Assembly (NCBI RefSeq): GCF_013391805.1 | Contig: NZ_CP058364.1 | Location: forward strand, 2,671,501-2,735,500 | From: Galbibacter sp. BG1 | GTDB lineage: Bacteria; Bacteroidota; Bacteroidia; Flavobacteriales; Flavobacteriaceae | Direction of reading: 5' to 3' | Length of the DNA: 64,000 nucleotides | Shown here: one piece after another, positions 1 to 64,000 of the stretch | Numbering within the stretch: position 1 is the first letter of the stretch | How the letters are laid out: each line of letters begins with the position of its first letter | Made by a program: the position numbers and the translations under genes | The notes under the pieces: generated by a model | Told to the model about the DNA's origin: nothing | Database searches by the model: none | What the model saw: only the letters and a program-made list of their open reading frames with translations

Positions 1-905
1 GCATCTTGCCAGTCTGTAGATTCAGTCAGAGTGGTACCATCGAGGTTAGGGATACGGGGCTGCCCAGCGTTGTCCCTAACGGTGTTCATTACCGATTGAT
101 ATTGTTGGGCATTTAATAAATCTAAAGTATTGGTAGCATCTTGGAAACCAGCAAACGTATTAAAATTTATACGGGGTTTTCCAGATTTACCTCTCTTCGT
201 AGTGATAATAATAACTCCATTCGCTGCTCTTGCACCATAAATGGCTGCTGCCGAAGCATCTTTTAGAACGTTAATAGACTCAATATCAGATGGGTTTATA
301 GTAGCAAATGGGTCGTTTTGAGTGTTACCAACACCTGCACTAATAATGTTACCGTCCACTACGTAAAGCGGAGCACTTCCTCCCGTAATACTTCCCGTAC
401 CTCTAATTCTTACAGAGGTAGCGCCCCCTGGAGCTCCAGAGCTATTGGTTATTTGAAGACCTGCCACTTGTCCCTGCAATGCATTTTGAAAATCGGCAAC
501 GGGTCTTCCTTCTAGAGCCTCAGAGCTAACCGTGGAAACTGCACCAGAAACATCCGATCGTTCCTGGGTACCATAACCAATAACCACCACCTCGTCTAAG
601 CTGGCGATATCTGGCTGTAAAGTTACGTCTATGGAACTTTTTCCAGAAACGGAAATTTCTTGACTGTTGTATCCTATATAAGAGAATACCAATACAGCAT
701 CATTTGAGGGCACGGTAATAGTGTAATTACCATCGAAATCTGTTTGGGTACCGTTGGTGGTCCCTTTTACAACAACATTGGCTCCCGGTAAAGGGGTGTT
801 GTTTTCATCTGTAACGTTACCGGTTATCTCTTGGGCGCTTAGCGAACTAAAACCAAAAAACATCAGCATACATACAGTTAGCTTTGTGTAAATCTTAAAG
901 GTCAT
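1..905 (-). CDS. SusC-like TonB-dependent receptor, N-terminal part (cut by window edge)
   Basis: Reading the minus strand from an ATG at 905 gives an open frame of about 301 codons that runs off the window. It starts with a signal peptide (MTFKIYTKL..., cleavage near SLSAQ). A carboxypeptidase-regulatory-like domain follows (ITGNVTDENN..., GTQTDFDGNY), then a hinge (LDEVVVIGYGTQ) and a TonB plug domain with IRGTGSITGG, LYVVDGN, VLKDASAAAIYGARAANGV and ITTKRGKSGK. These are signatures of SusC/RagA outer-membrane porins, which import oligosaccharides with a SusD lipoprotein lid. The plug segment EGRPVADFQNALQGQVAGL also occurs in the complete SusC at 17060, so the two are close paralogues. The rest of the barrel and any SusD partner lie left of the window. 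It is divergent from the sulfatase at 1566. Confidence 0.93.
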   Translation of the reverse strand, partial: MTFKIYTKLTVCMLMFFGFSSLSAQEITGNVTDENNTPLPGANVVVKGTTNGTQTDFDGNYTITVPSNDAVLVFSYIGYNSQEISVSGKSSIDVTLQPDIASLDEVVVIGYGTQERSDVSGAVSTVSSEALEGRPVADFQNALQGQVAGLQITNSSGAPGGATSVRIRGTGSITGGSAPLYVVDGNIISAGVGNTQNDPFATINPSDIESINVLKDASAAAIYGARAANGVIIITTKRGKSGKPRINFNTFAGFQDATNTLDLLNAQQYQSVMNTVRDNAGQPRIPNLDGTTLTESTDWQD

Positions 906-1565
906 CGTTAAATGTTTAGTTAGTGAAAATTTTAAATTGATTTTATCATTGTTTTCGATTGATCAGGTTGAGGGTTTTGTAGTTTGTTAGCCTGATGTCC
1001 CGACAAAAATGACTTTCTAATCTTTTCTAAATTTTGAAATAATAGTTTGCTAAACCCTTTCGATTTCAAAATTCAAATTAAATAGACTTTTAAACCATGT
1101 AATTTTCTCTTTTTTTGTCGATATATCAAGGGTTTATAGGGGTTTTTTGTAAAGTGATTGATTATTCTTGAAAAAAATAAATTATTCTTAGAAATTTAAA
1201 ATTCAAAGAGTTTTGAAAGTCTGTTTTTTGCTGAAATTTACAACGTTTGCGTGATGATTTTTAAGCTTATAAAAAGCAGATTGTGTGAGGTTGTTTTATA
1301 TTGATAATAAGGGTTTAAGCTGTACTTCATAGTTAGGTATTTTAGGGGTTAGGTATGCCGAAAATAACAAAAGGAACTGTCCAAGAACATCCAAAACTGT
1401 CTCTTGATTTCAAAATTACTCGATTTGACCAGTTAATTCTGTATAATTTCCATTTTTAAGCAATAAGAATTCACAATATAATAATCTCGAAAAGACATTC
1501 AAAGTAGTATTTATGAAGTATACGATTTGAGGTCGGTTTTAATCAAATTTGATTTTTATTTTAAA
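906..1565. other. divergent intergenic region, 660 bp
   Basis: This very AT-rich gap separates the left SusC gene (minus) from the sulfatase (plus) and must hold both promoters. I see no convincing TTTG-N19-TAnnTTTG promoter for either gene and no coding frame with a recognisable product. A 16-nt sequence at 1198-1213 (AAAATTCAAAGAGTTT) recurs exactly at 3071-3086, in the next intergenic region. Confidence 0.6.
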
Positions 1566-2978
1566 ATGAAAAAAATAATAGGAATATGCTTGTTTTTGAG
1601 CTTTATTAAAAGTTATACGCAAGAAGAGATAGTTAATAGGGAAGTAGTAGAAAGACCTAATGTAATATTTGTTTTGGCAGACGATTGGTCCTTTCCACAC
1701 GCCAGTATATATGGTGACAAAGTGGTAAAAACACCAAATTTTGATCGTATTGCCAAAAATGGATTATTATTTACCAATGCATATAGTGCTGCACCTTCCT
1801 GTACGCCAGCAAGAGCTGCCATTTTAACGGGTAGGTACCCACATGCGTTAAATGAAGGGGCTAATTTATGGGGAACCTTACCCAATAGTTTCCCTAATTA
1901 CACCAGAATTTTAGAAAGCGCAGGTTATATAGTGGCTTTTCAAGAAAAAGGATGGGCCCCGGGAAACTATGAAGTTGGAGGGTACAAGAGAAATCCTTCT
2001 GGGACCGAGATAGAAAACTTCGAACACTTTATTGAGAATACACCAAAAGATAAGCCATTTTGTCTTTGGTACGGAACGAGAGATCCTCATCGACCTTATA
2101 CACAGGGCTTTGGAGTTGAGGCAGGCTTAAGCATGGACAAGGTAGAGCTGCCATCTTTTTGGCCGCAGGACTCCGTAATAAAATCTGATGTATTGGATTA
2201 TTATTACGAAGTTCAACGATTGGATTACGACCTTGGCCGAATTCTCTTCCGCTTGGAAAGAAATAACTTGTTGGACAATACCATAATCATAGTTACCAGT
2301 GATAACGGAATGCCTTTCCCAAGGGCGAAGGCAAATTGTTACGATCTTGGTACAAAAGTTCCCTTGGCGATATCATGGGGAAAACATTTGGCAAAAGGGA
2401 AGACAATAGATAGCTACATTAACCTTATTGATATAGCGCCAACTATACTAGAGGCTGCAAAATTGGAAGTTCCTAAAGAGATGCAAGGACATAGTTTTTA
2501 CGGTTTACTGTCCAATACCCATTACGAGCCGCAGGAAAAAGTGTTTCTAGAGCGCGAGCGCCATGCTTTCGCAAGGGAAGAAAACTATGCGTACCCTATA
2601 CGCGCAGTTCGTGATAATCACTTCCTCTTCATACATAACCTTAGATCTCATCGATGGCCTGCTGGATCCCCAGAATGGAATTATAGTGATATCGATAACG
2701 GCCCTTCCAAAAGTGTTATGGTATCCAAAAAAGATGAAAATGGTGTATACAGTAGGTTCTATGCACTATCTACCGAAAAAAGACCTGAATATGAGCTTTA
2801 CAGTTTAAAAGATGATCCAGACCAAATTAATAATCTCGCATACGATAGTGCCTATAAAAAAATAGTGCGCACCTATAAAGAAGAACTTGAAAAATGGAGG
2901 TTGAAAACCGCAGATACCATTATAAAAAGTGAAGTAACCAAATTCGACTTGTACGAATATTATGGCAAAAAGAAATAA
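1566..2978 (+). CDS. Secreted type I sulfatase (formylglycine-dependent)
   Basis: This 470-residue protein hydrolyses sulfate esters, probably on a sugar. It has a signal peptide (MKKIIGICLFLSF..., cleavage near residue 19). The alkaline-phosphatase/sulfatase fold starts at PNVIFVLADD (metal-binding Asp39/Asp40). The active-site motif is C79-T-P-A-R83, where Cys is converted to formylglycine. VTSDNG supplies further metal ligands. An in-frame TTG at 1527 would add 13 residues ahead of the signal peptide, so the ATG at 1566 is preferred. It has no lipobox, so it is periplasmic or exported. It stands alone, with 364 bp before the next gene. The sulfatase subfamily and the sulfated position cannot be told from sequence reading alone. 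Confidence 0.92.
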   Translation: MKKIIGICLFLSFIKSYTQEEIVNREVVERPNVIFVLADDWSFPHASIYGDKVVKTPNFDRIAKNGLLFTNAYSAAPSCTPARAAILTGRYPHALNEGANLWGTLPNSFPNYTRILESAGYIVAFQEKGWAPGNYEVGGYKRNPSGTEIENFEHFIENTPKDKPFCLWYGTRDPHRPYTQGFGVEAGLSMDKVELPSFWPQDSVIKSDVLDYYYEVQRLDYDLGRILFRLERNNLLDNTIIIVTSDNGMPFPRAKANCYDLGTKVPLAISWGKHLAKGKTIDSYINLIDIAPTILEAAKLEVPKEMQGHSFYGLLSNTHYEPQEKVFLERERHAFAREENYAYPIRAVRDNHFLFIHNLRSHRWPAGSPEWNYSDIDNGPSKSVMVSKKDENGVYSRFYALSTEKRPEYELYSLKDDPDQINNLAYDSAYKKIVRTYKEELEKWRLKTADTIIKSEVTKFDLYEYYGKKK

Positions 2979-3342
2979 TCAGCATATTATCAATAACATA
3001 AAATTCATCCTATTTATTTAAACATACTGTTTTTTATGACTATTTATTTTAAGAATATCTTATTAATTAAAAATTCAAAGAGTTTAAAATCTATTTAAAA
3101 TGAAAAATTTTCAATAATAATGTCATGTATATTACAAATAATCTAAACAAAAATATCGCTAAAGATAATAAACAAAGTTTCTATCTCCTCTTGAATTAGT
3201 TGATGTTCAAGAGGTTCTAGAAGAAAAAATCAATATAAACCTTTAAAAATTAAAATCTTTTGATTCATAAATTAACCGATTTAGGGCTTGTATATTGAGT
3301 AATTTTCAATTCTAACTTCAAATAATTGTAAATAATTTAATT
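2979..3342. other. intergenic region, 364 bp, with one hairpin
   Basis: This AT-rich gap precedes the operon starting at 3343 and should contain its promoter. At 3187-3214 there is a perfect 9-bp inverted repeat (CCTCTTGAA / TTCAAGAGG) with a 10-nt loop. It lacks a clean T-tract, so it is only a weak terminator candidate for the sulfatase gene. The 16-nt repeat shared with 1198-1213 lies at 3071-3086. TAATTTTC at about 3299-3306 resembles a TAnnTTTG box but has no good partner at -33. Confidence 0.5.
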
Positions 3343-6300
3343 ATGAACACAAAATTACTTATTAAACTTAACCTGCTTTTATGCTTTGGCTTTTTTCAAG
3401 CTGCCATTGCACAGCAGAGTGTATGGGAGACTTTAGCTCCAGGCGCAGGGGGGCAAGTACAAGACCTTTATTTCGACCCAGATGTTCCCGATAGAATTTG
3501 GTTGTCCAGCGATCAAGAAGGGAGCTATGTGTCTAACGATTTCGGGGATTCTTGGGATTTTATAGGAAGGGATTTAAGTCATGGAATGTCCTTTAAAATT
3601 AGAAAATCTCCCAATGGAAAGTATTTCCAAGGAGGTTTATGGGGAGCCCATGTCTCTACTAATAACGGACAAAATTGGACGCGAATTGCCGAAACCAAAG
3701 CAGATGCTATTGCCACGATTGCATTTAATAATAATGGTAGTACAATGGTTCTTGGGCCAAGTTGGCATACTAAAGACCCTCAAAAGATACAGGCCAGTAT
3801 TTCTGATCCTATTCAGCCTTTAACAGGGGAGCGTTATGTATACATCTCTACAAACGGTGGGAATTCGTTCAGTAAGGTAACATATGAAAATACTCCAGGT
3901 TATTATCAAGTATATAATGCCTTTATACATCCAACTACAGGCATTATTTATTTAGGTACAGCCTCTGGATTGTATGTCTCCACAGATGCCAATGGAACCT
4001 CATGGACGCGAATTCCTAACCCTACAGATGCCTATTTGGGTGAAGATGGAGGGATACAGACCATAACACAGTTTAGGGATGATGGAACACCTAACCCAAA
4101 TGGTTACAAGTTTAGTGGTGGAATATCTGGAATGGGATTTGTAGACAACGGGTCGAGGTTATATGCAGCCTATCAAACAGGTGAAGCAGCTTGGGCGGTT
4201 TACACTATTCAAACTTCTGATATCGCGCCAACAAATCCGAATTGGGTTAAAGTGAGCAATAATCTTTCAGATAAACCACAGTGGTACAATCCAGTGATAG
4301 ACCCTCGTTCCACTGCAACCAATCAAAAAATACTGCTGGGAACCACCTTCCTTGGGAGAGAGAACAGGGTAGGACTTTTTGAAGGGACAATTACCTACAA
4401 CGCCAATGGTGACTTAGTTAACAATTCATGGCAGCAAATTATAGCCAAAGACGAAGCTTTTGCTTTTGAAGAAGGTTGGGAAACCGCTAGTCTCATTTCT
4501 AGAACCTATAGTTATACACCAACTTCTTGGCCCGAAAGAAGAATTTTAACCGGTGGTGGGAATAGTTATTTTTTAAGCACCGATCCTTCAGCCGCTGGTT
4601 GGCCTTACGATGAAGACAGTTGGTTGCCGTTGTACACCCGAAAATCGGATGAAGATTTTGGAGAAGAACACACATGGTTTTCTACAGGATTTGCCAATAC
4701 AGTAACTTACGATATTGCGACGTATGAAAATTATGCGGTACAGGGGAATGCAGATCAAGGCGTTCTAGAGAGTTGGGATTATGGAAAGAGTTGGACAAAA
4801 AATACAGTTCCAAGAGGGATTACCAATGCACAATCGACCATAATTACAAATACCAATCCGCCTTTGGTGCTTATAGATACCAGACCCGGTTTTGGTATTG
4901 CCAGTCAAACCATTGGCCGCTTATATGCTCGGGAATTAACCGACCTCACTTCCCAACCAGCTGCTAGCGATTGGCGTTTAATAGGGGGAGGTACCGATAA
5001 TTCCAATATCGTAAATGGCCTGCCAAACAGGCAAATACAGGGGATGGCTTTAGATGATCTACATCCCAGTAGAGTATATTTGGGTTTAAGATCTATTTTT
5101 AGCGTTGGAGGAATTTATGCTACGGAAGAAATAGAGGCTATTTTTAGTGGAAAAGCCAATTGGATCGAAATTTCGGATTCTTCGATGCGGAATGAAAGCG
5201 CATTTAACGACCTATTTATAGATCCCAACAATTCGAATATTATGTGGGCTGCTGCTCGAGATCTATACAGAGGAGTGCGTACAGCTCCCAACACCTGGAC
5301 ATGGGAAAAATACGAAACAAGCATGCAAGATATGTATGTTTGGGATGATAATGGAACGACAAGGGTCGCTGTAGCACTTTCGGAAGGGGATGAAGCTGAG
5401 GTTTATTTAATTGAAAACCCAGATCAACCAGGTTGGAACAATGAGACAAGGTTTATAAGTACCGGACTTACTATTGATGAAACCCTAAATATACGACCTC
5501 AAGTATGGGTAGAGCCAAATGAAACCATTGCATTCGGTTTGATGGCTGGTTATAAGGACCAAATATATGTGGGTACAGAGAATGGAAAACATAAAAAGGG
5601 ATTAGGCGTTTTTAAGGGAACCATTAATTCTATTACCCAAGTAAATTGGGAAGATTTTTCTACGGACGATTCTGGTAAGGATTTCATTTATTCCAGGGAT
5701 AATTCGTCAGATTCTAAAATTAACATTGAATCTAATGGTGATGTAAATTATTACATTCCAACATTTGGTACTGGTGTTTATAGAAGGCTCATAGATTCTG
5801 GTGTAAACACAAATGGTTTAACGGTAGATAGAAGTGCAATACGCTTTGCTGCAGCTTCAGGGAGTGAAGAAAACCTTCAGATAAATGCAAATGGCAATTG
5901 GGCACTTAACAATATACCTAGTTGGCTAAATGCCAGCAGTGTTTCTGGTTCTGGAAATGTGAGTATTCAATTTACTACTTCCGCAGAAAATGTAGAACCT
6001 CAAAATCGTACGGCCACAGTATTATTAACTTCAGGGAATAAAGAAATTGAGATTCTTGTCACGCAAGTTGGAACCCCAATCCCTGTAAATTATGTTAATA
6101 ATACTTTTGAAATAGATGGTATACAGGACAGCCAATGGAATGCTTTAGATTGGGTAAATATCGACGTTAACCTTTTTGGTTCTACAAAAGATTCCAAAGA
6201 TAAATTTAAATTGGCCTATACTAGAGAGAATCTATACCTCTTGGTAAGGGTGCAAGATTCTTCTAAAAATACAGGAAGCGATCTTACCAGCGATCATTTT

Positions 6301-9255
6301 CAAATAGCTATTGATGTAAATAACGACAAAAAAAGTGTTCCTGGGGCTAACGATTACCGCTTTGCCATAACCAGCGACAACAGTAAAATAGATTTGCTGG
6401 GAGCCTTAGACAACGTCTTATATGCCGTTAATGCCATAGCTACCGGGTATGTTTACGAAGTAGCGATTCCATGGTCCAGTTTAGATTACATTCCCGTTAA
6501 CGAGACAGCCTTAGGCTTTGAAATTCAAGTGGCCGATAATCAAGACGGTCAAGGCATCGATCAAGCGAACCAATGGTTTACCGATAAAAATTTAGATACC
6601 AATAATCCATTCACGTGGGGAACAGCTAGAATAAACGGTCCAGATGTTCCTTGGTTAGAGACCTTTGATTTGGCTGCAAAGACGACATTAGACGATGGTA
6701 ATACCGCTTGGAGTTTAGACCTTTCCAATACCAATTTAGCTGATGAGAACGATTATTTAAAAGTTACCGAGGAAGGTGTTTTAGAGGCTCGTGACCTTGA
6801 TGGGGAGGCTATTTTTAAAACGGAAATTATTGATATATCCCAGGTAGCGAATGTGAGTATAAGTCTCGACGCTAAAGAAAAGGGAGATAACCTAAGGGAA
6901 GGAGATATCAATTATATAAAGCTTTTTGCGGTTGTAGATGGTGGAGAGGAGCAATTAATAGATCAATTGGTAGGTGATAATGCAGAGGACAATACATTTA
7001 TAAAGCTTTCTGGAAATGGTCTGGTTGGGAATCAACTCGAAATTATCGTTAAAATAGCAAATGATAGAGGTGGAACTTTTCATTCTATCGATAACCTGTT
7101 GATCGATTTTGGTACGGAAGAAGTGTGCAACGTCCCTGCTGCTTTAAGAGTAGAAGAACTTACACCGACTACGGCTACCTTGGCATATTCTCTTACCTTG
7201 GATGGTTTAAATACTTTTCAGGTTGAAATTAAAGAAGTTTCCGAAGCGACATGGCAATCGGTAGAGGTGCAAAATGAGTTGCAATATACTTTTCAGGAGT
7301 TACTGCCCAACACGGAATACGAATGGAGAGTGCGACAAAATTGTATAACAGGAGCTTCCACTTGGGTGAGCGGTACAAATTTTACAACACCAGAAGCACC
7401 GGTTTTAACAACTATTTTTGAAGAGTCTTTCGATGCTACAGATTGTTCTCCATCTTCTCAAGCCACAGTGGCTAGTTACGAGTGTTATACCAATTCTACT
7501 TCATTCTTCAGCGGTACGGCAGAATTTAACGATACTTTTAATGATGGAGATTATGAAGATGCTTCAAATGGGAATCACGTATTCCTTTCAGCCACCGATT
7601 TATTTTTCGAAATCAAGGGGATTAATACTACCGGATATACAAATACATTCTTCCAATTTGCAATACGAAAAAATGGAAATAACCAAGATGGATCTGATTT
7701 AAAACTGGAGATTACCACCGATGGAAGTACATGGAGCCAAGTTCCTGTGAGCTTGCCATCTGGAGAAAATAGTGCCGATTTCTGGTATGTAATTGTTCCT
7801 GAAGTTAATATTGTGGAAACCACAGATTTTGGAATTCGTTTTACCGCGGTAGGAACATCCAAATACAGGATTGATGATATTTTGGTAAAGGGTGAAGATG
7901 CCAACCAAGTTACCTGCGATGCACCTCAAAATATAAATGTTGAAGATTTAACAACTGAAAGTGCAGCGCTTCAATGGCCTGCGCTAAGTGCGGCTACAAA
8001 TGGTTACGAAGTTCGTTTTAAAGAAGAAAGTGCAGCAACTTGGGAGCCAACGGTAACCATAGCAACAAATAGTTTCAGTTTAAATAATCTTTTAGAAAAT
8101 ACCGCCTATGTTTTTGAAGTAAGAACCTTGTGTAGTGCAAATACAACTTCAGCATGGACAGAAAAGTTATTTTCAACAGAGGCTATTGGTGAGACGGTAT
8201 TGTTCCTTGAAACATTTGATAAAGCTAATTGTAGTTCCACCGGAAGTACAGTAGATACTTATAGTTGTTATAGTAGTGCAGCCACGCACAGCGGATCTGC
8301 AACTATATCATCTACCCAAAATAATGGAGCTTATGATGGATCATCCAACGGTAGTCATGTATTCTTGGACAACCCACAGGTTTCTTATACTATTAGCGGG
8401 ATATCCGTTACGGGATACGATAATTTTAAACTTAGTTTCGGAATTAGAAAAAATGGTAAGAATCAAGATGGTTCTAACTTATTATTGGAGTACAAAGAGA
8501 CATCAGGAGGTAATTGGACAGCAATACCCGTTAATTTACCGGTGGGAACCGATACCAACAGTTTTTGGTATTTAATTGACCTCCCTGGAGCAATATCAGT
8601 TAATAATTCGTTGGATTTAAGATTTACGGCGCTCGCAAGTCCTAGATATCGCATTGACGATATTCAGGTAAAGGGGACTCCTGTAATGGCTAATAAAAAT
8701 ACAGAAGTTAAAAAGTTAAAACTTACTTCTATGTGTTCCAATGAGCCGGCACTATCCAGAAGATGGAGAATTTCCAATCCTAATCAAACCGCATTATCTG
8801 TAGAATGGAAACTTTATGGTACTTCCAATAGTGGGGTATGGAATGTTCCTTCCGGTACTTCCTTTTTCGAAACACCAGCAGTAGGAGGTTCAAACACTCT
8901 AGTTATTAATTGGTTGAATGAAAAAGATGAATTGATTAAAACTGTAAAAGCTTCTTCTGGAAGTTTATGTGAAGAAATAGTGAATACCGCCCAAACGGAG
9001 ACTACGGCAGGAGAAATGAGCCTTACTGTTTATCCAAATCCTGTGATCAATTATTTCACTATTACCAGTGGAAGCGAAGAATTCATTCAAAATATTCTTA
9101 TTTACAATTTAGCAGGGCAGCTTGTTAAAACCATAAAAATAAATTCTCCATTACAGCAGGTTAAGGTTGATGCTACCGCTTGGCTTTCTGGTTTGTATTT
9201 GGTTAGAATTCAAACAAATAGTAACACATCCGATTATAAAATTTTCAAAGAATGA
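3343..9255 (+). CDS. Giant T9SS-exported Asp-box propeller protein, GH74-like, multidomain (paralogue A)
   Basis: This 1970-residue protein has a signal peptide (1-24) and an N-terminal propeller module (about 25-800) with Asp-box-type turns such as STNNGQNW and SWDYGKSW. The module opens with PGAGGQVQD. SSDQEG (Asp57) and NADQG (Asp471) align with the two conserved Asp sites of its four paralogues in this window. Then come a BACON-like domain (about 826-911), a CBM9-like domain (914-1100), a beta-sandwich (1104-1256), FN3 domains (1262-1349 and 1523-1614) and two copies of an unnamed module (1355-1518 and 1620-1780), each ending YRIDDI-VKG. A T9SS sorting domain (VYPNPV, 1893-1970) ends it. 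It is the most divergent of the five. Its stop overlaps the next start (ATGA). Function as an extracellular endo-glycanase is inferred; the exact family is unproven. Confidence 0.75.
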   Translation: MNTKLLIKLNLLLCFGFFQAAIAQQSVWETLAPGAGGQVQDLYFDPDVPDRIWLSSDQEGSYVSNDFGDSWDFIGRDLSHGMSFKIRKSPNGKYFQGGLWGAHVSTNNGQNWTRIAETKADAIATIAFNNNGSTMVLGPSWHTKDPQKIQASISDPIQPLTGERYVYISTNGGNSFSKVTYENTPGYYQVYNAFIHPTTGIIYLGTASGLYVSTDANGTSWTRIPNPTDAYLGEDGGIQTITQFRDDGTPNPNGYKFSGGISGMGFVDNGSRLYAAYQTGEAAWAVYTIQTSDIAPTNPNWVKVSNNLSDKPQWYNPVIDPRSTATNQKILLGTTFLGRENRVGLFEGTITYNANGDLVNNSWQQIIAKDEAFAFEEGWETASLISRTYSYTPTSWPERRILTGGGNSYFLSTDPSAAGWPYDEDSWLPLYTRKSDEDFGEEHTWFSTGFANTVTYDIATYENYAVQGNADQGVLESWDYGKSWTKNTVPRGITNAQSTIITNTNPPLVLIDTRPGFGIASQTIGRLYARELTDLTSQPAASDWRLIGGGTDNSNIVNGLPNRQIQGMALDDLHPSRVYLGLRSIFSVGGIYATEEIEAIFSGKANWIEISDSSMRNESAFNDLFIDPNNSNIMWAAARDLYRGVRTAPNTWTWEKYETSMQDMYVWDDNGTTRVAVALSEGDEAEVYLIENPDQPGWNNETRFISTGLTIDETLNIRPQVWVEPNETIAFGLMAGYKDQIYVGTENGKHKKGLGVFKGTINSITQVNWEDFSTDDSGKDFIYSRDNSSDSKINIESNGDVNYYIPTFGTGVYRRLIDSGVNTNGLTVDRSAIRFAAASGSEENLQINANGNWALNNIPSWLNASSVSGSGNVSIQFTTSAENVEPQNRTATVLLTSGNKEIEILVTQVGTPIPVNYVNNTFEIDGIQDSQWNALDWVNIDVNLFGSTKDSKDKFKLAYTRENLYLLVRVQDSSKNTGSDLTSDHFQIAIDVNNDKKSVPGANDYRFAITSDNSKIDLLGALDNVLYAVNAIATGYVYEVAIPWSSLDYIPVNETALGFEIQVADNQDGQGIDQANQWFTDKNLDTNNPFTWGTARINGPDVPWLETFDLAAKTTLDDGNTAWSLDLSNTNLADENDYLKVTEEGVLEARDLDGEAIFKTEIIDISQVANVSISLDAKEKGDNLREGDINYIKLFAVVDGGEEQLIDQLVGDNAEDNTFIKLSGNGLVGNQLEIIVKIANDRGGTFHSIDNLLIDFGTEEVCNVPAALRVEELTPTTATLAYSLTLDGLNTFQVEIKEVSEATWQSVEVQNELQYTFQELLPNTEYEWRVRQNCITGASTWVSGTNFTTPEAPVLTTIFEESFDATDCSPSSQATVASYECYTNSTSFFSGTAEFNDTFNDGDYEDASNGNHVFLSATDLFFEIKGINTTGYTNTFFQFAIRKNGNNQDGSDLKLEITTDGSTWSQVPVSLPSGENSADFWYVIVPEVNIVETTDFGIRFTAVGTSKYRIDDILVKGEDANQVTCDAPQNINVEDLTTESAALQWPALSAATNGYEVRFKEESAATWEPTVTIATNSFSLNNLLENTAYVFEVRTLCSANTTSAWTEKLFSTEAIGETVLFLETFDKANCSSTGSTVDTYSCYSSAATHSGSATISSTQNNGAYDGSSNGSHVFLDNPQVSYTISGISVTGYDNFKLSFGIRKNGKNQDGSNLLLEYKETSGGNWTAIPVNLPVGTDTNSFWYLIDLPGAISVNNSLDLRFTALASPRYRIDDIQVKGTPVMANKNTEVKKLKLTSMCSNEPALSRRWRISNPNQTALSVEWKLYGTSNSGVWNVPSGTSFFETPAVGGSNTLVINWLNEKDELIKTVKASSGSLCEEIVNTAQTETTAGEMSLTVYPNPVINYFTITSGSEEFIQNILIYNLAGQLVKTIKINSPLQQVKVDATAWLSGLYLVRIQTNSNTSDYKIFKE

Positions 9256-10823
9256 TAAGAAAACAATATACAATAGTTCTTCATATATTGTTAGTTAGCA
9301 AGGCAGCCCTGGTAATGGGGCTGCTTTTTACCGTTTTCAGTTGTAGCACTGCTCCAACTTCAACACTAAAAAATGGTCCTTTTAAAAGTTTTAATCCCGA
9401 CTTTATAGGGGTTAACGGAAATCTTACGGGTTTCCACGAACCATGGAGTAATGATTCCTTGGTTGCAGCCGTTTCTAAAATGGGTGTAAAAACAGTTCGT
9501 TATCCCGGCGGAACTATAGGTAATTACTGGGATTGGGATATCGGTTGGATCGATCAAGAGGTGGAAGACAGCTTAATGATTCAATGGGTTGTAGAAAACG
9601 AACTGAAAAATAGTAAAAACAGGTATACTCTTGAAAACCTAGCAGAACTTTATAAAAAAACAGGAATTAAGCCTGTCTTCATGTTGAATATGCTTAGTAA
9701 AGACTTGGCACATTCCAAAAGAAATTTAAAAAAAGCAGATTCTTTGGGATTACCCATTGAATATGTAGAATTAGGAAATGAATTATATTTCGATATTCCT
9801 TATCCTTTATTGAAGTACCCAACCCCAGAAGTTTATGGGGATACATGTCAAAAATGGATAGATACCTTGAAAAAAGAATTTCCGAATGCAAAATTTGCGA
9901 TTGTTGGAAACTATTTAAAAAGACACGATAGACAAATAGATTGGACAAAAAGAGTGCTTTCTACCTGCCATAATGCAGATGCCGTTACCTTTCATAAATA
10001 CAATCCTTCTGGATTGGATGGCAGTAAGGAACGAAATAAGATCAGTGCGGGCAGCGAAGGTTTTGCCGATGAAACAACAGCCACCAGAAAAGCTCCCAAA
10101 AATATAGCTAAACGGCAGAAATGGGAATTGGAACAATTAAAAGACGAAAAAGCATTTAACAATATGCTTACCAATATTCAATTTAGTTTGGAAAGCTACA
10201 AAAAAACGCAAATACCAAAAGATTTAAGTGGTTGGTCCACAGAGTTTAATATGCGAGATGACAATTCGGTAATTTTGCACAGTTGGTCGCAAACCTTATT
10301 GGTTTCTGCATACTATTTGGCATTTTTGGAAAGGGATGTGGAAATTACCAATATACATAACCTAATTGGGCCTTTGTTCGGGGTCTTACACACCAATAAA
10401 ACCACCTTCAATCATTTAAAGAATGAAAAGCGTACATCAAAACCATATCAATTTTCGGCAGGAGGCCTCGCTGTTAACCTCTTTTCACAGGCCATACAAA
10501 ATGCATCTTTAGGAGCCCCAATAGAAATTGATAACAACACATTTTTAAGAGACGACAGAAATAATACCTACGATGCATTGCAAGGCTGGTCTTTCAAGAG
10601 CGAGAATGGGGAGGTAAGAACCATTGTAATTAATTATTCTGATAATGGACATACATTGAAATTGCCAAAAAATAATAGTTTAATAAACGCTAGGTCGTAT
10701 TATGCTTCCGTAGCGACTCCCATAACTGAAGGTTTTGAAAGTATTGAGCAAAGAGATTTAAAAATAGGGGATGAAAATTTTTTATTGCCTAAAAAGTCAA
10801 TAACCATAGTTACATATAAATAA
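9252..10823 (+). CDS. Clan GH-A glycoside hydrolase, lipoprotein (GH51/GH79-like)
   Basis: A 523-residue protein with a lipobox (LLFTVFSC, Cys31), so it is probably anchored in the outer membrane or periplasm. The body looks like a (beta/alpha)8 retaining hydrolase. VRYPGGTIGNYWDW (83-96) resembles the RFPGG strand of arabinofuranosidases and glucuronidases. VELGNE supplies the likely acid/base Glu177, and GWSTEFN the likely nucleophile Glu331. A C-terminal beta-domain follows, as in GH51 and GH79. The ATG overlaps the stop of the preceding giant gene, and the next gene starts 2 bases after its stop, so these genes are co-translated. The likely job is removing arabinofuranosyl, uronic acid or similar units from oligosaccharides. 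I cannot assign the family firmly. Confidence 0.7.
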   Translation: MIRKQYTIVLHILLVSKAALVMGLLFTVFSCSTAPTSTLKNGPFKSFNPDFIGVNGNLTGFHEPWSNDSLVAAVSKMGVKTVRYPGGTIGNYWDWDIGWIDQEVEDSLMIQWVVENELKNSKNRYTLENLAELYKKTGIKPVFMLNMLSKDLAHSKRNLKKADSLGLPIEYVELGNELYFDIPYPLLKYPTPEVYGDTCQKWIDTLKKEFPNAKFAIVGNYLKRHDRQIDWTKRVLSTCHNADAVTFHKYNPSGLDGSKERNKISAGSEGFADETTATRKAPKNIAKRQKWELEQLKDEKAFNNMLTNIQFSLESYKKTQIPKDLSGWSTEFNMRDDNSVILHSWSQTLLVSAYYLAFLERDVEITNIHNLIGPLFGVLHTNKTTFNHLKNEKRTSKPYQFSAGGLAVNLFSQAIQNASLGAPIEIDNNTFLRDDRNNTYDALQGWSFKSENGEVRTIVINYSDNGHTLKLPKNNSLINARSYYASVATPITEGFESIEQRDLKIGDENFLLPKKSITIVTYK

Positions 10824-10824
10824 A

Positions 10825-12549
10825 ATGATTAGATTTAAAATTAAGCTCTTGTTTTTGGGAGCTCTACTGCAGTTTTCTTGCGGTAAAAAAGAAAAAGAAC
10901 AATCAACCACAATTGAAACAGAAAGACCGAACATTATTTGGTTGGTTGCAGAAGACGTGAGTCCGAGATTTTCTGCTTACGGAGATTCTTTGGCTTATAC
11001 ACCTAATTTAAATAAGATATTTGAGAAAAGTATCATCTTCGAAAATGCATTTACCACTGCGGGTGTATGCGCTCCGAGTAGGTCGTCCATTATTTCTGGG
11101 ATGTATCCTACAAGCATAGGTACGCAACATATGCGGCAAAAACCCAGTGTAATTCCAATGCCTGGTTTTCCTAAGTATAATGCGGTCCCTCCGCCTAATG
11201 TTAAGGCCTTTCCAGAATTATTAAGAGCAGCTGGATATTGGACGGCAAGTTATAAAAAACTGGATTATCAATTTGGGGAGCCTTTTACCATTTGGGATGA
11301 GGTTACAGAAAAGCCAAGTTGGAGACACCGAACCGAATCTCAGCAAAAAGACCCTTTCTTTATATACTATACATTTGAAATTACACATGAGATAAATATT
11401 TGGCCAGATTCTACTAAAAATAGATTTATAGAAGAGTTTAATTTAGATAGAAAACGAATGGCTGCAGATGTAGCAGAAAGGCCTTATTACGACACGCTTC
11501 ATAAGGTGACGCCGGATTTGGTTGAAGTGCCACCATTTTTACCAGATACCGAGATCAGTCGAGATCATATTGCCAGATTGTACAATAATATTAGCCGAAT
11601 GGATCACCAGATTGGCGAAATTATGAAACAGCTCAAAGAAGATGGTTTATTAGATAATACCATCATATTTTTTATGAGCGATCATGGGGACTGTTTGCCA
11701 AGATCCAAACGTTGGATTTACGATAGTGGTATAAAATCTCCATTAACTATATATATCCCAGAGAAATATCTTCCAGAAGGAGTGGAGCAGCCAGCAAGAA
11801 TAGAAGATTTAATTAGTTATATCGACCTGGCGCCAACAGTTTTAAATATGGCAGGAGCGGAAGTACCAGAATGGATTCAAGGAAAAGAAATCTTTAATGA
11901 ACTTTACTCAACGCCAAGAGAATATATTTATGCCGGAAGGGATCGTATGGATAATCGATACGATACGCGAAGGGCAGTTAGGGATAATCAATATAAGTAT
12001 ATCTACAACTATAATCCAGAACAGATTTATTCCCAGCAAATTACCTTTTTAAATCAAATGCCATTAATGCATCAAATTTGGGAAATGGAAAAGGCTGGAA
12101 AACTAAATAGGGATCAATCGTACTGGTTGGATAAACCCAAGCCTAAAGAAGAGTTGTTCGATATTCAAAAAGATCCTTTTGAACTGAATAATTTAGCGGA
12201 AGATGAAGCTTATAAGCCCGTGTTGGAGCGTATGAGAACTGCTTTAAAAGACTGGCAAAACGAATATGGGGATTGGGAAGATACACCAGAAACAGAGCAG
12301 GCGGAAAAAATGTGGCCTGGTGGGAAACAACCGTTGACTGCAAATCCTGTGATAAAAAAAGATGGAGATAAAATTGAAATCTCTTGTCCTACCGAAGGTG
12401 CTAGCATTGCATATAAATTTAATGAAAACGAAAATTGGAAAATCTATACAGCTCCAGTTTCGGTTGAAGATAAAAAGCAAATTTTTGTAAAAAGTGTTAG
12501 ATATGGCTACAAAGCAAGCGATACCATTACACAAGTTCTAGAAAATTAA
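10825..12549 (+). CDS. Lipoprotein type I sulfatase with C-terminal beta-sandwich
   Basis: This 574-residue sulfatase has a lipobox (LLQFSC, Cys19). The fold begins at RPNIIWLVAEDVS. The formylglycine motif is C82-A-P-S-R86. FFMSDHGD and the basic CLPRSKRW segment complete the metal and sulfate site. This arrangement resembles heparan N-sulfatase-like members (AEDVSP, CAPSRSSIISG). After the core, residues from about 500 (LTANPVIKKDGD... to ...ITQVL) form a small FN3-associated/chitobiase C-terminal-like domain (GASIAYKFNENENW). It lies in the operon 3343-12970: its start follows the upstream stop by one base, and its stop overlaps the ATG of the following pseudogene (TAATG). Confidence 0.9.
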   Translation: MIRFKIKLLFLGALLQFSCGKKEKEQSTTIETERPNIIWLVAEDVSPRFSAYGDSLAYTPNLNKIFEKSIIFENAFTTAGVCAPSRSSIISGMYPTSIGTQHMRQKPSVIPMPGFPKYNAVPPPNVKAFPELLRAAGYWTASYKKLDYQFGEPFTIWDEVTEKPSWRHRTESQQKDPFFIYYTFEITHEINIWPDSTKNRFIEEFNLDRKRMAADVAERPYYDTLHKVTPDLVEVPPFLPDTEISRDHIARLYNNISRMDHQIGEIMKQLKEDGLLDNTIIFFMSDHGDCLPRSKRWIYDSGIKSPLTIYIPEKYLPEGVEQPARIEDLISYIDLAPTVLNMAGAEVPEWIQGKEIFNELYSTPREYIYAGRDRMDNRYDTRRAVRDNQYKYIYNYNPEQIYSQQITFLNQMPLMHQIWEMEKAGKLNRDQSYWLDKPKPKEELFDIQKDPFELNNLAEDEAYKPVLERMRTALKDWQNEYGDWEDTPETEQAEKMWPGGKQPLTANPVIKKDGDKIEISCPTEGASIAYKFNENENWKIYTAPVSVEDKKQIFVKSVRYGYKASDTITQVLEN

Positions 12550-12970
12550 TGAAATATTTTACATGCTTTACTCATTTTACTAGCTGTCCATTGCGAGCCT
12601 AGTGTAAGGCAAGAAAATAATGTTGTTTTAAAGGATCTGCTTATAAAAGAATATCTGGCGGATCCTTTTATACTGAAGGAAAAAGACACCTTTTATTTAT
12701 TTGCAACCGGCAAAGGGAAAGATGGAAAAACCCATATATTATGTGCATTATACAACAGCTGATAAAATTACAGGGCCTTACCATGAAATAAACGATACCT
12801 TATTATGGCAAACAGAAGAAATGAGAGGGACAGGACATAGTTTGTTCTTGCCACAAGTAAGCGGTGACACTTTGGTAGTTTTTCACGCATGGGATATTCA
12901 AATGAAAAAAAGGAAACCACATGCTAAAAGGGTTTCTTTTCAAGGTGATACAATCGTTGTTTTTGAGTAA
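12549..12970 (+). pseudogene. Decayed GH43-type glycosidase lipoprotein gene
   Basis: Three pieces of one gene remain. The ATG at 12549 (TAATG overlap with the sulfatase stop) gives MKY. One extra T in the TTTT run at about 12557-12561 then throws the frame. In the shifted frame the sequence reads HALLILLAVHCEPS, a lipoprotein signal, followed by EYLADPFILKEKDTFYLFATG, a typical GH43 N-terminus. About 12725 onward the homology moves to another frame reading KPIYYVHYTTADKITGPY, GTGHSLFLPQ and VVFHAWD, a typical GH43 C-terminus. Roughly the central half of a normal 300-residue GH43 is missing. The C-terminal frame alone (89 codons from a TTG) is not a credible gene. It was the last gene of the operon. 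Confidence 0.8.
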
Positions 12971-12990
12971 AAAGGCACTAGAAATATATT

Positions 12991-13025
12991 AAAAGCCCAA
13001 ACTGTTAATAACAGTTTGGGCTTTT
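12991..13025. terminator. Bidirectional rho-independent terminator
   Basis: A perfect 16-bp stem (AAAAGCCCAAACTGTT / AACAGTTTGGGCTTTT) with a 3-nt loop has T-rich ends on both strands. It lies between the convergent operon ending at 12970 and the sulfatase ending at 13046, so it can serve both. Confidence 0.93.
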
Positions 13026-13045
13026 AAACTTTAGATAAGTTTTGT

Positions 13046-14572
13046 TTATTTCCCGTCTTTGGTGAAGGTTCTTAGAATTTGCAATAGGCTATCCTGCTTT
13101 TTACTCTCTTCGGAAGCTAAGTTATTTTCCTCTTCTAGATCTTTTTTTAAGTTGAAGACTTGAAAATTTGGTTGTCCTTCTTCAGGTTTTAATTTGTAAG
13201 GCTTAGTAAAACCTCCCGACCCCAAACCATCTATTAATTTTAAGGAGTCTTTTCTAATGGCAAAGAAACCTCTAGAACTATGATGTATTAAAAAATCTTG
13301 ATGTGCCACAAAAGTAGAGTCCCCTTTTAAATTAGGTAAAAAACTTTTGCTATCGATGGCCACATTTGGTGGAATTGGCTTTTCAATTATATCTGCGACA
13401 GTTGCGAAGATATCCATAAGAATCGCAGGGGAATCAATTTTAAGATTTTCAGGAAAATGACCTTTCCAACTAGCGAGAAGTGGAATTCTATGGCCTCCTT
13501 CATAAATATCTGCCTTTTGGCCTCTATAAATGTAATTTGGCTGATGGGTAGATTCAGGGTTTAGGTAGAAAAGAGGTGCGCCATTGTCGCTTGTAAATAA
13601 AATAATAGTATTGTTAACTTGTTTGGTGTTTTTAATAGTACTGGTTATTTTTCCCACCACAGCATCAACCATTTGAACAAAGTCTCCGTAAGGTCCTGCT
13701 TCGCTACTTCCCATAAATTTTTCAGAAGGAAGTATGGGTGAATGTGGAGCGGTAAGGGAGAAATTTAAAAAATAGGGGACATCTTTAGCTGTATTTTCGG
13801 TTATATAATTAATGGCCTTATCGGTTAATTTGGTCAGAACTTCCCCATGTGAGAAATTATTACTGGCCAAGCCTTTTTTCCATTGAGTAAGCCCAGGGAT
13901 TTTCTCACTTTCCTTAGCTTCTATTGGGTGCATAGGAAGGTCTAAAACATTGTTGTTTTCAATAAAACAATAAGGGCTCATGTCCAGGGAAGCTGGTATT
14001 CCGTAGAAATAGTCAAAACCAAGGGTGGTTGGCCCACTTTTTAATGAAGCTGCATGATCAATGTCGGTTCCATTATATTTTGAAGGATGTGTTTCGGTTT
14101 CCCAAGGTGGAGTAATTCCTTTTTTTGCCTGCCAGCCAAGGCCTAGGTGCCATTTGCCTATAAACCCTGTTTCGTATCCATGTTTTTTCAAGAAAGAAGC
14201 AATGGTTTCTTTTTCATTCGGAATAATAGGTTGAGAATATCCCCAAGTAACCCCTCTTTTTAGTGAACTTCTCCAAGCATACTCTCCCGTTAAGATGCTA
14301 TATCTGCTTGGGGTACAAACGGAAGAAGAAGCGTGCGCATCTGTAAAATGTATTCCGTTTTTTAGAAGCGAATCCAAATGCGGGGTCTTCAACTTGGCTG
14401 AAGGATTTAGCGCAGAAATATCTCCATAACCCATATCATCTGCTACAATTAGAACAATATTGGGTAGTTTTTTTGATAATGTAGAAGAGGCTTTTTTGGA
14501 TTTTGTTTCTTTACAGGAAATACAAACCATTAGTAAAATAGCCAATGGGAAAATATATCTTGAAATTTTCAT
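13046..14572 (-). CDS. Lipoprotein type I sulfatase, arylsulfatase A-like
   Basis: A 508-residue sulfatase with a lipoprotein signal (Cys17 or Cys20 in LLMVCISC). LPNIVLIVADDMGYGD gives the metal-binding Asp pair, C86-T-P-S-R90 the formylglycine motif, and GKWHLG and FTSDNG further active-site elements. The ADDMGYGD / SVCTPSR / GKWHLG set matches the arylsulfatase A-like branch, unlike the sulfatase at 10825, so the two probably attack different sulfate positions. It is transcribed alone, towards the terminator at 12991. About 180 bp separates it from the next minus-strand gene, whose terminator (14701) lies in between, so it needs its own promoter. Confidence 0.92.
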   Translation of the reverse strand: MKISRYIFPLAILLMVCISCKETKSKKASSTLSKKLPNIVLIVADDMGYGDISALNPSAKLKTPHLDSLLKNGIHFTDAHASSSVCTPSRYSILTGEYAWRSSLKRGVTWGYSQPIIPNEKETIASFLKKHGYETGFIGKWHLGLGWQAKKGITPPWETETHPSKYNGTDIDHAASLKSGPTTLGFDYFYGIPASLDMSPYCFIENNNVLDLPMHPIEAKESEKIPGLTQWKKGLASNNFSHGEVLTKLTDKAINYITENTAKDVPYFLNFSLTAPHSPILPSEKFMGSSEAGPYGDFVQMVDAVVGKITSTIKNTKQVNNTIILFTSDNGAPLFYLNPESTHQPNYIYRGQKADIYEGGHRIPLLASWKGHFPENLKIDSPAILMDIFATVADIIEKPIPPNVAIDSKSFLPNLKGDSTFVAHQDFLIHHSSRGFFAIRKDSLKLIDGLGSGGFTKPYKLKPEEGQPNFQVFNLKKDLEEENNLASEESKKQDSLLQILRTFTKDGK

Positions 14573-14700
14573 ATTAGAGGTTTTTTAAGATGAGATTTCT
14601 TATTAAAATCTGTTTCTATTTGATATTGATACATACTTTCATTTTGTATTTACATAATGTAATTCAATCTTTTATCTCAGCAATACATGGTTATAAAAAT

Positions 14701-14735
14701 AAAACGGAATGAGAATTTAACTCTCATTCCGTTTT
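14701..14735 (-). terminator. Rho-independent terminator of the ADP-ribosylglycohydrolase-type gene
   Basis: A 14-bp perfect stem (AAAACGGAATGAGA / TCTCATTCCGTTTT) with a 7-nt loop, 16 bp past the stop at 14752. On the minus strand the stem ends in a T run. Confidence 0.9.
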
Positions 14736-14751
14736 AAAGCGTATCATTTTT

Positions 14752-16680
14752 TTATGACAAACTATCGATACAATTAAATTGTAATTCTGTATCCCACTGT
14801 TCTTGATGAGGATGTTTGTTATTGAACTCTTTGAGTCCAACTTCAATTTTAAAGTCATCTAGGAAGGCGTCCAATCTAATTAAAATAGAATTTGTTCCTT
14901 TTTTAAAATCCAATTCAACGCTATGAGCTATAGGGTAAGACCTAACTAACTGGTCGTTTTTATAAACTTGTTTGTTGTTAAACCATACGGTAAGATAACC
15001 GGCGGCACCCAAGGCCAACCATTTTTTTACATCCGTAGAAGAGGTTACCTCAGTATACAAATATAAAGCGCGCTCCCCGATACCATGGAAGTGTTCCTTT
15101 AGATCCATTTTCATCTCGTTAGGGGAGATTATTTTGGTTTGGTAAGGTTGTGCAAAAATAGATTTATCTTTTATAAGCGTTTTAATTTCGGGTATTGAGA
15201 TAAATTCTTTCTCTGCGCACTTCTTATCTTGATTCATGTATTTTACAGAAGGCAGGGAATCCAATCCATGATCTGGATACTTCGGGTGAAAAGGCACTAA
15301 ACTTTCATCATCTTCTATAAAAGGTCCCATTAAAAGCCAACTTCCGTAGAAAGGGAATCCTTTTTTATAACTTTCAGTATGATCATTCAAGTTAACAGTT
15401 ATTTTGTATGGAATAGTAACTTTGGAATTATCGAAATTTACTTTCTTTAAATCAATCTCCACTTTTTCAGAAACCTTACTTTTTGCCTTTACTGCTAAAT
15501 CGATTTTTTGTCCTTTTAAATAGTCGCTATCTATCGATAGGCGTATTTGTTGGTCTTGTTTTGTAAGATTCTCATAATGAATTACAGCGTGTCCCTTAGT
15601 TTTGGTAACTGGATTTGGGAGTATTAAGGTCTCCACATTTAAGGCATAAAGCTTTTTAGGGAAATCTGTTTTTAATTCATTTGGGCAATCTGTAATTTCA
15701 ATACCGTTTTCGGTATCCACAAAACTCAATCCAGCTTTACAGGTTAACTCAGCTAATTCGGTAAGTGTATCTGGACAATAGATATTTACAATTTCTGGAC
15801 TCACCAACAATTCGTCGCCAACCCTATCTTTCCATAATTGCGGAATGCCATCGTAGCCCAACACAATTCCAAGTAGGGCTCCTGCTGTTGCTACTACGCA
15901 ATCGCTATCATGGCCAAGGTGCAAAGCATCTATCAAGAAATCGAAAGAATGTTCGGTATGAAGCAAGGATAAAATAGTAAACCCAATATTCATTGGAGCA
16001 GAGGTAAAATCTGCATCGCCATAAACACTTTTTATTTTTGCAGCAACTATTTTAAAATCGTAATCCCTATCCCATTCAAAAACTTGATTTACAAGCTGAG
16101 CAACATCAGAATCTGCTGGGATATATGCTAATCCTTTTACTAATACTTCCTTAATATCGGTTTCGAAGAAAGCAATGGAAGCACAGGCAGAAAGGTATTG
16201 CTCTGCGGTAACCGAGAAACCCGCGTGATCCAAACGGGAATCAATTCCTGCATAGAAAGCAGCCAATTTTGGATGTCCTGGGGTAACCATTCCCCATATC
16301 TCACTTCTTATGGGTGATCCCATACCAGTATCCCAATACCAATTATTGTGTTTTCCTGTAGAGGGGTTGTCTAGACCTAATCTAATATTTCTCATGGCAA
16401 TTCCGTATTCACACCAAGGGAATTCCACATGATTTTGCCAATGCTCATTAAAGTCTTGTTCCCTTACATCTGCTCCTTTCTTCAAAATCATGTCCAACCA
16501 TAGCACTTGTAGATCGAGGTCGTCGTTGGCAAAATTTGTAGCAAAAAGATCGTCGGTAAAGGGTATTTTATTAAAATTTTTGAATCCTTCAATAGGAGCA
16601 CCTAAAATTCCACCGGCACATTTTCCAACCCATCCTCCTAGGACTTTATTTTTGTAATCTTCAAAAGTGATTTTTTTCAT
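14752..16680 (-). CDS. ADP-ribosylglycohydrolase-fold enzyme with C-terminal extension, cytoplasmic
   Basis: A 642-residue protein with no signal peptide. Residues 1 to about 330 match the ADP-ribosylglycohydrolase (DraG/ARH) fold: GGWVGKCAGGILGAPIEG near the N-terminus, an acidic ANDDLDLQ segment in place of the usual DDT, and GHDSDCVVATAGALLG as the second metal-binding motif. These enzymes use two Mg ions to cleave an N- or O-ribosidic bond. Residues from about 340 form beta-rich extensions ending in a sandwich-like domain (YLYTEVTSSTD...), unusual for classical ARH proteins of about 300 residues. Location beside susCD suggests it cleaves a furanoside or another glycoside from the imported glycan rather than ADP-ribose; that is inference. 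It is divergent from susC across a 379-bp regulatory region. Confidence 0.8.
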   Translation of the reverse strand: MKKITFEDYKNKVLGGWVGKCAGGILGAPIEGFKNFNKIPFTDDLFATNFANDDLDLQVLWLDMILKKGADVREQDFNEHWQNHVEFPWCEYGIAMRNIRLGLDNPSTGKHNNWYWDTGMGSPIRSEIWGMVTPGHPKLAAFYAGIDSRLDHAGFSVTAEQYLSACASIAFFETDIKEVLVKGLAYIPADSDVAQLVNQVFEWDRDYDFKIVAAKIKSVYGDADFTSAPMNIGFTILSLLHTEHSFDFLIDALHLGHDSDCVVATAGALLGIVLGYDGIPQLWKDRVGDELLVSPEIVNIYCPDTLTELAELTCKAGLSFVDTENGIEITDCPNELKTDFPKKLYALNVETLILPNPVTKTKGHAVIHYENLTKQDQQIRLSIDSDYLKGQKIDLAVKAKSKVSEKVEIDLKKVNFDNSKVTIPYKITVNLNDHTESYKKGFPFYGSWLLMGPFIEDDESLVPFHPKYPDHGLDSLPSVKYMNQDKKCAEKEFISIPEIKTLIKDKSIFAQPYQTKIISPNEMKMDLKEHFHGIGERALYLYTEVTSSTDVKKWLALGAAGYLTVWFNNKQVYKNDQLVRSYPIAHSVELDFKKGTNSILIRLDAFLDDFKIEVGLKEFNNKHPHQEQWDTELQFNCIDSLS

Positions 16681-16925
16681 TGTTCAATTATGGTTAATTA
16701 GTCTTGTTTTGTCTTAAAAATTAGGTTCACAATATCTGTAAAAATCCTGTTTTACTCCTATGGATTTGTAATTATAAATACGAAACACAAGTGTTAATCG
16801 CATTTTTCTATTTTTCTGAAAGGCATTTAGTGCTGAGATTCAAATATCTGATTTATAGTAAATTACGTTTATTTTCTTCAAGTTCCTAAGGTTAATTTCA
16901 TTCTAATTTGGAAATCAAAAGTGAG

Positions 16926-16943
16926 TGAGGTACTCTTATCTCA
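16926..16943. promoter_or_regulatory. Shared 18-bp element, copy 1 (upstream of susC)
   Basis: TGAGGTACTCTTATCTCA is an imperfect inverted repeat (TGAG...CTCA). It matches the copy at 55581-55598 in 15 of 18 positions and, more weakly, sites at 58216 and 44315. All lie upstream of genes of this locus, so it is a candidate binding site for the locus regulator. Confidence 0.5.
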
Positions 16944-17010
16944 TAATTTTAAAGTGAATTTTAGCGATTCCGCAAAGTAAGTTGATTTAGAATGCAGTAT
17001 TCATATTTCA

Positions 17011-17028
17011 AACGTTTTCGAAATCGTT
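17011..17028. promoter_or_regulatory. Near-perfect palindrome, LacI-type operator candidate
   Basis: AACGTTTTCGAAATCGTT is self-complementary except for one base pair and has the central CG typical of LacI/GalR-family operators. It lies 31 bp before the susC start, in the expected 5' leader, where a repressor would block transcription. No LacI-family gene is in the window. Confidence 0.45.
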
Positions 17029-17059
17029 AAAAACTAACTTAATTAATTAACTGAAAAAT

Positions 17060-20000
17060 ATGAAAACAAGCTATTACTTAAAAACTTTTGTTTTACTGTT
17101 GTTTTTCTTCGCATTCAACATTTCAAATGTTTGGTCGCAAAACGCCACTAGCATTTCGGGAAAAGTGTTGGGTGAAGATGGGGTTCCTTTACCGGGTGCC
17201 ACTGTTATAGAGAAAGGCACATCGAATGGAACCCAAACCGATTTTGACGGAAATTTTAGTCTTAGTGTGGAAAATCCACAAAAGGCAGTGTTAACCATAA
17301 GCTATGTAGGCTTCGCGACACAGGAATTCCCACTTCAAAGTCAAAACAATTTTACCATAACTCTTAAAGAAGATTTTGCAAAACTAGATGAAGTTGTTGT
17401 TGTTGCGTATGGTACTCAAGAAAAGGGAAATATAACTGGAGCCATAGCATCTGTCGGATCCGAGAATCTAGAAGGTCGTCCCGTAGCAGATTTTCAGAAT
17501 GCATTGCAGGGACAAGTAGCAGGATTGAACATTACAAGTAGTTCTGGTGCTCCAGGAGGGAGAAGTAGTGCAGTTATTCGTGGTGTCGGTAGTATTACAG
17601 GTGGAAGTTCTCCTTTATATGTAATTGATGGAAACATTATGAATAATTTTATTGGTAGTCAAGGGCCAGGATTTACACAACCAGATCCATTGTCCACTAT
17701 AAACCCTGCCGATATTGAATCTGTGACGGTATTAAAAGACGCCTCTGCGTCTGCAATTTATGGTTCTAGAGCGGCTAATGGGGTTATTTTGATAACAACA
17801 AAGAGGGGTAAATCGGGCAAAGCGAAAATTGAATTTAACACATACACAGGTTTTCAAACCGCCACTAATACCTTAGATCTTCTAAATTCTTCTCAATATC
17901 AACAGGTTTGGAACGCCGCTAGGGATAATGCGGGAGAAAGCAGAATTCCTGCTTTGGATGGTACAAATTTAACCGTAGATACCGATTGGCAGGATGAAGT
18001 ATTGCGTTCGGCTCCTATGCAAAATTACCAGTTAAGTGCAACTGGCGGAGGTGAAAATACTAGATATTATACTTCCTTAAGTTATTTAAACCAAGAAGGG
18101 ATAGTTATTGGTACGGGATTGGAAAGATTTTCATTACAACTAAATTCTGATACCCGTTTAGGGAAATTCAAAATGGGGAATTCCTTGACCGTTTCTAGAT
18201 CTAAGTTTGATAAAGAGAGTGTTAATGCAGGTCAGACAATTTTAACTTGGGCAATTGTAAATGCTCCAAACGTACCGGTTTATAATCCTGATTCTTTAGG
18301 AGGGTTTGGTGGACCGACTCCTGCAGATGGAGAACCTACCTTGAACCCGGTTGCAGCGCAAGAGTTGGTGACCAGTGAAAACACTGTAAACAGAATCTTA
18401 GGGAATGTATATGCACAATACGATATTTTAAACGGACTTACTTTTAAAGTAAATGCTGGTTTCGATTTAATAACATTCCATGATCGTTTCGCAGCACCAG
18501 ATTTTGAGTTAGGAGGTTTGCAAATTCCTGGTTTTGAACAGGGATCAGAAGTCTCTGAATATAGAGGTGAAAACAATTCCATATTATTGGAAAACACTCT
18601 AAACTATAAAAGGAAATTAGGGAAACATAATATCGACCTTTTAGCCGGTTATTCCATTCAACAAACGGAATATTCAGACGTGCGAGTGCGAGTGCTCGGA
18701 GAATATGTAGGGACAGGACTGCCAGTAATCAATGGTTCCAACGATATAAATACAGCAAGTGGTTTAATTAATGAAGGAAGAATTACTTCTTTTTTCAGCC
18801 GTGCGATGTATGATTACGATGACCGTTATTTATTTACGGCAAATTTTCGTAGAGATGGATCTTCAAGATTCGACCCTTCAAAGTTTTATGGTAATTTTTA
18901 TTCTTTCTCAGCCGGTTGGAATATTAGTAACGAAGATTTTATGAAGGACAGCTTCATAAGTAATTTAAAATTAAGAGCTAGTTATGGTGGATTGGGGAAC
19001 GATCAAATTTCTGGGGCACCAAATTTTACCTTAAATCAGAACGCGAGGTATGTACTAGGAACAGGCCAAGTTATTACATCAGGGGTAGTGCCAATAGGTA
19101 CAATCTACAACAGGGATCTTAGTTGGGAGACCCAAACACAAGCAAATTTTGGATTGGATTTAGGAATTTTTGAAAATAGATTAAACTTTACAGTAGACTA
19201 TTTCGATAAAAAATCTGAAGACCTACTCTTTCCAGTTCCAACGCCTACCACTACTGGTTTTACAAAAATAAATTTAAATGCAGGAGAGGTTACCAATAAA
19301 GGATGGGAAATAACTGTTAATTATAGTGATCGTATAGGTGAAGATTTTAGACTCGGAGCCGGGTTTAATTTCACCACCATAAAAAATGAAGTTACAAAGC
19401 TAGCTCAAGATTTAGAGGCCTTTGAAGGTTCTGCTTTTGGTCAGCTTTCAGGAGCTCAGAGAACACGTGTAGAGGTTGGGCATTCTGTTAGATCTTTTTA
19501 CGGATATAAGGTAGAAGGGATATTTCAATCCATCGCAGAAGTGAATGCAGCAGCAGACCAAGGTGATTTAACGGCGCCTGGGGATTTGAGATATGCAGAT
19601 ATTAGTGGTCCAGATGGTACTCCAGACGGCGTAATTGATGAAAACGATAGAACATTTATTGGAGACGCAGTTCCAGATGTTTCTTACGGATTCAACTTAA
19701 ATTTAGGTTATAAAAACTTCGATCTTAGTGCCCAATTTCAAGGGGTGTATGGAAATGATATTTGGAGTGAAACCAAATTCTATACTCAAAGTTATGCGCG
19801 AACAAATAATCTTTCAACGGCTGTTTTAAATGCATGGACTCCGCAAAACCCATCTACCACTACACCAAGAACCTATCCTCAAACGTTGGCGGATAATGAT
19901 CGCGTTTCCGATTTCTTTATCGAAGACGGTTCTTACTTACGTCTAAAAAACCTTCAGATTGGTTACACTTTTTCGAATGAAGTCCTGGATAAGCTTGGAA

Positions 20001-20161
20001 ACCTTTCGAAATTTAGGTTGTATATGGCTGGACAGAATGTATTTACCATAGCCGATTATACAGATGTTGGGTTCGATCCAGAGATTGGAAGTGGAGGTAT
20101 AGACAATGTGGTTTATCCACAAGCGAGAACAATTACTTTTGGTTTACAATTAGGATTTTAA
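17060..20161 (+). CDS. susC: SusC/RagA-type TonB-dependent outer-membrane receptor
   Basis: A complete 1033-residue receptor that imports oligosaccharides across the outer membrane using TonB energy. It has a signal peptide (1-26), a carboxypeptidase-regulatory-like domain (about 31-110, SGKVLGEDGVPLPGATV), a hinge (LDEVVVVAYGTQ), a plug domain (about 115-225, with IRGVGSITGGSS, LYVIDGN and SASAIYGSRAANGV) and a 22-strand-type barrel ending in an aromatic C-terminus (TFGLQLGF). The plug is nearly the same as that of the partial SusC at 1-905. susD follows after 10 bp. The ATG at 17060 is preceded by an AT-rich leader without a Shine-Dalgarno site, normal for this phylum. It is the import gate for the locus. 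Confidence 0.97.
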   Translation: MKTSYYLKTFVLLLFFFAFNISNVWSQNATSISGKVLGEDGVPLPGATVIEKGTSNGTQTDFDGNFSLSVENPQKAVLTISYVGFATQEFPLQSQNNFTITLKEDFAKLDEVVVVAYGTQEKGNITGAIASVGSENLEGRPVADFQNALQGQVAGLNITSSSGAPGGRSSAVIRGVGSITGGSSPLYVIDGNIMNNFIGSQGPGFTQPDPLSTINPADIESVTVLKDASASAIYGSRAANGVILITTKRGKSGKAKIEFNTYTGFQTATNTLDLLNSSQYQQVWNAARDNAGESRIPALDGTNLTVDTDWQDEVLRSAPMQNYQLSATGGGENTRYYTSLSYLNQEGIVIGTGLERFSLQLNSDTRLGKFKMGNSLTVSRSKFDKESVNAGQTILTWAIVNAPNVPVYNPDSLGGFGGPTPADGEPTLNPVAAQELVTSENTVNRILGNVYAQYDILNGLTFKVNAGFDLITFHDRFAAPDFELGGLQIPGFEQGSEVSEYRGENNSILLENTLNYKRKLGKHNIDLLAGYSIQQTEYSDVRVRVLGEYVGTGLPVINGSNDINTASGLINEGRITSFFSRAMYDYDDRYLFTANFRRDGSSRFDPSKFYGNFYSFSAGWNISNEDFMKDSFISNLKLRASYGGLGNDQISGAPNFTLNQNARYVLGTGQVITSGVVPIGTIYNRDLSWETQTQANFGLDLGIFENRLNFTVDYFDKKSEDLLFPVPTPTTTGFTKINLNAGEVTNKGWEITVNYSDRIGEDFRLGAGFNFTTIKNEVTKLAQDLEAFEGSAFGQLSGAQRTRVEVGHSVRSFYGYKVEGIFQSIAEVNAAADQGDLTAPGDLRYADISGPDGTPDGVIDENDRTFIGDAVPDVSYGFNLNLGYKNFDLSAQFQGVYGNDIWSETKFYTQSYARTNNLSTAVLNAWTPQNPSTTTPRTYPQTLADNDRVSDFFIEDGSYLRLKNLQIGYTFSNEVLDKLGNLSKFRLYMAGQNVFTIADYTDVGFDPEIGSGGIDNVVYPQARTITFGLQLGF

Positions 20162-20171
20162 TAAAAATATT

Positions 20172-21671
20172 ATGAAGAAAACAATAAAATATTTAACAAT
20201 AGGACTTCTATTATTAATAGGATCTTTTAGTAGCTGTAACGATTCGTTTCTAGAAGATGCGGAAGTCCTAAATAACTTAAACGGATCTACTTTCTATTCA
20301 TCACCAGATGATGCTGTAGCCGCAGTAACTGGAGCGTATACTATACTGCAAAGTAGAGATTATTACAAGGTTCAAATCTATGCTTTGGAGTATGCCTTGG
20401 GTGATTATGCCTTTACGGAAGGAGGGTTTCAATATGCAAATTTTGAAAATTTTCAATTCGATAATACGCAATTAGAGGTTAGAGGTCTTTGGGATTCATC
20501 TTTCCTTGGTATCGCTAGAGCCAATGTGGTTTTAGAAAGGGTTCCCGAAATTGAATTTACAGATGAAAAATTAAAAGAAAGAATATTGGGCGAAGCACAT
20601 TTTTTAAGAGGTCTCTATTATTTCTTTCTAGTGAAATTATATGGGGATGCACCCATAATAGACAAAATTGTTGAAGGACCAAGCGATCCTCTTTACTTTC
20701 CTTCTAGAAGTCCTAAAGAAGAAGTTTATGCATTTATTGAAGCGGATTTAAAAGCTGCAATAGATTTGCTCCCCGCAAAAGAAGATTATGCTGATGCTGA
20801 TGTTGGAAGAGCTACGAAAGGATCTGCCCAAGGATATTTGGGAAAAGTATATTTATATCAAGAAAAATTTCAAGAAGCTAGGGATGCGTTTAAAAAAGTA
20901 ATTGACGGACAGGTTGGAAATTATGCTTTAGTGCCTAATTATGAAGATAATTTTACCGATACTAATGAAAACAATCAAGAGTCATTGTTTGAAATTCAAT
21001 TCGTAGGCGGAACAGGTAATGTTTGGGCAGGTGATGATACTGGTGAAGAAACTGAGAGTACTTATTTCGGAACTTTATTTGGTCCAGGACCTCAGGTTTT
21101 TGGAAATGCCTACCCATCTGATGATGTAAATGCAATGTTCGACGCTAATCCGAATGATACTATTAGAAGAAAGTATACCGTAGCAAGACCAGGAGATACT
21201 TGGAGATCTTGGGATCCGGTTGAAATTGAAGACTGGAATTCTAGAATTCCTCAAGCTGGAGGGAATTCTGCAATTCGAAAGGGTAATTTAGGGCCGGATG
21301 AATCTTTACTACAATCTGGGATCAATTGGCGATTAATGAGGTATGCAGATGTTTTATTAATGTTTGCCGAGGCAGAGAATGAAGTTAGTGGGCCAACAGC
21401 GGCGGCTTACGCGGCCATTAATGAGGTAAGGGCAAGAGCCATGGTAGATCCACTAACACGAGGGATGTCTAAAGATGAATTCTTTAATGCCATCCGTATG
21501 GAGAGAAGATTGGAATTAACTTTTGAAGTTTCAAGGTACTTTGATCTTATACGTTGGGGCTTAGGAAGTGAAATGCCCGGATTTAAAGTTGGCAAGAATG
21601 AATTGCTTCCTGTTCCTGCATCAGCATTGAATTCAAATCCTAATTTAGCACCTCAAAATCCTGGTTGGTAA
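20172..21671 (+). CDS. susD: SusD/RagB-type glycan-binding lipoprotein
   Basis: A 499-residue lipoprotein with a lipobox (SFSSCN, Cys22). SusD proteins cap the SusC barrel and bind the glycan at the cell surface. Diagnostic segments are FYSSPDDAVAAVTGAYTIL near the N-terminus, the TPR-like AHFLRGLYYFFLVKLYGDAP, GSAQGYLGKVYLYQ, and the C-terminal MRYADVLLMFAEAENE, INEVRARA and RRLELTFEVSRYFDLIRWG. It lies 10 bp after susC in the same operon and is followed by a terminator at 21730. Ligand specificity cannot be read from sequence. Confidence 0.97.
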   Translation: MKKTIKYLTIGLLLLIGSFSSCNDSFLEDAEVLNNLNGSTFYSSPDDAVAAVTGAYTILQSRDYYKVQIYALEYALGDYAFTEGGFQYANFENFQFDNTQLEVRGLWDSSFLGIARANVVLERVPEIEFTDEKLKERILGEAHFLRGLYYFFLVKLYGDAPIIDKIVEGPSDPLYFPSRSPKEEVYAFIEADLKAAIDLLPAKEDYADADVGRATKGSAQGYLGKVYLYQEKFQEARDAFKKVIDGQVGNYALVPNYEDNFTDTNENNQESLFEIQFVGGTGNVWAGDDTGEETESTYFGTLFGPGPQVFGNAYPSDDVNAMFDANPNDTIRRKYTVARPGDTWRSWDPVEIEDWNSRIPQAGGNSAIRKGNLGPDESLLQSGINWRLMRYADVLLMFAEAENEVSGPTAAAYAAINEVRARAMVDPLTRGMSKDEFFNAIRMERRLELTFEVSRYFDLIRWGLGSEMPGFKVGKNELLPVPASALNSNPNLAPQNPGW

Positions 21672-21729
21672 TTATTAAAATGTTAACAATAAGTCAATTA
21701 AGTTGAGTTACATAGTTAGTTAGCTTTTC

Positions 21730-21757
21730 AAAGCTCCTTTTTTATTAAAGGGGCTTT
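21730..21757 (+). terminator. Rho-independent terminator of susCD
   Basis: An 11-bp stem (AAAGCTCCTTT / AAAGGGGCTTT, one G-T pair) with a 6-nt loop is followed by GTCTTTTT. It lies 58 bp after the susD stop. Confidence 0.88.
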
Positions 21758-21905
21758 GTCTTTTTAAACTATTATGAGGTGTCTAACTTGTTTAAATTTT
21801 TTTTAATTCTGTCAATAAAAATTGATGATATACTTTTTGTATTGTTAAAAATCTATTAGATTTACAAAACTTAATTTTCCTTAAAATAAAGTTAATTTGA
21901 AGGTT

Positions 21906-21928
21906 TATTTTATCATTTTGATAAAATA
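21906..21928. promoter_or_regulatory. Inverted repeat upstream of the AraC-type regulator
   Basis: A perfect 9-bp inverted repeat, TATTTTATC / GATAAAATA, around a 5-nt ATTTT spacer, ending 33 bp before the regulator's start. It could be an autoregulatory site or a chance feature of AT-rich DNA. Confidence 0.3.
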
Positions 21929-21961
21929 GTATTTCTTTTTTAAAAATATCTTATTTTTCCT

Positions 21962-23062
21962 ATGGCTGTAGCATTATTCATTTGGGGTTTTATCCAAAGT
22001 TTTATTGTCGGACTTATTATTCCTATGGTAAAGCGGGTAAAGGCTAATTTTTTATTGTCAGCAATATTTATAATCACCGCCTCCAATATATTATTTCAAT
22101 ACTTATTACGCTATCGCGAACTAAAGAATACCCATCCTAATTATTTAATAGTACCCGATATTTTAGACCTAGTGCTACCTTCCTTGGTATTGCTTTACGT
22201 GAACTATATTTTGGGAAAACCTTTGTTAAAAAGAAGATATGGGTATTTTATAATTCCTATTATTTGGTCCGTCATTCTAATATTATATGTCAATCTTATT
22301 GAAAGTTTTACATTCGAGACCTATATCGGCACCAATTTTCATAAACTGAGTTTATCGATAATTTTTGGTTGGAAATTTTTCTTGTTTTATAAAGCGTTAA
22401 CCCTTTATAAAAAAGAATTTAAGCTTGCAAATTCCAAGAATATTTCCCTATTTCTTTGGCCGAAGGTATTGGTGATATTTATGGGGTTAATCGCATATAT
22501 AGCTTTTGTGAATATGATTTACTGGTTTATTGTGGGAGTACATCACGATGCTTCCGGGTTTGCGCAGATCATGCAACAGCTAACAGAAATAAATTATCTC
22601 TTGTTTACGAGCTCCATTATATTCATGACCATATTCTTTGCTTTTAAATACCCTAAAATTTTATCTGGCGCTCCTATTGTTAAAAGGGTCGATGAAGCGG
22701 CTTTGCCGGATGGTAAAAAACTTCTAAAAAAGCTTAATACTCTTATAGATGATGAAAAAGTTCACTTAGATACTGAGTTGGATGAAAAAAAACTGGCAGA
22801 TATAATGGGTATTCAGTCTTATTTACTATCCAAACTTATTAATGACTATTTAGGAAAATCTTTTAGTGAGTTTATTAATGAAAAACGTATTGAAGAAGCA
22901 CAACGATTATTAACCAGTAAGGAGCACAAAGATCTTACCGTCTTTGCGGTGGCAATAGATAGTGGTTTTAGATCGGAATCGGTTTTCTATGTTAACTTTA
23001 AAAAAATAAGCGGCTGCACTCCAAATCAATATAAGCAAAGGAAATTAGGTGCCAAAGTCTAG
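21962..23062 (+). CDS. Membrane-anchored AraC-family transcriptional regulator
   Basis: A 366-residue protein in two parts. Residues 1 to about 235 hold about seven hydrophobic segments (FIWGFIQSFIVGLII, FLLSAIFIITASNILF, LVLPSLVLLYVNYIL, YFIIPIIWSVILILYV and others), so it sits in the inner membrane. Residues from about 260 are an AraC/XylS-type double helix-turn-helix: LADIMGIQSYLLSKLINDYLG then IEEAQRLL, FAVAIDSGFRSESVFYVNFKK and the family ending GCTPNQYKQ. It is the only regulator in the locus, directly after susCD, so it is the best candidate for the local activator, perhaps sensing a sugar or membrane signal. It has no phosphorelay or periplasmic propeller domain, so it is not a classical hybrid two-component sensor. 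It ends 5 bp from the convergent lipoprotein gene. Confidence 0.9.
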   Translation: MAVALFIWGFIQSFIVGLIIPMVKRVKANFLLSAIFIITASNILFQYLLRYRELKNTHPNYLIVPDILDLVLPSLVLLYVNYILGKPLLKRRYGYFIIPIIWSVILILYVNLIESFTFETYIGTNFHKLSLSIIFGWKFFLFYKALTLYKKEFKLANSKNISLFLWPKVLVIFMGLIAYIAFVNMIYWFIVGVHHDASGFAQIMQQLTEINYLLFTSSIIFMTIFFAFKYPKILSGAPIVKRVDEAALPDGKKLLKKLNTLIDDEKVHLDTELDEKKLADIMGIQSYLLSKLINDYLGKSFSEFINEKRIEEAQRLLTSKEHKDLTVFAVAIDSGFRSESVFYVNFKKISGCTPNQYKQRKLGAKV

Positions 23063-23067
23063 TTAAA

Positions 23068-26000
23068 TTAGTTGGTTATTTTTATTTTTCTCTTAGAACC
23101 TTTTGAGTCATAAATCACGAGTTGTTTGGTGTTTTCCGGAATTCTCCATTTTCTGGAGTCTTGGGATAAATATCCGGATCCGTAATAAAATTCAGTTTTA
23201 AAACTACTCCCATTCGTAAGTGTTACTTCAGCATACACTTCCAATGGGTTTAATTGGATGGTTTTGGCTTCAGAAGGGAGGAGATAAAAACTTAAAGGCT
23301 GATCATTATTGGAAACTAGAAGTCCTATCCCGCTACTTGTATTAATTTTGGCAATTCCTCGTGTATCTTCGGGTGTTACAAATCCGCTTTCAGTATGATC
23401 CATGACTTTGAAGCATCCATTTTTGTCATTAATAAGAGTGGTGCCAATGGATCCATCTAAATATCCACTTAACGTTTCGGCATCTCGCCTGTTTCCTGTT
23501 AATAACAGATCTGGATAACTATCTTTATTCAAATCGAGAGTACTAATTCCATAAGTTGGAGCCATCTGGGCTTGCAGTGGAAGCGGTTTCACTTTAAAAG
23601 ATTCATTTCCTAAGTTTTCAATATAAATAGTTTGTAATTCCGTTACTTCTAAATTGATAGCAGCTTCTTTTTCTTTATCTGTGAATAAATCTTCAAATGT
23701 AATCTCGCCATAGCTTTTATAGGAAGGGAACCTACCTTTCATAGCAGCAATTTGACTAATAAGTGCATCTCTCGATGGCAACGGATAACTGGTGCCTTGT
23801 ATATAGTATCCCATTATAGGGTCTATTCTTCCATTCTTATCAAAATCTTTGGCAATTAGGCTCAAAGGTTCTTCTTTACTGGCGGTTAAAGCGGAATTTT
23901 TTCCTAGATTACCCACGATGTAATCAATATCCCCATCGTGATCGAAATCTGCTCCTTGAATACTATTCCAAAAGCCAGTTAGGTTCTTTAAAGAGGTTTT
24001 TGCTGTAATAGAGCTAAACCTGTCACCTTCGTTTTTAAACATTGAAATATACATCCATTCCCCTACAATTATTAAATCCATTAGATTATCATTATTGAAA
24101 TCGGTCCATAAAGCGGAGGTTACCATCCCTATATTGGAAATCTCTTTAGACCATTCTTTGGTTACATCCTTATAGTTTCCATTATCATTTTGCAAGAGGA
24201 AACTTTCACCAGATATGGGGTAACTGGCTGGTTTGAGCCTCGAACCAATAAATAAATCCAGATCTCCATCGTTATCAAAGTCTGCGGCATTTACAGTGGC
24301 GGTGCTGGAAAGCATTGGTGGCAATGCTTTTTCCTTAAACGTTCCGTTTTCTTGTTGGATATAAAGTTTATCCTGAAAATGTGGCTGCTCATAAGGCAGC
24401 TCGGCTCCGCCGCTTGTGATATAAATATCATTTCTAGAATCACCATTCACATCTAAGATTAGAACTCCTTGTTGCTCCAAATTCCATGAATCACTAAGTA
24501 ACTCCCCTCTTAAAAATTCGCCATTTGTTTGTTGGAGCCAGGTGAATGTAGAATCTTTATAGGCTGTGGTCATGCAAATATCATCTAAACCATCATTATT
24601 AAGGTCGCCCACTGCTAAGCCCGGTCCTTCCCTTGAGAGCATTTTTAACAGCAAAGGCTGTTCATTAAAATCGATAAAAGGATTTTCCTTATGTACTAGA
24701 CCATCTATTTTACCATTGGTTTTTTCTAAAATGGTATTATTTAGGGTTTTTAATGGTTGATATGTTTCGTTCGCTTCGGAATATGTTATTTCGATAGTTT
24801 TATTGGCTGCCACATTATAAAAAGATTGTGAGCGCTTATCTGGCCAAATAACTTTAAGGCTGTCTATTTTCTGCGCTTCCCCCATACCTACATGTATATT
24901 GTAATCTACCGAAGAAAGGTAGCCACGAACGGGATATTGCTCATAAAGCTGTGCTTGCCCATTACTGTAAACTCTAATTGTTGTTCCAATACCAAAGGTG
25001 TTCTTTTTAGGTCCAATAAGTTTTATTTTTAGGTAATTGCTAGTTTCAACATCTTTTTCCCTCGTGTTGTTTTTATAGACAAAAGCAAGGCCATTTAAAT
25101 TATTGGTAACAATATCCAGGTCACCATCATTATCCAAGTCAGCATAAATAGCTCCGTTCGACATGCTTTCCAATTCCTCGCTCCAGTCTTCCGTAACATC
25201 GATGAATGTTAAGTCTCCGTTGTTTTTAAAAAAATAGTTGGATAAATTAATCGGTGGAAGGGCTTTCATGCTTTCATAAAGCTTCTTTTCCCTTACTTCT
25301 TGTGTTCCAAACGGATTGGTAGCCGCAGACGAGTAAACTGTATAATCTAAATCGGTAATATCCCTTCCGTAGCCGTTTGAAATAAAAAGATCTTTATAGC
25401 CATTGTTGTCTAAATCTGCGAAAAGAGGTGCCCAACTCCAATCTGTTTTGGAGATGTTGGAAAATCTTCCTATTTCTGAGAAAAATGTGTTTTTGTTTTG
25501 AAGCTGAAGTGAATTGCGCACGTATTGTGGTAAGTAATCGAATCTAAACCGTAAGGTTTGATTATTGTAATTCATAGCTGGAGTCATGGTTTTGTTATGA
25601 AGATTACTTTCAGGAAGCATATCCACTTCTACAATATCCAAAAGGCCATCATTGTTGTAATCGGCAATGTCGATTCCCATACCATTATGCGAAGTTTGCG
25701 TAATATAATCGCGTATTTTATCTGTAAAAGTGCCGTCGCCGTTATTAACCCATAGCAAATCGTTAGTAATAAAATCGTTTGCACAATATATATCTGGAAG
25801 TCCATCTTTATTAACATCTAGGATTCCAACCCCCAGGCCGTATCCTTCGGCTGTAATACCTGCTTTTTTCGAAATGTCGGTAAAAGTTCCATTCCCATTG
25901 TTTTCATATAATCTATCAGTACTAATACCGTTTCCGTTTAATTTTCTAGGTCGGGTATTGTTATGGCTAAAATTTTCCACTCCATTGGTAAGAATATACA

Positions 26001-26538
26001 CATCGAGATCTTCATCCATATCAAAATCAAAAAAAACGGCCTGAGTGCTATATCCAGCATCGTTTAGGCCGTACTCCTTGGCTTTTTCCAAGAAGGTGTT
26101 GTCCCCTTGATTAATGTAAAGCAGGTTTTCGCCTTGCTCTGTATAATTCCTGTCGGCAACGCACACATAAATATCCAAATAGCCATCTGCATTGATATCC
26201 ACAAAATTTATGCCGGTAGCCCATTTATCGTTTTCAATGCCCGCAGTTTTTGAAATATCTTCAAACTCTAAATTGCCTTTGTTGAGATATAGCTTCGAAG
26301 GCACGTTGTTACCGGCAAAATACAGGTCGGGTAGACCGTCGTTATTAATATCACCAGTACCAATCCCAGCACCATTATATATGTAGATAAAATTTAACGG
26401 ATTGAACTTTTCATTCTCTGTAATTTTATTGTTGAAATCTATATGGGTGTGATCTTTATCGAGGATTTCGAACTTTTTTTCAGTATCGCAGCTAAAGAAA
26501 ATGATGAGAGATAGGAAAAAGGGAAGTATTAATTTCAT
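23068..26538 (-). CDS. FG-GAP/VCBS-repeat lipoprotein with ASPIC/UnbV domain
   Basis: A 1156-residue lipoprotein (lipobox IIFFSC, Cys17). It is built from many calcium-binding FG-GAP/VCBS repeats of the type GDINNDGLPDLYFA, FVDINADGYLDIYV, LDVNKDGLPDIYC, ADLDNDGDLDIV and ADFDNDGDLDLFIG. These run in two blocks (about 55-500 and 635-1050) and fold as integrin-like propellers. Between them is an ASPIC/UnbV-like domain (IGTTIRVYSNGQAQLYEQYPVRGYL... KVIWPDKR, about 515-600). Such proteins are common beside susCD genes in this phylum but have no established function; surface glycan binding is a guess. It follows the GH5 gene by 30 bp on the same strand, so the two form an operon. Confidence 0.88.
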   Translation of the reverse strand: MKLILPFFLSLIIFFSCDTEKKFEILDKDHTHIDFNNKITENEKFNPLNFIYIYNGAGIGTGDINNDGLPDLYFAGNNVPSKLYLNKGNLEFEDISKTAGIENDKWATGINFVDINADGYLDIYVCVADRNYTEQGENLLYINQGDNTFLEKAKEYGLNDAGYSTQAVFFDFDMDEDLDVYILTNGVENFSHNNTRPRKLNGNGISTDRLYENNGNGTFTDISKKAGITAEGYGLGVGILDVNKDGLPDIYCANDFITNDLLWVNNGDGTFTDKIRDYITQTSHNGMGIDIADYNNDGLLDIVEVDMLPESNLHNKTMTPAMNYNNQTLRFRFDYLPQYVRNSLQLQNKNTFFSEIGRFSNISKTDWSWAPLFADLDNNGYKDLFISNGYGRDITDLDYTVYSSAATNPFGTQEVREKKLYESMKALPPINLSNYFFKNNGDLTFIDVTEDWSEELESMSNGAIYADLDNDGDLDIVTNNLNGLAFVYKNNTREKDVETSNYLKIKLIGPKKNTFGIGTTIRVYSNGQAQLYEQYPVRGYLSSVDYNIHVGMGEAQKIDSLKVIWPDKRSQSFYNVAANKTIEITYSEANETYQPLKTLNNTILEKTNGKIDGLVHKENPFIDFNEQPLLLKMLSREGPGLAVGDLNNDGLDDICMTTAYKDSTFTWLQQTNGEFLRGELLSDSWNLEQQGVLILDVNGDSRNDIYITSGGAELPYEQPHFQDKLYIQQENGTFKEKALPPMLSSTATVNAADFDNDGDLDLFIGSRLKPASYPISGESFLLQNDNGNYKDVTKEWSKEISNIGMVTSALWTDFNNDNLMDLIIVGEWMYISMFKNEGDRFSSITAKTSLKNLTGFWNSIQGADFDHDGDIDYIVGNLGKNSALTASKEEPLSLIAKDFDKNGRIDPIMGYYIQGTSYPLPSRDALISQIAAMKGRFPSYKSYGEITFEDLFTDKEKEAAINLEVTELQTIYIENLGNESFKVKPLPLQAQMAPTYGISTLDLNKDSYPDLLLTGNRRDAETLSGYLDGSIGTTLINDKNGCFKVMDHTESGFVTPEDTRGIAKINTSSGIGLLVSNNDQPLSFYLLPSEAKTIQLNPLEVYAEVTLTNGSSFKTEFYYGSGYLSQDSRKWRIPENTKQLVIYDSKGSKRKIKITN

Positions 26539-26568
26539 TTTAAGTTGTTGAGATAAAAAAAGATATTC

Positions 26569-27684
26569 TTATTTATTTTTGGAAAAATAATTTTTTAGAA
26601 GTTTCCAGCGCGGGGCATTTGGCTTTCTAATGCTGTCGTTCCGGTCACTAATGGACATTTCGGGGTCCCAAACTTGATTCTCACGATATGCGTGATAGGC
26701 CCACGACCAATTGTATTTTTCTGCAATTTCAATAACATCGGTAAGGTAATTCAATCCATCTTCTCCAGTCCAACGCGGACTGCTAAATTCCCCTACCAAT
26801 ATAGGGATATTTGGATGTTGTTGAGAGAATTTGATAAGTTCTTTTTGTTCTTTTTCCAGTTGAGAGCGGTTCCAAATCACACTATCAATTTTAGTAGGGT
26901 AGGGTACATATTCTCCTTCTTCCCAAATATTTTGATGCGTAAATGGCACAGGGATGTAGGTATGTGTTTCTAAACAGATGTTTTTATCGTTTGGGATTTT
27001 TATATAATCTATTCCTTTATGGTATCCATACAATGTATCTTTCTCTTCATCATGAACTCTTGGCAGAGCATAAACAATGGTATGTACGGTATCTTGTTTG
27101 CGAATGGCATCCGTTATTTTTTGATAAAGTAAATTTATGTCTTCGGGCGTATTGGTTTCCATATCTATAGGGATTTGCGGTTCGTTTAACAAATCGTACC
27201 CAGCAATAACATCTCCTTTTTCAGCATATCTTTTGGCAAGCTCACTCCAAAAGTTGATAACTATTTCATGGTATTTAAAGTCTTTAAAAAAAAGATCGTT
27301 TCCAAGCATAGTCCACTTGTGCTTCGTTCCTGGATATCTATGTGGATCAATTAATACATGAAGTCCGAATTCTTCACTCCATTTTAAAACGCTGTCTAGT
27401 TTTTGAAACGCTTTTTCGTTCATTTCATAAGGGGGCTCTAAATCCATTAGGGTGCAAACAGGCATACTTAATCTTACCAAGTTCGCTTCTGTCGTAGATA
27501 GATGTTCTAGGTCTTCCTTTTCAATATCGCAACCAATATTAACGCCACGGTACGTTTTCCATCGATATATATCTTCCGAATTAATTTCAGAAGTGGTCAC
27601 ATTTTTTTTCTTATTTTCAGTTTTGCAGGCGATGGTAATAAATGAAAAAATAAATCCCAAGAGAATTAAACCCTTAATTTTCAT
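26569..27684 (-). CDS. GH5-type glycoside hydrolase, lipoprotein
   Basis: A 371-residue lipoprotein (lipobox ITIAC, Cys20) with a GH5-like (beta/alpha)8 fold. YRGVNIGCD opens strand 1, LVRLSMPV and LHVLIDPHRYPG follow, DLLNEP holds the acid/base Glu168, LETHTYIP is strand 6, and ILVGEFSSPR holds the nucleophile Glu299. GH5 enzymes are retaining and cut beta-linked polymers such as glucans, mannans and xylans. The subfamily is not clear from inspection. It is the first gene of a two-gene minus-strand operon with the VCBS lipoprotein and is divergent from GH92 (28069). The lipid anchor suggests it acts at the outer membrane or in the periplasm on oligosaccharides. Confidence 0.85.
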   Translation of the reverse strand: MKIKGLILLGFIFSFITIACKTENKKKNVTTSEINSEDIYRWKTYRGVNIGCDIEKEDLEHLSTTEANLVRLSMPVCTLMDLEPPYEMNEKAFQKLDSVLKWSEEFGLHVLIDPHRYPGTKHKWTMLGNDLFFKDFKYHEIVINFWSELAKRYAEKGDVIAGYDLLNEPQIPIDMETNTPEDINLLYQKITDAIRKQDTVHTIVYALPRVHDEEKDTLYGYHKGIDYIKIPNDKNICLETHTYIPVPFTHQNIWEEGEYVPYPTKIDSVIWNRSQLEKEQKELIKFSQQHPNIPILVGEFSSPRWTGEDGLNYLTDVIEIAEKYNWSWAYHAYRENQVWDPEMSISDRNDSIRKPNAPRWKLLKNYFSKNK

Positions 27685-28068
27685 ATTAAATAATTTTAGA
27701 AGTATAAATTTATCAAATATGCATTTTGTTGCGACTTTGAGCTTATTATTTTATAAATCAATAGTAATTTAAAACACCAATTTCAGTAATATTGAAGTCG
27801 ATTTTAAGAAAATACATGTAAAAAGTTGATTTTAAAAATTTGTTTCTGTTTTTTCGGTAGCCGTTGAAGAGAGAAGCGATTTCACAGATTTAAACGGTTA
27901 GTTTATAATAATTTAAGTGTTTTTCGGAAATGAGAAAAGGTGAATTTTTTATATCCCTTTATTTATTTTTCGATATTTTTAGGACTGCTTTTTATTCTGT
28001 TTCCTAAAACAAAAGGGCTTTAACTACTGTAATTTTTACTTTTAATATTATTTTTAATACTTAACTAC
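27685..28068. other. divergent intergenic region between GH5 and GH92, 384 bp
   Basis: This AT-rich gap must contain the promoters of both flanking operons. I see TAATTTTT (about 28030) before the GH92 gene as a weak TAnnTTTG-like box without a -33 partner. The shared 18-bp element is not present. No coding frame here looks real. Confidence 0.5.
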
Positions 28069-30381
28069 ATGAATTGGTTTACAACTACCGCCAAATGGAA
28101 AATAGCCTTGCCTTTTTTCATCTTTTCAATTATTATTTCGAGCTGCTCAGACAAGAATATAAAAACAGAAGCTCAAGAACCATCAAAATCAAAACTAACC
28201 AGCTATGTAAATCCGTTTATAGGAAGCACGGGTAACGGTAAAAGACATAGCATAGGAAACACACATCCAGGAGCCGTTTTACCATGGGGAATGGTGGCCA
28301 TAAGTCCACAATCTTTCGATTTTACGGGTATGCACAACGCTACCGGCTTCCGAAGCGAAGAAAAAGAGATTTTTGGTTTTAGTTGCGTAAACTTATCTGG
28401 AGTCGGTTGTCCTGCAGGCGGAAGCGTTCCTTTTAAATTTTTGTCAAAATCCTTCGATACAGTTCCCCGAGGCTCTAAGTTTTCAGATCAAAAAGCTTCA
28501 CCGGGTTATTATGGAGTTCATTTGGATGACGAAAGTATTAAAGTGGAAGTGTCCAGTACAGTTCGTTCTGGGATATTTAAAGTTCAACTTCCTGAAGGCA
28601 AAAACTATATATATCTAGACCTTACTGCACAGCAGGGGCACATAAAAGGAGGGGAGATTAAGGAATATACAAAAACTGCCGTATCTGGATACCAATTGGA
28701 AGGCTACTTTTGTGGTTCTACCAATAGAGGTAATGCTTATTTTAATGTAGAAATGAACACTCCGGCAGATTCCCTGTTTTTGGTATATAAAAATAAAACC
28801 ACAGAGAAATTCCAGGAAAATTTAGATGATAAGCCAAGCGGAATTGTTTATACCTTTAATAATAAGGATCCAAAGTCAATTCAAATAAAAGTAGGGGTTT
28901 CTTATGTTTCTATTGAAAATGCCAAAGGAAATTTAGATGCTGAACAAGATGGATTTAATTTCGATTTAGTGAGGGAAAATGCTGAAAAAGTTTGGGAAAA
29001 AGAGCTGTCGAGAGTAAAAGTAACATCTTCTTCAGAAGAAGATAAAACCGTTTTTTATTCTGCGTTGTACCGAAGTCTGTTAATGCCTTTTACATTTAGC
29101 GACCATAATGGAGAATATTTAAAACACACCAATTTTTTTGATGAAGAAAAAAACAATGAAGTTGGAGTAGCCAATGGTTATACCCGTTACACAGCTTTTT
29201 CTCTATGGGATACCTATCGTACTGTTCATCCATTATTTTCTTTGGTCTATCCAGAAAGAGAGTTGGATATGGTTAAAACCATGGTAGCTATATATGAAGA
29301 GTCTGGTTGGTTACCGAAATGGGAAATTTTTGGTTCTGAACCAAATTTAATGGTCGGAGACCCTGCCTCCATTGTTATTGGAGATACGTATGTTCGTGGA
29401 ATTACCGATTTTGATGTAGAAACGGCCTACGAGGCGATGGAAAAACAGGCCGATCAATTGGAAAATAATAGATTGCGAAGAGGACTGGAAGAATACAAAG
29501 AGCTGGGTTATATTCCTATGGATGGGAAGACGAGTGATTTCGCCAATTTTCAATGGAATAACGGAGTGGTTTGGGGTCCAGTTTCTACCACAATGGAGTT
29601 TAATTTATCCGACTATAATGTAGCACAGGTAGCGAAAGGTTTAGGTAAAGAAGATGACTATAACAAATTTTACGACCGCTCCATGTCTTTTATGAAATTA
29701 TACGATCCAGAACTTCAATTATTCCGCCCAAAAAATACGGATGGAAGTTGGTACGAACCCTTCGATCCTACACAGGAATTATACGACCAAATGAACTTTG
29801 GATTGCGTGGGGGCCCCGGTTTCGTGGAAGGTTCTGCTTGGCAATATTTATTTTCAATTCCTCATGGGATAGACACTTTAAAGGCCGTGATGGGTGACGA
29901 GGTTTTCTTGAAACAACTAAATACGATGTTTGAAGATGAACATTTTGATATGACAAATGAGCCAGATTTGGGATATCCATTTTTCTACAACTACACTAAG
30001 GATAGTACTTACAAAACATCAAAAACGGTACATAAACTATTAAAACAACACTTTCCAAATGCTTTAAATGGACTTCCAGGGAATGATGATGCCGGAACGA
30101 TGTCTGCTTGGGTAGTTTTCGCTATGATGGGAATTTATCCTGATACTCCAGGCGATCCAGATTACCTGGTTACTACGCCGATGTTTGAAAAGGTTGAAAT
30201 TTCGCTAAATGATAAATTCTACGGCGGAAAGACATTAACTATTGAAAGGGATGGCCCTGTAGATGGAACTATTGAAAATATCTATTTAAACGATTCTATC
30301 ATAGGGTTTAAAGTGGACCATAAAAAGCTGGTGGAAGGGAATGCCGTATTGAAGATTAAAACTACAGAAGCTATCGAATAG
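28069..30381 (+). CDS. GH92 family alpha-mannosidase-type lipoprotein
   Basis: A 770-residue lipoprotein (lipobox IIISSC, Cys26). GH92 enzymes are calcium-dependent, inverting exo-acting alpha-mannosidases. Diagnostic segments are YVNPFIGSTGNG, GNTHPGAVLPWGMVAISPQ, FSCVNLSGVGCPAGG, the YTRYTAFSLWDTYRT segment of the (alpha/alpha)6 barrel, and GLPGNDDAGTMSAW with FAMMGIYP near residues 670-690. The length is normal for the family. It is a single-gene unit ending at the terminator at 30415. It suggests alpha-mannosyl residues in the target glycan; the linkage cannot be inferred. Confidence 0.93.
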   Translation: MNWFTTTAKWKIALPFFIFSIIISSCSDKNIKTEAQEPSKSKLTSYVNPFIGSTGNGKRHSIGNTHPGAVLPWGMVAISPQSFDFTGMHNATGFRSEEKEIFGFSCVNLSGVGCPAGGSVPFKFLSKSFDTVPRGSKFSDQKASPGYYGVHLDDESIKVEVSSTVRSGIFKVQLPEGKNYIYLDLTAQQGHIKGGEIKEYTKTAVSGYQLEGYFCGSTNRGNAYFNVEMNTPADSLFLVYKNKTTEKFQENLDDKPSGIVYTFNNKDPKSIQIKVGVSYVSIENAKGNLDAEQDGFNFDLVRENAEKVWEKELSRVKVTSSSEEDKTVFYSALYRSLLMPFTFSDHNGEYLKHTNFFDEEKNNEVGVANGYTRYTAFSLWDTYRTVHPLFSLVYPERELDMVKTMVAIYEESGWLPKWEIFGSEPNLMVGDPASIVIGDTYVRGITDFDVETAYEAMEKQADQLENNRLRRGLEEYKELGYIPMDGKTSDFANFQWNNGVVWGPVSTTMEFNLSDYNVAQVAKGLGKEDDYNKFYDRSMSFMKLYDPELQLFRPKNTDGSWYEPFDPTQELYDQMNFGLRGGPGFVEGSAWQYLFSIPHGIDTLKAVMGDEVFLKQLNTMFEDEHFDMTNEPDLGYPFFYNYTKDSTYKTSKTVHKLLKQHFPNALNGLPGNDDAGTMSAWVVFAMMGIYPDTPGDPDYLVTTPMFEKVEISLNDKFYGGKTLTIERDGPVDGTIENIYLNDSIIGFKVDHKKLVEGNAVLKIKTTEAIE

Positions 30382-30414
30382 CCAGTTTAAAACATAGACT
30401 CTTTAAAACAAAAC

Positions 30415-30438
30415 ACCCCCGAAAATTCTTTCGGGGGT
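30415..30438. terminator. Rho-independent terminator of the GH92 gene
   Basis: A 10-bp GC-rich stem (ACCCCCGAAA / TTTCGGGGGT) with a 4-nt loop is followed by ATTTTATT. It lies between convergent genes (GH92 and SDR) and has A/T runs on both sides, so it may act in both directions. Confidence 0.93.
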
Positions 30439-30475
30439 ATTTTATTGATTCTCGTTAGAACTGTAATTTATGGAT

Positions 30476-31252
30476 TTATTCTTCCACACTCCCAGGAATT
30501 TGAATACCTAGACCTCCGTCTACCCGTATGTGCTGCCCTGTCATAAAAGCACATCGATTGGAGGTGGCAAAGACGATCATTTCTGCGATTTCTTCAGACT
30601 TCGCAATTCTTTTTAGCACGTGCATATCGATACTGTCTTGATGTATTTGCTCTGGATTGGAAGCTTCTGCCCAAGCATTCCTTGCCATGGGAGTGTCTAC
30701 CGTACCTGGACAAATGGATAGGCACCGTATTTCCGGCGCAAAATCGATCGCTAGGGCTCTTGTAAGTCCCAAAACAGCAGATTTGGCAGTAGTATAATGC
30801 ACCATATTTGCGGAGCTTATAAAAGATTGGGCGCTTCCTACATTTATAATAACTCCACCTGTATTTTTTTTCATGATAGGAACGGTATACTTCGCCATGA
30901 GATAGTAAGATTTCAAATTAATGTTCATAACCCTATCCCAGTCTTCTTCCATGCAGGTAACCGCATTGGCATAATGTATAATACCAGCGTTGTTTACCAA
31001 GTGGTGGATATTTCCAAATTTTTCCAAGCCTTTGTTCAAAGCCAATTTTATGGCTTCAGAATTCGTTACATCTGTTTTTACAAATAGGGCATTGGAGCCT
31101 AGTTTATCCTCTGCTTTTATACCTGCTTCCTCGTCAATATCCAAAATTATTACAGAAGCTTTTTCCCTAATAAACACTTCCGCAGTGCTCAGTCCGATAC
31201 CTTTGGCACCACCTGTTATAACTACGGTTTTATTCTTTAAATCTTTGTACAT
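30476..31252 (-). CDS. Short-chain dehydrogenase/reductase (SDR), sugar acid or sugar oxidoreductase
   Basis: A 258-residue classical SDR. TGGAKGIG (13-20) binds NAD(P), NNAG is at 87-90, and the catalytic residues are Ser140 (NVGS), Tyr153 and Lys157 (YTTAK). The conserved C-terminal SDR motif ends in VDGG. The acidic IILDID after strand 2 favours NAD(H). It starts 10 bp after the ManD-type gene, as the last gene of a likely four-gene operon. Given that neighbour, mannonate/fructuronate oxidoreduction is a reasonable role (an SDR does this in Bacillus), but a sugar 1-dehydrogenase such as fucose dehydrogenase fits the sequence equally well. Confidence 0.88.
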   Translation of the reverse strand: MYKDLKNKTVVITGGAKGIGLSTAEVFIREKASVIILDIDEEAGIKAEDKLGSNALFVKTDVTNSEAIKLALNKGLEKFGNIHHLVNNAGIIHYANAVTCMEEDWDRVMNINLKSYYLMAKYTVPIMKKNTGGVIINVGSAQSFISSANMVHYTTAKSAVLGLTRALAIDFAPEIRCLSICPGTVDTPMARNAWAEASNPEQIHQDSIDMHVLKRIAKSEEIAEMIVFATSNRCAFMTGQHIRVDGGLGIQIPGSVEE

Positions 31253-31262
31253 ATATATAAAT

Positions 31263-32480
31263 TTACCAGTTAAACATGGTTCCGTCCTCCAATCTATTTA
31301 TAGGAAGGTAAGCTTTTTCATATTCAAATTTTCTGGCAAAGGTTTCGTTAAAATCAACCCCAAGTCCGGGAGCCTCAGTGAGGTGTAAATGTCCGTTTTC
31401 GAAATAATATTCATGGGGGAACGCTTCTTCCGTAGTTTCTGAATATCCCATATATTCTTGAATCCCAAAATTATTAATGGCCGTATCAACATGCAAACAA
31501 GCTGCCAGGGCAATTGGAGAGATGTCCGACGGTCCATGACAACCTGTTTTTATGTGATAAGGTTCTGCAAAATGTGCTATTTTAAGCATGGGTGTTATTC
31601 CGCCACCATGGCTTACCGTCATTCTTATATAATCGATGGATTGATTGGATATTAAATGATGTGCATCGTGAATAGTATTAAAAACCTCTCCAACTGCTAA
31701 GGGAGTTACCGATTTTTGCTTTATCTGTGCAAAACTTTCTTGATGTTCTGCTGGGGTAACATCTTCTAGCCAAAATAAATGATAAGGTTCCAAGTCTTTT
31801 GCCAAACGGGCCGCTTCGGTAGGGGTTAACCTATGGTGACTGTCGTGCAGTAAATGGAGGTCTTCACCAAATTCTTTTCTAACTTCTTCAAAAACCGACG
31901 GGATAAAATTTAAATACTTAGGGGTGCTCCAACTTTCTTCAAAAGGTTTGTTTCCTTTTATGGCAGGTTCATAAATTCCTTTTTCCCCAATTCCGTACGC
32001 TTTTTCAATTCCAGGAATCCCACATTGAACCCTAATGGCTTCAAAAGAAGCTTTCTTAAGTTCTTCAACCCTTTTTAAGGTATCTTCTAGGTTTTTACCG
32101 TTGGCATGGGTATATGTCAACATCTTACTTCTACTCTTGCCTCCTAGAAGGTTGTATACAGGGGTCTCTAGTATTTTTCCCTTTAAATCCCAAAGCGCCA
32201 TATCAATAGCTCCAATGGCTGTCATGGTAACAGGACCTTTACGCCAATACGCACCTTTATAGAAATAATTCCAAATATCTTCTGTTTGAAATACAGACCG
32301 GCCTTCAAGAAGCGGACAAAGGTAGTGTTCAAGATAGGCGGCCACAGCCAGTTCCCTTCCGTTAAGGGTAGCATCCCCATACCCAATATATCCGGCTTTA
32401 GTGGTAATTTTTACCGTAACAAAATTCCTTCCCGGGGAACAGACGATAACTTCAGCAGATTCAATAATATCTCGTTTCAT
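31263..32480 (-). CDS. Enolase-superfamily sugar-acid dehydratase, D-mannonate dehydratase (ManD/RspA) type
   Basis: A 405-residue enolase-superfamily enzyme. The N-terminal capping domain carries the ManD/RspA signature GRNFVTVKITTKAGYIGYGD and GRELAVAAYL with YWRKGPVTM. In the barrel, Asp213, Glu239 and Glu265 are the Mg ligands. His215 (DSHH) and His315 (TGCHGPSD) are the likely catalytic bases, and Glu342 ends the active site. ManD enzymes convert D-mannonate (some D-gluconate) to 2-keto-3-deoxygluconate, though many family members have low activity or other roles. No KDG kinase or aldolase lies in the window. It is cytoplasmic, 20 bp after the transporter gene and 10 bp before the SDR. 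Confidence 0.88.
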   Translation of the reverse strand: MKRDIIESAEVIVCSPGRNFVTVKITTKAGYIGYGDATLNGRELAVAAYLEHYLCPLLEGRSVFQTEDIWNYFYKGAYWRKGPVTMTAIGAIDMALWDLKGKILETPVYNLLGGKSRSKMLTYTHANGKNLEDTLKRVEELKKASFEAIRVQCGIPGIEKAYGIGEKGIYEPAIKGNKPFEESWSTPKYLNFIPSVFEEVRKEFGEDLHLLHDSHHRLTPTEAARLAKDLEPYHLFWLEDVTPAEHQESFAQIKQKSVTPLAVGEVFNTIHDAHHLISNQSIDYIRMTVSHGGGITPMLKIAHFAEPYHIKTGCHGPSDISPIALAACLHVDTAINNFGIQEYMGYSETTEEAFPHEYYFENGHLHLTEAPGLGVDFNETFARKFEYEKAYLPINRLEDGTMFNW

Positions 32481-32500
32481 GGGCTGTGCGGTATTAATTA

Positions 32501-33922
32501 TTAATGCTTTCTAAGGACGTTTTTTTTTGAATTAGTTACATAGCCTGTAACATCGCTTTCTTCATTTGTGTTGATCCACTTCTTACTATAAAATCCATAA
32601 AACATAATATAGAAATAGCAAGCCAATGGAACTATAAAAGATAATTGAAGGCCTATATTATCGGCCAGAAAACCTTGAAGAAGTGGAACGAGGGCTGCTC
32701 CTAGAATTGCCATAACAAGTAAGGAAGAACCTTGACCGGTATATTTACCTAACCCTTCTATTGCGATGGTAAAAATATTGGACCACATAATGGAATTAAA
32801 GATCCCAACCCCAATTAAAGACCACATCGCAAAACTACCAGAGGTAGTGATGCCGAGGATAATTAAAATAGCACTTATGGTGGCAAACAAGCCTAAAGTT
32901 CTGCCTGGAATACTTTTTCCCAAAAGAAAGGCTAAAAAGTTAATACCAATAATGGCAAGATAGGGGGTGACCGTATTAAATTTCATTCCAGAAATTACAA
33001 ATATTAAAAGAAATGAAAATGCCGTAAGAAGCAACATTAAGGCATATTTTTTAGATTTTTCCATACTACTAAGGGACAATGCTCCCGAAAACCTACCAAT
33101 CATAGTTCCTCCCCAATAATAGGCCAAAAAATTCTTGGCGACTACTTCTTCATATCCCATGATGGTATCGAGCCCAATAAAATTAATTAAAAAACTGCCA
33201 ATGGCCACTTCTGCCCCTACATAGGTAAATATAGCGAGCGTTCCGAAGGATAGATTGGGAAACTTCAATGCTTCTACCCCTTTTACGATTTCATCTTTAT
33301 TAACAAATTCGGGTAGCTTTATAAATTTGAACAAAATAGCAATGAGTATAAAAATAATGCCAAAAAGCAAATAAGGTATTTTAGCGGATTGTTCTTCGGA
33401 ACCTTCTTTAAAAAAGAATTCGAAGATTAGATACCCTCCTAAAATAGGGGCAATCGTAGTGCCAAGGGAATTGAACGCTTGCGACATATTTAATCGTGCC
33501 GATGCTGTTTTTGGATCCCCTAAAATAGATACGTATGGATTGGCAACTATTTGAAGCAGGGTGAAACCGAGCCCCAATACAAACAGGGCCCCTAAAAAAA
33601 GTCCATATATTTTAAATTGTGCAGCTGGATAGAATAAGAAACAACCGATCCCAGAGATAATTAAACCTAAAATGATACCATTTTTGTAGCCTATTCTATT
33701 TATGGGATCTCCAATTTTAAGTGAAAGTAAAAAGTAAAGAAGGGAGCCAATAAAATAGGCTCCAAAAAAACAGAATTGTATAAGCATAGCCTGCCAATAC
33801 TTCAGTACAAAAATTTCCTTGAGGTAGGGAATAAGAATATCGTTCATGCAAGTTAAGAATCCCCACATAAAGAATAACGTAGTAAGAACTACGAGGCTAG
33901 AATTATAGTTTTTGTTATTCAT
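32501..33922 (-). CDS. FucP/GluP-type MFS sugar:H+ symporter
   Basis: A 473-residue inner-membrane transporter with about 12 hydrophobic segments. The N-terminus FFMWGFLTCMNDILIPYLKEIF and the segment GLGFTLLQIVANPYVSILGDP with ARLNMSQAFNSLGTTIAP are signatures of the fucose/glucose-galactose permease branch of the major facilitator superfamily. It would move a free monosaccharide from periplasm to cytoplasm. It lies 157 bp after the nucleoside hydrolase-like gene and 20 bp before the ManD-type gene. The operon suggests the imported sugar feeds the SDR/dehydratase route. Confidence 0.93.
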   Translation of the reverse strand: MNNKNYNSSLVVLTTLFFMWGFLTCMNDILIPYLKEIFVLKYWQAMLIQFCFFGAYFIGSLLYFLLSLKIGDPINRIGYKNGIILGLIISGIGCFLFYPAAQFKIYGLFLGALFVLGLGFTLLQIVANPYVSILGDPKTASARLNMSQAFNSLGTTIAPILGGYLIFEFFFKEGSEEQSAKIPYLLFGIIFILIAILFKFIKLPEFVNKDEIVKGVEALKFPNLSFGTLAIFTYVGAEVAIGSFLINFIGLDTIMGYEEVVAKNFLAYYWGGTMIGRFSGALSLSSMEKSKKYALMLLLTAFSFLLIFVISGMKFNTVTPYLAIIGINFLAFLLGKSIPGRTLGLFATISAILIILGITTSGSFAMWSLIGVGIFNSIMWSNIFTIAIEGLGKYTGQGSSLLVMAILGAALVPLLQGFLADNIGLQLSFIVPLACYFYIMFYGFYSKKWINTNEESDVTGYVTNSKKNVLRKH

Positions 33923-34079
33923 AAAAGTAGTGCTGTTTCAGCCGTATGTTTTTTTAAATAATGTAGAAATGGTTTGGTTGTAAATATGAGTGTAAAAAAG
34001 TTTCTACCGCTGAGGATTTATAAATTAATAGCGATGAACAGCTCTACTTAAACATTTTTTTTGGATTTATTAATCTGGA

Positions 34080-35027
34080 TTATTTCGAAAAATAAGCATC
34101 TAGGGTGTCCCAAAATTCTTTGTGCATTTTCTCTACTTCGATCTGGGTATAAACCTTCAATGATTTTCTTTTATTTTCTGGTGGAGCAGGTCTTGTTTCC
34201 AGCGTAGCCAACTCTGGTTTTTGAATGGCAACTACCAAGGCCAAGTCCCACATTACCCTTTCGTCACCGGCATTCATGTAAGTCCAGCGTTCTGCCAGCT
34301 TATCGGTAGCGGTGGCTTTGTATGTAGATAGTTTTTTTAGGGTTCTATCTTTATTAAAAGTGTAGGGTCTCGCCGTAGTGATGGGCATTACAGTTAACTC
34401 TAAATCGGGTTCGTTTAACAGAACATCGAAAGCATTTAGATCCCTTTGTATATTGAATTCACTTTTATTCCACACATTTGTTTCTTTATCGAAACGTGCA
34501 CCCAGTAAAAAAGCATGTATGTTTTTGGTTATCGTAGAGTCTTTTTGAATAGCAGCTGCCAAATTCGTGGATGCGCCGATACAAATTACTTTTAGTTTAT
34601 TATCGGGACTTGCTTTTTTTGCTTCCGAAATAATAAAGTCGGTTGCTGGGGATTCTGGAATCGTAGCTCCCTTGTAATAGCCCCAAGCATAACCAATATG
34701 ATTTTTACAACCCATAGGGTGCGGAATATCTAATCTATCCATAGTTTTTAAAAGCTCCTCATTGAGTTTTTGAGATTCTTGAACCGTTACAAAATTGGAA
34801 ACTTTGTTGCCGCTCCATGAGCTGTCTATTACCATTTGAACATTATTAAAATGTGCAGAATTAAGGCTTATAAGCTCCATATCCGGTTCGGCAATGGCGT
34901 AGACGATGGCGTACAGGTCATCAATTTCATTCCCGGTGTCGGAATCCAAGATATACTTTTGTCCATAAGAAGATAAGCAGGTGAAAAGTAAGGTTAGCAA
35001 TGCACTTTTCTTAAAGGTGTTTTTCAT
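34080..35027 (-). CDS. Secreted nucleoside hydrolase-like (IunH superfamily) protein
   Basis: A 315-residue protein with a Sec signal peptide (1-22, LSSYGQ). LDSDTGNEIDDLYA (27-40) is the calcium-binding motif of the inosine-uridine nucleoside hydrolase superfamily, in the DxDxxNExDD variant. VICIGASTNLAAAI and the later WDLALV segment match the family's second metal loop. Classical members cleave the N-ribosidic bond of nucleosides in the cytoplasm. A secreted version as first gene of a sugar-catabolic operon may instead cleave a furanosyl link in the glycan; this is inference. It is divergent from the ROK kinase, with 211 bp between. Confidence 0.85.
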   Translation of the reverse strand: MKNTFKKSALLTLLFTCLSSYGQKYILDSDTGNEIDDLYAIVYAIAEPDMELISLNSAHFNNVQMVIDSSWSGNKVSNFVTVQESQKLNEELLKTMDRLDIPHPMGCKNHIGYAWGYYKGATIPESPATDFIISEAKKASPDNKLKVICIGASTNLAAAIQKDSTITKNIHAFLLGARFDKETNVWNKSEFNIQRDLNAFDVLLNEPDLELTVMPITTARPYTFNKDRTLKKLSTYKATATDKLAERWTYMNAGDERVMWDLALVVAIQKPELATLETRPAPPENKRKSLKVYTQIEVEKMHKEFWDTLDAYFSK

Positions 35028-35238
35028 AATTAATTTCTCAGTTATGGTAATAATTCAATTTCAGTTATAAATAATTAATAAATATACACTGTAATGTTTA
35101 AAAAGTATCAAATATGTAAAATTTAAACAATTATTTTGTCAGTATTTACAAAACAATAGAAATTCAAAAACTATTTAAAGCTCATGTTTATTTACATTGA
35201 ATTATTTTAGTTCCTCAAAAAATAAAACTTAAATAATT

Positions 35239-36150
35239 ATGAGCGTATGCTGTGGCATCGATTTAGGGGGAACCAAAATTGAAGGTGTTTTGATTGAAAA
35301 AAATAAAACTGGTTTTCGAGTAATTGAAAGGTTGCGGGTTCCTACCGAGAAAGAAAAAGGTTATACACATATTCTATCTCAAATTAAAAAGGTAGTACAG
35401 CTACTGGAAACTAGAGGGAATTTAAAAATAACAGCTTTGGGGATTGGAACTCCTGGTTCCCTGGATCCTAAAACCCAGACTTTAAAAAATAGCAATACGG
35501 TTTGTTTAATAGGGAAACCGATAAAAAAGGATTTAGAAAATTTATTGGGAATATCCATTGAAATTGCCAATGATGCCAATTGTTTTGCCCTGGCGGAAGC
35601 TACGCTGGGTGTGGTCCCAAAGATGGCCCCGCATGCCAAAAATGTATTCGGGGTTATTATGGGGACTGGCGTGGGAGGTGGAGTCGTTATTAATGGCAAA
35701 ATTTTAAACGGGCGAAATGGTATAGGAGGTGAGTGGGGGCACAATTATTTGGAAGAAAATGGCGATGATTGTTACTGTGGGCAGTCCGGTTGCGTAGAAA
35801 CCGTAATTTCCGGTACGGCATTGGAGTTGCATTACCAAAGGCTTAGCGGAACGAAGAGAAAGTTAAAGGAAATCTATACGCTATACCAAAACCAACAAGA
35901 TGAATATGCAGAAGCTACCATAGAGCGAATGTTGGATTTCTTCGGAAAAGGGATTTCAGCAATTATAAATACCTTGGATCCAGATGTTATTGTTATAGGT
36001 GGAGGGGTAGGCAATATCGATTTGTTGTATACGGAAGGAGTTCAAAGAGCAGAAAAATACGCTTTTAATAAAACGATAGAAACCATGTTCTTAAAACCGG
36101 AATTGGGGGATAGTGCCGGTGTTTTTGGGGCAGCAATGTTAGTACAATAA
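35239..36150 (+). CDS. ROK-family sugar kinase
   Basis: A 303-residue ROK protein with no DNA-binding domain, so it is a kinase rather than a repressor. CGIDLGGTKIEG (5-16) is the ATP phosphate-1 loop, Asp112 in NDAN is the catalytic base, and GTGVGGG is at 142-148. The ROK zinc site is His168 with Cys178, Cys180 and Cys185 (CYCGQSGC). DVIVIGGGVG is the adenosine loop. The EWGH motif (165-168) is normal for hexokinases of the family that phosphorylate glucose, fructose, mannose or related sugars. The gmhA-like gene starts 3 bases after its stop, so the two are co-translated, which suggests kinase and isomerase act on linked substrates. Confidence 0.92.
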   Translation: MSVCCGIDLGGTKIEGVLIEKNKTGFRVIERLRVPTEKEKGYTHILSQIKKVVQLLETRGNLKITALGIGTPGSLDPKTQTLKNSNTVCLIGKPIKKDLENLLGISIEIANDANCFALAEATLGVVPKMAPHAKNVFGVIMGTGVGGGVVINGKILNGRNGIGGEWGHNYLEENGDDCYCGQSGCVETVISGTALELHYQRLSGTKRKLKEIYTLYQNQQDEYAEATIERMLDFFGKGISAIINTLDPDVIVIGGGVGNIDLLYTEGVQRAEKYAFNKTIETMFLKPELGDSAGVFGAAMLVQ

Positions 36151-36153
36151 TTT

Positions 36154-36741
36154 ATGGAAAATTTAGAAGAACAAATAAAGCACGAGTTTGCAGTGGCACA
36201 GGACGTTTTGTCCAGTTTCATGAAAGATAATAGCAATTTCACTAAGATTGTAGAAATAGCAACTTTAATGACAAATGCCATGAAAAGTGGCAATAAAATA
36301 ATTTCCTGTGGGAATGGAGGTTCCCACTGCGATGCCATGCATTTTGCTGAAGAGCTTACGGGTAGGTATCGTGAAAATAGAAAGGCGTTGCCAGCAATAG
36401 CAATTTCCGATCCGAGTCATATTTCTTGTATAAGTAATGATTACGGATACGAATTTGTTTTTTCGCGATTCGTGGAAAGTCTCGGCAAAAAAGGAGATGT
36501 TTTACTGGGCATTAGTACGAGTGGCAACTCCAAAAGTATCGTGGAGGCTTTCCAGGCCGCAAAAAATTTAGGAATTAAAACGGTATTGTTATCTGGCGAA
36601 AGCGGAGGGAAGTTAAGGGAGCTTGCCGATATGTCAATTTTGGTTCCTCACACTGGTTATGCAGACCGAATTCAAGAAATTCATATTAAGATTATTCATA
36701 CATTAATCCTAACTATTGAAAAGTTAATAGAGAAAAAATAG
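36154..36741 (+). CDS. gmhA: GmhA-type sedoheptulose-7-phosphate isomerase (SIS domain)
   Basis: A 195-residue SIS-domain isomerase very like E. coli GmhA in length and motifs. [20 protein letters not shown] holds the phosphate loop and the likely catalytic Glu66. [25 protein letters not shown] and the C-terminal [14 protein letters not shown] carry further active-site residues. GmhA converts sedoheptulose 7-phosphate to D-glycero-D-manno-heptose 7-phosphate, normally for LPS heptose. Here no hldE/gmhB genes are nearby, and it is coupled to a sugar kinase inside a glycan locus. It may be a genuine GmhA placed here, or a copy recruited to isomerise another phosphosugar. Its stop is 7 bp from the convergent GH10 stop. 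Confidence 0.9.
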
Positions 36742-36748
36742 GCACGAA

Positions 36749-37831
36749 TTAAAAGTCCATTATCGAGTAAAATGCTTTTTTGGGATTGTAATCCTTATCG
36801 AATAATAATGGGTAATCTGTTCTGCCTTTCACCACATAATTGCTCAACCAAGTTTTATTATCGGCAACACCCCAAAAGGTAACTCCTGTTATTTTATCCT
36901 TTTTTGCTCTCAGAAGCTCAAATACCTCCTTGTATTTTTCTGCTAGTTTGGAGGCGAGCTCCGGTGTGTAAGGCTTAATTTCTTTAGGTAAGGTGCTTCT
37001 ATCCATATTGTGGTAATACGGATAAACAGAGATATCCAATTCGGTAATTTGTACTTCCAACCCTAGGGAAGAAAAGAGGTCGATTGCTTTTCCTAAATTT
37101 TCTTTATTAACGTCCTCCAATGTCCAATGGCCTTGCATACCCACACCGTCGATGGGTACTCCTTTCTCTAAAAGCTCCTTAAGCATTTTGTATGCTTTGT
37201 CCCTTTTTTTCGGATTTATAAGGTCGTAATCGTTGTAAAATAATTTTACATCGGGATCGGCCTCTCTGGCATAGCGAAAAGCCATTTCAATATATTCCGG
37301 TCCTCCTATTTGAAACCATTTGATGTCTTCCCGGTAAAATAAATCGGATTCATCTGAAATAGCTTCATTTACCACATCCCAAGCGTAAACATCTCCGCGG
37401 TAATGATCTAATACTGCTTTAATGTAGGATTTCATCCTTTTAAATAATTCATTTTTGGAAAGTAATTCTCCTTCGTCGTTTTCATAGAACCAATCATCCG
37501 TTTGGTTGTACCAAACTAGGGTATGTCCTCTTACCAATAAACCGTGTTTTTTGGCAAAATCCACAAGGGCGTCTCCGCGTTCGAACGTGAACTTGTTTTC
37601 AGAAGCAATTGTTCTGGAAGGTTTCATGTCGTTTTCCGCGGTAATACTCGAAAAGTGATAAGGAACCAATACGGTATCCTGTCGTTGCAAGTGTTTTTCG
37701 CCCATGGCCACACCAAGAGGGAAGAATTTATTGTATTTTTCTTTTAATGAAGGTATTGTTTCCTGCCCATTGGATATGGTTATTTGAAAAACAAATATTA
37801 AACAGGTAATAATTGATATTTTAAGCTTCAT
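36749..37831 (-). CDS. GH10 endo-beta-1,4-xylanase, secreted
   Basis: A 360-residue single-domain GH10 enzyme with a Sec signal peptide (1-22). GH10 enzymes are retaining endo-xylanases of the (beta/alpha)8 type. Seen here: FSSITAENDMKP in strand 3, RGHTLVWYNQ, WDVVNEA with acid/base Glu146, YNDYDL, DGVGMQGHW, ITELDIS with nucleophile Glu254, and GVTFWGVADNKTW. All key residues are present. There is no carbohydrate-binding module and no sorting domain, so it probably works in the periplasm on imported xylo-oligosaccharides. It lies downstream of the FN3 lipoprotein gene but beyond a terminator (37890), which may be leaky or may separate the units. Confidence 0.95.
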   Translation of the reverse strand: MKLKISIITCLIFVFQITISNGQETIPSLKEKYNKFFPLGVAMGEKHLQRQDTVLVPYHFSSITAENDMKPSRTIASENKFTFERGDALVDFAKKHGLLVRGHTLVWYNQTDDWFYENDEGELLSKNELFKRMKSYIKAVLDHYRGDVYAWDVVNEAISDESDLFYREDIKWFQIGGPEYIEMAFRYAREADPDVKLFYNDYDLINPKKRDKAYKMLKELLEKGVPIDGVGMQGHWTLEDVNKENLGKAIDLFSSLGLEVQITELDISVYPYYHNMDRSTLPKEIKPYTPELASKLAEKYKEVFELLRAKKDKITGVTFWGVADNKTWLSNYVVKGRTDYPLLFDKDYNPKKAFYSIMDF

Positions 37832-37889
37832 AAGTTGGTTGCGGTAGTGTTAAACGGTTAAATTTAATGATTTTCTTTTTGGTAAAAAA

Positions 37890-37923
37890 AATCGGGTATT
37901 AAGAATTTTCCCAATACCCGATT
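37890..37923 (-). terminator. Rho-independent terminator after the FN3 lipoprotein gene
   Basis: An 11-bp stem (AATCGGGTATT / AATACCCGATT) with a 12-nt loop. On the minus strand it is followed by TTTTTTTACC. It lies 16 bp after the stop at 37940 and 58 bp before the GH10 start. Confidence 0.85.
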
Positions 37924-37939
37924 ATTGTTGACGGTTTTT

Positions 37940-38626
37940 TTATTCCGTTGAAAAACTCCAGACTTGGCCTACTGTTTGACCTCCCTTTTCATCTTTAACT
38001 ACTACTTTCCAGTAATATTTCACTCCGCTTTCCAGCGATGTAGTCATACTGGTTTCCATGACATTTTCTGCTATTGGTGTCGTAGGAGGGTTTACGGTAG
38101 CTAGATAAACGTCGTACATCAAGTTTTCGTCATCTAGGTCATTTGCGTTCCATTGCAAGGTGGTTTCATCTCCCGTAATGTTTACGTCCATTTTCGGACT
38201 TACCAAAAGTGGGGCAAATGGTAAATAGTTGGACAACCCTTCTCCTTCCACGTAAAACTGATTTACCGCGGAATATTCACCTGCAAAGGTGTAGGAATCC
38301 ACCGCTCTAATTCTCCAATAATAGGCTATTCCCTTTTCCAGTGAAATGGTTACCGAAGTTCCCTGAATATATTCTGAAACTTCCTCAATTTCTGTAAATG
38401 CCCTATCCTTGGCAATCTCGACATCATAGGTGAGTTCGTTACCATCTGGATCACTGGCTGCTTCCCATTCAAAAGTGACTTTATTATCGATACAAAGTAA
38501 ATTATCTGAAGGATAAATTTGTACTGGAATTGTGGGAGGGTTGTTTTCAATGGACTCGTATGTATCTTCGTTGTTACAACTTATGAGGCCAGCACCAAAC
38601 ACAATTATATATAGTATTTTTTTCAT
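37940..38626 (-). CDS. Small surface lipoprotein with two fibronectin type III-like domains
   Basis: A 228-residue lipoprotein (lipobox AGLISC, Cys17) made of two FN3-like domains: about 30-130 (PSDNLLCIDNKVTFEWEA, YDVEIAKD, YYWRIRAVDS) and about 138-228 (SPKMDVNITGDETTLQWNA, YDVYLA, YYWKVVVKD). No catalytic motif is visible. It starts 4 bp after the stop of the giant propeller gene, so it belongs to that operon. SusE/SusF-like or other surface glycan-binding proteins often occupy this place; a binding or scaffolding role is likely but not shown. Confidence 0.8.
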   Translation of the reverse strand: MKKILYIIVFGAGLISCNNEDTYESIENNPPTIPVQIYPSDNLLCIDNKVTFEWEAASDPDGNELTYDVEIAKDRAFTEIEEVSEYIQGTSVTISLEKGIAYYWRIRAVDSYTFAGEYSAVNQFYVEGEGLSNYLPFAPLLVSPKMDVNITGDETTLQWNANDLDDENLMYDVYLATVNPPTTPIAENVMETSMTTSLESGVKYYWKVVVKDEKGGQTVGQVWSFSTE

Positions 38627-38630
38627 TTTC

Positions 38631-41600
38631 TTAGTGTTTTACAATTTTGAACGTTTTTAACTCATCAAGCTGAACTTTAATTAAATAAATTCCGGCAGCT
38701 TTTCCTTGCAAGTCAATTTTAATCCTGTTGTTTTCAACCTTCATTACTCCAGATACCAGTAGTTGTGATTGAAAGTTTAGCACATCTACTTGAACCTCCT
38801 TGAGATTACTAGGAATTGATATTTCCACAAAATCCCGTGTTGGATTAGGATACGCTGTACTACCCAACAAAGATTCTAAGTTGGTTGCAAACATGCCTTC
38901 GCAATTAATCTTACTAAGAACTTCTACTTGGTCTCCAGGGTTAACAGGTACCAAAAATGTTTTCGCTGAGGTTGAAAAAGCCTTTTTCCCATTGATCATT
39001 ACGTTAAACGGGGCAGTACCTTTTTCTACATTTATGGAAATTGAATTTTTAGCTATACCTAGGGTAGCCTGAGCATCTAGAATTTCTCCTTCCTCAATTT
39101 CTAGCATGTAACATTGACTGAAATCTTCCTCTTCCACAGAAATACAAAAATCATAATTTCCTGGTGCTAAGTTACCTACGGAAAGAGAATCTGTAAAAGT
39201 ATAATTCATGCCCGCTATGGTTGTTTTATAATTAAAGGATTTTTTAGTTTTAATCACTATTTCTCCATTTTCTTTATTCGGACAAGTCTCGCCAATACTT
39301 TCAATTGAAAAATTGTTATACGCTATCCCACCTTCGGTAAGTGTAGTTGCCGATGCTGTGTTGGAATAATCTGATTTTCCAATAACATTTTTGGCATAGA
39401 TACGGTACGTATATTCCGTTTCGGGCAATAGACCAATATCGCTAAAAGTGGTTGTATTGGCATCCAGCGATGCAATTTTTTCAAACTCACCATCGGTTTT
39501 ACGCTCTACAACATAATTAGCTTCTGTGGTTGCAATATCCTTCCACTTAATATCTATTTGTTCAGTAGACGATGCGGTGGCGATAAGATCGGTAGGAGCT
39601 AAAGGAACTTCGGTAACCTCCTCGCATTTCACTTTTAAAAGAACTGCGTCTATAGTTACATCGTTGGCATCTTCACTTAGGAAAAAGTGAAACTGCCCCA
39701 CGGTGCTCTCCTCTTCCATGGTAAATTCATAAGGTCCGAAAGATTTCGCTTCTGTTGTAATGCTGATGTTTTCCACAAAATAATTTGCCCACGGAGCTTC
39801 ACCTTGAAGTACTGCAATTCTAACAGCTTTATTGGCGCTTGCCTTCGCCATAAAACTTAATTGGTAGGTTTCACCTTTTTCCAATTTTGGTAAGTAGGAG
39901 TATAATTGAACATCAGAGTCTGATGCTCCAGCTGCTTGTAAGCTCACTTTTGCTGCATTAGCTCCTGAGAGCCCTTGGGCGGTAACTGGCTCTACTTTAC
40001 CTTCAGTATTGGCATCGGTATTGTTGTAAAATATCCATTGGGCTACCCCATTGTCAAATTCTCCGTTGGCTATAAAATTGGTGTCATCACAATTGCTAGT
40101 GCTTTCTCCTTCTGTAGTGGCTGTTACTTCATTGGAATAAGACGAATCGCCCGTGGAATTTACGGCCTTTACACGATAGGTGTAAGCAGTTCCAGACTCC
40201 AACTTATCATCTATTAAAGAAACCTTATTTTCTTGAACGGTGGCTACTATCTCAAATTCGTTCTCTCCAGTTTTCCGTTCTATCCGGAAAGCGTTTTCAT
40301 TGTCAGAATTATCTTTCCAACTTAAGTTTATTTGATTTTCATCGATTGTGGTTGCGGTAAGCTCGGATGGTGCCGTAGGAGGCAAGGCGCCGCTTTCACA
40401 CTTTTCTTTTAAAGAAACGGCATCTACAGTTATGTTCTGAGCATTTGCCCCTACAAAGAAGTGAAATTGCGTTAGGGCACTTTCTTCTTCCATAGTAAAT
40501 TCAAAAGGTCCAAAAGTTTGTACTTCGCTGGTAATGTTAAAGTTATCCACAAAAAAATTGGTCCATGGCGCTTCGCCCTTCAAAACGGCCACGCGAATGG
40601 ATTTAGTGCCACTTGATTTAGCCATAAAACTCAATTCGTAAGTAACACCAGCTTTTAAAGTTGGAAGAATGGAATACAATTGTACATCGGTATCCTCTTT
40701 TCCAGCGCTTTCAATAGTAATTTCAGCGGCTTGATCGCCCGACAACCCTTGTCCTGTTACTGGTTTTATTTCAGAAACAGCATCAGAATCGGTGTTATTG
40801 TAGAATATCCATTGGGCTACACCTTGAGTAAATTCCCCATTATTAATATAGTTTTTATCGTTACAGCCACCAGTACCGTTTTCTTTGGTTGTAACCATAC
40901 TTTCATTGGAGTATGCAGATTCTCCGTCGCCACTTACTGCTTTTATCCTGTAAGTATATTCAGTTAAAGCTGTAAGTTCATCATCATCAAAGGTTGTACT
41001 GTTTTCTGATACAGTCGCAACTTTAATATAATCTCCATTCCCTTTTTTTCTCTCGATAAGAAAACCGGTCTCATCCTCGGAATTATCTTCCCAAGAAAGT
41101 GCTACTGCAGTCCCTGTTAAAGCGATAGAGGTTAATTTAGTTGGAGTTTCCAGTTCCTTAACGGGTTCATCGCTGCACTTTTCTTGAAATACCACGTTAT
41201 CTATCCAAATATTGTTGTTATCGGTTCCCAGAAAAAAGTCCAAACGGGTATTAAGACTTTCCTGCTCCATTGTAAAGCTATAGGGACCAAATGATTTAAT
41301 TTCATTGGAAACAGTAATGTTTTCTGAAAGATAATTGGTCCATGGAGCCTCACCTTTTAACACTCCCAAGCGTATTTCCTTAGCAGCAACTGCTTTTGCT
41401 TGAAAGGTTATTTGATAGGTTTTACCTTTTTTTAAGGTCGGTAATGCAGTAAAGAACTGTATATCTGACTCTCCCGCACCTTCTACTGTCTCGATATCTA
41501 TTAAAACTGAATTAGCACCCGAAAAACCTGTTTCTTGGGAAATAGTAGCGCTTCCCGCCCCTGAGGTGTTGTTGTAAAACTCCCAAGACCCGTCGAGTGG

Positions 41601-44258
41601 AAGATCAAACTCTCCATTGCCTAAAAGATTGGAGGCATCGCACAACTGTTCTTCATTGGTTGTTTTTATTTTGAATTCTTCAGAGTAATCAGAATCTCCA
41701 GCGGTATTAAATGCTTTGATACGGTAGGTATATTCTGTATCACCTTTCAGTTCTTCTTCAGTAAATGTTGTGGTATCAGGGTCTAAAGTAGCGACAGTTA
41801 CAAACGCATCTCCATCCATTCTTTCCAGCCTAAATCCGTCCTCGTTGTCTGCTTTGTCTTCCCAAGTAAGCTTAATTTCTGTACCCGAGAGCACCTCCCC
41901 GGCAAGATTTGTGGGTGCAACAGGGACTAGGGTACTAGTAGCATTGGATTTTAGAGGCCTTCTCCAAGCACCTGCTCCAGCGGTAGTTGAGTAAACATAA
42001 GGACTTCCTTGATAGTTTTTTACTATTGTGGAAGTGAGTCCTCCAAAATGTATATCACCTGTCCAATCTTCCCAAGATACATTTCCGTTGCCATCTATTG
42101 TACCCTTGTAAATACCATAGGTTTTTTGCATTCTATGGTCGTAATAACTCATTATAATTTGATTTTCGTACCCGGCAACTCCACCTTTATTTTGAAACCT
42201 AAAATCGTCTTTCAGTTCTTCATACCAATCGTTGGATCTAAGTCCCATAGCTATATCTTTAGTAATAACCGTATTCCAAGTGGCGCCTTCATCTAAAGAA
42301 AGGGCACCAACATAATTGCTGCCATCACCGCCTGATTCGTTTGAACTTCCGGAGAAATAGAGATAAACCTGACCCTCGTGTTCCCAAGCGGTAATTTCAG
42401 AATCCCATCCATATCCATCGTAAATTTTACTCCATACCCAATCGTCTCCTGTTTTTACACCTTTAAAAACTCCTTGATTGCTACCTCCGGTTCCGTTCAT
42501 ATAAACAATATCCGGATTGGTGGGGTGGGGGGCAATTTTTTTCACGGCATAGATGCCATCTGCCACTCCATTACTTATTTTGGTGCACCAGGCTGTTCTC
42601 CCTTGTTCGGTTTCACTAATTCCCCAACCGATATCATCGAGCATATAAAGACCATAATCTGTTGAAAACATATAAACACGACTGGGTTTTGCTGGGGAAA
42701 TGGCAACATCCCGTAAAACTCCAGATGCCAGGCCGCCTTTCCATTCCCAACCGCCGGCCAGCATAATCCATTTATCATCTGGCGAATGATTGGTTAATTT
42801 TTTCGCCCATAACTGTCCGTTCGCTGCGTTCCCGCCATAGCCACTGGTCATCTGGGCTACAACCGTCGGTGTTCCCCAAGCATCACCAATATCTACCGCT
42901 TGTACGTCCGATAAGGGAGGGTTTCCTAGTCTATGCTGAATATTAGACCATGAAAATCCCTTGTCCCAACTTTCCATGGCTCCGTTATCTCCTTGTCCTT
43001 GAACTACATAATTATCGTGTACTGCAATATCATAGGAATAGGTGCTCTCGGTTCCGCGACTTGTATAGGTTGGCCAGTCTGCTCCCCATTGGGAAACTGT
43101 AATCGACAAATTGGGTTTAGAATATCTATTGAGCCACTCATAGGTGTCTCCATCCATTATCCCTCTAAAAATAGTTTGATTTGTTGTAGACCAAACGGCA
43201 CGTTCCCAGGAAGAAGGGGTATAATGAACATACCTCGGATTTGGAGGTGCATTATCCCAACCATTGTCATAGCCATCGGTACCGCTCCATATAAGTTTCC
43301 AGGCATACTCTTTAATGGCATCATTTTCCCATACAAAAGTTCCTTCAAACAAACCTTCCCTGCTTCCTTCCAAACTTAAGATTAATTTATGGGTATCGCC
43401 TGTAGATCTTGAATCTACCTCCGGATACCAGAACGCCAATTCATCTAAGGACTCCCCATTTCCGGCCGCTACTTTTGTCCAGTTAATCGATGCCGTTGAA
43501 GTCGCATAGATGTTTCCTTTTTTACCATTGGTGGCATAGGAAGCATAAAGTACTTTTCCATTAGGAGAAATAGTGGCGCCTCGGTTTTTGCCAGTCCCTT
43601 CCGGAGCACTGATTTTTGTCCATGTAACACCGGCATCTGTACTTTTAAAAATCCCTTTAGCGGCGCCAATATAAACAATATTGGTGTTGGAGGGATCGAA
43701 ATGAATGGTCCATACATTTCTGTCTGTAGTCATATCATTGTCAAACATCACTTCACTCCAAGTAATACCACCATCGGTGGATCGATAAATCATACCGGCT
43801 GCATTCTGCTGCATTCCAAAAGTATCGGAAAAGTCGTAATCATCCCGCCACCCTATACCGGCCAGTATTACTTTATCATCATCTGGCTTTACTGCTGCAG
43901 ATGCTATCGACATTTTTCGTGTACTGTCAATAAAATTAAAAGTTTTTCCTCCGTCATCGGAAACTTCCAAACCATATAATGTACCTACTACCAATTTATT
44001 GGGATTGCTCGGGGCATAGGTAACAGAGTAGACACGATTGTTGAGCAAATCGCCATGAATGTGCCAAGAGAGTCCGTTGTCGGTTGTTTCATAAATACCT
44101 TCCATATCGGAGGCAAGTATCAATCTTCCTTCCTGGTTGGGATCTGGTACCACATCTTGAACCTGACCTCCAGCTCCAGGGTTTATTGGTTGCCATTGCG
44201 TAAAACCTAAAAATGTTCCGAAACAGCATAATAAAATGAATGTAATTTTGTTTTTCAT
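38631..44258 (-). CDS. Giant T9SS-exported Asp-box propeller protein, GH74-like, with three FN3-CBM units (paralogue B)
   Basis: This 1875-residue protein has a signal peptide (1-20) and a GH74-like double-propeller module (about 21-765). The module opens with PGAGGQVQD and keeps Asp51 (ASDMEG) and Asp424 (GQGDNG). Asp-box turns such as TTDNGLSW and STDAGVTW are visible. Then FN3 domains (774-865, 1030-1115, 1290-1378, 1550-1637) alternate with three CBM4/9-like modules (878-1023, 1136-1284, 1393-1543), each opening NGEF and closing KC. A beta-domain (about 1640-1790) and a T9SS sorting domain (AYPNPT, about 1795-1875) end it. It would be secreted and would bind polymer through the three tandem modules. 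Endo-glycanase action is inferred from the paired Asp residues. The FN3 lipoprotein follows in the same operon. Confidence 0.78.
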   Translation of the reverse strand: MKNKITFILLCCFGTFLGFTQWQPINPGAGGQVQDVVPDPNQEGRLILASDMEGIYETTDNGLSWHIHGDLLNNRVYSVTYAPSNPNKLVVGTLYGLEVSDDGGKTFNFIDSTRKMSIASAAVKPDDDKVILAGIGWRDDYDFSDTFGMQQNAAGMIYRSTDGGITWSEVMFDNDMTTDRNVWTIHFDPSNTNIVYIGAAKGIFKSTDAGVTWTKISAPEGTGKNRGATISPNGKVLYASYATNGKKGNIYATSTASINWTKVAAGNGESLDELAFWYPEVDSRSTGDTHKLILSLEGSREGLFEGTFVWENDAIKEYAWKLIWSGTDGYDNGWDNAPPNPRYVHYTPSSWERAVWSTTNQTIFRGIMDGDTYEWLNRYSKPNLSITVSQWGADWPTYTSRGTESTYSYDIAVHDNYVVQGQGDNGAMESWDKGFSWSNIQHRLGNPPLSDVQAVDIGDAWGTPTVVAQMTSGYGGNAANGQLWAKKLTNHSPDDKWIMLAGGWEWKGGLASGVLRDVAISPAKPSRVYMFSTDYGLYMLDDIGWGISETEQGRTAWCTKISNGVADGIYAVKKIAPHPTNPDIVYMNGTGGSNQGVFKGVKTGDDWVWSKIYDGYGWDSEITAWEHEGQVYLYFSGSSNESGGDGSNYVGALSLDEGATWNTVITKDIAMGLRSNDWYEELKDDFRFQNKGGVAGYENQIIMSYYDHRMQKTYGIYKGTIDGNGNVSWEDWTGDIHFGGLTSTIVKNYQGSPYVYSTTAGAGAWRRPLKSNATSTLVPVAPTNLAGEVLSGTEIKLTWEDKADNEDGFRLERMDGDAFVTVATLDPDTTTFTEEELKGDTEYTYRIKAFNTAGDSDYSEEFKIKTTNEEQLCDASNLLGNGEFDLPLDGSWEFYNNTSGAGSATISQETGFSGANSVLIDIETVEGAGESDIQFFTALPTLKKGKTYQITFQAKAVAAKEIRLGVLKGEAPWTNYLSENITVSNEIKSFGPYSFTMEQESLNTRLDFFLGTDNNNIWIDNVVFQEKCSDEPVKELETPTKLTSIALTGTAVALSWEDNSEDETGFLIERKKGNGDYIKVATVSENSTTFDDDELTALTEYTYRIKAVSGDGESAYSNESMVTTKENGTGGCNDKNYINNGEFTQGVAQWIFYNNTDSDAVSEIKPVTGQGLSGDQAAEITIESAGKEDTDVQLYSILPTLKAGVTYELSFMAKSSGTKSIRVAVLKGEAPWTNFFVDNFNITSEVQTFGPFEFTMEEESALTQFHFFVGANAQNITVDAVSLKEKCESGALPPTAPSELTATTIDENQINLSWKDNSDNENAFRIERKTGENEFEIVATVQENKVSLIDDKLESGTAYTYRVKAVNSTGDSSYSNEVTATTEGESTSNCDDTNFIANGEFDNGVAQWIFYNNTDANTEGKVEPVTAQGLSGANAAKVSLQAAGASDSDVQLYSYLPKLEKGETYQLSFMAKASANKAVRIAVLQGEAPWANYFVENISITTEAKSFGPYEFTMEEESTVGQFHFFLSEDANDVTIDAVLLKVKCEEVTEVPLAPTDLIATASSTEQIDIKWKDIATTEANYVVERKTDGEFEKIASLDANTTTFSDIGLLPETEYTYRIYAKNVIGKSDYSNTASATTLTEGGIAYNNFSIESIGETCPNKENGEIVIKTKKSFNYKTTIAGMNYTFTDSLSVGNLAPGNYDFCISVEEEDFSQCYMLEIEEGEILDAQATLGIAKNSISINVEKGTAPFNVMINGKKAFSTSAKTFLVPVNPGDQVEVLSKINCEGMFATNLESLLGSTAYPNPTRDFVEISIPSNLKEVQVDVLNFQSQLLVSGVMKVENNRIKIDLQGKAAGIYLIKVQLDELKTFKIVKH
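39620..41940 (-). repeat. Three tandem FN3-CBM coding repeats of about 770 bp
   Basis: Within paralogue B, an FN3 plus CBM4/9-like unit is repeated three times. The NGEF motif recurs at about 41625, 40850 and 40080 (spacing 775 and 770 bp). The second and third copies are closest: both read AQWIFYNNTD after the NGEF motif. This looks like internal duplication and is a likely site of recombination. Confidence 0.8.
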
Positions 44259-44314
44259 TAAGCCTAGATTTGTTTGTTAATTGAATTTATTTAGTCATTT
44301 TAAAAATACTCTGA

Positions 44315-44332
44315 TCGAACACTCTCATACTG
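44315..44332. promoter_or_regulatory. Shared 18-bp element, copy 2 (upstream of paralogue B)
   Basis: TCGAACACTCTCATACTG shares the core CACTCTCAT with the copy at 55581 (10 of 18 positions overall). It lies 57 bp before the start at 44258. Confidence 0.35.
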
Positions 44333-44516
44333 TTAATTTGTAAAATAACAGTTGATATTTTTACAGAAGATGTATTTAATGGGTGTTTTTGATGCTGTAT
44401 TCTTATTGTTTTAAGAATAGTTAACATTTTCGGAATGCTTCACAAATGCACGCGAAATCGTTATAGCAGAAGATTTTTTAAATTAAGAAGACTAATCTTT
44501 ATAATATTTAAAACTG

Positions 44517-44552
44517 AAAACGGCGGAATCTTAATTAAGGTTCCGCCGTTTT
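44517..44552 (-). terminator. Rho-independent terminator of the 55510-44572 operon
   Basis: A 12-bp stem (AAAACGGCGGAA / TTCCGCCGTTTT) with a 12-nt loop, 20 bp after the sulfatase stop. Confidence 0.93.
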
Positions 44553-44571
44553 AGTAATTGTTGATTGTGTA

Positions 44572-46170
44572 TTAGTACCAAATTTGTAAACGTGCTTGGT
44601 CGGGTTTGCTTTCCAATACTTTTTCCCATGGGATAACGCCAACCTTATCCGCCCAAGATTGCCATTGTTGCTTTAACTCTTTTAGTTTTTTAGAGTTCTT
44701 TTTTGCCATGTTAAATTCTTCCACTGGATCTTCAGCCAAGTTGTAGAGTTCATCCACATATTCTGGGTATATGCTCACCCATTTCCAATTACCAATTCTT
44801 GCAGCTTTATTTCCTTCATGTTCCCAGAAGAGTCCTTTATGTGCAGTTCGGTTTTCTCCTTTAAAAATAGGAATAAGCGATTTTCCTTGAGTAGGCTTAA
44901 TATTGATGCCATTATAGGTGGAAGGATAATTTGCTTCGGCTAGGTCTGTGAATGTGGTCATAATATCAATAATGTGAGCGGGTTGATTATCAATACGCTG
45001 TTCTTGAATCATTTTTGGAAAATGAACGATAAACGGACTCCTAATTCCACCTTCATTTCCCCAGTGTTTAAACTTTCTGTATGGCGTATTGCTCACGTTT
45101 GCCCACGGTAATTTGTAGCAGGCAAAAGATCCCACTTGCCCAATAGGGGCTGTGAGCTCTGGATTGGAATAATCTTCTCGCGTACCACCGTTATCCGATA
45201 GAAAAACGATAAGGGTGTTTTCTAGTTCGCCAGTTTCTTTTAAGGTTTCTATCAGGTCTCCTATACCACGATCCATAGATTCTATTTGTGCAGCGTAAAC
45301 AGACATTCTTAGATCGTAATCGTCTTTCTCGGCTTGCGAGAGGCTATTCCAATCGGGAACTTTTGGATCTGACTTAGAGATTGGGTAGTCTTCTGGAATA
45401 ATTCCCAATGCTTTTTGCTTTTTAAAACGATCTTCCCTTATTTTTTCGAAACCATTGAGGTATTTGCCCCTATATTTCGCAATATCTTCTTGCCTCGCCT
45501 GTAAGGGAAAATGAGGTGCGATATGTGCTAGGTATAAAAAAAATGGTTTTTCATCACTTACCATTTCCTCTACAAATTTAACTCCGTACTCATTAATAGC
45601 TTCCGTAGAATAATAATCGTCTTTTGGTGTAATAATACTGTCTCCAATTACCACTACTTGATCTCCTGGAAAAGGATAAAAATAAGCTCCTCCGTGATGA
45701 GGGAAACCATAAAACTTTTCAAAACCTTTTTGAGTTGGCCAATACTCACGATCGTTTCCAACATGCCATTTTCCAGACATAGCGGTGTTGTACCCGTTTT
45801 CTTTAAGAACTTGTGCCATAGTTACAGCATCATTGGGGATATGCCCCCCGTATCCTGGTAAACCGCAATCTTCCTGCATAAAGCCCATATTGGCCTCATG
45901 TGGATATAGCCCAGTTAATAAAGAAGCCCTTGTCGGGCAACATCTAGAAGCATTGTAAAATTGGGTCATTCGTAAGCCATTATTGGCTAAAGCATCTAGG
46001 TTTGGTGTAGAAATTTCTGACCCGTAACAACCCAGATCGGCATAACCCATATCATCTGCAAGGATAAGAACGATATTAGGTCGTGATTCTTTTTTAAGTT
46101 TAGAGGTTGATTTTTGCTGGCCGTAGGAAAACGACATTAACAATAAAAAGATAAAAGGTATTTTTTTCAT
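44572..46170 (-). CDS. Secreted type I sulfatase, arylsulfatase-like
   Basis: A 532-residue sulfatase with a Sec signal peptide (1-18, SYGQQ) and no lipobox. RPNIVLILADDMGYADLG holds the metal ligands. The formylglycine motif is C77-C-P-T-R81, with Thr in place of Ser/Ala, as in many arylsulfatases. GKWHVG and FLSDNGG supply other active-site residues. The subset (NASRCCPTRASLLTG, GGIRSPFIVHFP) resembles arylsulfatase B/A-like bacterial enzymes. It is the last gene of the operon with paralogues C and D, following after 75 bp, and it ends at the terminator at 44517. It probably removes sulfate from oligosaccharides released by those proteins. Confidence 0.93.
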   Translation of the reverse strand: MKKIPFIFLLLMSFSYGQQKSTSKLKKESRPNIVLILADDMGYADLGCYGSEISTPNLDALANNGLRMTQFYNASRCCPTRASLLTGLYPHEANMGFMQEDCGLPGYGGHIPNDAVTMAQVLKENGYNTAMSGKWHVGNDREYWPTQKGFEKFYGFPHHGGAYFYPFPGDQVVVIGDSIITPKDDYYSTEAINEYGVKFVEEMVSDEKPFFLYLAHIAPHFPLQARQEDIAKYRGKYLNGFEKIREDRFKKQKALGIIPEDYPISKSDPKVPDWNSLSQAEKDDYDLRMSVYAAQIESMDRGIGDLIETLKETGELENTLIVFLSDNGGTREDYSNPELTAPIGQVGSFACYKLPWANVSNTPYRKFKHWGNEGGIRSPFIVHFPKMIQEQRIDNQPAHIIDIMTTFTDLAEANYPSTYNGINIKPTQGKSLIPIFKGENRTAHKGLFWEHEGNKAARIGNWKWVSIYPEYVDELYNLAEDPVEEFNMAKKNSKKLKELKQQWQSWADKVGVIPWEKVLESKPDQARLQIWY

Positions 46171-46245
46171 TTATAGTAATAATTAAAAGTCTATTGATAG
46201 CTTTACAGATGTAAAACTACCAATAGACTCAAAAATGGTTAAATA

Positions 46246-49200
46246 TTATTTTATAAAAATCTTTTTTGTCACTTTTTTGGTTTCTGAGATATAGATTATA
46301 AAATAAATACCAGAAGCCAGCGTACTGCTAAGTGGTACTTCAATAGAAGTTCCACTTTTTCTGTCAAACTTTCTTTCTAAAATTTTGCTTCCGCTGGTAT
46401 TAAAGATAGCAATTTCAAAACTATCGTTTGTTTCTGTGTTAATACTCAGAACTTCACCAGCTTCAATCGGATTGGGATACATACTGAATGTTGTATCTGT
46501 ATCGTTTAGCTGCAAAACTTCAGCATTGGCATTGGTCGATTTAGAAGAAGTCCCGCTGAAGGGGAAAGTTCCCCAAGTCGATGGATAATCGGCAGGCGTA
46601 AGACCACTCTCACTATGCAATAATGTCCAATTGGAATTATCGTTTGATCCATGGCACTCAAAAGAAGAAAAACCTCTATCTGAAGCGTTTGCTTTAATCC
46701 TAATTTTATCTGGATTTATTTCATTTCCTATCCCTAAGTCGATTGTAATCCATTCTGGAAAAGAAGTTCCTATATTCCAACCACCATTTGTATTATCGAA
46801 AGCTGCAAAATCATCTTGTCCATTCGTACTGGAAGTAGCTTTAGCTTTGGTTCCCCAAGTGAGTTTAGGATTAGGATATGAATTTCCATTCTCCATCCAA
46901 TGTATTTGCTGTATGGTTACAGCATTTCCAACGGTTCCTAACCCAGTAAGCCTTAAATAGCGATAAGCGGTAGATGAACCTCCATCATTGGAAACGGTTA
47001 CCTTACAGGTGGCGGTTTTGTTTCCCTCTGCGGTGGTAACGGTGATGGTACTGCTCCCAACAGCATTGGCTGTAACTGTTCCAGAACTATTCACCGTGGC
47101 AACGCTATTGTTGGAAGAGCTCCAAATAACATTTTTGTTGCTGGCATTAGATGGACTTACATTGGCACTAAGGTCCATAGTATTGTTTGTGGTTAAAGAA
47201 GAAGTGCATCCACTTATACTTACGGCTGTTACTGGTATATTGGTGGACCCGTTACACTTTTCCTTTATGGAAACGTTGTCAATAAATACATTATTCGAAT
47301 TTCCTCCCAAGAAAAAGTCCAGTCTTGCGTTTGATGTGGTTTCCGACATGCTAAATTCTAACGGTCCAAAAGTTTGGGAGGTGGCTGTTAAGTTCACAAT
47401 ATCTGATGAATAATTATTCCACGGACTCACATTATTGAGAACCCCAACTCGCATAGACCTGTTCGCTGTGGCTTTGGCTTGAAAAGTTATTTGGTAAGTT
47501 TTTCCACTCTCTAAGCTTCCTGTATTTGTAAATAACTGAATATCAGAATCATTCGTTCCCGTCGCACCACTGTTAATTGTGACTTTTACGGCATTGGAAC
47601 CACTTAAATTAGCATTGTTTACAACTGTTGCCATAGGGTTTCCTGATGTATTATGGTAGAAGTTCCAATTGTTCAGTTCGTTATTGAATTCTCCATTTAG
47701 GACTAAATTTGGATTTGGACAGCCATTATCATTTCCTGATCCAGTAGTGCCACTTTTAGTAGCAGTATAGGCCGAGTTACCATTACTATTGTAAGATCTT
47801 ACTCTGTAATAATATGTAGTTTCTTCATTTAAACCTGTATCTAAAAAAGAGGAAGTATTGGAATTCACCATCGCAACCTCACTAAAAGTCTCACTACCTA
47901 TTTTTCTTTCGACTTTAAAACCGTTTTCATCATTGGAATTATCGGTCCATGTTAACGATATGGAAGAAGACGAAACCGTAGAAGTAGTTAGATTGCTAGG
48001 AGCGTTTGGCGGATCACTAGGTAGAGGGTCTGTAGTTGCTGAGGCTACATTCGACCAATTGGAATTTCCTCCACTATTAGTGGCTCTTACTCTAAAACTA
48101 TAACTTTTATCTGCTTCCAGATTGGTAGCGCTATAGGACGAGACATTTGCAGATACTGTTGCTAAAGCTTCCCAGTTTCCATCGGTTAATTGTTGGATGC
48201 TAAATCCATTTTCATTGGTTGAGTTATCATTCCAAGTAAGATCAATTTGATTTTCGCTGAATGCTGCAGCAATTAAAGAAGATGGAGAAGCGGGCGGATC
48301 TTGCGGAGCTATCCCGTTTGAACTCAAGGCACTTGCAGGAACGATAGTTAACGCTTCATCATTGGCAGCCCATTTGAGAACTAGATTAGCATCCCATCCA
48401 TCCTCTGCATACTCTATTTTAATAGCGTATTTTGTGTTTGCAGTCATAGCCACTGTTCCAGAAACTGGGTCGTTTGGATCTTCCAAAGTCTGCTCAATTA
48501 TAAGTTCTCCGTTAATCCATACGCTCACAGCATCGTCTGCAGTTGCTTCAAAAGTATAAGTTCCTGTAGTCGGGGCAACCACTTCCCCAGTCCATCGTGC
48601 AGACCATGTATCTACATCCATACAGTTGTTGGGAGCTATTCGTTTCCAATCGAAATTAATTGGTTCTTCAATTCCAGTGGCAACTAAGTTGGTGAAATCA
48701 ATATTATCAAAATATTCCACGATTAAACCATTGGCGCTTCCTTCTGGAAGCCCTGGTGAAGAACTGGTGATTGTAACGGAATTACTCGGATTAGAGACAG
48801 AAGAACCGCTTACGGTCCTTACACGATAATTAAAATTCTTACCTGGGCAAAATCCTTCATCTGTATAGGTGGTGGTATTTGCCGCTACTGTTTTCAAAAC
48901 TGAAAATCCTTTTCCATCGCTCCCACGCTCTATTCTATATCCACTTTCATTACTGGAATTATCGCTCCATGACAAATCGATTCCAGAACCGCTATTTTCA
49001 GCTTGAAGGTTAGAGGGAGGGGTAATGCTTGAACCTCCAACTGGGGTAATTTCTCTTCTCCATAGTCCTGTTCCCGCGGTTGAACCGTAATAGTAATTTT
49101 TACCTTCTATATTTTTAATTTGTGCTTTGGTAAAGCCTGGGAAGTCTATATTATCGGTCCAATTTTCCCATGTTACCGAATTGTCACTTTCAATTATTCC

Positions 49201-51363
49201 CCTAAATGCCCCATAAGGTTTACCAAACTCATGATGATAGCAACCAAGTATGATTTGATTGTCAATGCCGGCCACGCCCCCATAATTAAATTTGTATCGA
49301 TCTGAAATGTAATCATACCAACTGTGATTTTTTAGGGGAAGCGTAGTTTCTTTATTTAGGATGGTATTCCAAGTAGCTCCATCATCGGTAGAAATTTGCA
49401 CCGACATGTTCGAATCGTAAGCACCGGTTCCAGGATCTTTTTCTTGCCCGGAATATACCAAGTATGTTTTATTATTATAATCCCAAGCGGTAATACTGGC
49501 ACCCCAGCCTATTCCATCATTTATTTGTTCCCAAGACCAGGAATTTCCAGATCTTGTACCTTTAAATAGATGTTGTTTTTGATTGGTGGTCGGACTGTTT
49601 TCAAAGATGTTGGAAGCTACGTAGATGATATTGGGGTTTGAAGGATGAAAGGCAATGGAATTTGCGCCGGCAATATTATCAGTATCTTTATCCGCAATCT
49701 TTTGAGCGCTTCCTCCATTAATAAAATCCTTAATATCCTCAATCCACCATATCCCACTCCCATAAATTCCCATTAGCACACTTTTTTGATTGTGGGGAGA
49801 GACCCTTAAGGCTTTCACATTGTAATTGTTAGGTAGATTGCCATTTCTGGCCTGCCATGTATCTGTAGGATCCAAATTGGTCAGTTTTTTTGTCATTATG
49901 GTATGCCCGCTCAAATTTACACCACCCCAACCTTGGGCGGCAGCAACAACTACGGTTGGAACACCATCGACCATAGCAAAATCTACTGCATCTGCGTGGT
50001 TGTGTCTATTAAACTCACGTACGGAATGATTGTTCCAGGAATACCCATAATCCCAACTTTCTTGAATTCCGTTATCTCCTTGACTTTGTATGGCATAATT
50101 TGCATATGCGGAACCGTCGAAAGTAAAAGTGCTGGCAAAACCTTTACTGTGATAAGTAGGTTCTCCAGTGGCCGGGGTAATTATGTTTGTTGGCTCGCAA
50201 TATTTGTTTTCGAAGTGCCATTCTGTTCCATTTGGAGTTCCAGAAAACAATGTTTGATTACCTGTAGTCCAAATGGCTTTATCCCAAGTAGTAGGGGAGT
50301 AATGGGCCCATCGCACATTTGGGTTTGGATACCAAGTATCCCAACCTGGATCGAAATTGTCTTGCTCATTCCATATATTTTCCCAGTTGTAGGAACTTAT
50401 GGAATTCCCATTCCAATCAATAGTACACTGCCACAATCCTGATCTAGCATTTCTGTAGGCCACTAACAGATTATGAGTGTTTCCCGTAGAACGGTCATCT
50501 ACTTCAGGGTACCACATTTGGCTCGTATACGTTAATCCGCTGGTTATATCATTCCAAGAAATGGAAGAGGTTCGACTAGCATATATTTTAGATCCAGATC
50601 CTACGTTAAAATAATCACCATTATCGGTGGCATAAGTTGCGTAAATAACGTCACCTTGAGGAGATAAATCGATTCCTCTACACTTATACTGGGTGGGCCC
50701 TGGAATTAAATTCCAATTGGTTCCTGCATTCGTTGTTTTCCATAAACCTTGGTCTCCGGCAATATAAATGGTTCCTTGAGAGGTTTTATCGAATACAATA
50801 GAATAAATGTTGAAATAATTATCTGTTATGTTATTGTAGGTGACTTCGGTCCATGAAGCCCCATAATCCCATGATTCAAAATAATGTCCTGGTCCAGAGG
50901 AAGCTACACGCCCAATACCCCACGTCCAAAAATCGTAATCGTCTTTCCAACCTGCCCCAGCAATAATGTGGTTAGAATCAAAAGGATCAATCGCTATAGC
51001 ATTTATTGAATTATCCGCAGTTTCGGGAGCGAAAAAATAGCTTTGCCCGGCATTGTTGGATATTGATAATCCGTACATGGTTCCCACGTAAATCCGATTA
51101 CTATTAGTGGGGTCTACTGTGGTAATAAATGCACGGGAATGCACCAAACCTTCCGAAGCGTAATGCCAGGATTCTCCATTATCGTCACTTCTGTAAACAC
51201 CTTCCATGTCGGATGAAAGGTAAAGTCTACCAGGGATATTGGGATCGCAAACTACATCTTGAATTTGACCGCCACCACCAGGATTGAGGTCTTCCCATTG
51301 AGACCGAACTGCCCATACGCTTATTAGCGTCAGGAACAGGGTAAAAAAATATTTGAATTTCAT
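46246..51363 (-). CDS. Giant T9SS-exported Asp-box propeller protein, GH74-like, with PA14, CBM, Big_2 and discoidin-like domains (paralogue C)
   Basis: A 1705-residue protein. The start at 51363 (MKFKYFFTLFLTL) puts the signal peptide first; the open frame extends to 51465 but those 34 residues precede the signal. The GH74-like module (about 23-770) opens PGGGGQIQD and keeps Asp52 (SSDMEG) and Asp430 (SQGDNG). Then FN3 (779-866), PA14 (878-1014, YFDNIDFTNLVATG, WTGEVVAPTTGTYTF), two FN3 domains (1024-1113 and 1118-1203), a CBM4/9-like module (1216-1369), Big_2 (1376-1458, VIWSSSNNSVATV), a discoidin-like domain (1463-1611) and a T9SS sorting domain (MYPNPI, about 1624-1705). It follows paralogue D by 121 bp in one operon. 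It is a probable surface or secreted polysaccharide-degrading enzyme. Confidence 0.78.
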   Translation of the reverse strand: MKFKYFFTLFLTLISVWAVRSQWEDLNPGGGGQIQDVVCDPNIPGRLYLSSDMEGVYRSDDNGESWHYASEGLVHSRAFITTVDPTNSNRIYVGTMYGLSISNNAGQSYFFAPETADNSINAIAIDPFDSNHIIAGAGWKDDYDFWTWGIGRVASSGPGHYFESWDYGASWTEVTYNNITDNYFNIYSIVFDKTSQGTIYIAGDQGLWKTTNAGTNWNLIPGPTQYKCRGIDLSPQGDVIYATYATDNGDYFNVGSGSKIYASRTSSISWNDITSGLTYTSQMWYPEVDDRSTGNTHNLLVAYRNARSGLWQCTIDWNGNSISSYNWENIWNEQDNFDPGWDTWYPNPNVRWAHYSPTTWDKAIWTTGNQTLFSGTPNGTEWHFENKYCEPTNIITPATGEPTYHSKGFASTFTFDGSAYANYAIQSQGDNGIQESWDYGYSWNNHSVREFNRHNHADAVDFAMVDGVPTVVVAAAQGWGGVNLSGHTIMTKKLTNLDPTDTWQARNGNLPNNYNVKALRVSPHNQKSVLMGIYGSGIWWIEDIKDFINGGSAQKIADKDTDNIAGANSIAFHPSNPNIIYVASNIFENSPTTNQKQHLFKGTRSGNSWSWEQINDGIGWGASITAWDYNNKTYLVYSGQEKDPGTGAYDSNMSVQISTDDGATWNTILNKETTLPLKNHSWYDYISDRYKFNYGGVAGIDNQIILGCYHHEFGKPYGAFRGIIESDNSVTWENWTDNIDFPGFTKAQIKNIEGKNYYYGSTAGTGLWRREITPVGGSSITPPSNLQAENSGSGIDLSWSDNSSNESGYRIERGSDGKGFSVLKTVAANTTTYTDEGFCPGKNFNYRVRTVSGSSVSNPSNSVTITSSSPGLPEGSANGLIVEYFDNIDFTNLVATGIEEPINFDWKRIAPNNCMDVDTWSARWTGEVVAPTTGTYTFEATADDAVSVWINGELIIEQTLEDPNDPVSGTVAMTANTKYAIKIEYAEDGWDANLVLKWAANDEALTIVPASALSSNGIAPQDPPASPSSLIAAAFSENQIDLTWNDNSTNENGFSIQQLTDGNWEALATVSANVSSYSATNLEADKSYSFRVRATNSGGNSNWSNVASATTDPLPSDPPNAPSNLTTSTVSSSSISLTWTDNSNDENGFKVERKIGSETFSEVAMVNSNTSSFLDTGLNEETTYYYRVRSYNSNGNSAYTATKSGTTGSGNDNGCPNPNLVLNGEFNNELNNWNFYHNTSGNPMATVVNNANLSGSNAVKVTINSGATGTNDSDIQLFTNTGSLESGKTYQITFQAKATANRSMRVGVLNNVSPWNNYSSDIVNLTATSQTFGPLEFSMSETTSNARLDFFLGGNSNNVFIDNVSIKEKCNGSTNIPVTAVSISGCTSSLTTNNTMDLSANVSPSNASNKNVIWSSSNNSVATVNSSGTVTANAVGSSTITVTTAEGNKTATCKVTVSNDGGSSTAYRYLRLTGLGTVGNAVTIQQIHWMENGNSYPNPKLTWGTKAKATSSTNGQDDFAAFDNTNGGWNIGTSFPEWITIDLGIGNEINPDKIRIKANASDRGFSSFECHGSNDNSNWTLLHSESGLTPADYPSTWGTFPFSGTSSKSTNANAEVLQLNDTDTTFSMYPNPIEAGEVLSINTETNDSFEIAIFNTSGSKILERKFDRKSGTSIEVPLSSTLASGIYFIIYISETKKVTKKIFIK
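46508..47166 (-). repeat. Direct repeat copy 1 (659 bp, discoidin + Big_2 tail of paralogue C)
   Basis: This segment is very similar, with no net length change, to 51741-52399 in paralogue D. It codes for most of the Big_2 domain and all of the discoidin-like domain. Sequence on either side is much less alike, pointing to recent duplication or gene conversion. Confidence 0.85.
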
Positions 51364-51484
51364 AATTTGGTTATTTTGGTTACACTTAAATTGTTTTAAG
51401 AGTATGGTTTGAGGGCTTTTTTTTAAAATGAATATTTTAAAACTATCATCCTGAAATGGTTTCAAGATGATAGTTATTTGAAAG

Positions 51485-54400
51485 CTATTTTATAATCAAC
51501 TTTTTAGTAATTTCTTCATTTTCAGAAATGTATTTGATAAAATAAACTCCGGTAGCCAATTGTTTTTTTAGATCTATTTTTAACGGTTTCTGCGTACTTT
51601 CGTTATAAGTATTGTGAAAAACCTGGGTGCCGTTTACGTTATAGATAACCAAATCGAAACTAGCGCCCGATGTCGCTGTCAGGTATAAATCTGCATCTGT
51701 TGGCAACGGATTTGGGTATACACTGAAATTAGAGTCAATAAGCTGAAAAACTTCAGCAGTGGCATTGGTTGATTTAGAAGAAGTCCCGCTGAAGGGAAAA
51801 ACACCCCAAGTCGATGGATAATCGGCAGGCGTAAGTCCGCTTTCACTATGTAATAATGTCCAATTGGAATTGTCGTTCGATCCGTGGCATTCAAAAGAAG
51901 AAAAGCCTCTATTGTCTGCGTTTGCTTTCAGTCTTATTTCATCTGGAGCTATTTCATTGCCAGCACCTAAATCTATTTTTATCCAAGCAGGGTAGGAGGT
52001 ACCTACATTCCAGCCCCCATTAGTATTATCGTAAGCCGCATAATCGCTGGATGCATTGTTGCTGGATGTTACTTGAGACTGAGTGTTCCAAGTAATTTTT
52101 GGATTAGGGTAAGAGCTACTGCCAACCATCCAATGAATTTGTTGTAATGTAACCTCATTTTGAACGGTACCATACCCAGTTAACCTTAAATATCTATAGG
52201 CGGTAGTAGAACCACCGTTGCTGGTTACTGTAACTTTACATGTAGCTGTTTTATTTCCATCTGCGGTGGTAACGGTAATGGTACTGCTCCCCGTAGCATT
52301 GGCCGTAACTGTTCCAGAACTATTTACTGTGGCAACGCTATTGTTGGAAGAACTCCAACTAACATTTTTGTTGCTGGCGTTAGACGGATTTACATTGGCC
52401 GTGAGGGTAAATGAACTCCCTACCGTTACACTGGAATTACATCCACTAATTCCTACACTGATTACGGGAACCGTTGATGAGCCCGAACATTTTTCTTTAA
52501 CTTCAATTTTATCAATAAAGATATCTTTGGAATTACCTCCTACAAAAAAATCGATTCTACTGTTGTTGGAAGTCTCCGTCATTGTAAATTCAAACGGTCC
52601 AAAATCTTGGGTAGAAGTTGTTAAGTTAATGTTCTCTGTTAAGTAATTGTTCCACGGACTTGCGCTCTGTAACACACCTAAACGCATGCTTCTGTTTCCA
52701 GTAGCTTTTGCTTTAAAAGTTACTTGGTAAGTCTTGCCATTATCCAGATTTCCTGTGGGACTAAAAAACTGTATATCGTTGTCAGTATTTCCCATGGCAG
52801 AAGAACTAATGTTTATTTTTATAGCGTTGCTTCCAGACATTCCAGCATCGGTTACTACGCTCGCTGACGGACTTCCACTTGTATTGTTGTACAGCGTCCA
52901 GTTATTGGTTCCATCATTAAATTCACCATTTTGTATGAGATTTGCATTGTTGCAACCTCCGCCTCCACCAGAATTTGTGGTTGCGCTGCTTGTATTGGAA
53001 AATGATGAATTACCACTGGCGTTATAGGCTCTTACCCTATAGGTGTAATTCGTAGATGGGTTTAAGCCAGTATTGTTGTAAGAAGTTATACCGGCATTTA
53101 CCGTTGTAATCTGACTAAAAGATCCACTTCCTTGTTTACGCTCAATTTTGAAACCTGATTCGTTATTGGAATTATCACTCCACGATAGGTTGATTTGACT
53201 GGAAGACGTTGCATTGGTAGATAGATTACTAGGTGCAGCAGGAGCAGTTGGATTTGTGCCACTACTGCTCAATTCCCTTCTAATAGCGCCTGCTCCGGCT
53301 GTCGAAGCATAAAAATATGTTTTACCATCAAGTCCTTTTGCAACAATTCCTGAAGTAGCACCACCAAAATGAATATCTCCTGTCCAATCTTGCCATGAAA
53401 CGTTGCTACCACTAATGGTACCTTTAAAGATACCGTAGGTTTGTTGTTGTCTATGATCGTAATAATTTACAATGATCTGATTTTCGTGTCCGGCTATCCC
53501 TCCTTTACTGCTAAATCTAAAGTCTTCAGAAACTGCACTATACCAAGATGGAGTTCTTAGGGATTTCGCCGTGGCGGAAGTAATTACGGTGTTCCATGAA
53601 TTGGCATTGCCTTCATTTAATGAAAGAACCCCTTTAAATTCACCTCCAATGTCGGCAAAATAGAATACATATACTTGCCCGTTATGTTCCCAAACAGATA
53701 CTTCGGCATCCCAACCCGATCCGCTGTATATTTTACTGAAATTCCAGTTAGAACCATTTTTTACACCTTTAAATAATCCTTGATCACCTCCGGTGTTTGA
53801 AGTTAAAAATACAACGTCTGGATTGGTAGGGTGTGGAGCAATCTTTTTTACCCTCACGCCGCTCATGCCAATAAATTGCATTATCGATGCACCGTTGGCA
53901 GCAGCCCAGATATCATCAATTAAATAAAGTCCATGATCATTACTTGCAGCAAATAAACGGTCTTTTTTAGCCGGGGAGATAGCAATATCTCGGTATTGAC
54001 CGCTATTTGGGAAGCCAACAATAGATGCCTTATAGCTATCTGCTACTTCATTCCACTCGTCAGACGGAGATTTTGTGTTTAAAATTTTCATCCAAAGTCT
54101 TCCGCCACCAAAGCAGTAGCCACCATAGCAAGAAGGAGAAGATTCCGTAATTGCAATATATTTTCCATTGTCATATCCTATGGCTGCACTTTGAGCATCG
54201 GATTGCTGACCTTTCCAACGCATTTGCAAATTACTCCAAGAATTACCACCATCCCAACTTTCAACCCAACCGTTGTCTGCCATGGATTGTAAAACATAGT
54301 TGTCTTGAACCGCAATATCGTAGGTATAAGTACTAGCTGTACCTCTACTGGAATAGGTAGGGGAGCCGCCTACGCTAAAATTGTTATTGGGAACACTGTA

Positions 54401-55510
54401 TTTGTTATTCCAATTCCAACCCCAGCCCGAGGAAGATCCATTGGGGGTTGCTTGAAAAATTGTTTGGTTGGTGGTAGACCAAATAGCGCGAGACCAACTT
54501 GTAGGGGTATAATGCGCCACCCTAGGGTTAGGGTCAGCGACATCCCAACCAGTATCGTAACCGCTAGTGCCTTCCCATATTTTTTTCCACGAATAGTTGG
54601 AAAGCGAATTCCCGCTCCAATTAAATGTACCCTCATATAAACCCGGACGATCTCCCAAAATAGCCATAGTTACTTTGTGCGAAGAACCAGTAGACCTAGG
54701 ATCTACTTCTGGATACCAATATTTTGCACTTCCATTCAAACCAGACATTTTAGATTGCCAATTAATGGATGAAGTGCTGGTAACATAAAGATCGTGATTA
54801 AAGGTTCCGTAGAGGGTTTGTCCGTTCGGACTCAATGCGACACCGCTGTTAGTGCCAGGGTTGTTGCCTAAAGCAAACCATGAGGATCCAGCATTGGTGG
54901 TTTTAAAAACACCTTGCGACGTTCCCATATAAGCAACATTGGCATTGTTTGGATCGAATTGAATGGTGTAAACATTTCTATTTCCAGATCCACTAATCTC
55001 AACTTTGGTCCATGAACTACCTCCGTTAGTAGATCGATACGTAATGATATTTCCATTTTGCGACATACCAAAATTGCTGGCAAAATCGTTATCGTCTCGC
55101 CATCCCACACCGGCGATTACGTTATTTGGGTTGGCCGGGCTCACACCAATGGCCCCGATGGAGAACCGTTTTGATGCACCTACTAGGTTAAAGTTGTTTC
55201 CTCCATCATTGGAAACTTCAAGACCGTATAAAGTACCTACAAACATTTTGTTGGAGTTGCCAGGGGTAACGGCTATGGCATAGACCCTATTTTGTTTTAA
55301 ATATCCTTTTTCTTTCCAAGTTTGACCGTTATCGGTGCTTTCATAAATTCCTTCCATATCGGAGGCTAAAAATACCCTGTTGGGAGTATTTGGATCGCAA
55401 ACAATGTCCTGAACCTGACCCCCAGCTCCAGGGTTTAATGACTGCCACTGAGAGAAACCAATTAATGGTACCATTGCTAAGAGACAGAGCATAGTAATTT
55501 TCTTTTTCAT
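51485..55510 (-). CDS. T9SS-exported Asp-box propeller protein, GH74-like, with FN3, CBM, Big_2 and discoidin-like domains (paralogue D)
   Basis: A 1341-residue protein with signal peptide (1-20) and GH74-like module (about 21-750). It opens PGAGGQVQD and keeps Asp51 (ASDMEG) and Asp412 (SMADNG). Asp-box turns include STDNGQTW and STNGGSSW. Accessory domains are FN3 (about 757-842), a CBM4/9-like module (852-1003, LIQNGEFNDG), Big_2 (1010-1098), a discoidin-like domain (1102-1245, WIKIDLGAGNEIAPDEI) and a T9SS sorting domain (YPNPL, about 1257-1341). It is first in the operon with paralogue C and the sulfatase at 44572. Its upstream region has the shared 18-bp element and a TATGTTCG box, in an arrangement repeated upstream of paralogue E. 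The tail is closely related to that of paralogue C. Confidence 0.78.
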   Translation of the reverse strand: MKKKITMLCLLAMVPLIGFSQWQSLNPGAGGQVQDIVCDPNTPNRVFLASDMEGIYESTDNGQTWKEKGYLKQNRVYAIAVTPGNSNKMFVGTLYGLEVSNDGGNNFNLVGASKRFSIGAIGVSPANPNNVIAGVGWRDDNDFASNFGMSQNGNIITYRSTNGGSSWTKVEISGSGNRNVYTIQFDPNNANVAYMGTSQGVFKTTNAGSSWFALGNNPGTNSGVALSPNGQTLYGTFNHDLYVTSTSSINWQSKMSGLNGSAKYWYPEVDPRSTGSSHKVTMAILGDRPGLYEGTFNWSGNSLSNYSWKKIWEGTSGYDTGWDVADPNPRVAHYTPTSWSRAIWSTTNQTIFQATPNGSSSGWGWNWNNKYSVPNNNFSVGGSPTYSSRGTASTYTYDIAVQDNYVLQSMADNGWVESWDGGNSWSNLQMRWKGQQSDAQSAAIGYDNGKYIAITESSPSCYGGYCFGGGRLWMKILNTKSPSDEWNEVADSYKASIVGFPNSGQYRDIAISPAKKDRLFAASNDHGLYLIDDIWAAANGASIMQFIGMSGVRVKKIAPHPTNPDVVFLTSNTGGDQGLFKGVKNGSNWNFSKIYSGSGWDAEVSVWEHNGQVYVFYFADIGGEFKGVLSLNEGNANSWNTVITSATAKSLRTPSWYSAVSEDFRFSSKGGIAGHENQIIVNYYDHRQQQTYGIFKGTISGSNVSWQDWTGDIHFGGATSGIVAKGLDGKTYFYASTAGAGAIRRELSSSGTNPTAPAAPSNLSTNATSSSQINLSWSDNSNNESGFKIERKQGSGSFSQITTVNAGITSYNNTGLNPSTNYTYRVRAYNASGNSSFSNTSSATTNSGGGGGCNNANLIQNGEFNDGTNNWTLYNNTSGSPSASVVTDAGMSGSNAIKINISSSAMGNTDNDIQFFSPTGNLDNGKTYQVTFKAKATGNRSMRLGVLQSASPWNNYLTENINLTTSTQDFGPFEFTMTETSNNSRIDFFVGGNSKDIFIDKIEVKEKCSGSSTVPVISVGISGCNSSVTVGSSFTLTANVNPSNASNKNVSWSSSNNSVATVNSSGTVTANATGSSTITVTTADGNKTATCKVTVTSNGGSTTAYRYLRLTGYGTVQNEVTLQQIHWMVGSSSYPNPKITWNTQSQVTSSNNASSDYAAYDNTNGGWNVGTSYPAWIKIDLGAGNEIAPDEIRLKANADNRGFSSFECHGSNDNSNWTLLHSESGLTPADYPSTWGVFPFSGTSSKSTNATAEVFQLIDSNFSVYPNPLPTDADLYLTATSGASFDLVIYNVNGTQVFHNTYNESTQKPLKIDLKKQLATGVYFIKYISENEEITKKLIIK
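51741..52399 (-). repeat. Direct repeat copy 2 (659 bp, discoidin + Big_2 tail of paralogue D)
   Basis: Partner of 46508-47166. Both copies have the same length and the same order of codons around long shared stretches such as GFSSFECHGSND, SNWTLLHSESGL and NKNV-WSSSNNSVATV. Confidence 0.85.
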
Positions 55511-55580
55511 TTTTTGAAGTTTTTGTTAATACTTGATTATTAGTTAATTATAACGAAGCGAACATATCGAATTTGATAGC

Positions 55581-55598
55581 TGAGGCACTCTCATTTCA
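55581..55598. promoter_or_regulatory. Shared 18-bp element, copy 3 (upstream of paralogue D)
   Basis: TGAGGCACTCTCATTTCA matches the susC copy (16926) in 15 of 18 positions. With the TATGTTCG box 14 bp away, it reproduces the layout upstream of paralogue E. Confidence 0.5.
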
Positions 55599-55775
55599 CA
55601 AATCAAAAGTTAATAATCTAAGAATTATGCATTTTATCGATACTATTATTCAGAAATAGATAATTTTGAGAGGGTAAATTTGCAAATTATAAGTTGAGGT
55701 TGTGCGGAAGTAGGTAGAAGCGTTATAATTGTAATCTTTTTTAATATTCTCCAAACTGAAATAGCTGTATACAAC

Positions 55776-55813
55776 AAAAGAAGCCGATTTCCTGTTTTAG
55801 GATGGCTTCTTTT
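55776..55813 (-). terminator. Rho-independent terminator of paralogue E
   Basis: A 10-bp stem (AAAAGAAGCC / GGCTTCTTTT) with a small inner stem (TCCT/AGGA), 46 bp after the stop at 55859. It separates paralogue E from the operon starting at 55510. Confidence 0.88.
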
Positions 55814-55858
55814 ATTAAATAAAACTTGCTATCAAAAGTTAATTATTAAAACTTTTGT

Positions 55859-58165
55859 TTATTCTTCTCGCATCCAAGCTCCTGCACCGGCTGTGGAAAC
55901 AAAGATTTTCTTATGTCCGTCGATTACTTTTATTACTGCGGAAGTTAAACCTCCATAACCGATATCTCCAGTATAATCTTCCCAAGTGACATTTCCTTTA
56001 GAATCGATACTTCCCTTGAAAATGCCATATGCTTTCTGCATTCTATGGTGGTAGTAACTCATTATAATATGGTTATCGAAACCTAGAATACCTCCTTTGT
56101 TACTAAAAACATAATCGTCTTTAATGTGCTTGTACCATTTATTGGTTTTCAATTCCATAGCCATTTCTTTTGTGAAAACAACTTTCCATGTTTTACCTTC
56201 ATCTAGGGAAAGTACCCCTATAAAGTTCTTGCCATCTCCATGTTTTTCGTTGGATTCCCCTGAAAAAAACAGGTACACTTGTCCGTTATGCTCCCAAGAA
56301 TCAACTTCGGCATCCCAGCTGGAACCGTTGTATATTTTACTCCATTTCCAAGAGCCATTATCTTTTTCTCCTTTGTAAACTCCTTGATCGCCCGTAGTTG
56401 CGTTTAGAAAAACAATGTTTTCATTTGTGGGATGTGGCGATATTTTCTTTACACTTTTCACTTTGTCCAAGACGCCATTTGAAATCTTTTCAAAGGAAAT
56501 CTTTTGGTTCGCTTTGCTCTGCCCTATAGCCATATCTATATCGTCAATCATATAAAGTCCATTATCGGAGGAAAATGCAAAGACACGGTTTTGCTTGATT
56601 GGGGAAACGGCTATATCTCTATAAATTCCGCTGGGCATTCCTCCCTTTTTATCTGGGCCACCAGCTAGGAATATCCATTTATCATTGGGCGTGTGGGTTT
56701 TAAGTTCTTTAATATATAATCTACCATCTACAGCAGCACCTCCATAACCCCCCGTGGCTTGAGCTATTACTATAGGGTTGTTTTCTCCTTGGGCAATTGC
56801 AACAGATTGAACATCGGATAGGTTCATGTTTGCATTGCGGTGTTGTATGTTGGACCAGCTCTTGCCATAATCCCAACTCTCTACAAAACCATTATCTCCC
56901 TGCGCTTGTAAAACATAATTTTTATCAGCAGTAATATCATAAGTATAGGTGCTTTCGGTTCCCCTGCTACTGTAGGTAGGCCACCAAGACTCCCAATGAG
57001 GCACTTGGAAATTAAAATTGGGAATACAGTACTTATTGTTCCATTGGTAATAGTTTTCCTTGGCAATACCCTCAAAAATTGTCTGATTAGTGGTAGACCA
57101 TATTGCTCTTTTCCAGTTTTTTGGGGTATAATGTACAAAGCGTGGATTGGTATGAGCATAGTCCCAACCAGTATCGAAACCTCCAACTCCAGACCAAATA
57201 GTTTCCCATGAATATTTTAAAAGCTTGTTGTTGTCCCAGGTTAATGTCGCTTCAAATAGCCCTTCTCTACTATGCTGAAGTCCCACTATGAGTTTATGAC
57301 TTTTTTCGGTTGAGCGAGGATCCACTTCAGGATACCAAAAATCGAACATTCCCAACTTAATTCCTTCACCATTGTTTATCTTTTCCCAATTAATGGTACT
57401 GGTTGGTGTTGCATAAACGTATCCTTTATTGTCTTTTACGGCATAGGTAGCATACAAAATTTCTCCATTCGGACTCAAAGCAGCGCCCCAATTTTGTGTT
57501 GTATTTTCTGGAGCTTTCAGTTTTTTCCAAGTTCTTCCCGCATCTTCACTTTTATAAATTCCTTTGGAAGCTCCTATATAAACAATATTTTTTTTGGTAG
57601 GGTGATATTGAATAGTAAGGACATTTCGGTTTGTGTTTGCCTCATCTTCATAGATAATAGTTTCCCAGGTTTTTCCGCCATCCAGAGACTGGAACAATTC
57701 CCCTCGGCCTTGAGACTGTAAACCGAAATAATGGGAAAAGTCCAAATCGTCGCGCCATCCCAACCCCGCAATTATATGTTCGGGATTGTTTGGGTTAACG
57801 GCAATTGCCCCAATGGATTTTTTTCGGGTGATTTCTACCAGGCTGAAGTTTTCCCCTCCATCTTCAGATACTTCCAGGCCGTACAAAGTCCCTACAAACA
57901 TTTTTTTAGAGTTGCCGGGGGCAACGGCTATGGCATAAACTCTATTTTGCAATAAATCCCCCTTGGGATGCCAGGAATTTCCATTATCGTCACTTACATA
58001 AATCCCTTCCATATCTGAAGCAAGGTAGAGCCTGTTTTCAATATTTGGATCGCAAACTACATCCTGTACTTGTCCACCTGCGCCTGGGTTAATAGACGTC
58101 CATTGTGCGCTCATTAAAATAGGGAGCATTAGGAGAAAAGAGATGATTTTAAACTTAGATATCAT
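55859..58165 (-). CDS. Stand-alone secreted Asp-box propeller protein, GH74-like (paralogue E, no sorting domain)
   Basis: A 768-residue protein made of a signal peptide (1-20, LMSAQ) and the propeller module alone. It opens PGAGGQVQD and keeps Asp51 (ASDMEG) and Asp424 (AQGDNG). Asp-box turns include SDDNGNSW, SLDGGKTW, SEDAGRTW and SLDEGKTW. The module ends STAGAGAWMREE, a sequence the other paralogues also show just before their accessory domains, so this protein defines the module's boundary. With no T9SS sorting domain and no lipobox it is probably periplasmic, unlike its four paralogues. The length of about 745 residues fits the two seven-bladed propellers of GH74. It is a single-gene unit with its own terminator (55776) and control region (58194-58233). 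Confidence 0.78.
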   Translation of the reverse strand: MISKFKIISFLLMLPILMSAQWTSINPGAGGQVQDVVCDPNIENRLYLASDMEGIYVSDDNGNSWHPKGDLLQNRVYAIAVAPGNSKKMFVGTLYGLEVSEDGGENFSLVEITRKKSIGAIAVNPNNPEHIIAGLGWRDDLDFSHYFGLQSQGRGELFQSLDGGKTWETIIYEDEANTNRNVLTIQYHPTKKNIVYIGASKGIYKSEDAGRTWKKLKAPENTTQNWGAALSPNGEILYATYAVKDNKGYVYATPTSTINWEKINNGEGIKLGMFDFWYPEVDPRSTEKSHKLIVGLQHSREGLFEATLTWDNNKLLKYSWETIWSGVGGFDTGWDYAHTNPRFVHYTPKNWKRAIWSTTNQTIFEGIAKENYYQWNNKYCIPNFNFQVPHWESWWPTYSSRGTESTYTYDITADKNYVLQAQGDNGFVESWDYGKSWSNIQHRNANMNLSDVQSVAIAQGENNPIVIAQATGGYGGAAVDGRLYIKELKTHTPNDKWIFLAGGPDKKGGMPSGIYRDIAVSPIKQNRVFAFSSDNGLYMIDDIDMAIGQSKANQKISFEKISNGVLDKVKSVKKISPHPTNENIVFLNATTGDQGVYKGEKDNGSWKWSKIYNGSSWDAEVDSWEHNGQVYLFFSGESNEKHGDGKNFIGVLSLDEGKTWKVVFTKEMAMELKTNKWYKHIKDDYVFSNKGGILGFDNHIIMSYYHHRMQKAYGIFKGSIDSKGNVTWEDYTGDIGYGGLTSAVIKVIDGHKKIFVSTAGAGAWMREE

Positions 58166-58193
58166 TACATTTATTTTTGGTTGAAGTTTATGG

Positions 58194-58233
58194 CGAACAT
58201 ACTTACAATAGCATTTACGTTACTCTGTTTTCA
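58194..58233 (-). promoter_or_regulatory. Control region of paralogue E: shared element copy 4 and TATGTTCG box
   Basis: TACGTTACTCTGTTTTCA at 58216-58233 matches the copy at 55581 in 12 of 18 positions. TATGTTCG (minus strand, 58194-58201) lies 14 bp nearer the gene, exactly as upstream of paralogue D. Flanking sequence (ATTAACTTnTGATT) is also shared between the two. Confidence 0.5.
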
Positions 58234-58394
58234 TGAATCAGAAGTTAATAGATCATCAATAGTATAATAAAAGTTAGGGTAAAATGTTTAATTTGTGATG
58301 TGAAAGCCCTTTATTTAAGAAATCGGTACTAAAAATGTTTATTGCTTGATTTTGATGACAGGGGCGACAAATAATAAAAAACAAACTATAGATT

Positions 58395-59291
58395 ATGAAA
58401 ACACCTAGAGATCTTTCCAAAGTTCATACATTAATAAGTGATTTATTTGAATGGCCCCAAAGTAAAAAAGATTGGGAGAAGTATAAATTGAGTGATGAAC
58501 AAGTTGATTTTTTTCACGAATATGGCTACTTGTCCAATATAAAATTGTTAGAAGAATGGCAGGTGGATGCTTTAAATGAAGAATTAAAAGAATTGATGGA
58601 TCCAGAACATCCTAAACATGATCTCTTTTACGAATATTTTTCCAATGAATCTACAGATCCCAACAAAGTGGTTTTTCATTCCTTGGGGCATTGGAGAATT
58701 ACCCCTGGTTTTCACGACGTAAATTGGAATCCGGCTTTTCTTATGGCGGCCAGTCAGCTTTTAGGAGATGAATCCGTAAGGTTTTGGCACGATCAATTAT
58801 TTTGTAAGCCTCCCAAACACGGCGGGGTAGTAGCGTGGCATCAAGATTATTCGTATTGGACAAGAACGGTTAAAATGCAGCATTTAACCTGCTGGATTGG
58901 CCTGGACGATGCATCTATCTCCAACGGTTGCTTGCACTATATCCCCAAAAGTCACCAATGGGGGCTTTTGGATAAACCGGTTTTAACGGGCGAAATGACG
59001 GGGCTGTTCAGTGTATTAAACGAGAGTCAGATTAAAGAGTTTGAAAATGCGGTTCCAATTGAAATGAAAAAGGGACATGCTACTTTCCACCATCCTTTAA
59101 TGGTGCATGGTTCTTACGAAAACAAGTCAGATAATCCCCGACGGGCTTTTGTGTTAAATGTTTTTGCTGACGGTACGGTTTCCGCTTCCGATGAACCCTT
59201 GCTAAGAGGGGTCCCCGTATTTAAAAAAGGTGAAAAACTAGAAGGTCAATTCTTTCCAGTATTATTGAATCGAGAGCAAGAAGGTGTCTAA
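58395..59291 (+). CDS. Phytanoyl-CoA dioxygenase (PhyH) family Fe(II)/2-oxoglutarate oxygenase
   Basis: A 298-residue cytoplasmic protein with no signal peptide. The iron-binding facial triad is visible: His149-x-Asp151 in AWHQDYSYW and His238 in MVHGSYENKS, with Arg250 as the likely 2-oxoglutarate anchor. PhyH-type enzymes hydroxylate small molecules with O2 and 2-oxoglutarate. The family covers many substrates, so this one cannot be named. It is divergent from paralogue E and followed by its own terminator. It could oxidise a methylated or unusual sugar from the locus, or be unrelated to it. It is the last gene before the housekeeping flank. Confidence 0.88.
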   Translation: MKTPRDLSKVHTLISDLFEWPQSKKDWEKYKLSDEQVDFFHEYGYLSNIKLLEEWQVDALNEELKELMDPEHPKHDLFYEYFSNESTDPNKVVFHSLGHWRITPGFHDVNWNPAFLMAASQLLGDESVRFWHDQLFCKPPKHGGVVAWHQDYSYWTRTVKMQHLTCWIGLDDASISNGCLHYIPKSHQWGLLDKPVLTGEMTGLFSVLNESQIKEFENAVPIEMKKGHATFHHPLMVHGSYENKSDNPRRAFVLNVFADGTVSASDEPLLRGVPVFKKGEKLEGQFFPVLLNREQEGV

Positions 59292-59321
59292 ATAGTTGAT
59301 TACAATCACTATATAAATAAA

Positions 59322-59347
59322 AAGGCTTCACATCTCTGTGAAGCCTT
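59322..59347. terminator. Terminator between the PhyH-family gene and the tRNA
   Basis: A 10-bp stem (AAGGCTTCAC / GTGAAGCCTT) with a 6-nt loop. T-rich sequence follows on both strands, so it can end both the PhyH-family transcript and the convergent tRNA transcript. Confidence 0.88.
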
Positions 59348-59358
59348 GTCTTTTCTAG

Positions 59359-59432
59359 TAGCGAGAACGAGATTTGAACTCGTGACCTCCGGGTTATGAA
59401 TCCGACGCTCTAACCAACTGAGCTACCTCGCC
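59359..59432 (-). tRNA. tRNA with CAU anticodon (tRNA-Met, elongator type)
   Basis: A 74-nt cloverleaf on the minus strand: acceptor GGCGAGG / TCTCGCT, D arm GCTC...GAGC, anticodon loop TTCATAA (CAT), variable loop AGGTC, T arm ACGAG-TTCAAAT-CTCGT. CCA is not encoded (ACTA follows). Position 31-39 is an A-C mismatch in the anticodon stem. The G1 start excludes the usual initiator tRNA. A lysidine-modified tRNA-Ile (CAU) cannot be ruled out by inspection. Confidence 0.9.
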
Positions 59433-59523
59433 ATTTTGCATTTCACTTAAAAATAAAACTAAAAGCTTAGATATTATAAAGGCTTGTATCCCTTTGCAAG
59501 CAATAGCTCTGTGAATGCGGGTG

Positions 59524-59554
59524 CAAATATAAAAACAAAATCATCTTAATCAAA
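59524..59554 (-). promoter_or_regulatory. Promoter of the tRNA gene
   Basis: TTTG (59551-59554) and TATATTTG (59524-59531) with exactly 19 bp between match the Bacteroidota consensus perfectly on the minus strand. Transcription should start near 59517, giving a leader of about 85 nt before the tRNA. Confidence 0.75.
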
Positions 59555-59641
59555 CCAAACACGAAAAATATTTTTTAAATAAAAATTGATGTAGTTAATC
59601 AGAAATAATTATATTGTCGCTTTATAAATTATGAATAAAGC

Positions 59642-60025
59642 ATGGAAGAGAAAGTAAAATATGAATTAGAGTTCCCAATACAATCCTCACCTCAATTATT
59701 GTATCAATATATTTCTACCCCATCGGGGTTATCAGAGTGGTTTGCAGACAACGTGAACTCTCGTGGAGAGCTTTTTACATTTATATGGGATGGTGCAGAA
59801 GAGCAGGCAAAATTAGTACGTAAAAAGAGTGGTGAGCTAGTAAAATTTAAGTGGACCGAAAGTGATGAAGATACTTTCTTTGAAATAAAAATTGTGGTTG
59901 ACGAAATTACCAAGGACGTTTCCTTAATGATTACCGATTTTACAGATGAAGATGAGGTCGATGAGGCTAAAATGCTTTGGGAAAACCAAATTTCAGATCT
60001 TAAACAAGTATTAGGTTCTGCTTAG
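59642..60025 (+). CDS. START-like domain protein
   Basis: A 127-residue cytoplasmic protein resembling the START/AHSA1 helix-grip fold: FPIQSSPQLLYQYISTPSGLSEWFADNV at the start, then TFIWDG, VKFKWTE and FFEIKIV strands, an acidic stretch (TDFTDEDEVDEAK) and a C-terminal helix (LWENQISDLKQVLGSA). Short START-like proteins of this type are conserved single-copy genes in flavobacteria, with no known substrate. The ATG at 59642 fits the domain start. It is followed by a terminator at 60053. Confidence 0.85.
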   Translation: MEEKVKYELEFPIQSSPQLLYQYISTPSGLSEWFADNVNSRGELFTFIWDGAEEQAKLVRKKSGELVKFKWTESDEDTFFEIKIVVDEITKDVSLMITDFTDEDEVDEAKMLWENQISDLKQVLGSA

Positions 60026-60052
60026 GAATCCTTAATCTTTAAAAGTATATTT

Positions 60053-60074
60053 GTGCCTTGAAATTTCAAGGCAC
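60053..60074 (+). terminator. Terminator of the START-like gene, abutting the next start codon
   Basis: A perfect 22-bp palindrome (GTGCCTTGAAA / TTTCAAGGCAC) is followed by seven T and then the ATG at 60082. It shows that a TTG at 60058, inside the stem, is not the start of the next gene. The aminotransferase gene then needs transcription that reads through this site or starts within it. Confidence 0.85.
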
Positions 60075-60081
60075 TTTTTTT

Positions 60082-60927
60082 ATGTTGAATTTTAATGGCG
60101 AAATAGTAGAAGGGGGAACCAATTTTTTAAATGAGGAGAATCGCGGACTTAGGTATGGGGATGCGCTTTTTGAGACCATTCGGGTGGTTAATAACAAAAT
60201 TTACTTCTGGGAATCTCATTACCTTCGCCTAATGGCCTCCATGCGTATTTTAAGAATGGAAATACCCATGAGTTTTACCATGGAATTTTTACAATCAGAA
60301 ATCGAGAGGACCATTAAAAAGAATCAATTAGAAGATAAACCAGCGCGCCTTAGAATAACGGTTTATAGAAATTCGGGCGGTCTTTACACGCCAACTACCA
60401 ATGATGTTTCCTTTATTATGGAAGCTAAAGAATTATCCAATCCGTTTTACACCTTGAATGAATCTTTTTACGAAGTAGAACTTTTTAAAGATCATTATCT
60501 GAACTCTGGACTGTTATCCACCATTAAAAGCAATAACAAGGCCCTGAATGTTTTGGCAGGTATTTATGCCAAGGAAAACGATTATGACAATTGCCTGCTA
60601 TTGAATGAGAAAAAGAACGTTATTGAGGCGACCAATGGAAATCTATTTCTCGTAAATGGAAAAACGGTAAAAACACCGCCAATAACAGAAGGTTGCTTAA
60701 ATGGAATACTACGGAAACAATTAATTGAAATTTTAGGAAAGATGGAGGACTTTGAATTGGTGGAAGCCGCTATTTCGCCATTCGAGCTCCAAAAAGCGGA
60801 TGAAATGTTTCTAACCAATGTAGTTGAGGGAATCACTTCAATTACAAAATACCGCAAGAAAACATACGAGAACAATGTAGCAAAACAGCTAATTGGGAAA
60901 TTGAATGCACGCGCTAGACTGGCTTAA
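60082..60927 (+). CDS. Class IV (fold type IV) PLP aminotransferase or aminodeoxychorismate lyase-like
   Basis: A 281-residue fold type IV PLP enzyme. Signature segments are MLNFNGEIVEGG, GLRYGDALFETIRV, HYLRLMASMRIL, and SNNKALNVLAGIYA with the likely PLP lysine Lys153. CLLLNEKKNVIEATNGNLFLV, TEGCLNGILR and FLTNVVEGITSI follow. The family includes branched-chain aminotransferase, D-amino acid transaminase and aminodeoxychorismate lyase (PabC). The short length and active-site sequence are closest to PabC-like or D-amino acid transaminase-like members; a precise name is not safe. The start is the ATG at 60082, because upstream codons lie in a terminator hairpin. It ends 4 bp from the convergent YqgE/AlgH gene. 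Confidence 0.88.
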   Translation: MLNFNGEIVEGGTNFLNEENRGLRYGDALFETIRVVNNKIYFWESHYLRLMASMRILRMEIPMSFTMEFLQSEIERTIKKNQLEDKPARLRITVYRNSGGLYTPTTNDVSFIMEAKELSNPFYTLNESFYEVELFKDHYLNSGLLSTIKSNNKALNVLAGIYAKENDYDNCLLLNEKKNVIEATNGNLFLVNGKTVKTPPITEGCLNGILRKQLIEILGKMEDFELVEAAISPFELQKADEMFLTNVVEGITSITKYRKKTYENNVAKQLIGKLNARARLA

Positions 60928-60930
60928 TTC

Positions 60931-61491
60931 CTAATTTAAAGTTGGATTTTCTGGGGCGTTGGACCAAATAAGGTAATCGCCACCCAGTTCTACCATTTTT
61001 TCCCTCCAGAAATACATGGGCGCTTTTTTAATAACGTTGCTCTTGTATTTATTTTCTGAAACAACCCAAGAATTACTGGTAAGTTCTTTTTCCAATTGTA
61101 GAATATCCCATCCCGAATATCCCAAGAAGAATTTTATCTCAGAATCTTTAATATCCCCTTGGTTTATAAGGTCGATAATCGTTTCAAAATCGCCGCCCCA
61201 ATAAATACCATTGGAGATTTCAATACTGTTGGATATTAAATGAGGAATTTTATGTATAAAATAGAGATTGTCCTGCTCTACAGGGCCACCATTATATACT
61301 TTCAAGGATTTTTTAATTTCGGGCACAAGATCGTTCAGGCGAAACTCTAGAGGTTTGTTTAAGATAAAACCTATAGATCCCTCACTATTGTGCTCAGCGA
61401 GCAAAACTACTGACCTATTAAAAGCTACATCACCAATTATAGAGGGCTCGGCAATTAGCAAATGGCCTTTCTTGGGAGTTAAAGCAACCAT
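60931..61491 (-). CDS. YqgE/AlgH family protein
   Basis: A 186-residue member of the UPF0301 (YqgE/AlgH) family. KGHLLIAEPSIIGDVAFNRSVVLLAEHNSEGSIGFILNKPLE is the classic N-terminal signature, followed by VYNGGPVEQDNLYFIH, YWGGDFE and KFFLGYSGWDILQLEKEL. It is a conserved cytoplasmic protein without an established biochemical role. In Pseudomonas AlgH affects alginate production, but this does not imply a link to the glycan locus here. A promoter lies at 61511-61541. Confidence 0.93.
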   Translation of the reverse strand: MVALTPKKGHLLIAEPSIIGDVAFNRSVVLLAEHNSEGSIGFILNKPLEFRLNDLVPEIKKSLKVYNGGPVEQDNLYFIHKIPHLISNSIEISNGIYWGGDFETIIDLINQGDIKDSEIKFFLGYSGWDILQLEKELTSNSWVVSENKYKSNVIKKAPMYFWREKMVELGGDYLIWSNAPENPTLN

Positions 61492-61510
61492 AAGCTGAGA
61501 ATTTTTATTT

Positions 61511-61541
61511 TAAATCTATAAAAAAAAGGTCAATAGTCAAA
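61511..61541 (-). promoter_or_regulatory. Candidate promoter of the YqgE/AlgH gene
   Basis: TTTG (61538-61541) and TAGATTTA (61511-61518) separated by 19 bp on the minus strand. The -7 box differs from TAnnTTTG only in the last base. It lies 20 bp before the start codon. Confidence 0.5.
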
Positions 61542-61573
61542 TAAATATGTTAAATTTTTTAGCCTAAAACCAA

Positions 61574-61598
61574 AAAAAGCGTCTTAGAGACGCTTTTT
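61574..61598 (-). terminator. Rho-independent terminator of the HU gene
   Basis: An 11-bp stem (AAAAAGCGTCT / AGACGCTTTTT) with a 3-nt loop, ending in a T tract on the minus strand, 23 bp after the HU stop. Confidence 0.93.
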
Positions 61599-61621
61599 GT
61601 AACTATTTTGAGCTTGTTTAA

Positions 61622-61894
61622 TTAATTTACAGCACCTGCTAATTCTGCACCTGCTTTAAATTTAACTACATTTTTAGCAGCAATTTTAATAGTTTTTCCA
61701 GTTTGAGGATTTCTACCTTCTCTTGCAGATCTCTTAGAAACTGACCAAGATCCGAATCCAACTAAGGAAACTCTACCACCTTTTTTTAGTGTACTTTCTA
61801 CACTACCTAAAAAAGATTCTAATGCTTTTTTTGCCGCTGCTTTTGTAATTCCTGCATCAGCAGCCATTGCATCGATTAATTCTGTTTTGTTCAT
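61622..61894 (-). CDS. HU-family histone-like DNA-binding protein
   Basis: A 90-residue HU/IHF-type protein. MNKTELIDAMAADAGITKAAAKKALESFL forms the N-terminal helices, GRVSLVGFGSWSV the beta sheet, and RSAREGRNPQTGKTIKIAA the DNA-intercalating arm with its conserved proline (RNPQTG). It bends and compacts DNA as a homodimer in the nucleoid. Length and sequence are typical of the main HU of flavobacteria. It is a single-gene unit with a clear promoter (61948) and terminator (61574). Confidence 0.97.
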   Translation of the reverse strand: MNKTELIDAMAADAGITKAAAKKALESFLGSVESTLKKGGRVSLVGFGSWSVSKRSAREGRNPQTGKTIKIAAKNVVKFKAGAELAGAVN

Positions 61895-61947
61895 AATTTA
61901 AAGATTTTAAATGAATATACGGTTAAACATTTATTTAATTTGCTACA

Positions 61948-61977
61948 CAAAATTATACGGATTTACTTCCCACGCAA
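61948..61977 (-). promoter_or_regulatory. Promoter of the HU gene
   Basis: TTG (61975-61977) and TAATTTTG (61948-61955) with 19 bp between match the flavobacterial TTG-N19-TAnnTTTG promoter on the minus strand. The predicted transcript has a leader of about 48 nt. Confidence 0.75.
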
Positions 61978-62081
61978 GTAATATCAAAGGAAATCGGGGA
62001 TTTTGTTGATAACTTGGGCTTATTGTTAATAAAGTAGTCTTGTTTTTATGATTATTCCGCAATCTCAATAATAATGCGGTG

Positions 62082-63035
62082 TTAGAGCATTTTAGCATTT
62101 TCGTCAAACGTGTATCCGTTCAAAATGTCTTTTATAGGCATTTTCTTTTTTCCAGGTAACTGTATCTCTTTCAGTATAATAAAGCCATTTATTGTGGCTA
62201 CCAATACTTTACTGTTTTCTACTATAATAGCACCGGGAGCGCGTTTATGGGGCTTAACATCTTTCTCTACCTCATAAAATTTTACATTAACCGGGTCGTT
62301 TTCGGCGTTTTTTAGATAACTCCAAGCCGTTGGGTATGGACTTAGCCCCCTAATAAGGTTATAAATCGAATCAGTATCTTGATTCCAATCGATTTTGGTA
62401 TTTTCCTTATTGAGCTTATAGGCCGTTTTCAAATCTTTTTCCTTGGGTTGTACTGTTGTAGTGGCAGTATTGGTTTCTATTTTTTGAAGGGTTTTCACCA
62501 CAACCTTGGCACCGAGTTCCATTAATTTATCGTGTAGGCTTCCCGCACTTTCCGTTTTTTCAATCGCTACGGCTTCCTGAAGAATTACGGCCCCAGTATC
62601 TATTTTTTCATCTATAAAGAAAGTAGTAACTCCTGTTTTTGTTTCTCCGTTGATGATAGCCCAATTAATTGGGGCGGCACCCCGGTAGTCTGGCAACAGC
62701 GATGCATGCAGGTTAAAAGTACCCAAGGGAGGCATCTTCCACACCATCTCTGGCAACATTCTAAAGGCAACCACCACTTGTAGATTGGCATTTAGGGCTT
62801 TCAGTTCTTTTAAAAATTCGTCATCCTTTAAATTGGTAGGCTGCAGTACCTTCAAGTTATTTTCAAGGGCAAAGGTTTTTACGGCAGATTGTTGCAGTTT
62901 TCTACCTCTTCCAGCTGGTCGGTCTGGCGCAGTAATAACCCCTACCACTTCATAACCAGCTTTTAAAATATCTTTAAGTGTGGCCACCGCAAAATCTGGT
63001 GTCCCCATAAATACAATTCTTAGTTTATTACTCAT
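62082..63035 (-). CDS. fmt: Methionyl-tRNA formyltransferase
   Basis: A 317-residue enzyme that formylates initiator Met-tRNA with 10-formyl-THF. Visible motifs are RIVFMGTPDFAV at the start, TAPDRPAGRGRKL, the catalytic Asn108-x-His110 with SLLPDYRGA (NLHASLLPDYRGAAPINWAI), and Asp146 in IDTGAVI. A C-terminal OB-like tRNA-binding domain (KRAPGAIIVENSKVLVAT...) follows. Length matches the family. It is a housekeeping gene downstream of recQ on the same strand with 98 bp between. Confidence 0.97.
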   Translation of the reverse strand: MSNKLRIVFMGTPDFAVATLKDILKAGYEVVGVITAPDRPAGRGRKLQQSAVKTFALENNLKVLQPTNLKDDEFLKELKALNANLQVVVAFRMLPEMVWKMPPLGTFNLHASLLPDYRGAAPINWAIINGETKTGVTTFFIDEKIDTGAVILQEAVAIEKTESAGSLHDKLMELGAKVVVKTLQKIETNTATTTVQPKEKDLKTAYKLNKENTKIDWNQDTDSIYNLIRGLSPYPTAWSYLKNAENDPVNVKFYEVEKDVKPHKRAPGAIIVENSKVLVATINGFIILKEIQLPGKKKMPIKDILNGYTFDENAKML

Positions 63036-63133
63036 AATATCTTTTCTGAAAAAAATCTTTTCAAAGATACTCAGATTCTTCTGAAGAAGCCAGTGCGGTT
63101 GTAATAAGTGGGATGTTTAAATTGAAAGAAGAC

Positions 63134-64000
63134 CTACGGGAGGCGATATTCATTCTTATCGTTCAAGGCAATTTCTTCTTCAGCAAAAAGATCTTTCAAC
63201 GCTTCCAGAATATAAATTTCTTTAAATGTAATGTCCTCTGCCAGTTGTTTGGAGCTCATAGGTTGCTTCTGCAGGCATTTTAAAACCTCTTCTTTGGCAA
63301 TGGAAAGAATATCAGGGGAGATGTTGCTTTTCTTTTGCAAACAAACCGAACAGATTCCGCAGGGATCTTTAACGTCTTCATCGAAATACCTGAGAAGTTG
63401 TAGGCTTTTGCAAACCTTGTCGTTGTTTACATAATCTACAACTGCTTTTACTTTTTGTATTTTAAGTTTATTTTGTTGTTCGATCTCCTTGGCAATAATA
63501 TTGATGGTTTTATCATCTTCCCTAGGAACAAGAAAGGTAATGGATGCATCGGTATCGGTGGCTTCCAAGGAAATGATGTTATCCTTTTCCAGTTGCTCCA
63601 ATGTCTGCAACACCCTTTTCTCGAAGGTATTTGTTTTCTTGGCAATGAGCGATAAATTAATGTTGGTAGCGATATCGAATACACCGCCGTAGGTTCTTAA
63701 AATAGTTTGAACTATCTTTTCTACGGAAGGATGCTGATCTAAATAATAAAATAATTGCGGATTGCTACAGGTAAACTGGATGCTGGTTTTTTTAAGGTGT
63801 GTTTGCAAAAAAGAAAGTACCGAATGCTTATCCAATACTCTCAATGCATTAAAGGCCAGTATGGGATTCAAGGAATAGGTAGCGCAAAATTCATTGAAAT
63901 TTAAAGCAAAAGTTTGTTGAGAGCCTTCGGCATAAGGTATTTGGAAATAATTATTAAGCTTTTTGTAGAGCAATTTTACAAAGTCTACACTGGGCAACGT
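63134..64000 (-). CDS. recQ: RecQ-family DNA helicase, C-terminal part (cut by window edge)
   Basis: About 288 C-terminal residues of a RecQ helicase; the frame continues past the right edge, where the first in-frame codons are not a real start. Visible are a segment following the helicase core (VDFVKLLYKKLNNYFQIPYAEG), and the RecQ zinc-binding region (VCKSLQLLRYFDED...CGICSVC). A short wrapping C-terminal helical domain (SSKQLAEDITFKEIYILEALKDL) takes the place of a full HRDC domain. RecQ unwinds DNA during recombination and repair. The ATPase motifs lie outside the window, so the call rests on the C-terminal zinc region. Confidence 0.85.
   Translation of the reverse strand, partial: TLPSVDFVKLLYKKLNNYFQIPYAEGSQQTFALNFNEFCATYSLNPILAFNALRVLDKHSVLSFLQTHLKKTSIQFTCSNPQLFYYLDQHPSVEKIVQTILRTYGGVFDIATNINLSLIAKKTNTFEKRVLQTLEQLEKDNIISLEATDTDASITFLVPREDDKTINIIAKEIEQQNKLKIQKVKAVVDYVNNDKVCKSLQLLRYFDEDVKDPCGICSVCLQKKSNISPDILSIAKEEVLKCLQKQPMSSKQLAEDITFKEIYILEALKDLFAEEEIALNDKNEYRLP

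Follow-up and report, generated by a model that had tools for sequence, protein, structure and literature searches.

In glycoside hydrolase family GH74, two Asp residues act as the acid/base pair of a single-displacement, inverting cleavage. GH74 is treated as a xyloglucan family in the available part of a review (PMC10317168), which is also, as far as the titles and abstracts among the literature matches listed go, the only account of the clade considered here. A structure of this clade, PDB 6P2K, was released in 2019 under the title 'AFV00434, an ancestral GH74 enzyme'. We take AFV00434 to be the protein from marine Simiduia agarivorans treated by Arnal et al. (2019); none of the relative loci retrieved carries the Simiduia name.

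The window analysed, 64,000 nucleotides of the Galbibacter sp. BG1 genome (NZ_CP058364.1, positions 2,671,501 to 2,735,500), encodes five proteins, A to E, which, as originally predicted with the same coordinates, have in common a module of about 745-800 residues. On the evidence set out below we consider it rather likely that these modules are hydrolases with two beta-propellers, belonging to the 6P2K clade, that their polysaccharide-utilisation locus serves a sulfated glycan and not xyloglucan, and that a pair of Asp residues is catalytic. The genes and modules are:

3343..9255, + strand: GH74-like protein A, 1970 aa; in order N-terminal signal (by eye), module, BACON, CBM9-like, fn3, T9SS C-terminal domain
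about 3412-5800, + strand: module of protein A
38631..44258, - strand: GH74-like protein B, 1875 aa; module, fn3 (four stretches), CBM_4_9 (three stretches), T9SS C-terminal domain
about 41938-44201, - strand: module of protein B
46246..51363, - strand: GH74-like protein C, from the likely ATG; module, fn3, PA14, Big_2, T9SS C-terminal domain
about 48976-51303, - strand: module of protein C
51485..55510, - strand: GH74-like protein D, 1341 aa; module, fn3, Big_2, T9SS C-terminal domain
about 53233-55453, - strand: module of protein D
55859..58165, - strand: GH74-like protein E, 768 aa; N-terminal signal (by eye) and module only

Identity to the module of E is 58% for B, 54% for D, 40% for C and 29% for A. 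The T9SS type A C-terminal domain (TIGR04183) is found above its curated cut-off in A to D; the same search of protein E, the sequence of which stops at the module end, found none, and E is probably periplasmic while A to D are probably exported by the type IX system. The label of giant propeller proteins, earlier given to all five, misfits the 768-residue protein E. The open reading frame of protein C begins with TTG and extends to 51465, with an in-frame ATG at 51363-51361 (residue 35 of the frame) as the likely true start; the residue numbers of the original prediction count from this ATG. Asp-box-like turns, counted over residues 1-800 or over the entire protein, number 5 in A, 7 in B, 6 in C, 6 in D and 8 in E, in agreement with the turns seen before; 500 shuffles per protein give 0.3-0.6 on average and at most 3 (A), 4 (B), 4 (C), 3 (D) and 4 (E).

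Two of the five modules were modelled with AlphaFold, E and the most divergent one, A (mean pLDDT 91.0 and 89.0), and among the best 50 of 1550 (E) and the best 50 of 1418 (A) Foldseek matches, PDB 6P2K stands first, with a TM score of 0.96 at 46% identity for E and of 0.83 at 26% identity for A. After 6P2K, ranks 3-25 (E) and 3-24 (A) are taken by GH74 or xyloglucanase entries, to which the models align with TM scores of 0.49-0.67 (E) and 0.58-0.63 (A); strands read by eye suggest two seven-bladed propellers in the models, matching GH74 structures. The GH74-type fold proposed earlier is thereby borne out for the two modelled modules. As double propellers that are non-glycosidases by title reach 0.54 (E, rows 26-50) and 0.55 (A), the fold by itself is not decisive. 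On the sequence level, the E module matches 6P2K with an E-value of 1.7e-223 (phmmer) and a profile of all five modules with 5.9e-274, so that the five modules, by end-to-end sequence match and for E and A also by fold, belong to a clade for which a solved structure has existed since 2019. Both Asp motifs discussed below are present in 6P2K, which is a single protein, whereas four of the five proteins here add T9SS and other domains and all five lie in one sulfatase locus. The original prediction did not mention this solved homologue.

Judged from sequence, the clade is close to, yet outside, canonical GH74, as had been proposed. Four motifs picked by us from the GH74 alignment, R(T/A)DxGG, GERLx(V/I)D, NDDxHxxG and (Y/F/A)G(R/L)(V/C)Y, are each present in 9/9 GH74 sequences and in 0/41 modules, and a canonical GH74 module as query retrieves, with E-values of 0.001 or less, 17 chains, of which none is 6P2K. 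Against this genome, canonical GH74 queries found nothing at E 1e-30, and nothing at 1e-60 with 3 of 14 candidates scored. GH74 xyloglucanases (such as 4LGN, 6P2L-6P2O, 6MGJ, 2CN2, 7KN8 and 1SQJ) share with the modules the fold, the place of the first invariant Asp (Asp1) and, by strand reading, the blade of the second (Asp2), but are only 12-17% identical to them in the Foldseek tables.

The 41 modules comprise the five of the window and 36 full-length ones from elsewhere, with two partial modules set aside (L021 845-4024 and L022 3-1271; L numbers denote the loci of relatives), and L038, which stops inside its match, was left out of A3, A4 and the 41-module tree. Asp1 and Asp2 are invariant in 41/41; a script count reproduces all the residue positions given before and places the codons as follows:

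3511..3513, + strand: Asp57, first invariant Asp of A
4753..4755, + strand: Asp471, second invariant Asp of A
44106..44108, - strand: Asp51, first invariant Asp of B
42987..42989, - strand: Asp424, second invariant Asp of B
51208..51210, - strand: Asp52, first invariant Asp of C (residue 86 of the TTG frame)
50074..50076, - strand: Asp430, second invariant Asp of C (residue 464 of the TTG frame)
55358..55360, - strand: Asp51, first invariant Asp of D
54275..54277, - strand: Asp412, second invariant Asp of D
58013..58015, - strand: Asp51, first invariant Asp of E
56894..56896, - strand: Asp424, second invariant Asp of E

By alignment, Asp1 is equivalent to the first catalytic Asp of GH74: phmmer (in a weak domain) and hhalign (98.7%) both place it on the Asp of the TDIGG-type motif, which it reaches also via a bridge of VPS10/sortilin-like proteins, of which only 2/14 have Asp in the column. 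This residue has been inactivated in GH74 structures: it is Asp in 2CN2 and Ala in the 2CN3 chain, and the title of 6MGL names a D60A mutant. Asp2 appears, from strands of the E model read by eye, to sit in blade 8, between its second and third strands, a position in the first blade of the second propeller that would fit the second catalytic Asp of GH74. Profile alignments of the second halves of modules and GH74 were in the wrong register or non-significant; against the nine-sequence GH74 set, a collinear match in the right register comes up only as suboptimal alignment number four, with a probability of 5% and P 0.0074, and in the best alignment to the VPS10-like bridge D424 lies 43 residues off the second GH74 Asp, on a column that is Asp in 13/14 VPS10-like proteins. 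With the adjacent Asp box omitted D424 falls on the right Asp, at an unconvincing P of 0.047 against VPS10-like proteins and 0.2 against GH74, with two columns aligned in all in the global run against GH74; this alignment is weak evidence, as the omission was chosen after the earlier bridge alignments had been seen. Of the paired GH74-like catalytic Asp residues originally predicted, the first thus stands by three routes, and the second agrees by strand count, with sequence profiles that leave its register unfixed and are partly against it.

The VPS10-like proteins bear on a different reading, namely that the modules are non-catalytic glycan-binding propellers, on the surface or secreted, which hold the polymer for sulfatases and glycoside hydrolases and in which the Asp residues are structural. 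The 14 proteins of this set (L002-L015, from relatives of this genome) have open frames of 856-1586 residues and were compared as ORFs of 692-872 residues, possibly clipped at locus ends. They share Asp-box repeats with the modules and are the strongest profile match of the module family (1.7e-44 vs 6e-20 for GH74). Pfam Sortilin-Vps10 scores 38.4 in D and 65.7 in E, above the gathering score of 33, and 33.3 in B, there only with neighbouring stretches and in one of two scans; A and C are not above it. The original prediction had set itself against a clear best match to a non-hydrolytic Asp-box family: by score the VPS10-like set, which may or may not be non-hydrolytic, does come ahead of GH74. 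This score has little discriminating power, since GH74 itself gives a still stronger match to the VPS10-like profile (4.3e-47) and since the 14 proteins were retrieved with a window module as query. A binding role would also be in line with the conserved D424 column of the best bridge alignment and with the binding-type domains on several paralogs. On the other hand, the PGxGGQxQ and SDx(E/D)GxY motifs occur in 41/41 modules and 0/14 VPS10-like proteins, Asp1, at the place of the GH74 catalytic Asp, is missing in 12/14 of the latter, and the closest structures beyond 6P2K are GH74 enzymes, and we regard purely binding propellers as unlikely.

With respect to the locus, the predicted setting is upheld as far as sulfatases go, which are present in the window and recur beside relatives in other genomes. 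The main neighbouring genes are:

1527..2978, + strand: sulfatase (PF00884), C-T-P-A-R, TTG-start ORF
9252..10823, + strand: protein without significant Pfam match that by eye reads like a clan GH-A hydrolase; homologues adjoin GH74-like genes in L020 and L040
10825..12549, + strand: sulfatase (PF00884), C-A-P-S-R; best solved match S1_8A
13046..14572, - strand: sulfatase (PF00884), C-T-P-S-R; best solved match N-acetylgalactosamine-6-O-sulfatase, S1_15 types close behind
14752..16680, - strand: ADP-ribosylglycohydrolase-like protein; homologues in 6/26 relative loci
17060..20161, + strand: SusC-like TonB-dependent transporter
20172..21671, + strand: SusD-like protein
28069..30381, + strand: GH92 protein
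36749..37831, - strand: GH10 protein
37940..38626, - strand: SusE-like protein; adjoins B here and B-type genes in L017 and L019
44572..46170, - strand: sulfatase (PF00884), C-C-P-T-R; 74% identity to a sulfatase that adjoins the D-type gene in Marivirga (L022)

The examined flanks of the relatives, counted without L016, L034 and L038, hold 22 sulfatase ORFs against 3.06 expected, with at least one in 11/12 genomes. Relatives in some cases also sit with GH92, GH97, GH2, GH30 or GH43; in L029, much of L024 and much of the far side of L030 no further glycan gene was found among the scanned ORFs. These surroundings, with GH92 and GH10 in the window itself, and the lack of all four canonical motifs speak against sequence-diverged true xyloglucanases of canonical GH74 function, a reading that the common fold and the title of 6P2K would favour and that we hold to be very unlikely. 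A clade with a solved structure, found beside sulfatases in distant bacteria, offers a direct lead to the substrate. The S1_8 and S1_15 enzymes are tied to galactose 2- and 6-sulfate of lambda-carrageenan in the accessible part of one report (PMC12549532); as the solved matches of the window sulfatases to these types are distant, this specificity was not carried over. A sulfated diatom mannan has been described together with GH92, in an account that in its accessible part does not mention GH74 (PMC13063451).

Among the genes of the locus are also one for a ManD-type mannonate dehydratase and one for an SDR oxidoreductase. Polysaccharide lyases with propeller scaffolds exist in other families, and oxidation of hexuronate or mannose, which these two genes would fit, might point to lyases acting on a uronate-containing sulfated glycan. 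This is the least probable of the readings weighed here, since the best 50 structure matches of each model include no lyase by title and both invariant residues at issue are Asp. If the modules are instead hydrolases, as preferred, the glycan chain would lie in the groove between the two propellers, where Asp51 and Asp424 (E numbering) would, by analogy to GH74, form the acid/base pair of a single-displacement inverting cleavage. Proteins A to D, exported by the type IX system and assisted by their fn3, CBM and PA14 domains, would cut the polymer outside the cell, SusCD would take up the released products, and E might shorten oligosaccharides in the periplasm, alongside GH92 and the sulfatases.

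More tentatively, the clade may constitute a glycoside hydrolase family in its own right, the sister of GH74, made up of endo-hydrolases for a specific sulfated polysaccharide. Old paralog sets would be common to several Bacteroidota families, more distant members would occur in Planctomycetota, Verrucomicrobiota and perhaps Cyanobacteriota, and each of the five paralogs would be directed to its own linkage or pattern of sulfation within a single polymer. If true, enzymes for sulfated glycans would gain one more family and the GH74 fold would be employed well beyond xyloglucan.

Matches at 1e-3 were found in 0/6 same-genus genomes, and at 1e-40 in 1/395 genomes of the phylum, namely this one, where no more than two candidates were scored in each genome listed; such a patchy distribution would fit transfer. 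A foreign base composition finds no support, as the locus with 38.0% GC lies inside the range of 35.4-41.0% of ten 20-kb genome samples. The fivefold expansion originally proposed is not supported as a local event by the 41-module tree, in which the nearest relatives are all in other genomes; the paralogs are therefore old, a point absent from the original prediction. The closest relatives by identity of A (74%) and D (86%) are in Tamlana sp. I1, that of B (83%) in Marivirga and that of C (72%) in Persicobacter, and E pairs, with starred support, with the module of L016, to which it shows 61% identity by blastp.

The five paralogous GH74-like proteins, here A to E, are encoded in a 3.7 Mb genome assembled as a single contig and share an N-terminal module, in which A-D are 29-58% identical to E.

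A, ORF 3343, plus strand: 1970 residues
B, ORF 38631, minus strand: 1875 residues
C, ORF 46246, minus strand: 1739 residues, or 1705 if begun at the likely ATG
D, ORF 51485, minus strand: 1341 residues
E, ORF 55859, minus strand: 768 residues, the module alone

The two aspartates of the original prediction (Asp1 and Asp2; D51 and D424 in E) are found exactly at the predicted positions in all five proteins, and Asp-box-like turns number 5, 7, 6, 6 and 8 in A to E, compared with maxima of 3, 4, 4, 3 and 4 in 500 shuffles per protein. A-D possess C-terminal T9SS sorting domains scoring above the NCBIfam cut-off as well as fn3 domains, with CBM9-like, CBM_4_9, PA14, BACON and Big_2 domains distributed among them.

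While a prior scan with E alone gave no relatives, the alignment of the five modules, scanned against one genome per species (GTDB 220), yielded 169 pattern stretches, 32 relatives and 26 loci, with hosts, judged by record title, including Marivirga, Persicobacter, Tamlana, Flammeovirga, Marinigracilibium and Pedobacter. Outlying hosts are one planctomycete, two verrucomicrobial and one cyanobacterial record (L027, L028, L041, L034), with L027, L034 and L041 being MAGs and L034 a 5.6 kb contig. Among 60 relatives of the Galbibacter genome, 34 show E matches at 1e-3, all partial outside the Galbibacter genome itself (best 2.6e-14). Another Sortilin-Vps10 match lies outside the window in the same genome (2535337-2535708), in a 356-residue frame. 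Asp1 and Asp2 are invariant in all 41 full-length modules (5 of the window, 36 in 25 relative loci, with near-identical species among the hosts). For Asp1 the invariance is partly by selection, because the scan used two patterns and one of them was the Asp1 motif, although several loci came in through the other pattern only; Asp2 is in neither.

In the tree, with starred support throughout, A pairs with Tamlana (L029) and next with Marinigracilibium, the partners of B and C are Marivirga (L017) and Persicobacter (L024), and D pairs with a second Tamlana locus (L019) and E with locus L016. A local expansion, as suggested by the original 'expanded fivefold', leaves this pattern unexplained; since each paralog pairs with a module of another genome, A-E either predate the divergence of these genomes or were exchanged one by one. 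By our count, several full-length modules also occur in Persicobacter (ten, seven loci), Flammeovirga (five, three loci) and Tamlana (four, two loci).

AlphaFold models of the E and A modules, made from 30-row alignments, have a mean pLDDT of 91.0 and 89.0, respectively. Foldseek against the PDB places 6P2K on top for both (TM by query 0.96 for E and 0.83 for A; identity 46% and 26%), followed exclusively by GH74/xyloglucanase entries through rank 25 (E, TM 0.49-0.67) and rank 24 (A, TM 0.58-0.63). Other double propellers rank next with E-values weaker by almost four orders of magnitude for E and by more than two for A, their TM overlapping the GH74 range (up to 0.54 and 0.55 among the matches listed). 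The PDB title of 6P2K is 'AFV00434, an ancestral GH74 enzyme', which we take to be the ancestral GH74 of Simiduia agarivorans; Arnal and colleagues (2019) reportedly describe it as a distant dual-propeller relative from a marine bacterium. An 'ancestral bacterial Simiduia agarivorans GH74' is mentioned in a passage of PMC10317168.

The two modelled folds bear out the proposed relation to GH74, and sequence sets the family apart from canonical GH74. Four motifs of canonical GH74, the xyloglucanase family, are present in 9/9 GH74 sequences versus 0/41 modules of the A-E family, while PGxGGQxQ, SDx(E/D)GxY and the family's own Asp2 motif occur in 41/41 of its modules, in none of the nine GH74 and in 0/14 VPS10-like Asp-box ORFs, which are possibly incomplete. 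The GH74 Asp2 motif as worded by us is not diagnostic, because it is found in just 4/9 GH74 (0/41 in the family). A canonical GH74 module (from L042) as query retrieved 17 chains at E <=0.001, 6P2K not among them.

Asp1 aligns with the Asp of the GH74 TDIGG-type motif, weakly by phmmer and at 98.7% by hhalign. This Asp is Ala in the 2CN3 chain and Asp in 2CN2, and is presumably the residue mutated in 6MGL, a D60A mutant according to its title. The control profile, built from 14 VPS10-like proteins (one ORF per locus L002-L015, loci found via E), is matched by the window family at 1.7e-44 and by GH74 at 4.3e-47, while the two match each other only at 6e-20; as both match the VPS10-like profile better than each other, the profile match of A-E to GH74 is non-specific. 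The VPS10-like bridge is still informative, because the Asp1 of both families shares one column, with Asp in only 2/14 VPS10-like proteins.

Asp2 in the E model is located between strands 2 and 3 of blade 8 (our blade count), and the GH74 second Asp would occupy the equivalent blade position by our reading of the GH74 sequence. In the bridge, the D424 column, which is Asp in 13/14 VPS10-like proteins, precedes that of GH74 Asp2 by 43 residues. When only blades 7-8 are aligned and the following Asp box is omitted, D424 aligns with the GH74-type Asp (P 0.047 with VPS10-like, 0.2 with GH74); globally, no more than two columns aligned with GH74. We regard equivalence of D424 to the second GH74 Asp as likely. 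On our preferred reading, A-E would be exported hydrolases of a sulfated glycan with GH74-type catalysis; the main rival is propellers that bind only.

The proposed sulfated-glycan context is sustained by four sulfatases with C-x-P-x-R in the locus and by ORFs resembling them near the relatives, 22 versus 3.06 expected from whole-genome counts (flanks of 23 loci in 12 genomes, leaving out L016, L034 and L038 of the 26), an expectation that is a lower bound in three genomes because at most 90 candidates were scored whole-genome there. At least one such ORF is present in 11/12 genomes, with 0 in Tamlana. The locus also encodes SusC, SusD and SusE-like proteins, GH92, GH10 and a GH5-type protein, a ManD-type dehydratase, an SDR, a sugar transporter and ROK and SIS proteins. 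Homologues in the 26 relative loci are ADP-ribosylglycohydrolase-like (6/26), GH92 (3), SusE-like (2) and ManD (1). A domain scan of 30 of 49 further ORFs from 13 loci turned up two GH97 proteins, one each of GH2, GH30 and GH43, and in L024 a sulfate permease; many of the 30 are without glycan link, including all those scanned in L029.

The following genes of the window have counterparts near GH74-like genes.

9252-10823, plus strand: 523-residue protein, lipobox by eye
14752-16680, minus strand: ADP-ribosylglycohydrolase-like protein
23068-26538, minus strand: 1156-residue FG-GAP and ASPIC/UnbV protein
31263-32480, minus strand: ManD-type mannonate dehydratase, above the NCBIfam cut-off
34080-35027, minus strand: inosine-uridine nucleoside hydrolase-like protein, within the sugar locus

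The first lacks any significant hit in Pfam or the PDB; its homologues in L020 of Flammeovirga (46%) and in L040 of a Flavobacteriaceae genome (52%) adjoin GH74-like genes, and by eye its GNEL stretch, followed further on by WSTEF, suggests a clan GH-A type barrel. ManD is 87% identical over 300 residues to its counterpart in the Marivirga locus L017, a hint at mannose or hexuronate in the substrate. Homologues near GH74-like genes are found for the ADP-ribosylglycohydrolase-like protein in L020, L023, L028, L033, L035 and L041 and for the nucleoside hydrolase-like protein in L017 (73%) and L035 (49%), and a 37% identical relative of the FG-GAP protein adjoins the E-type gene in L016.
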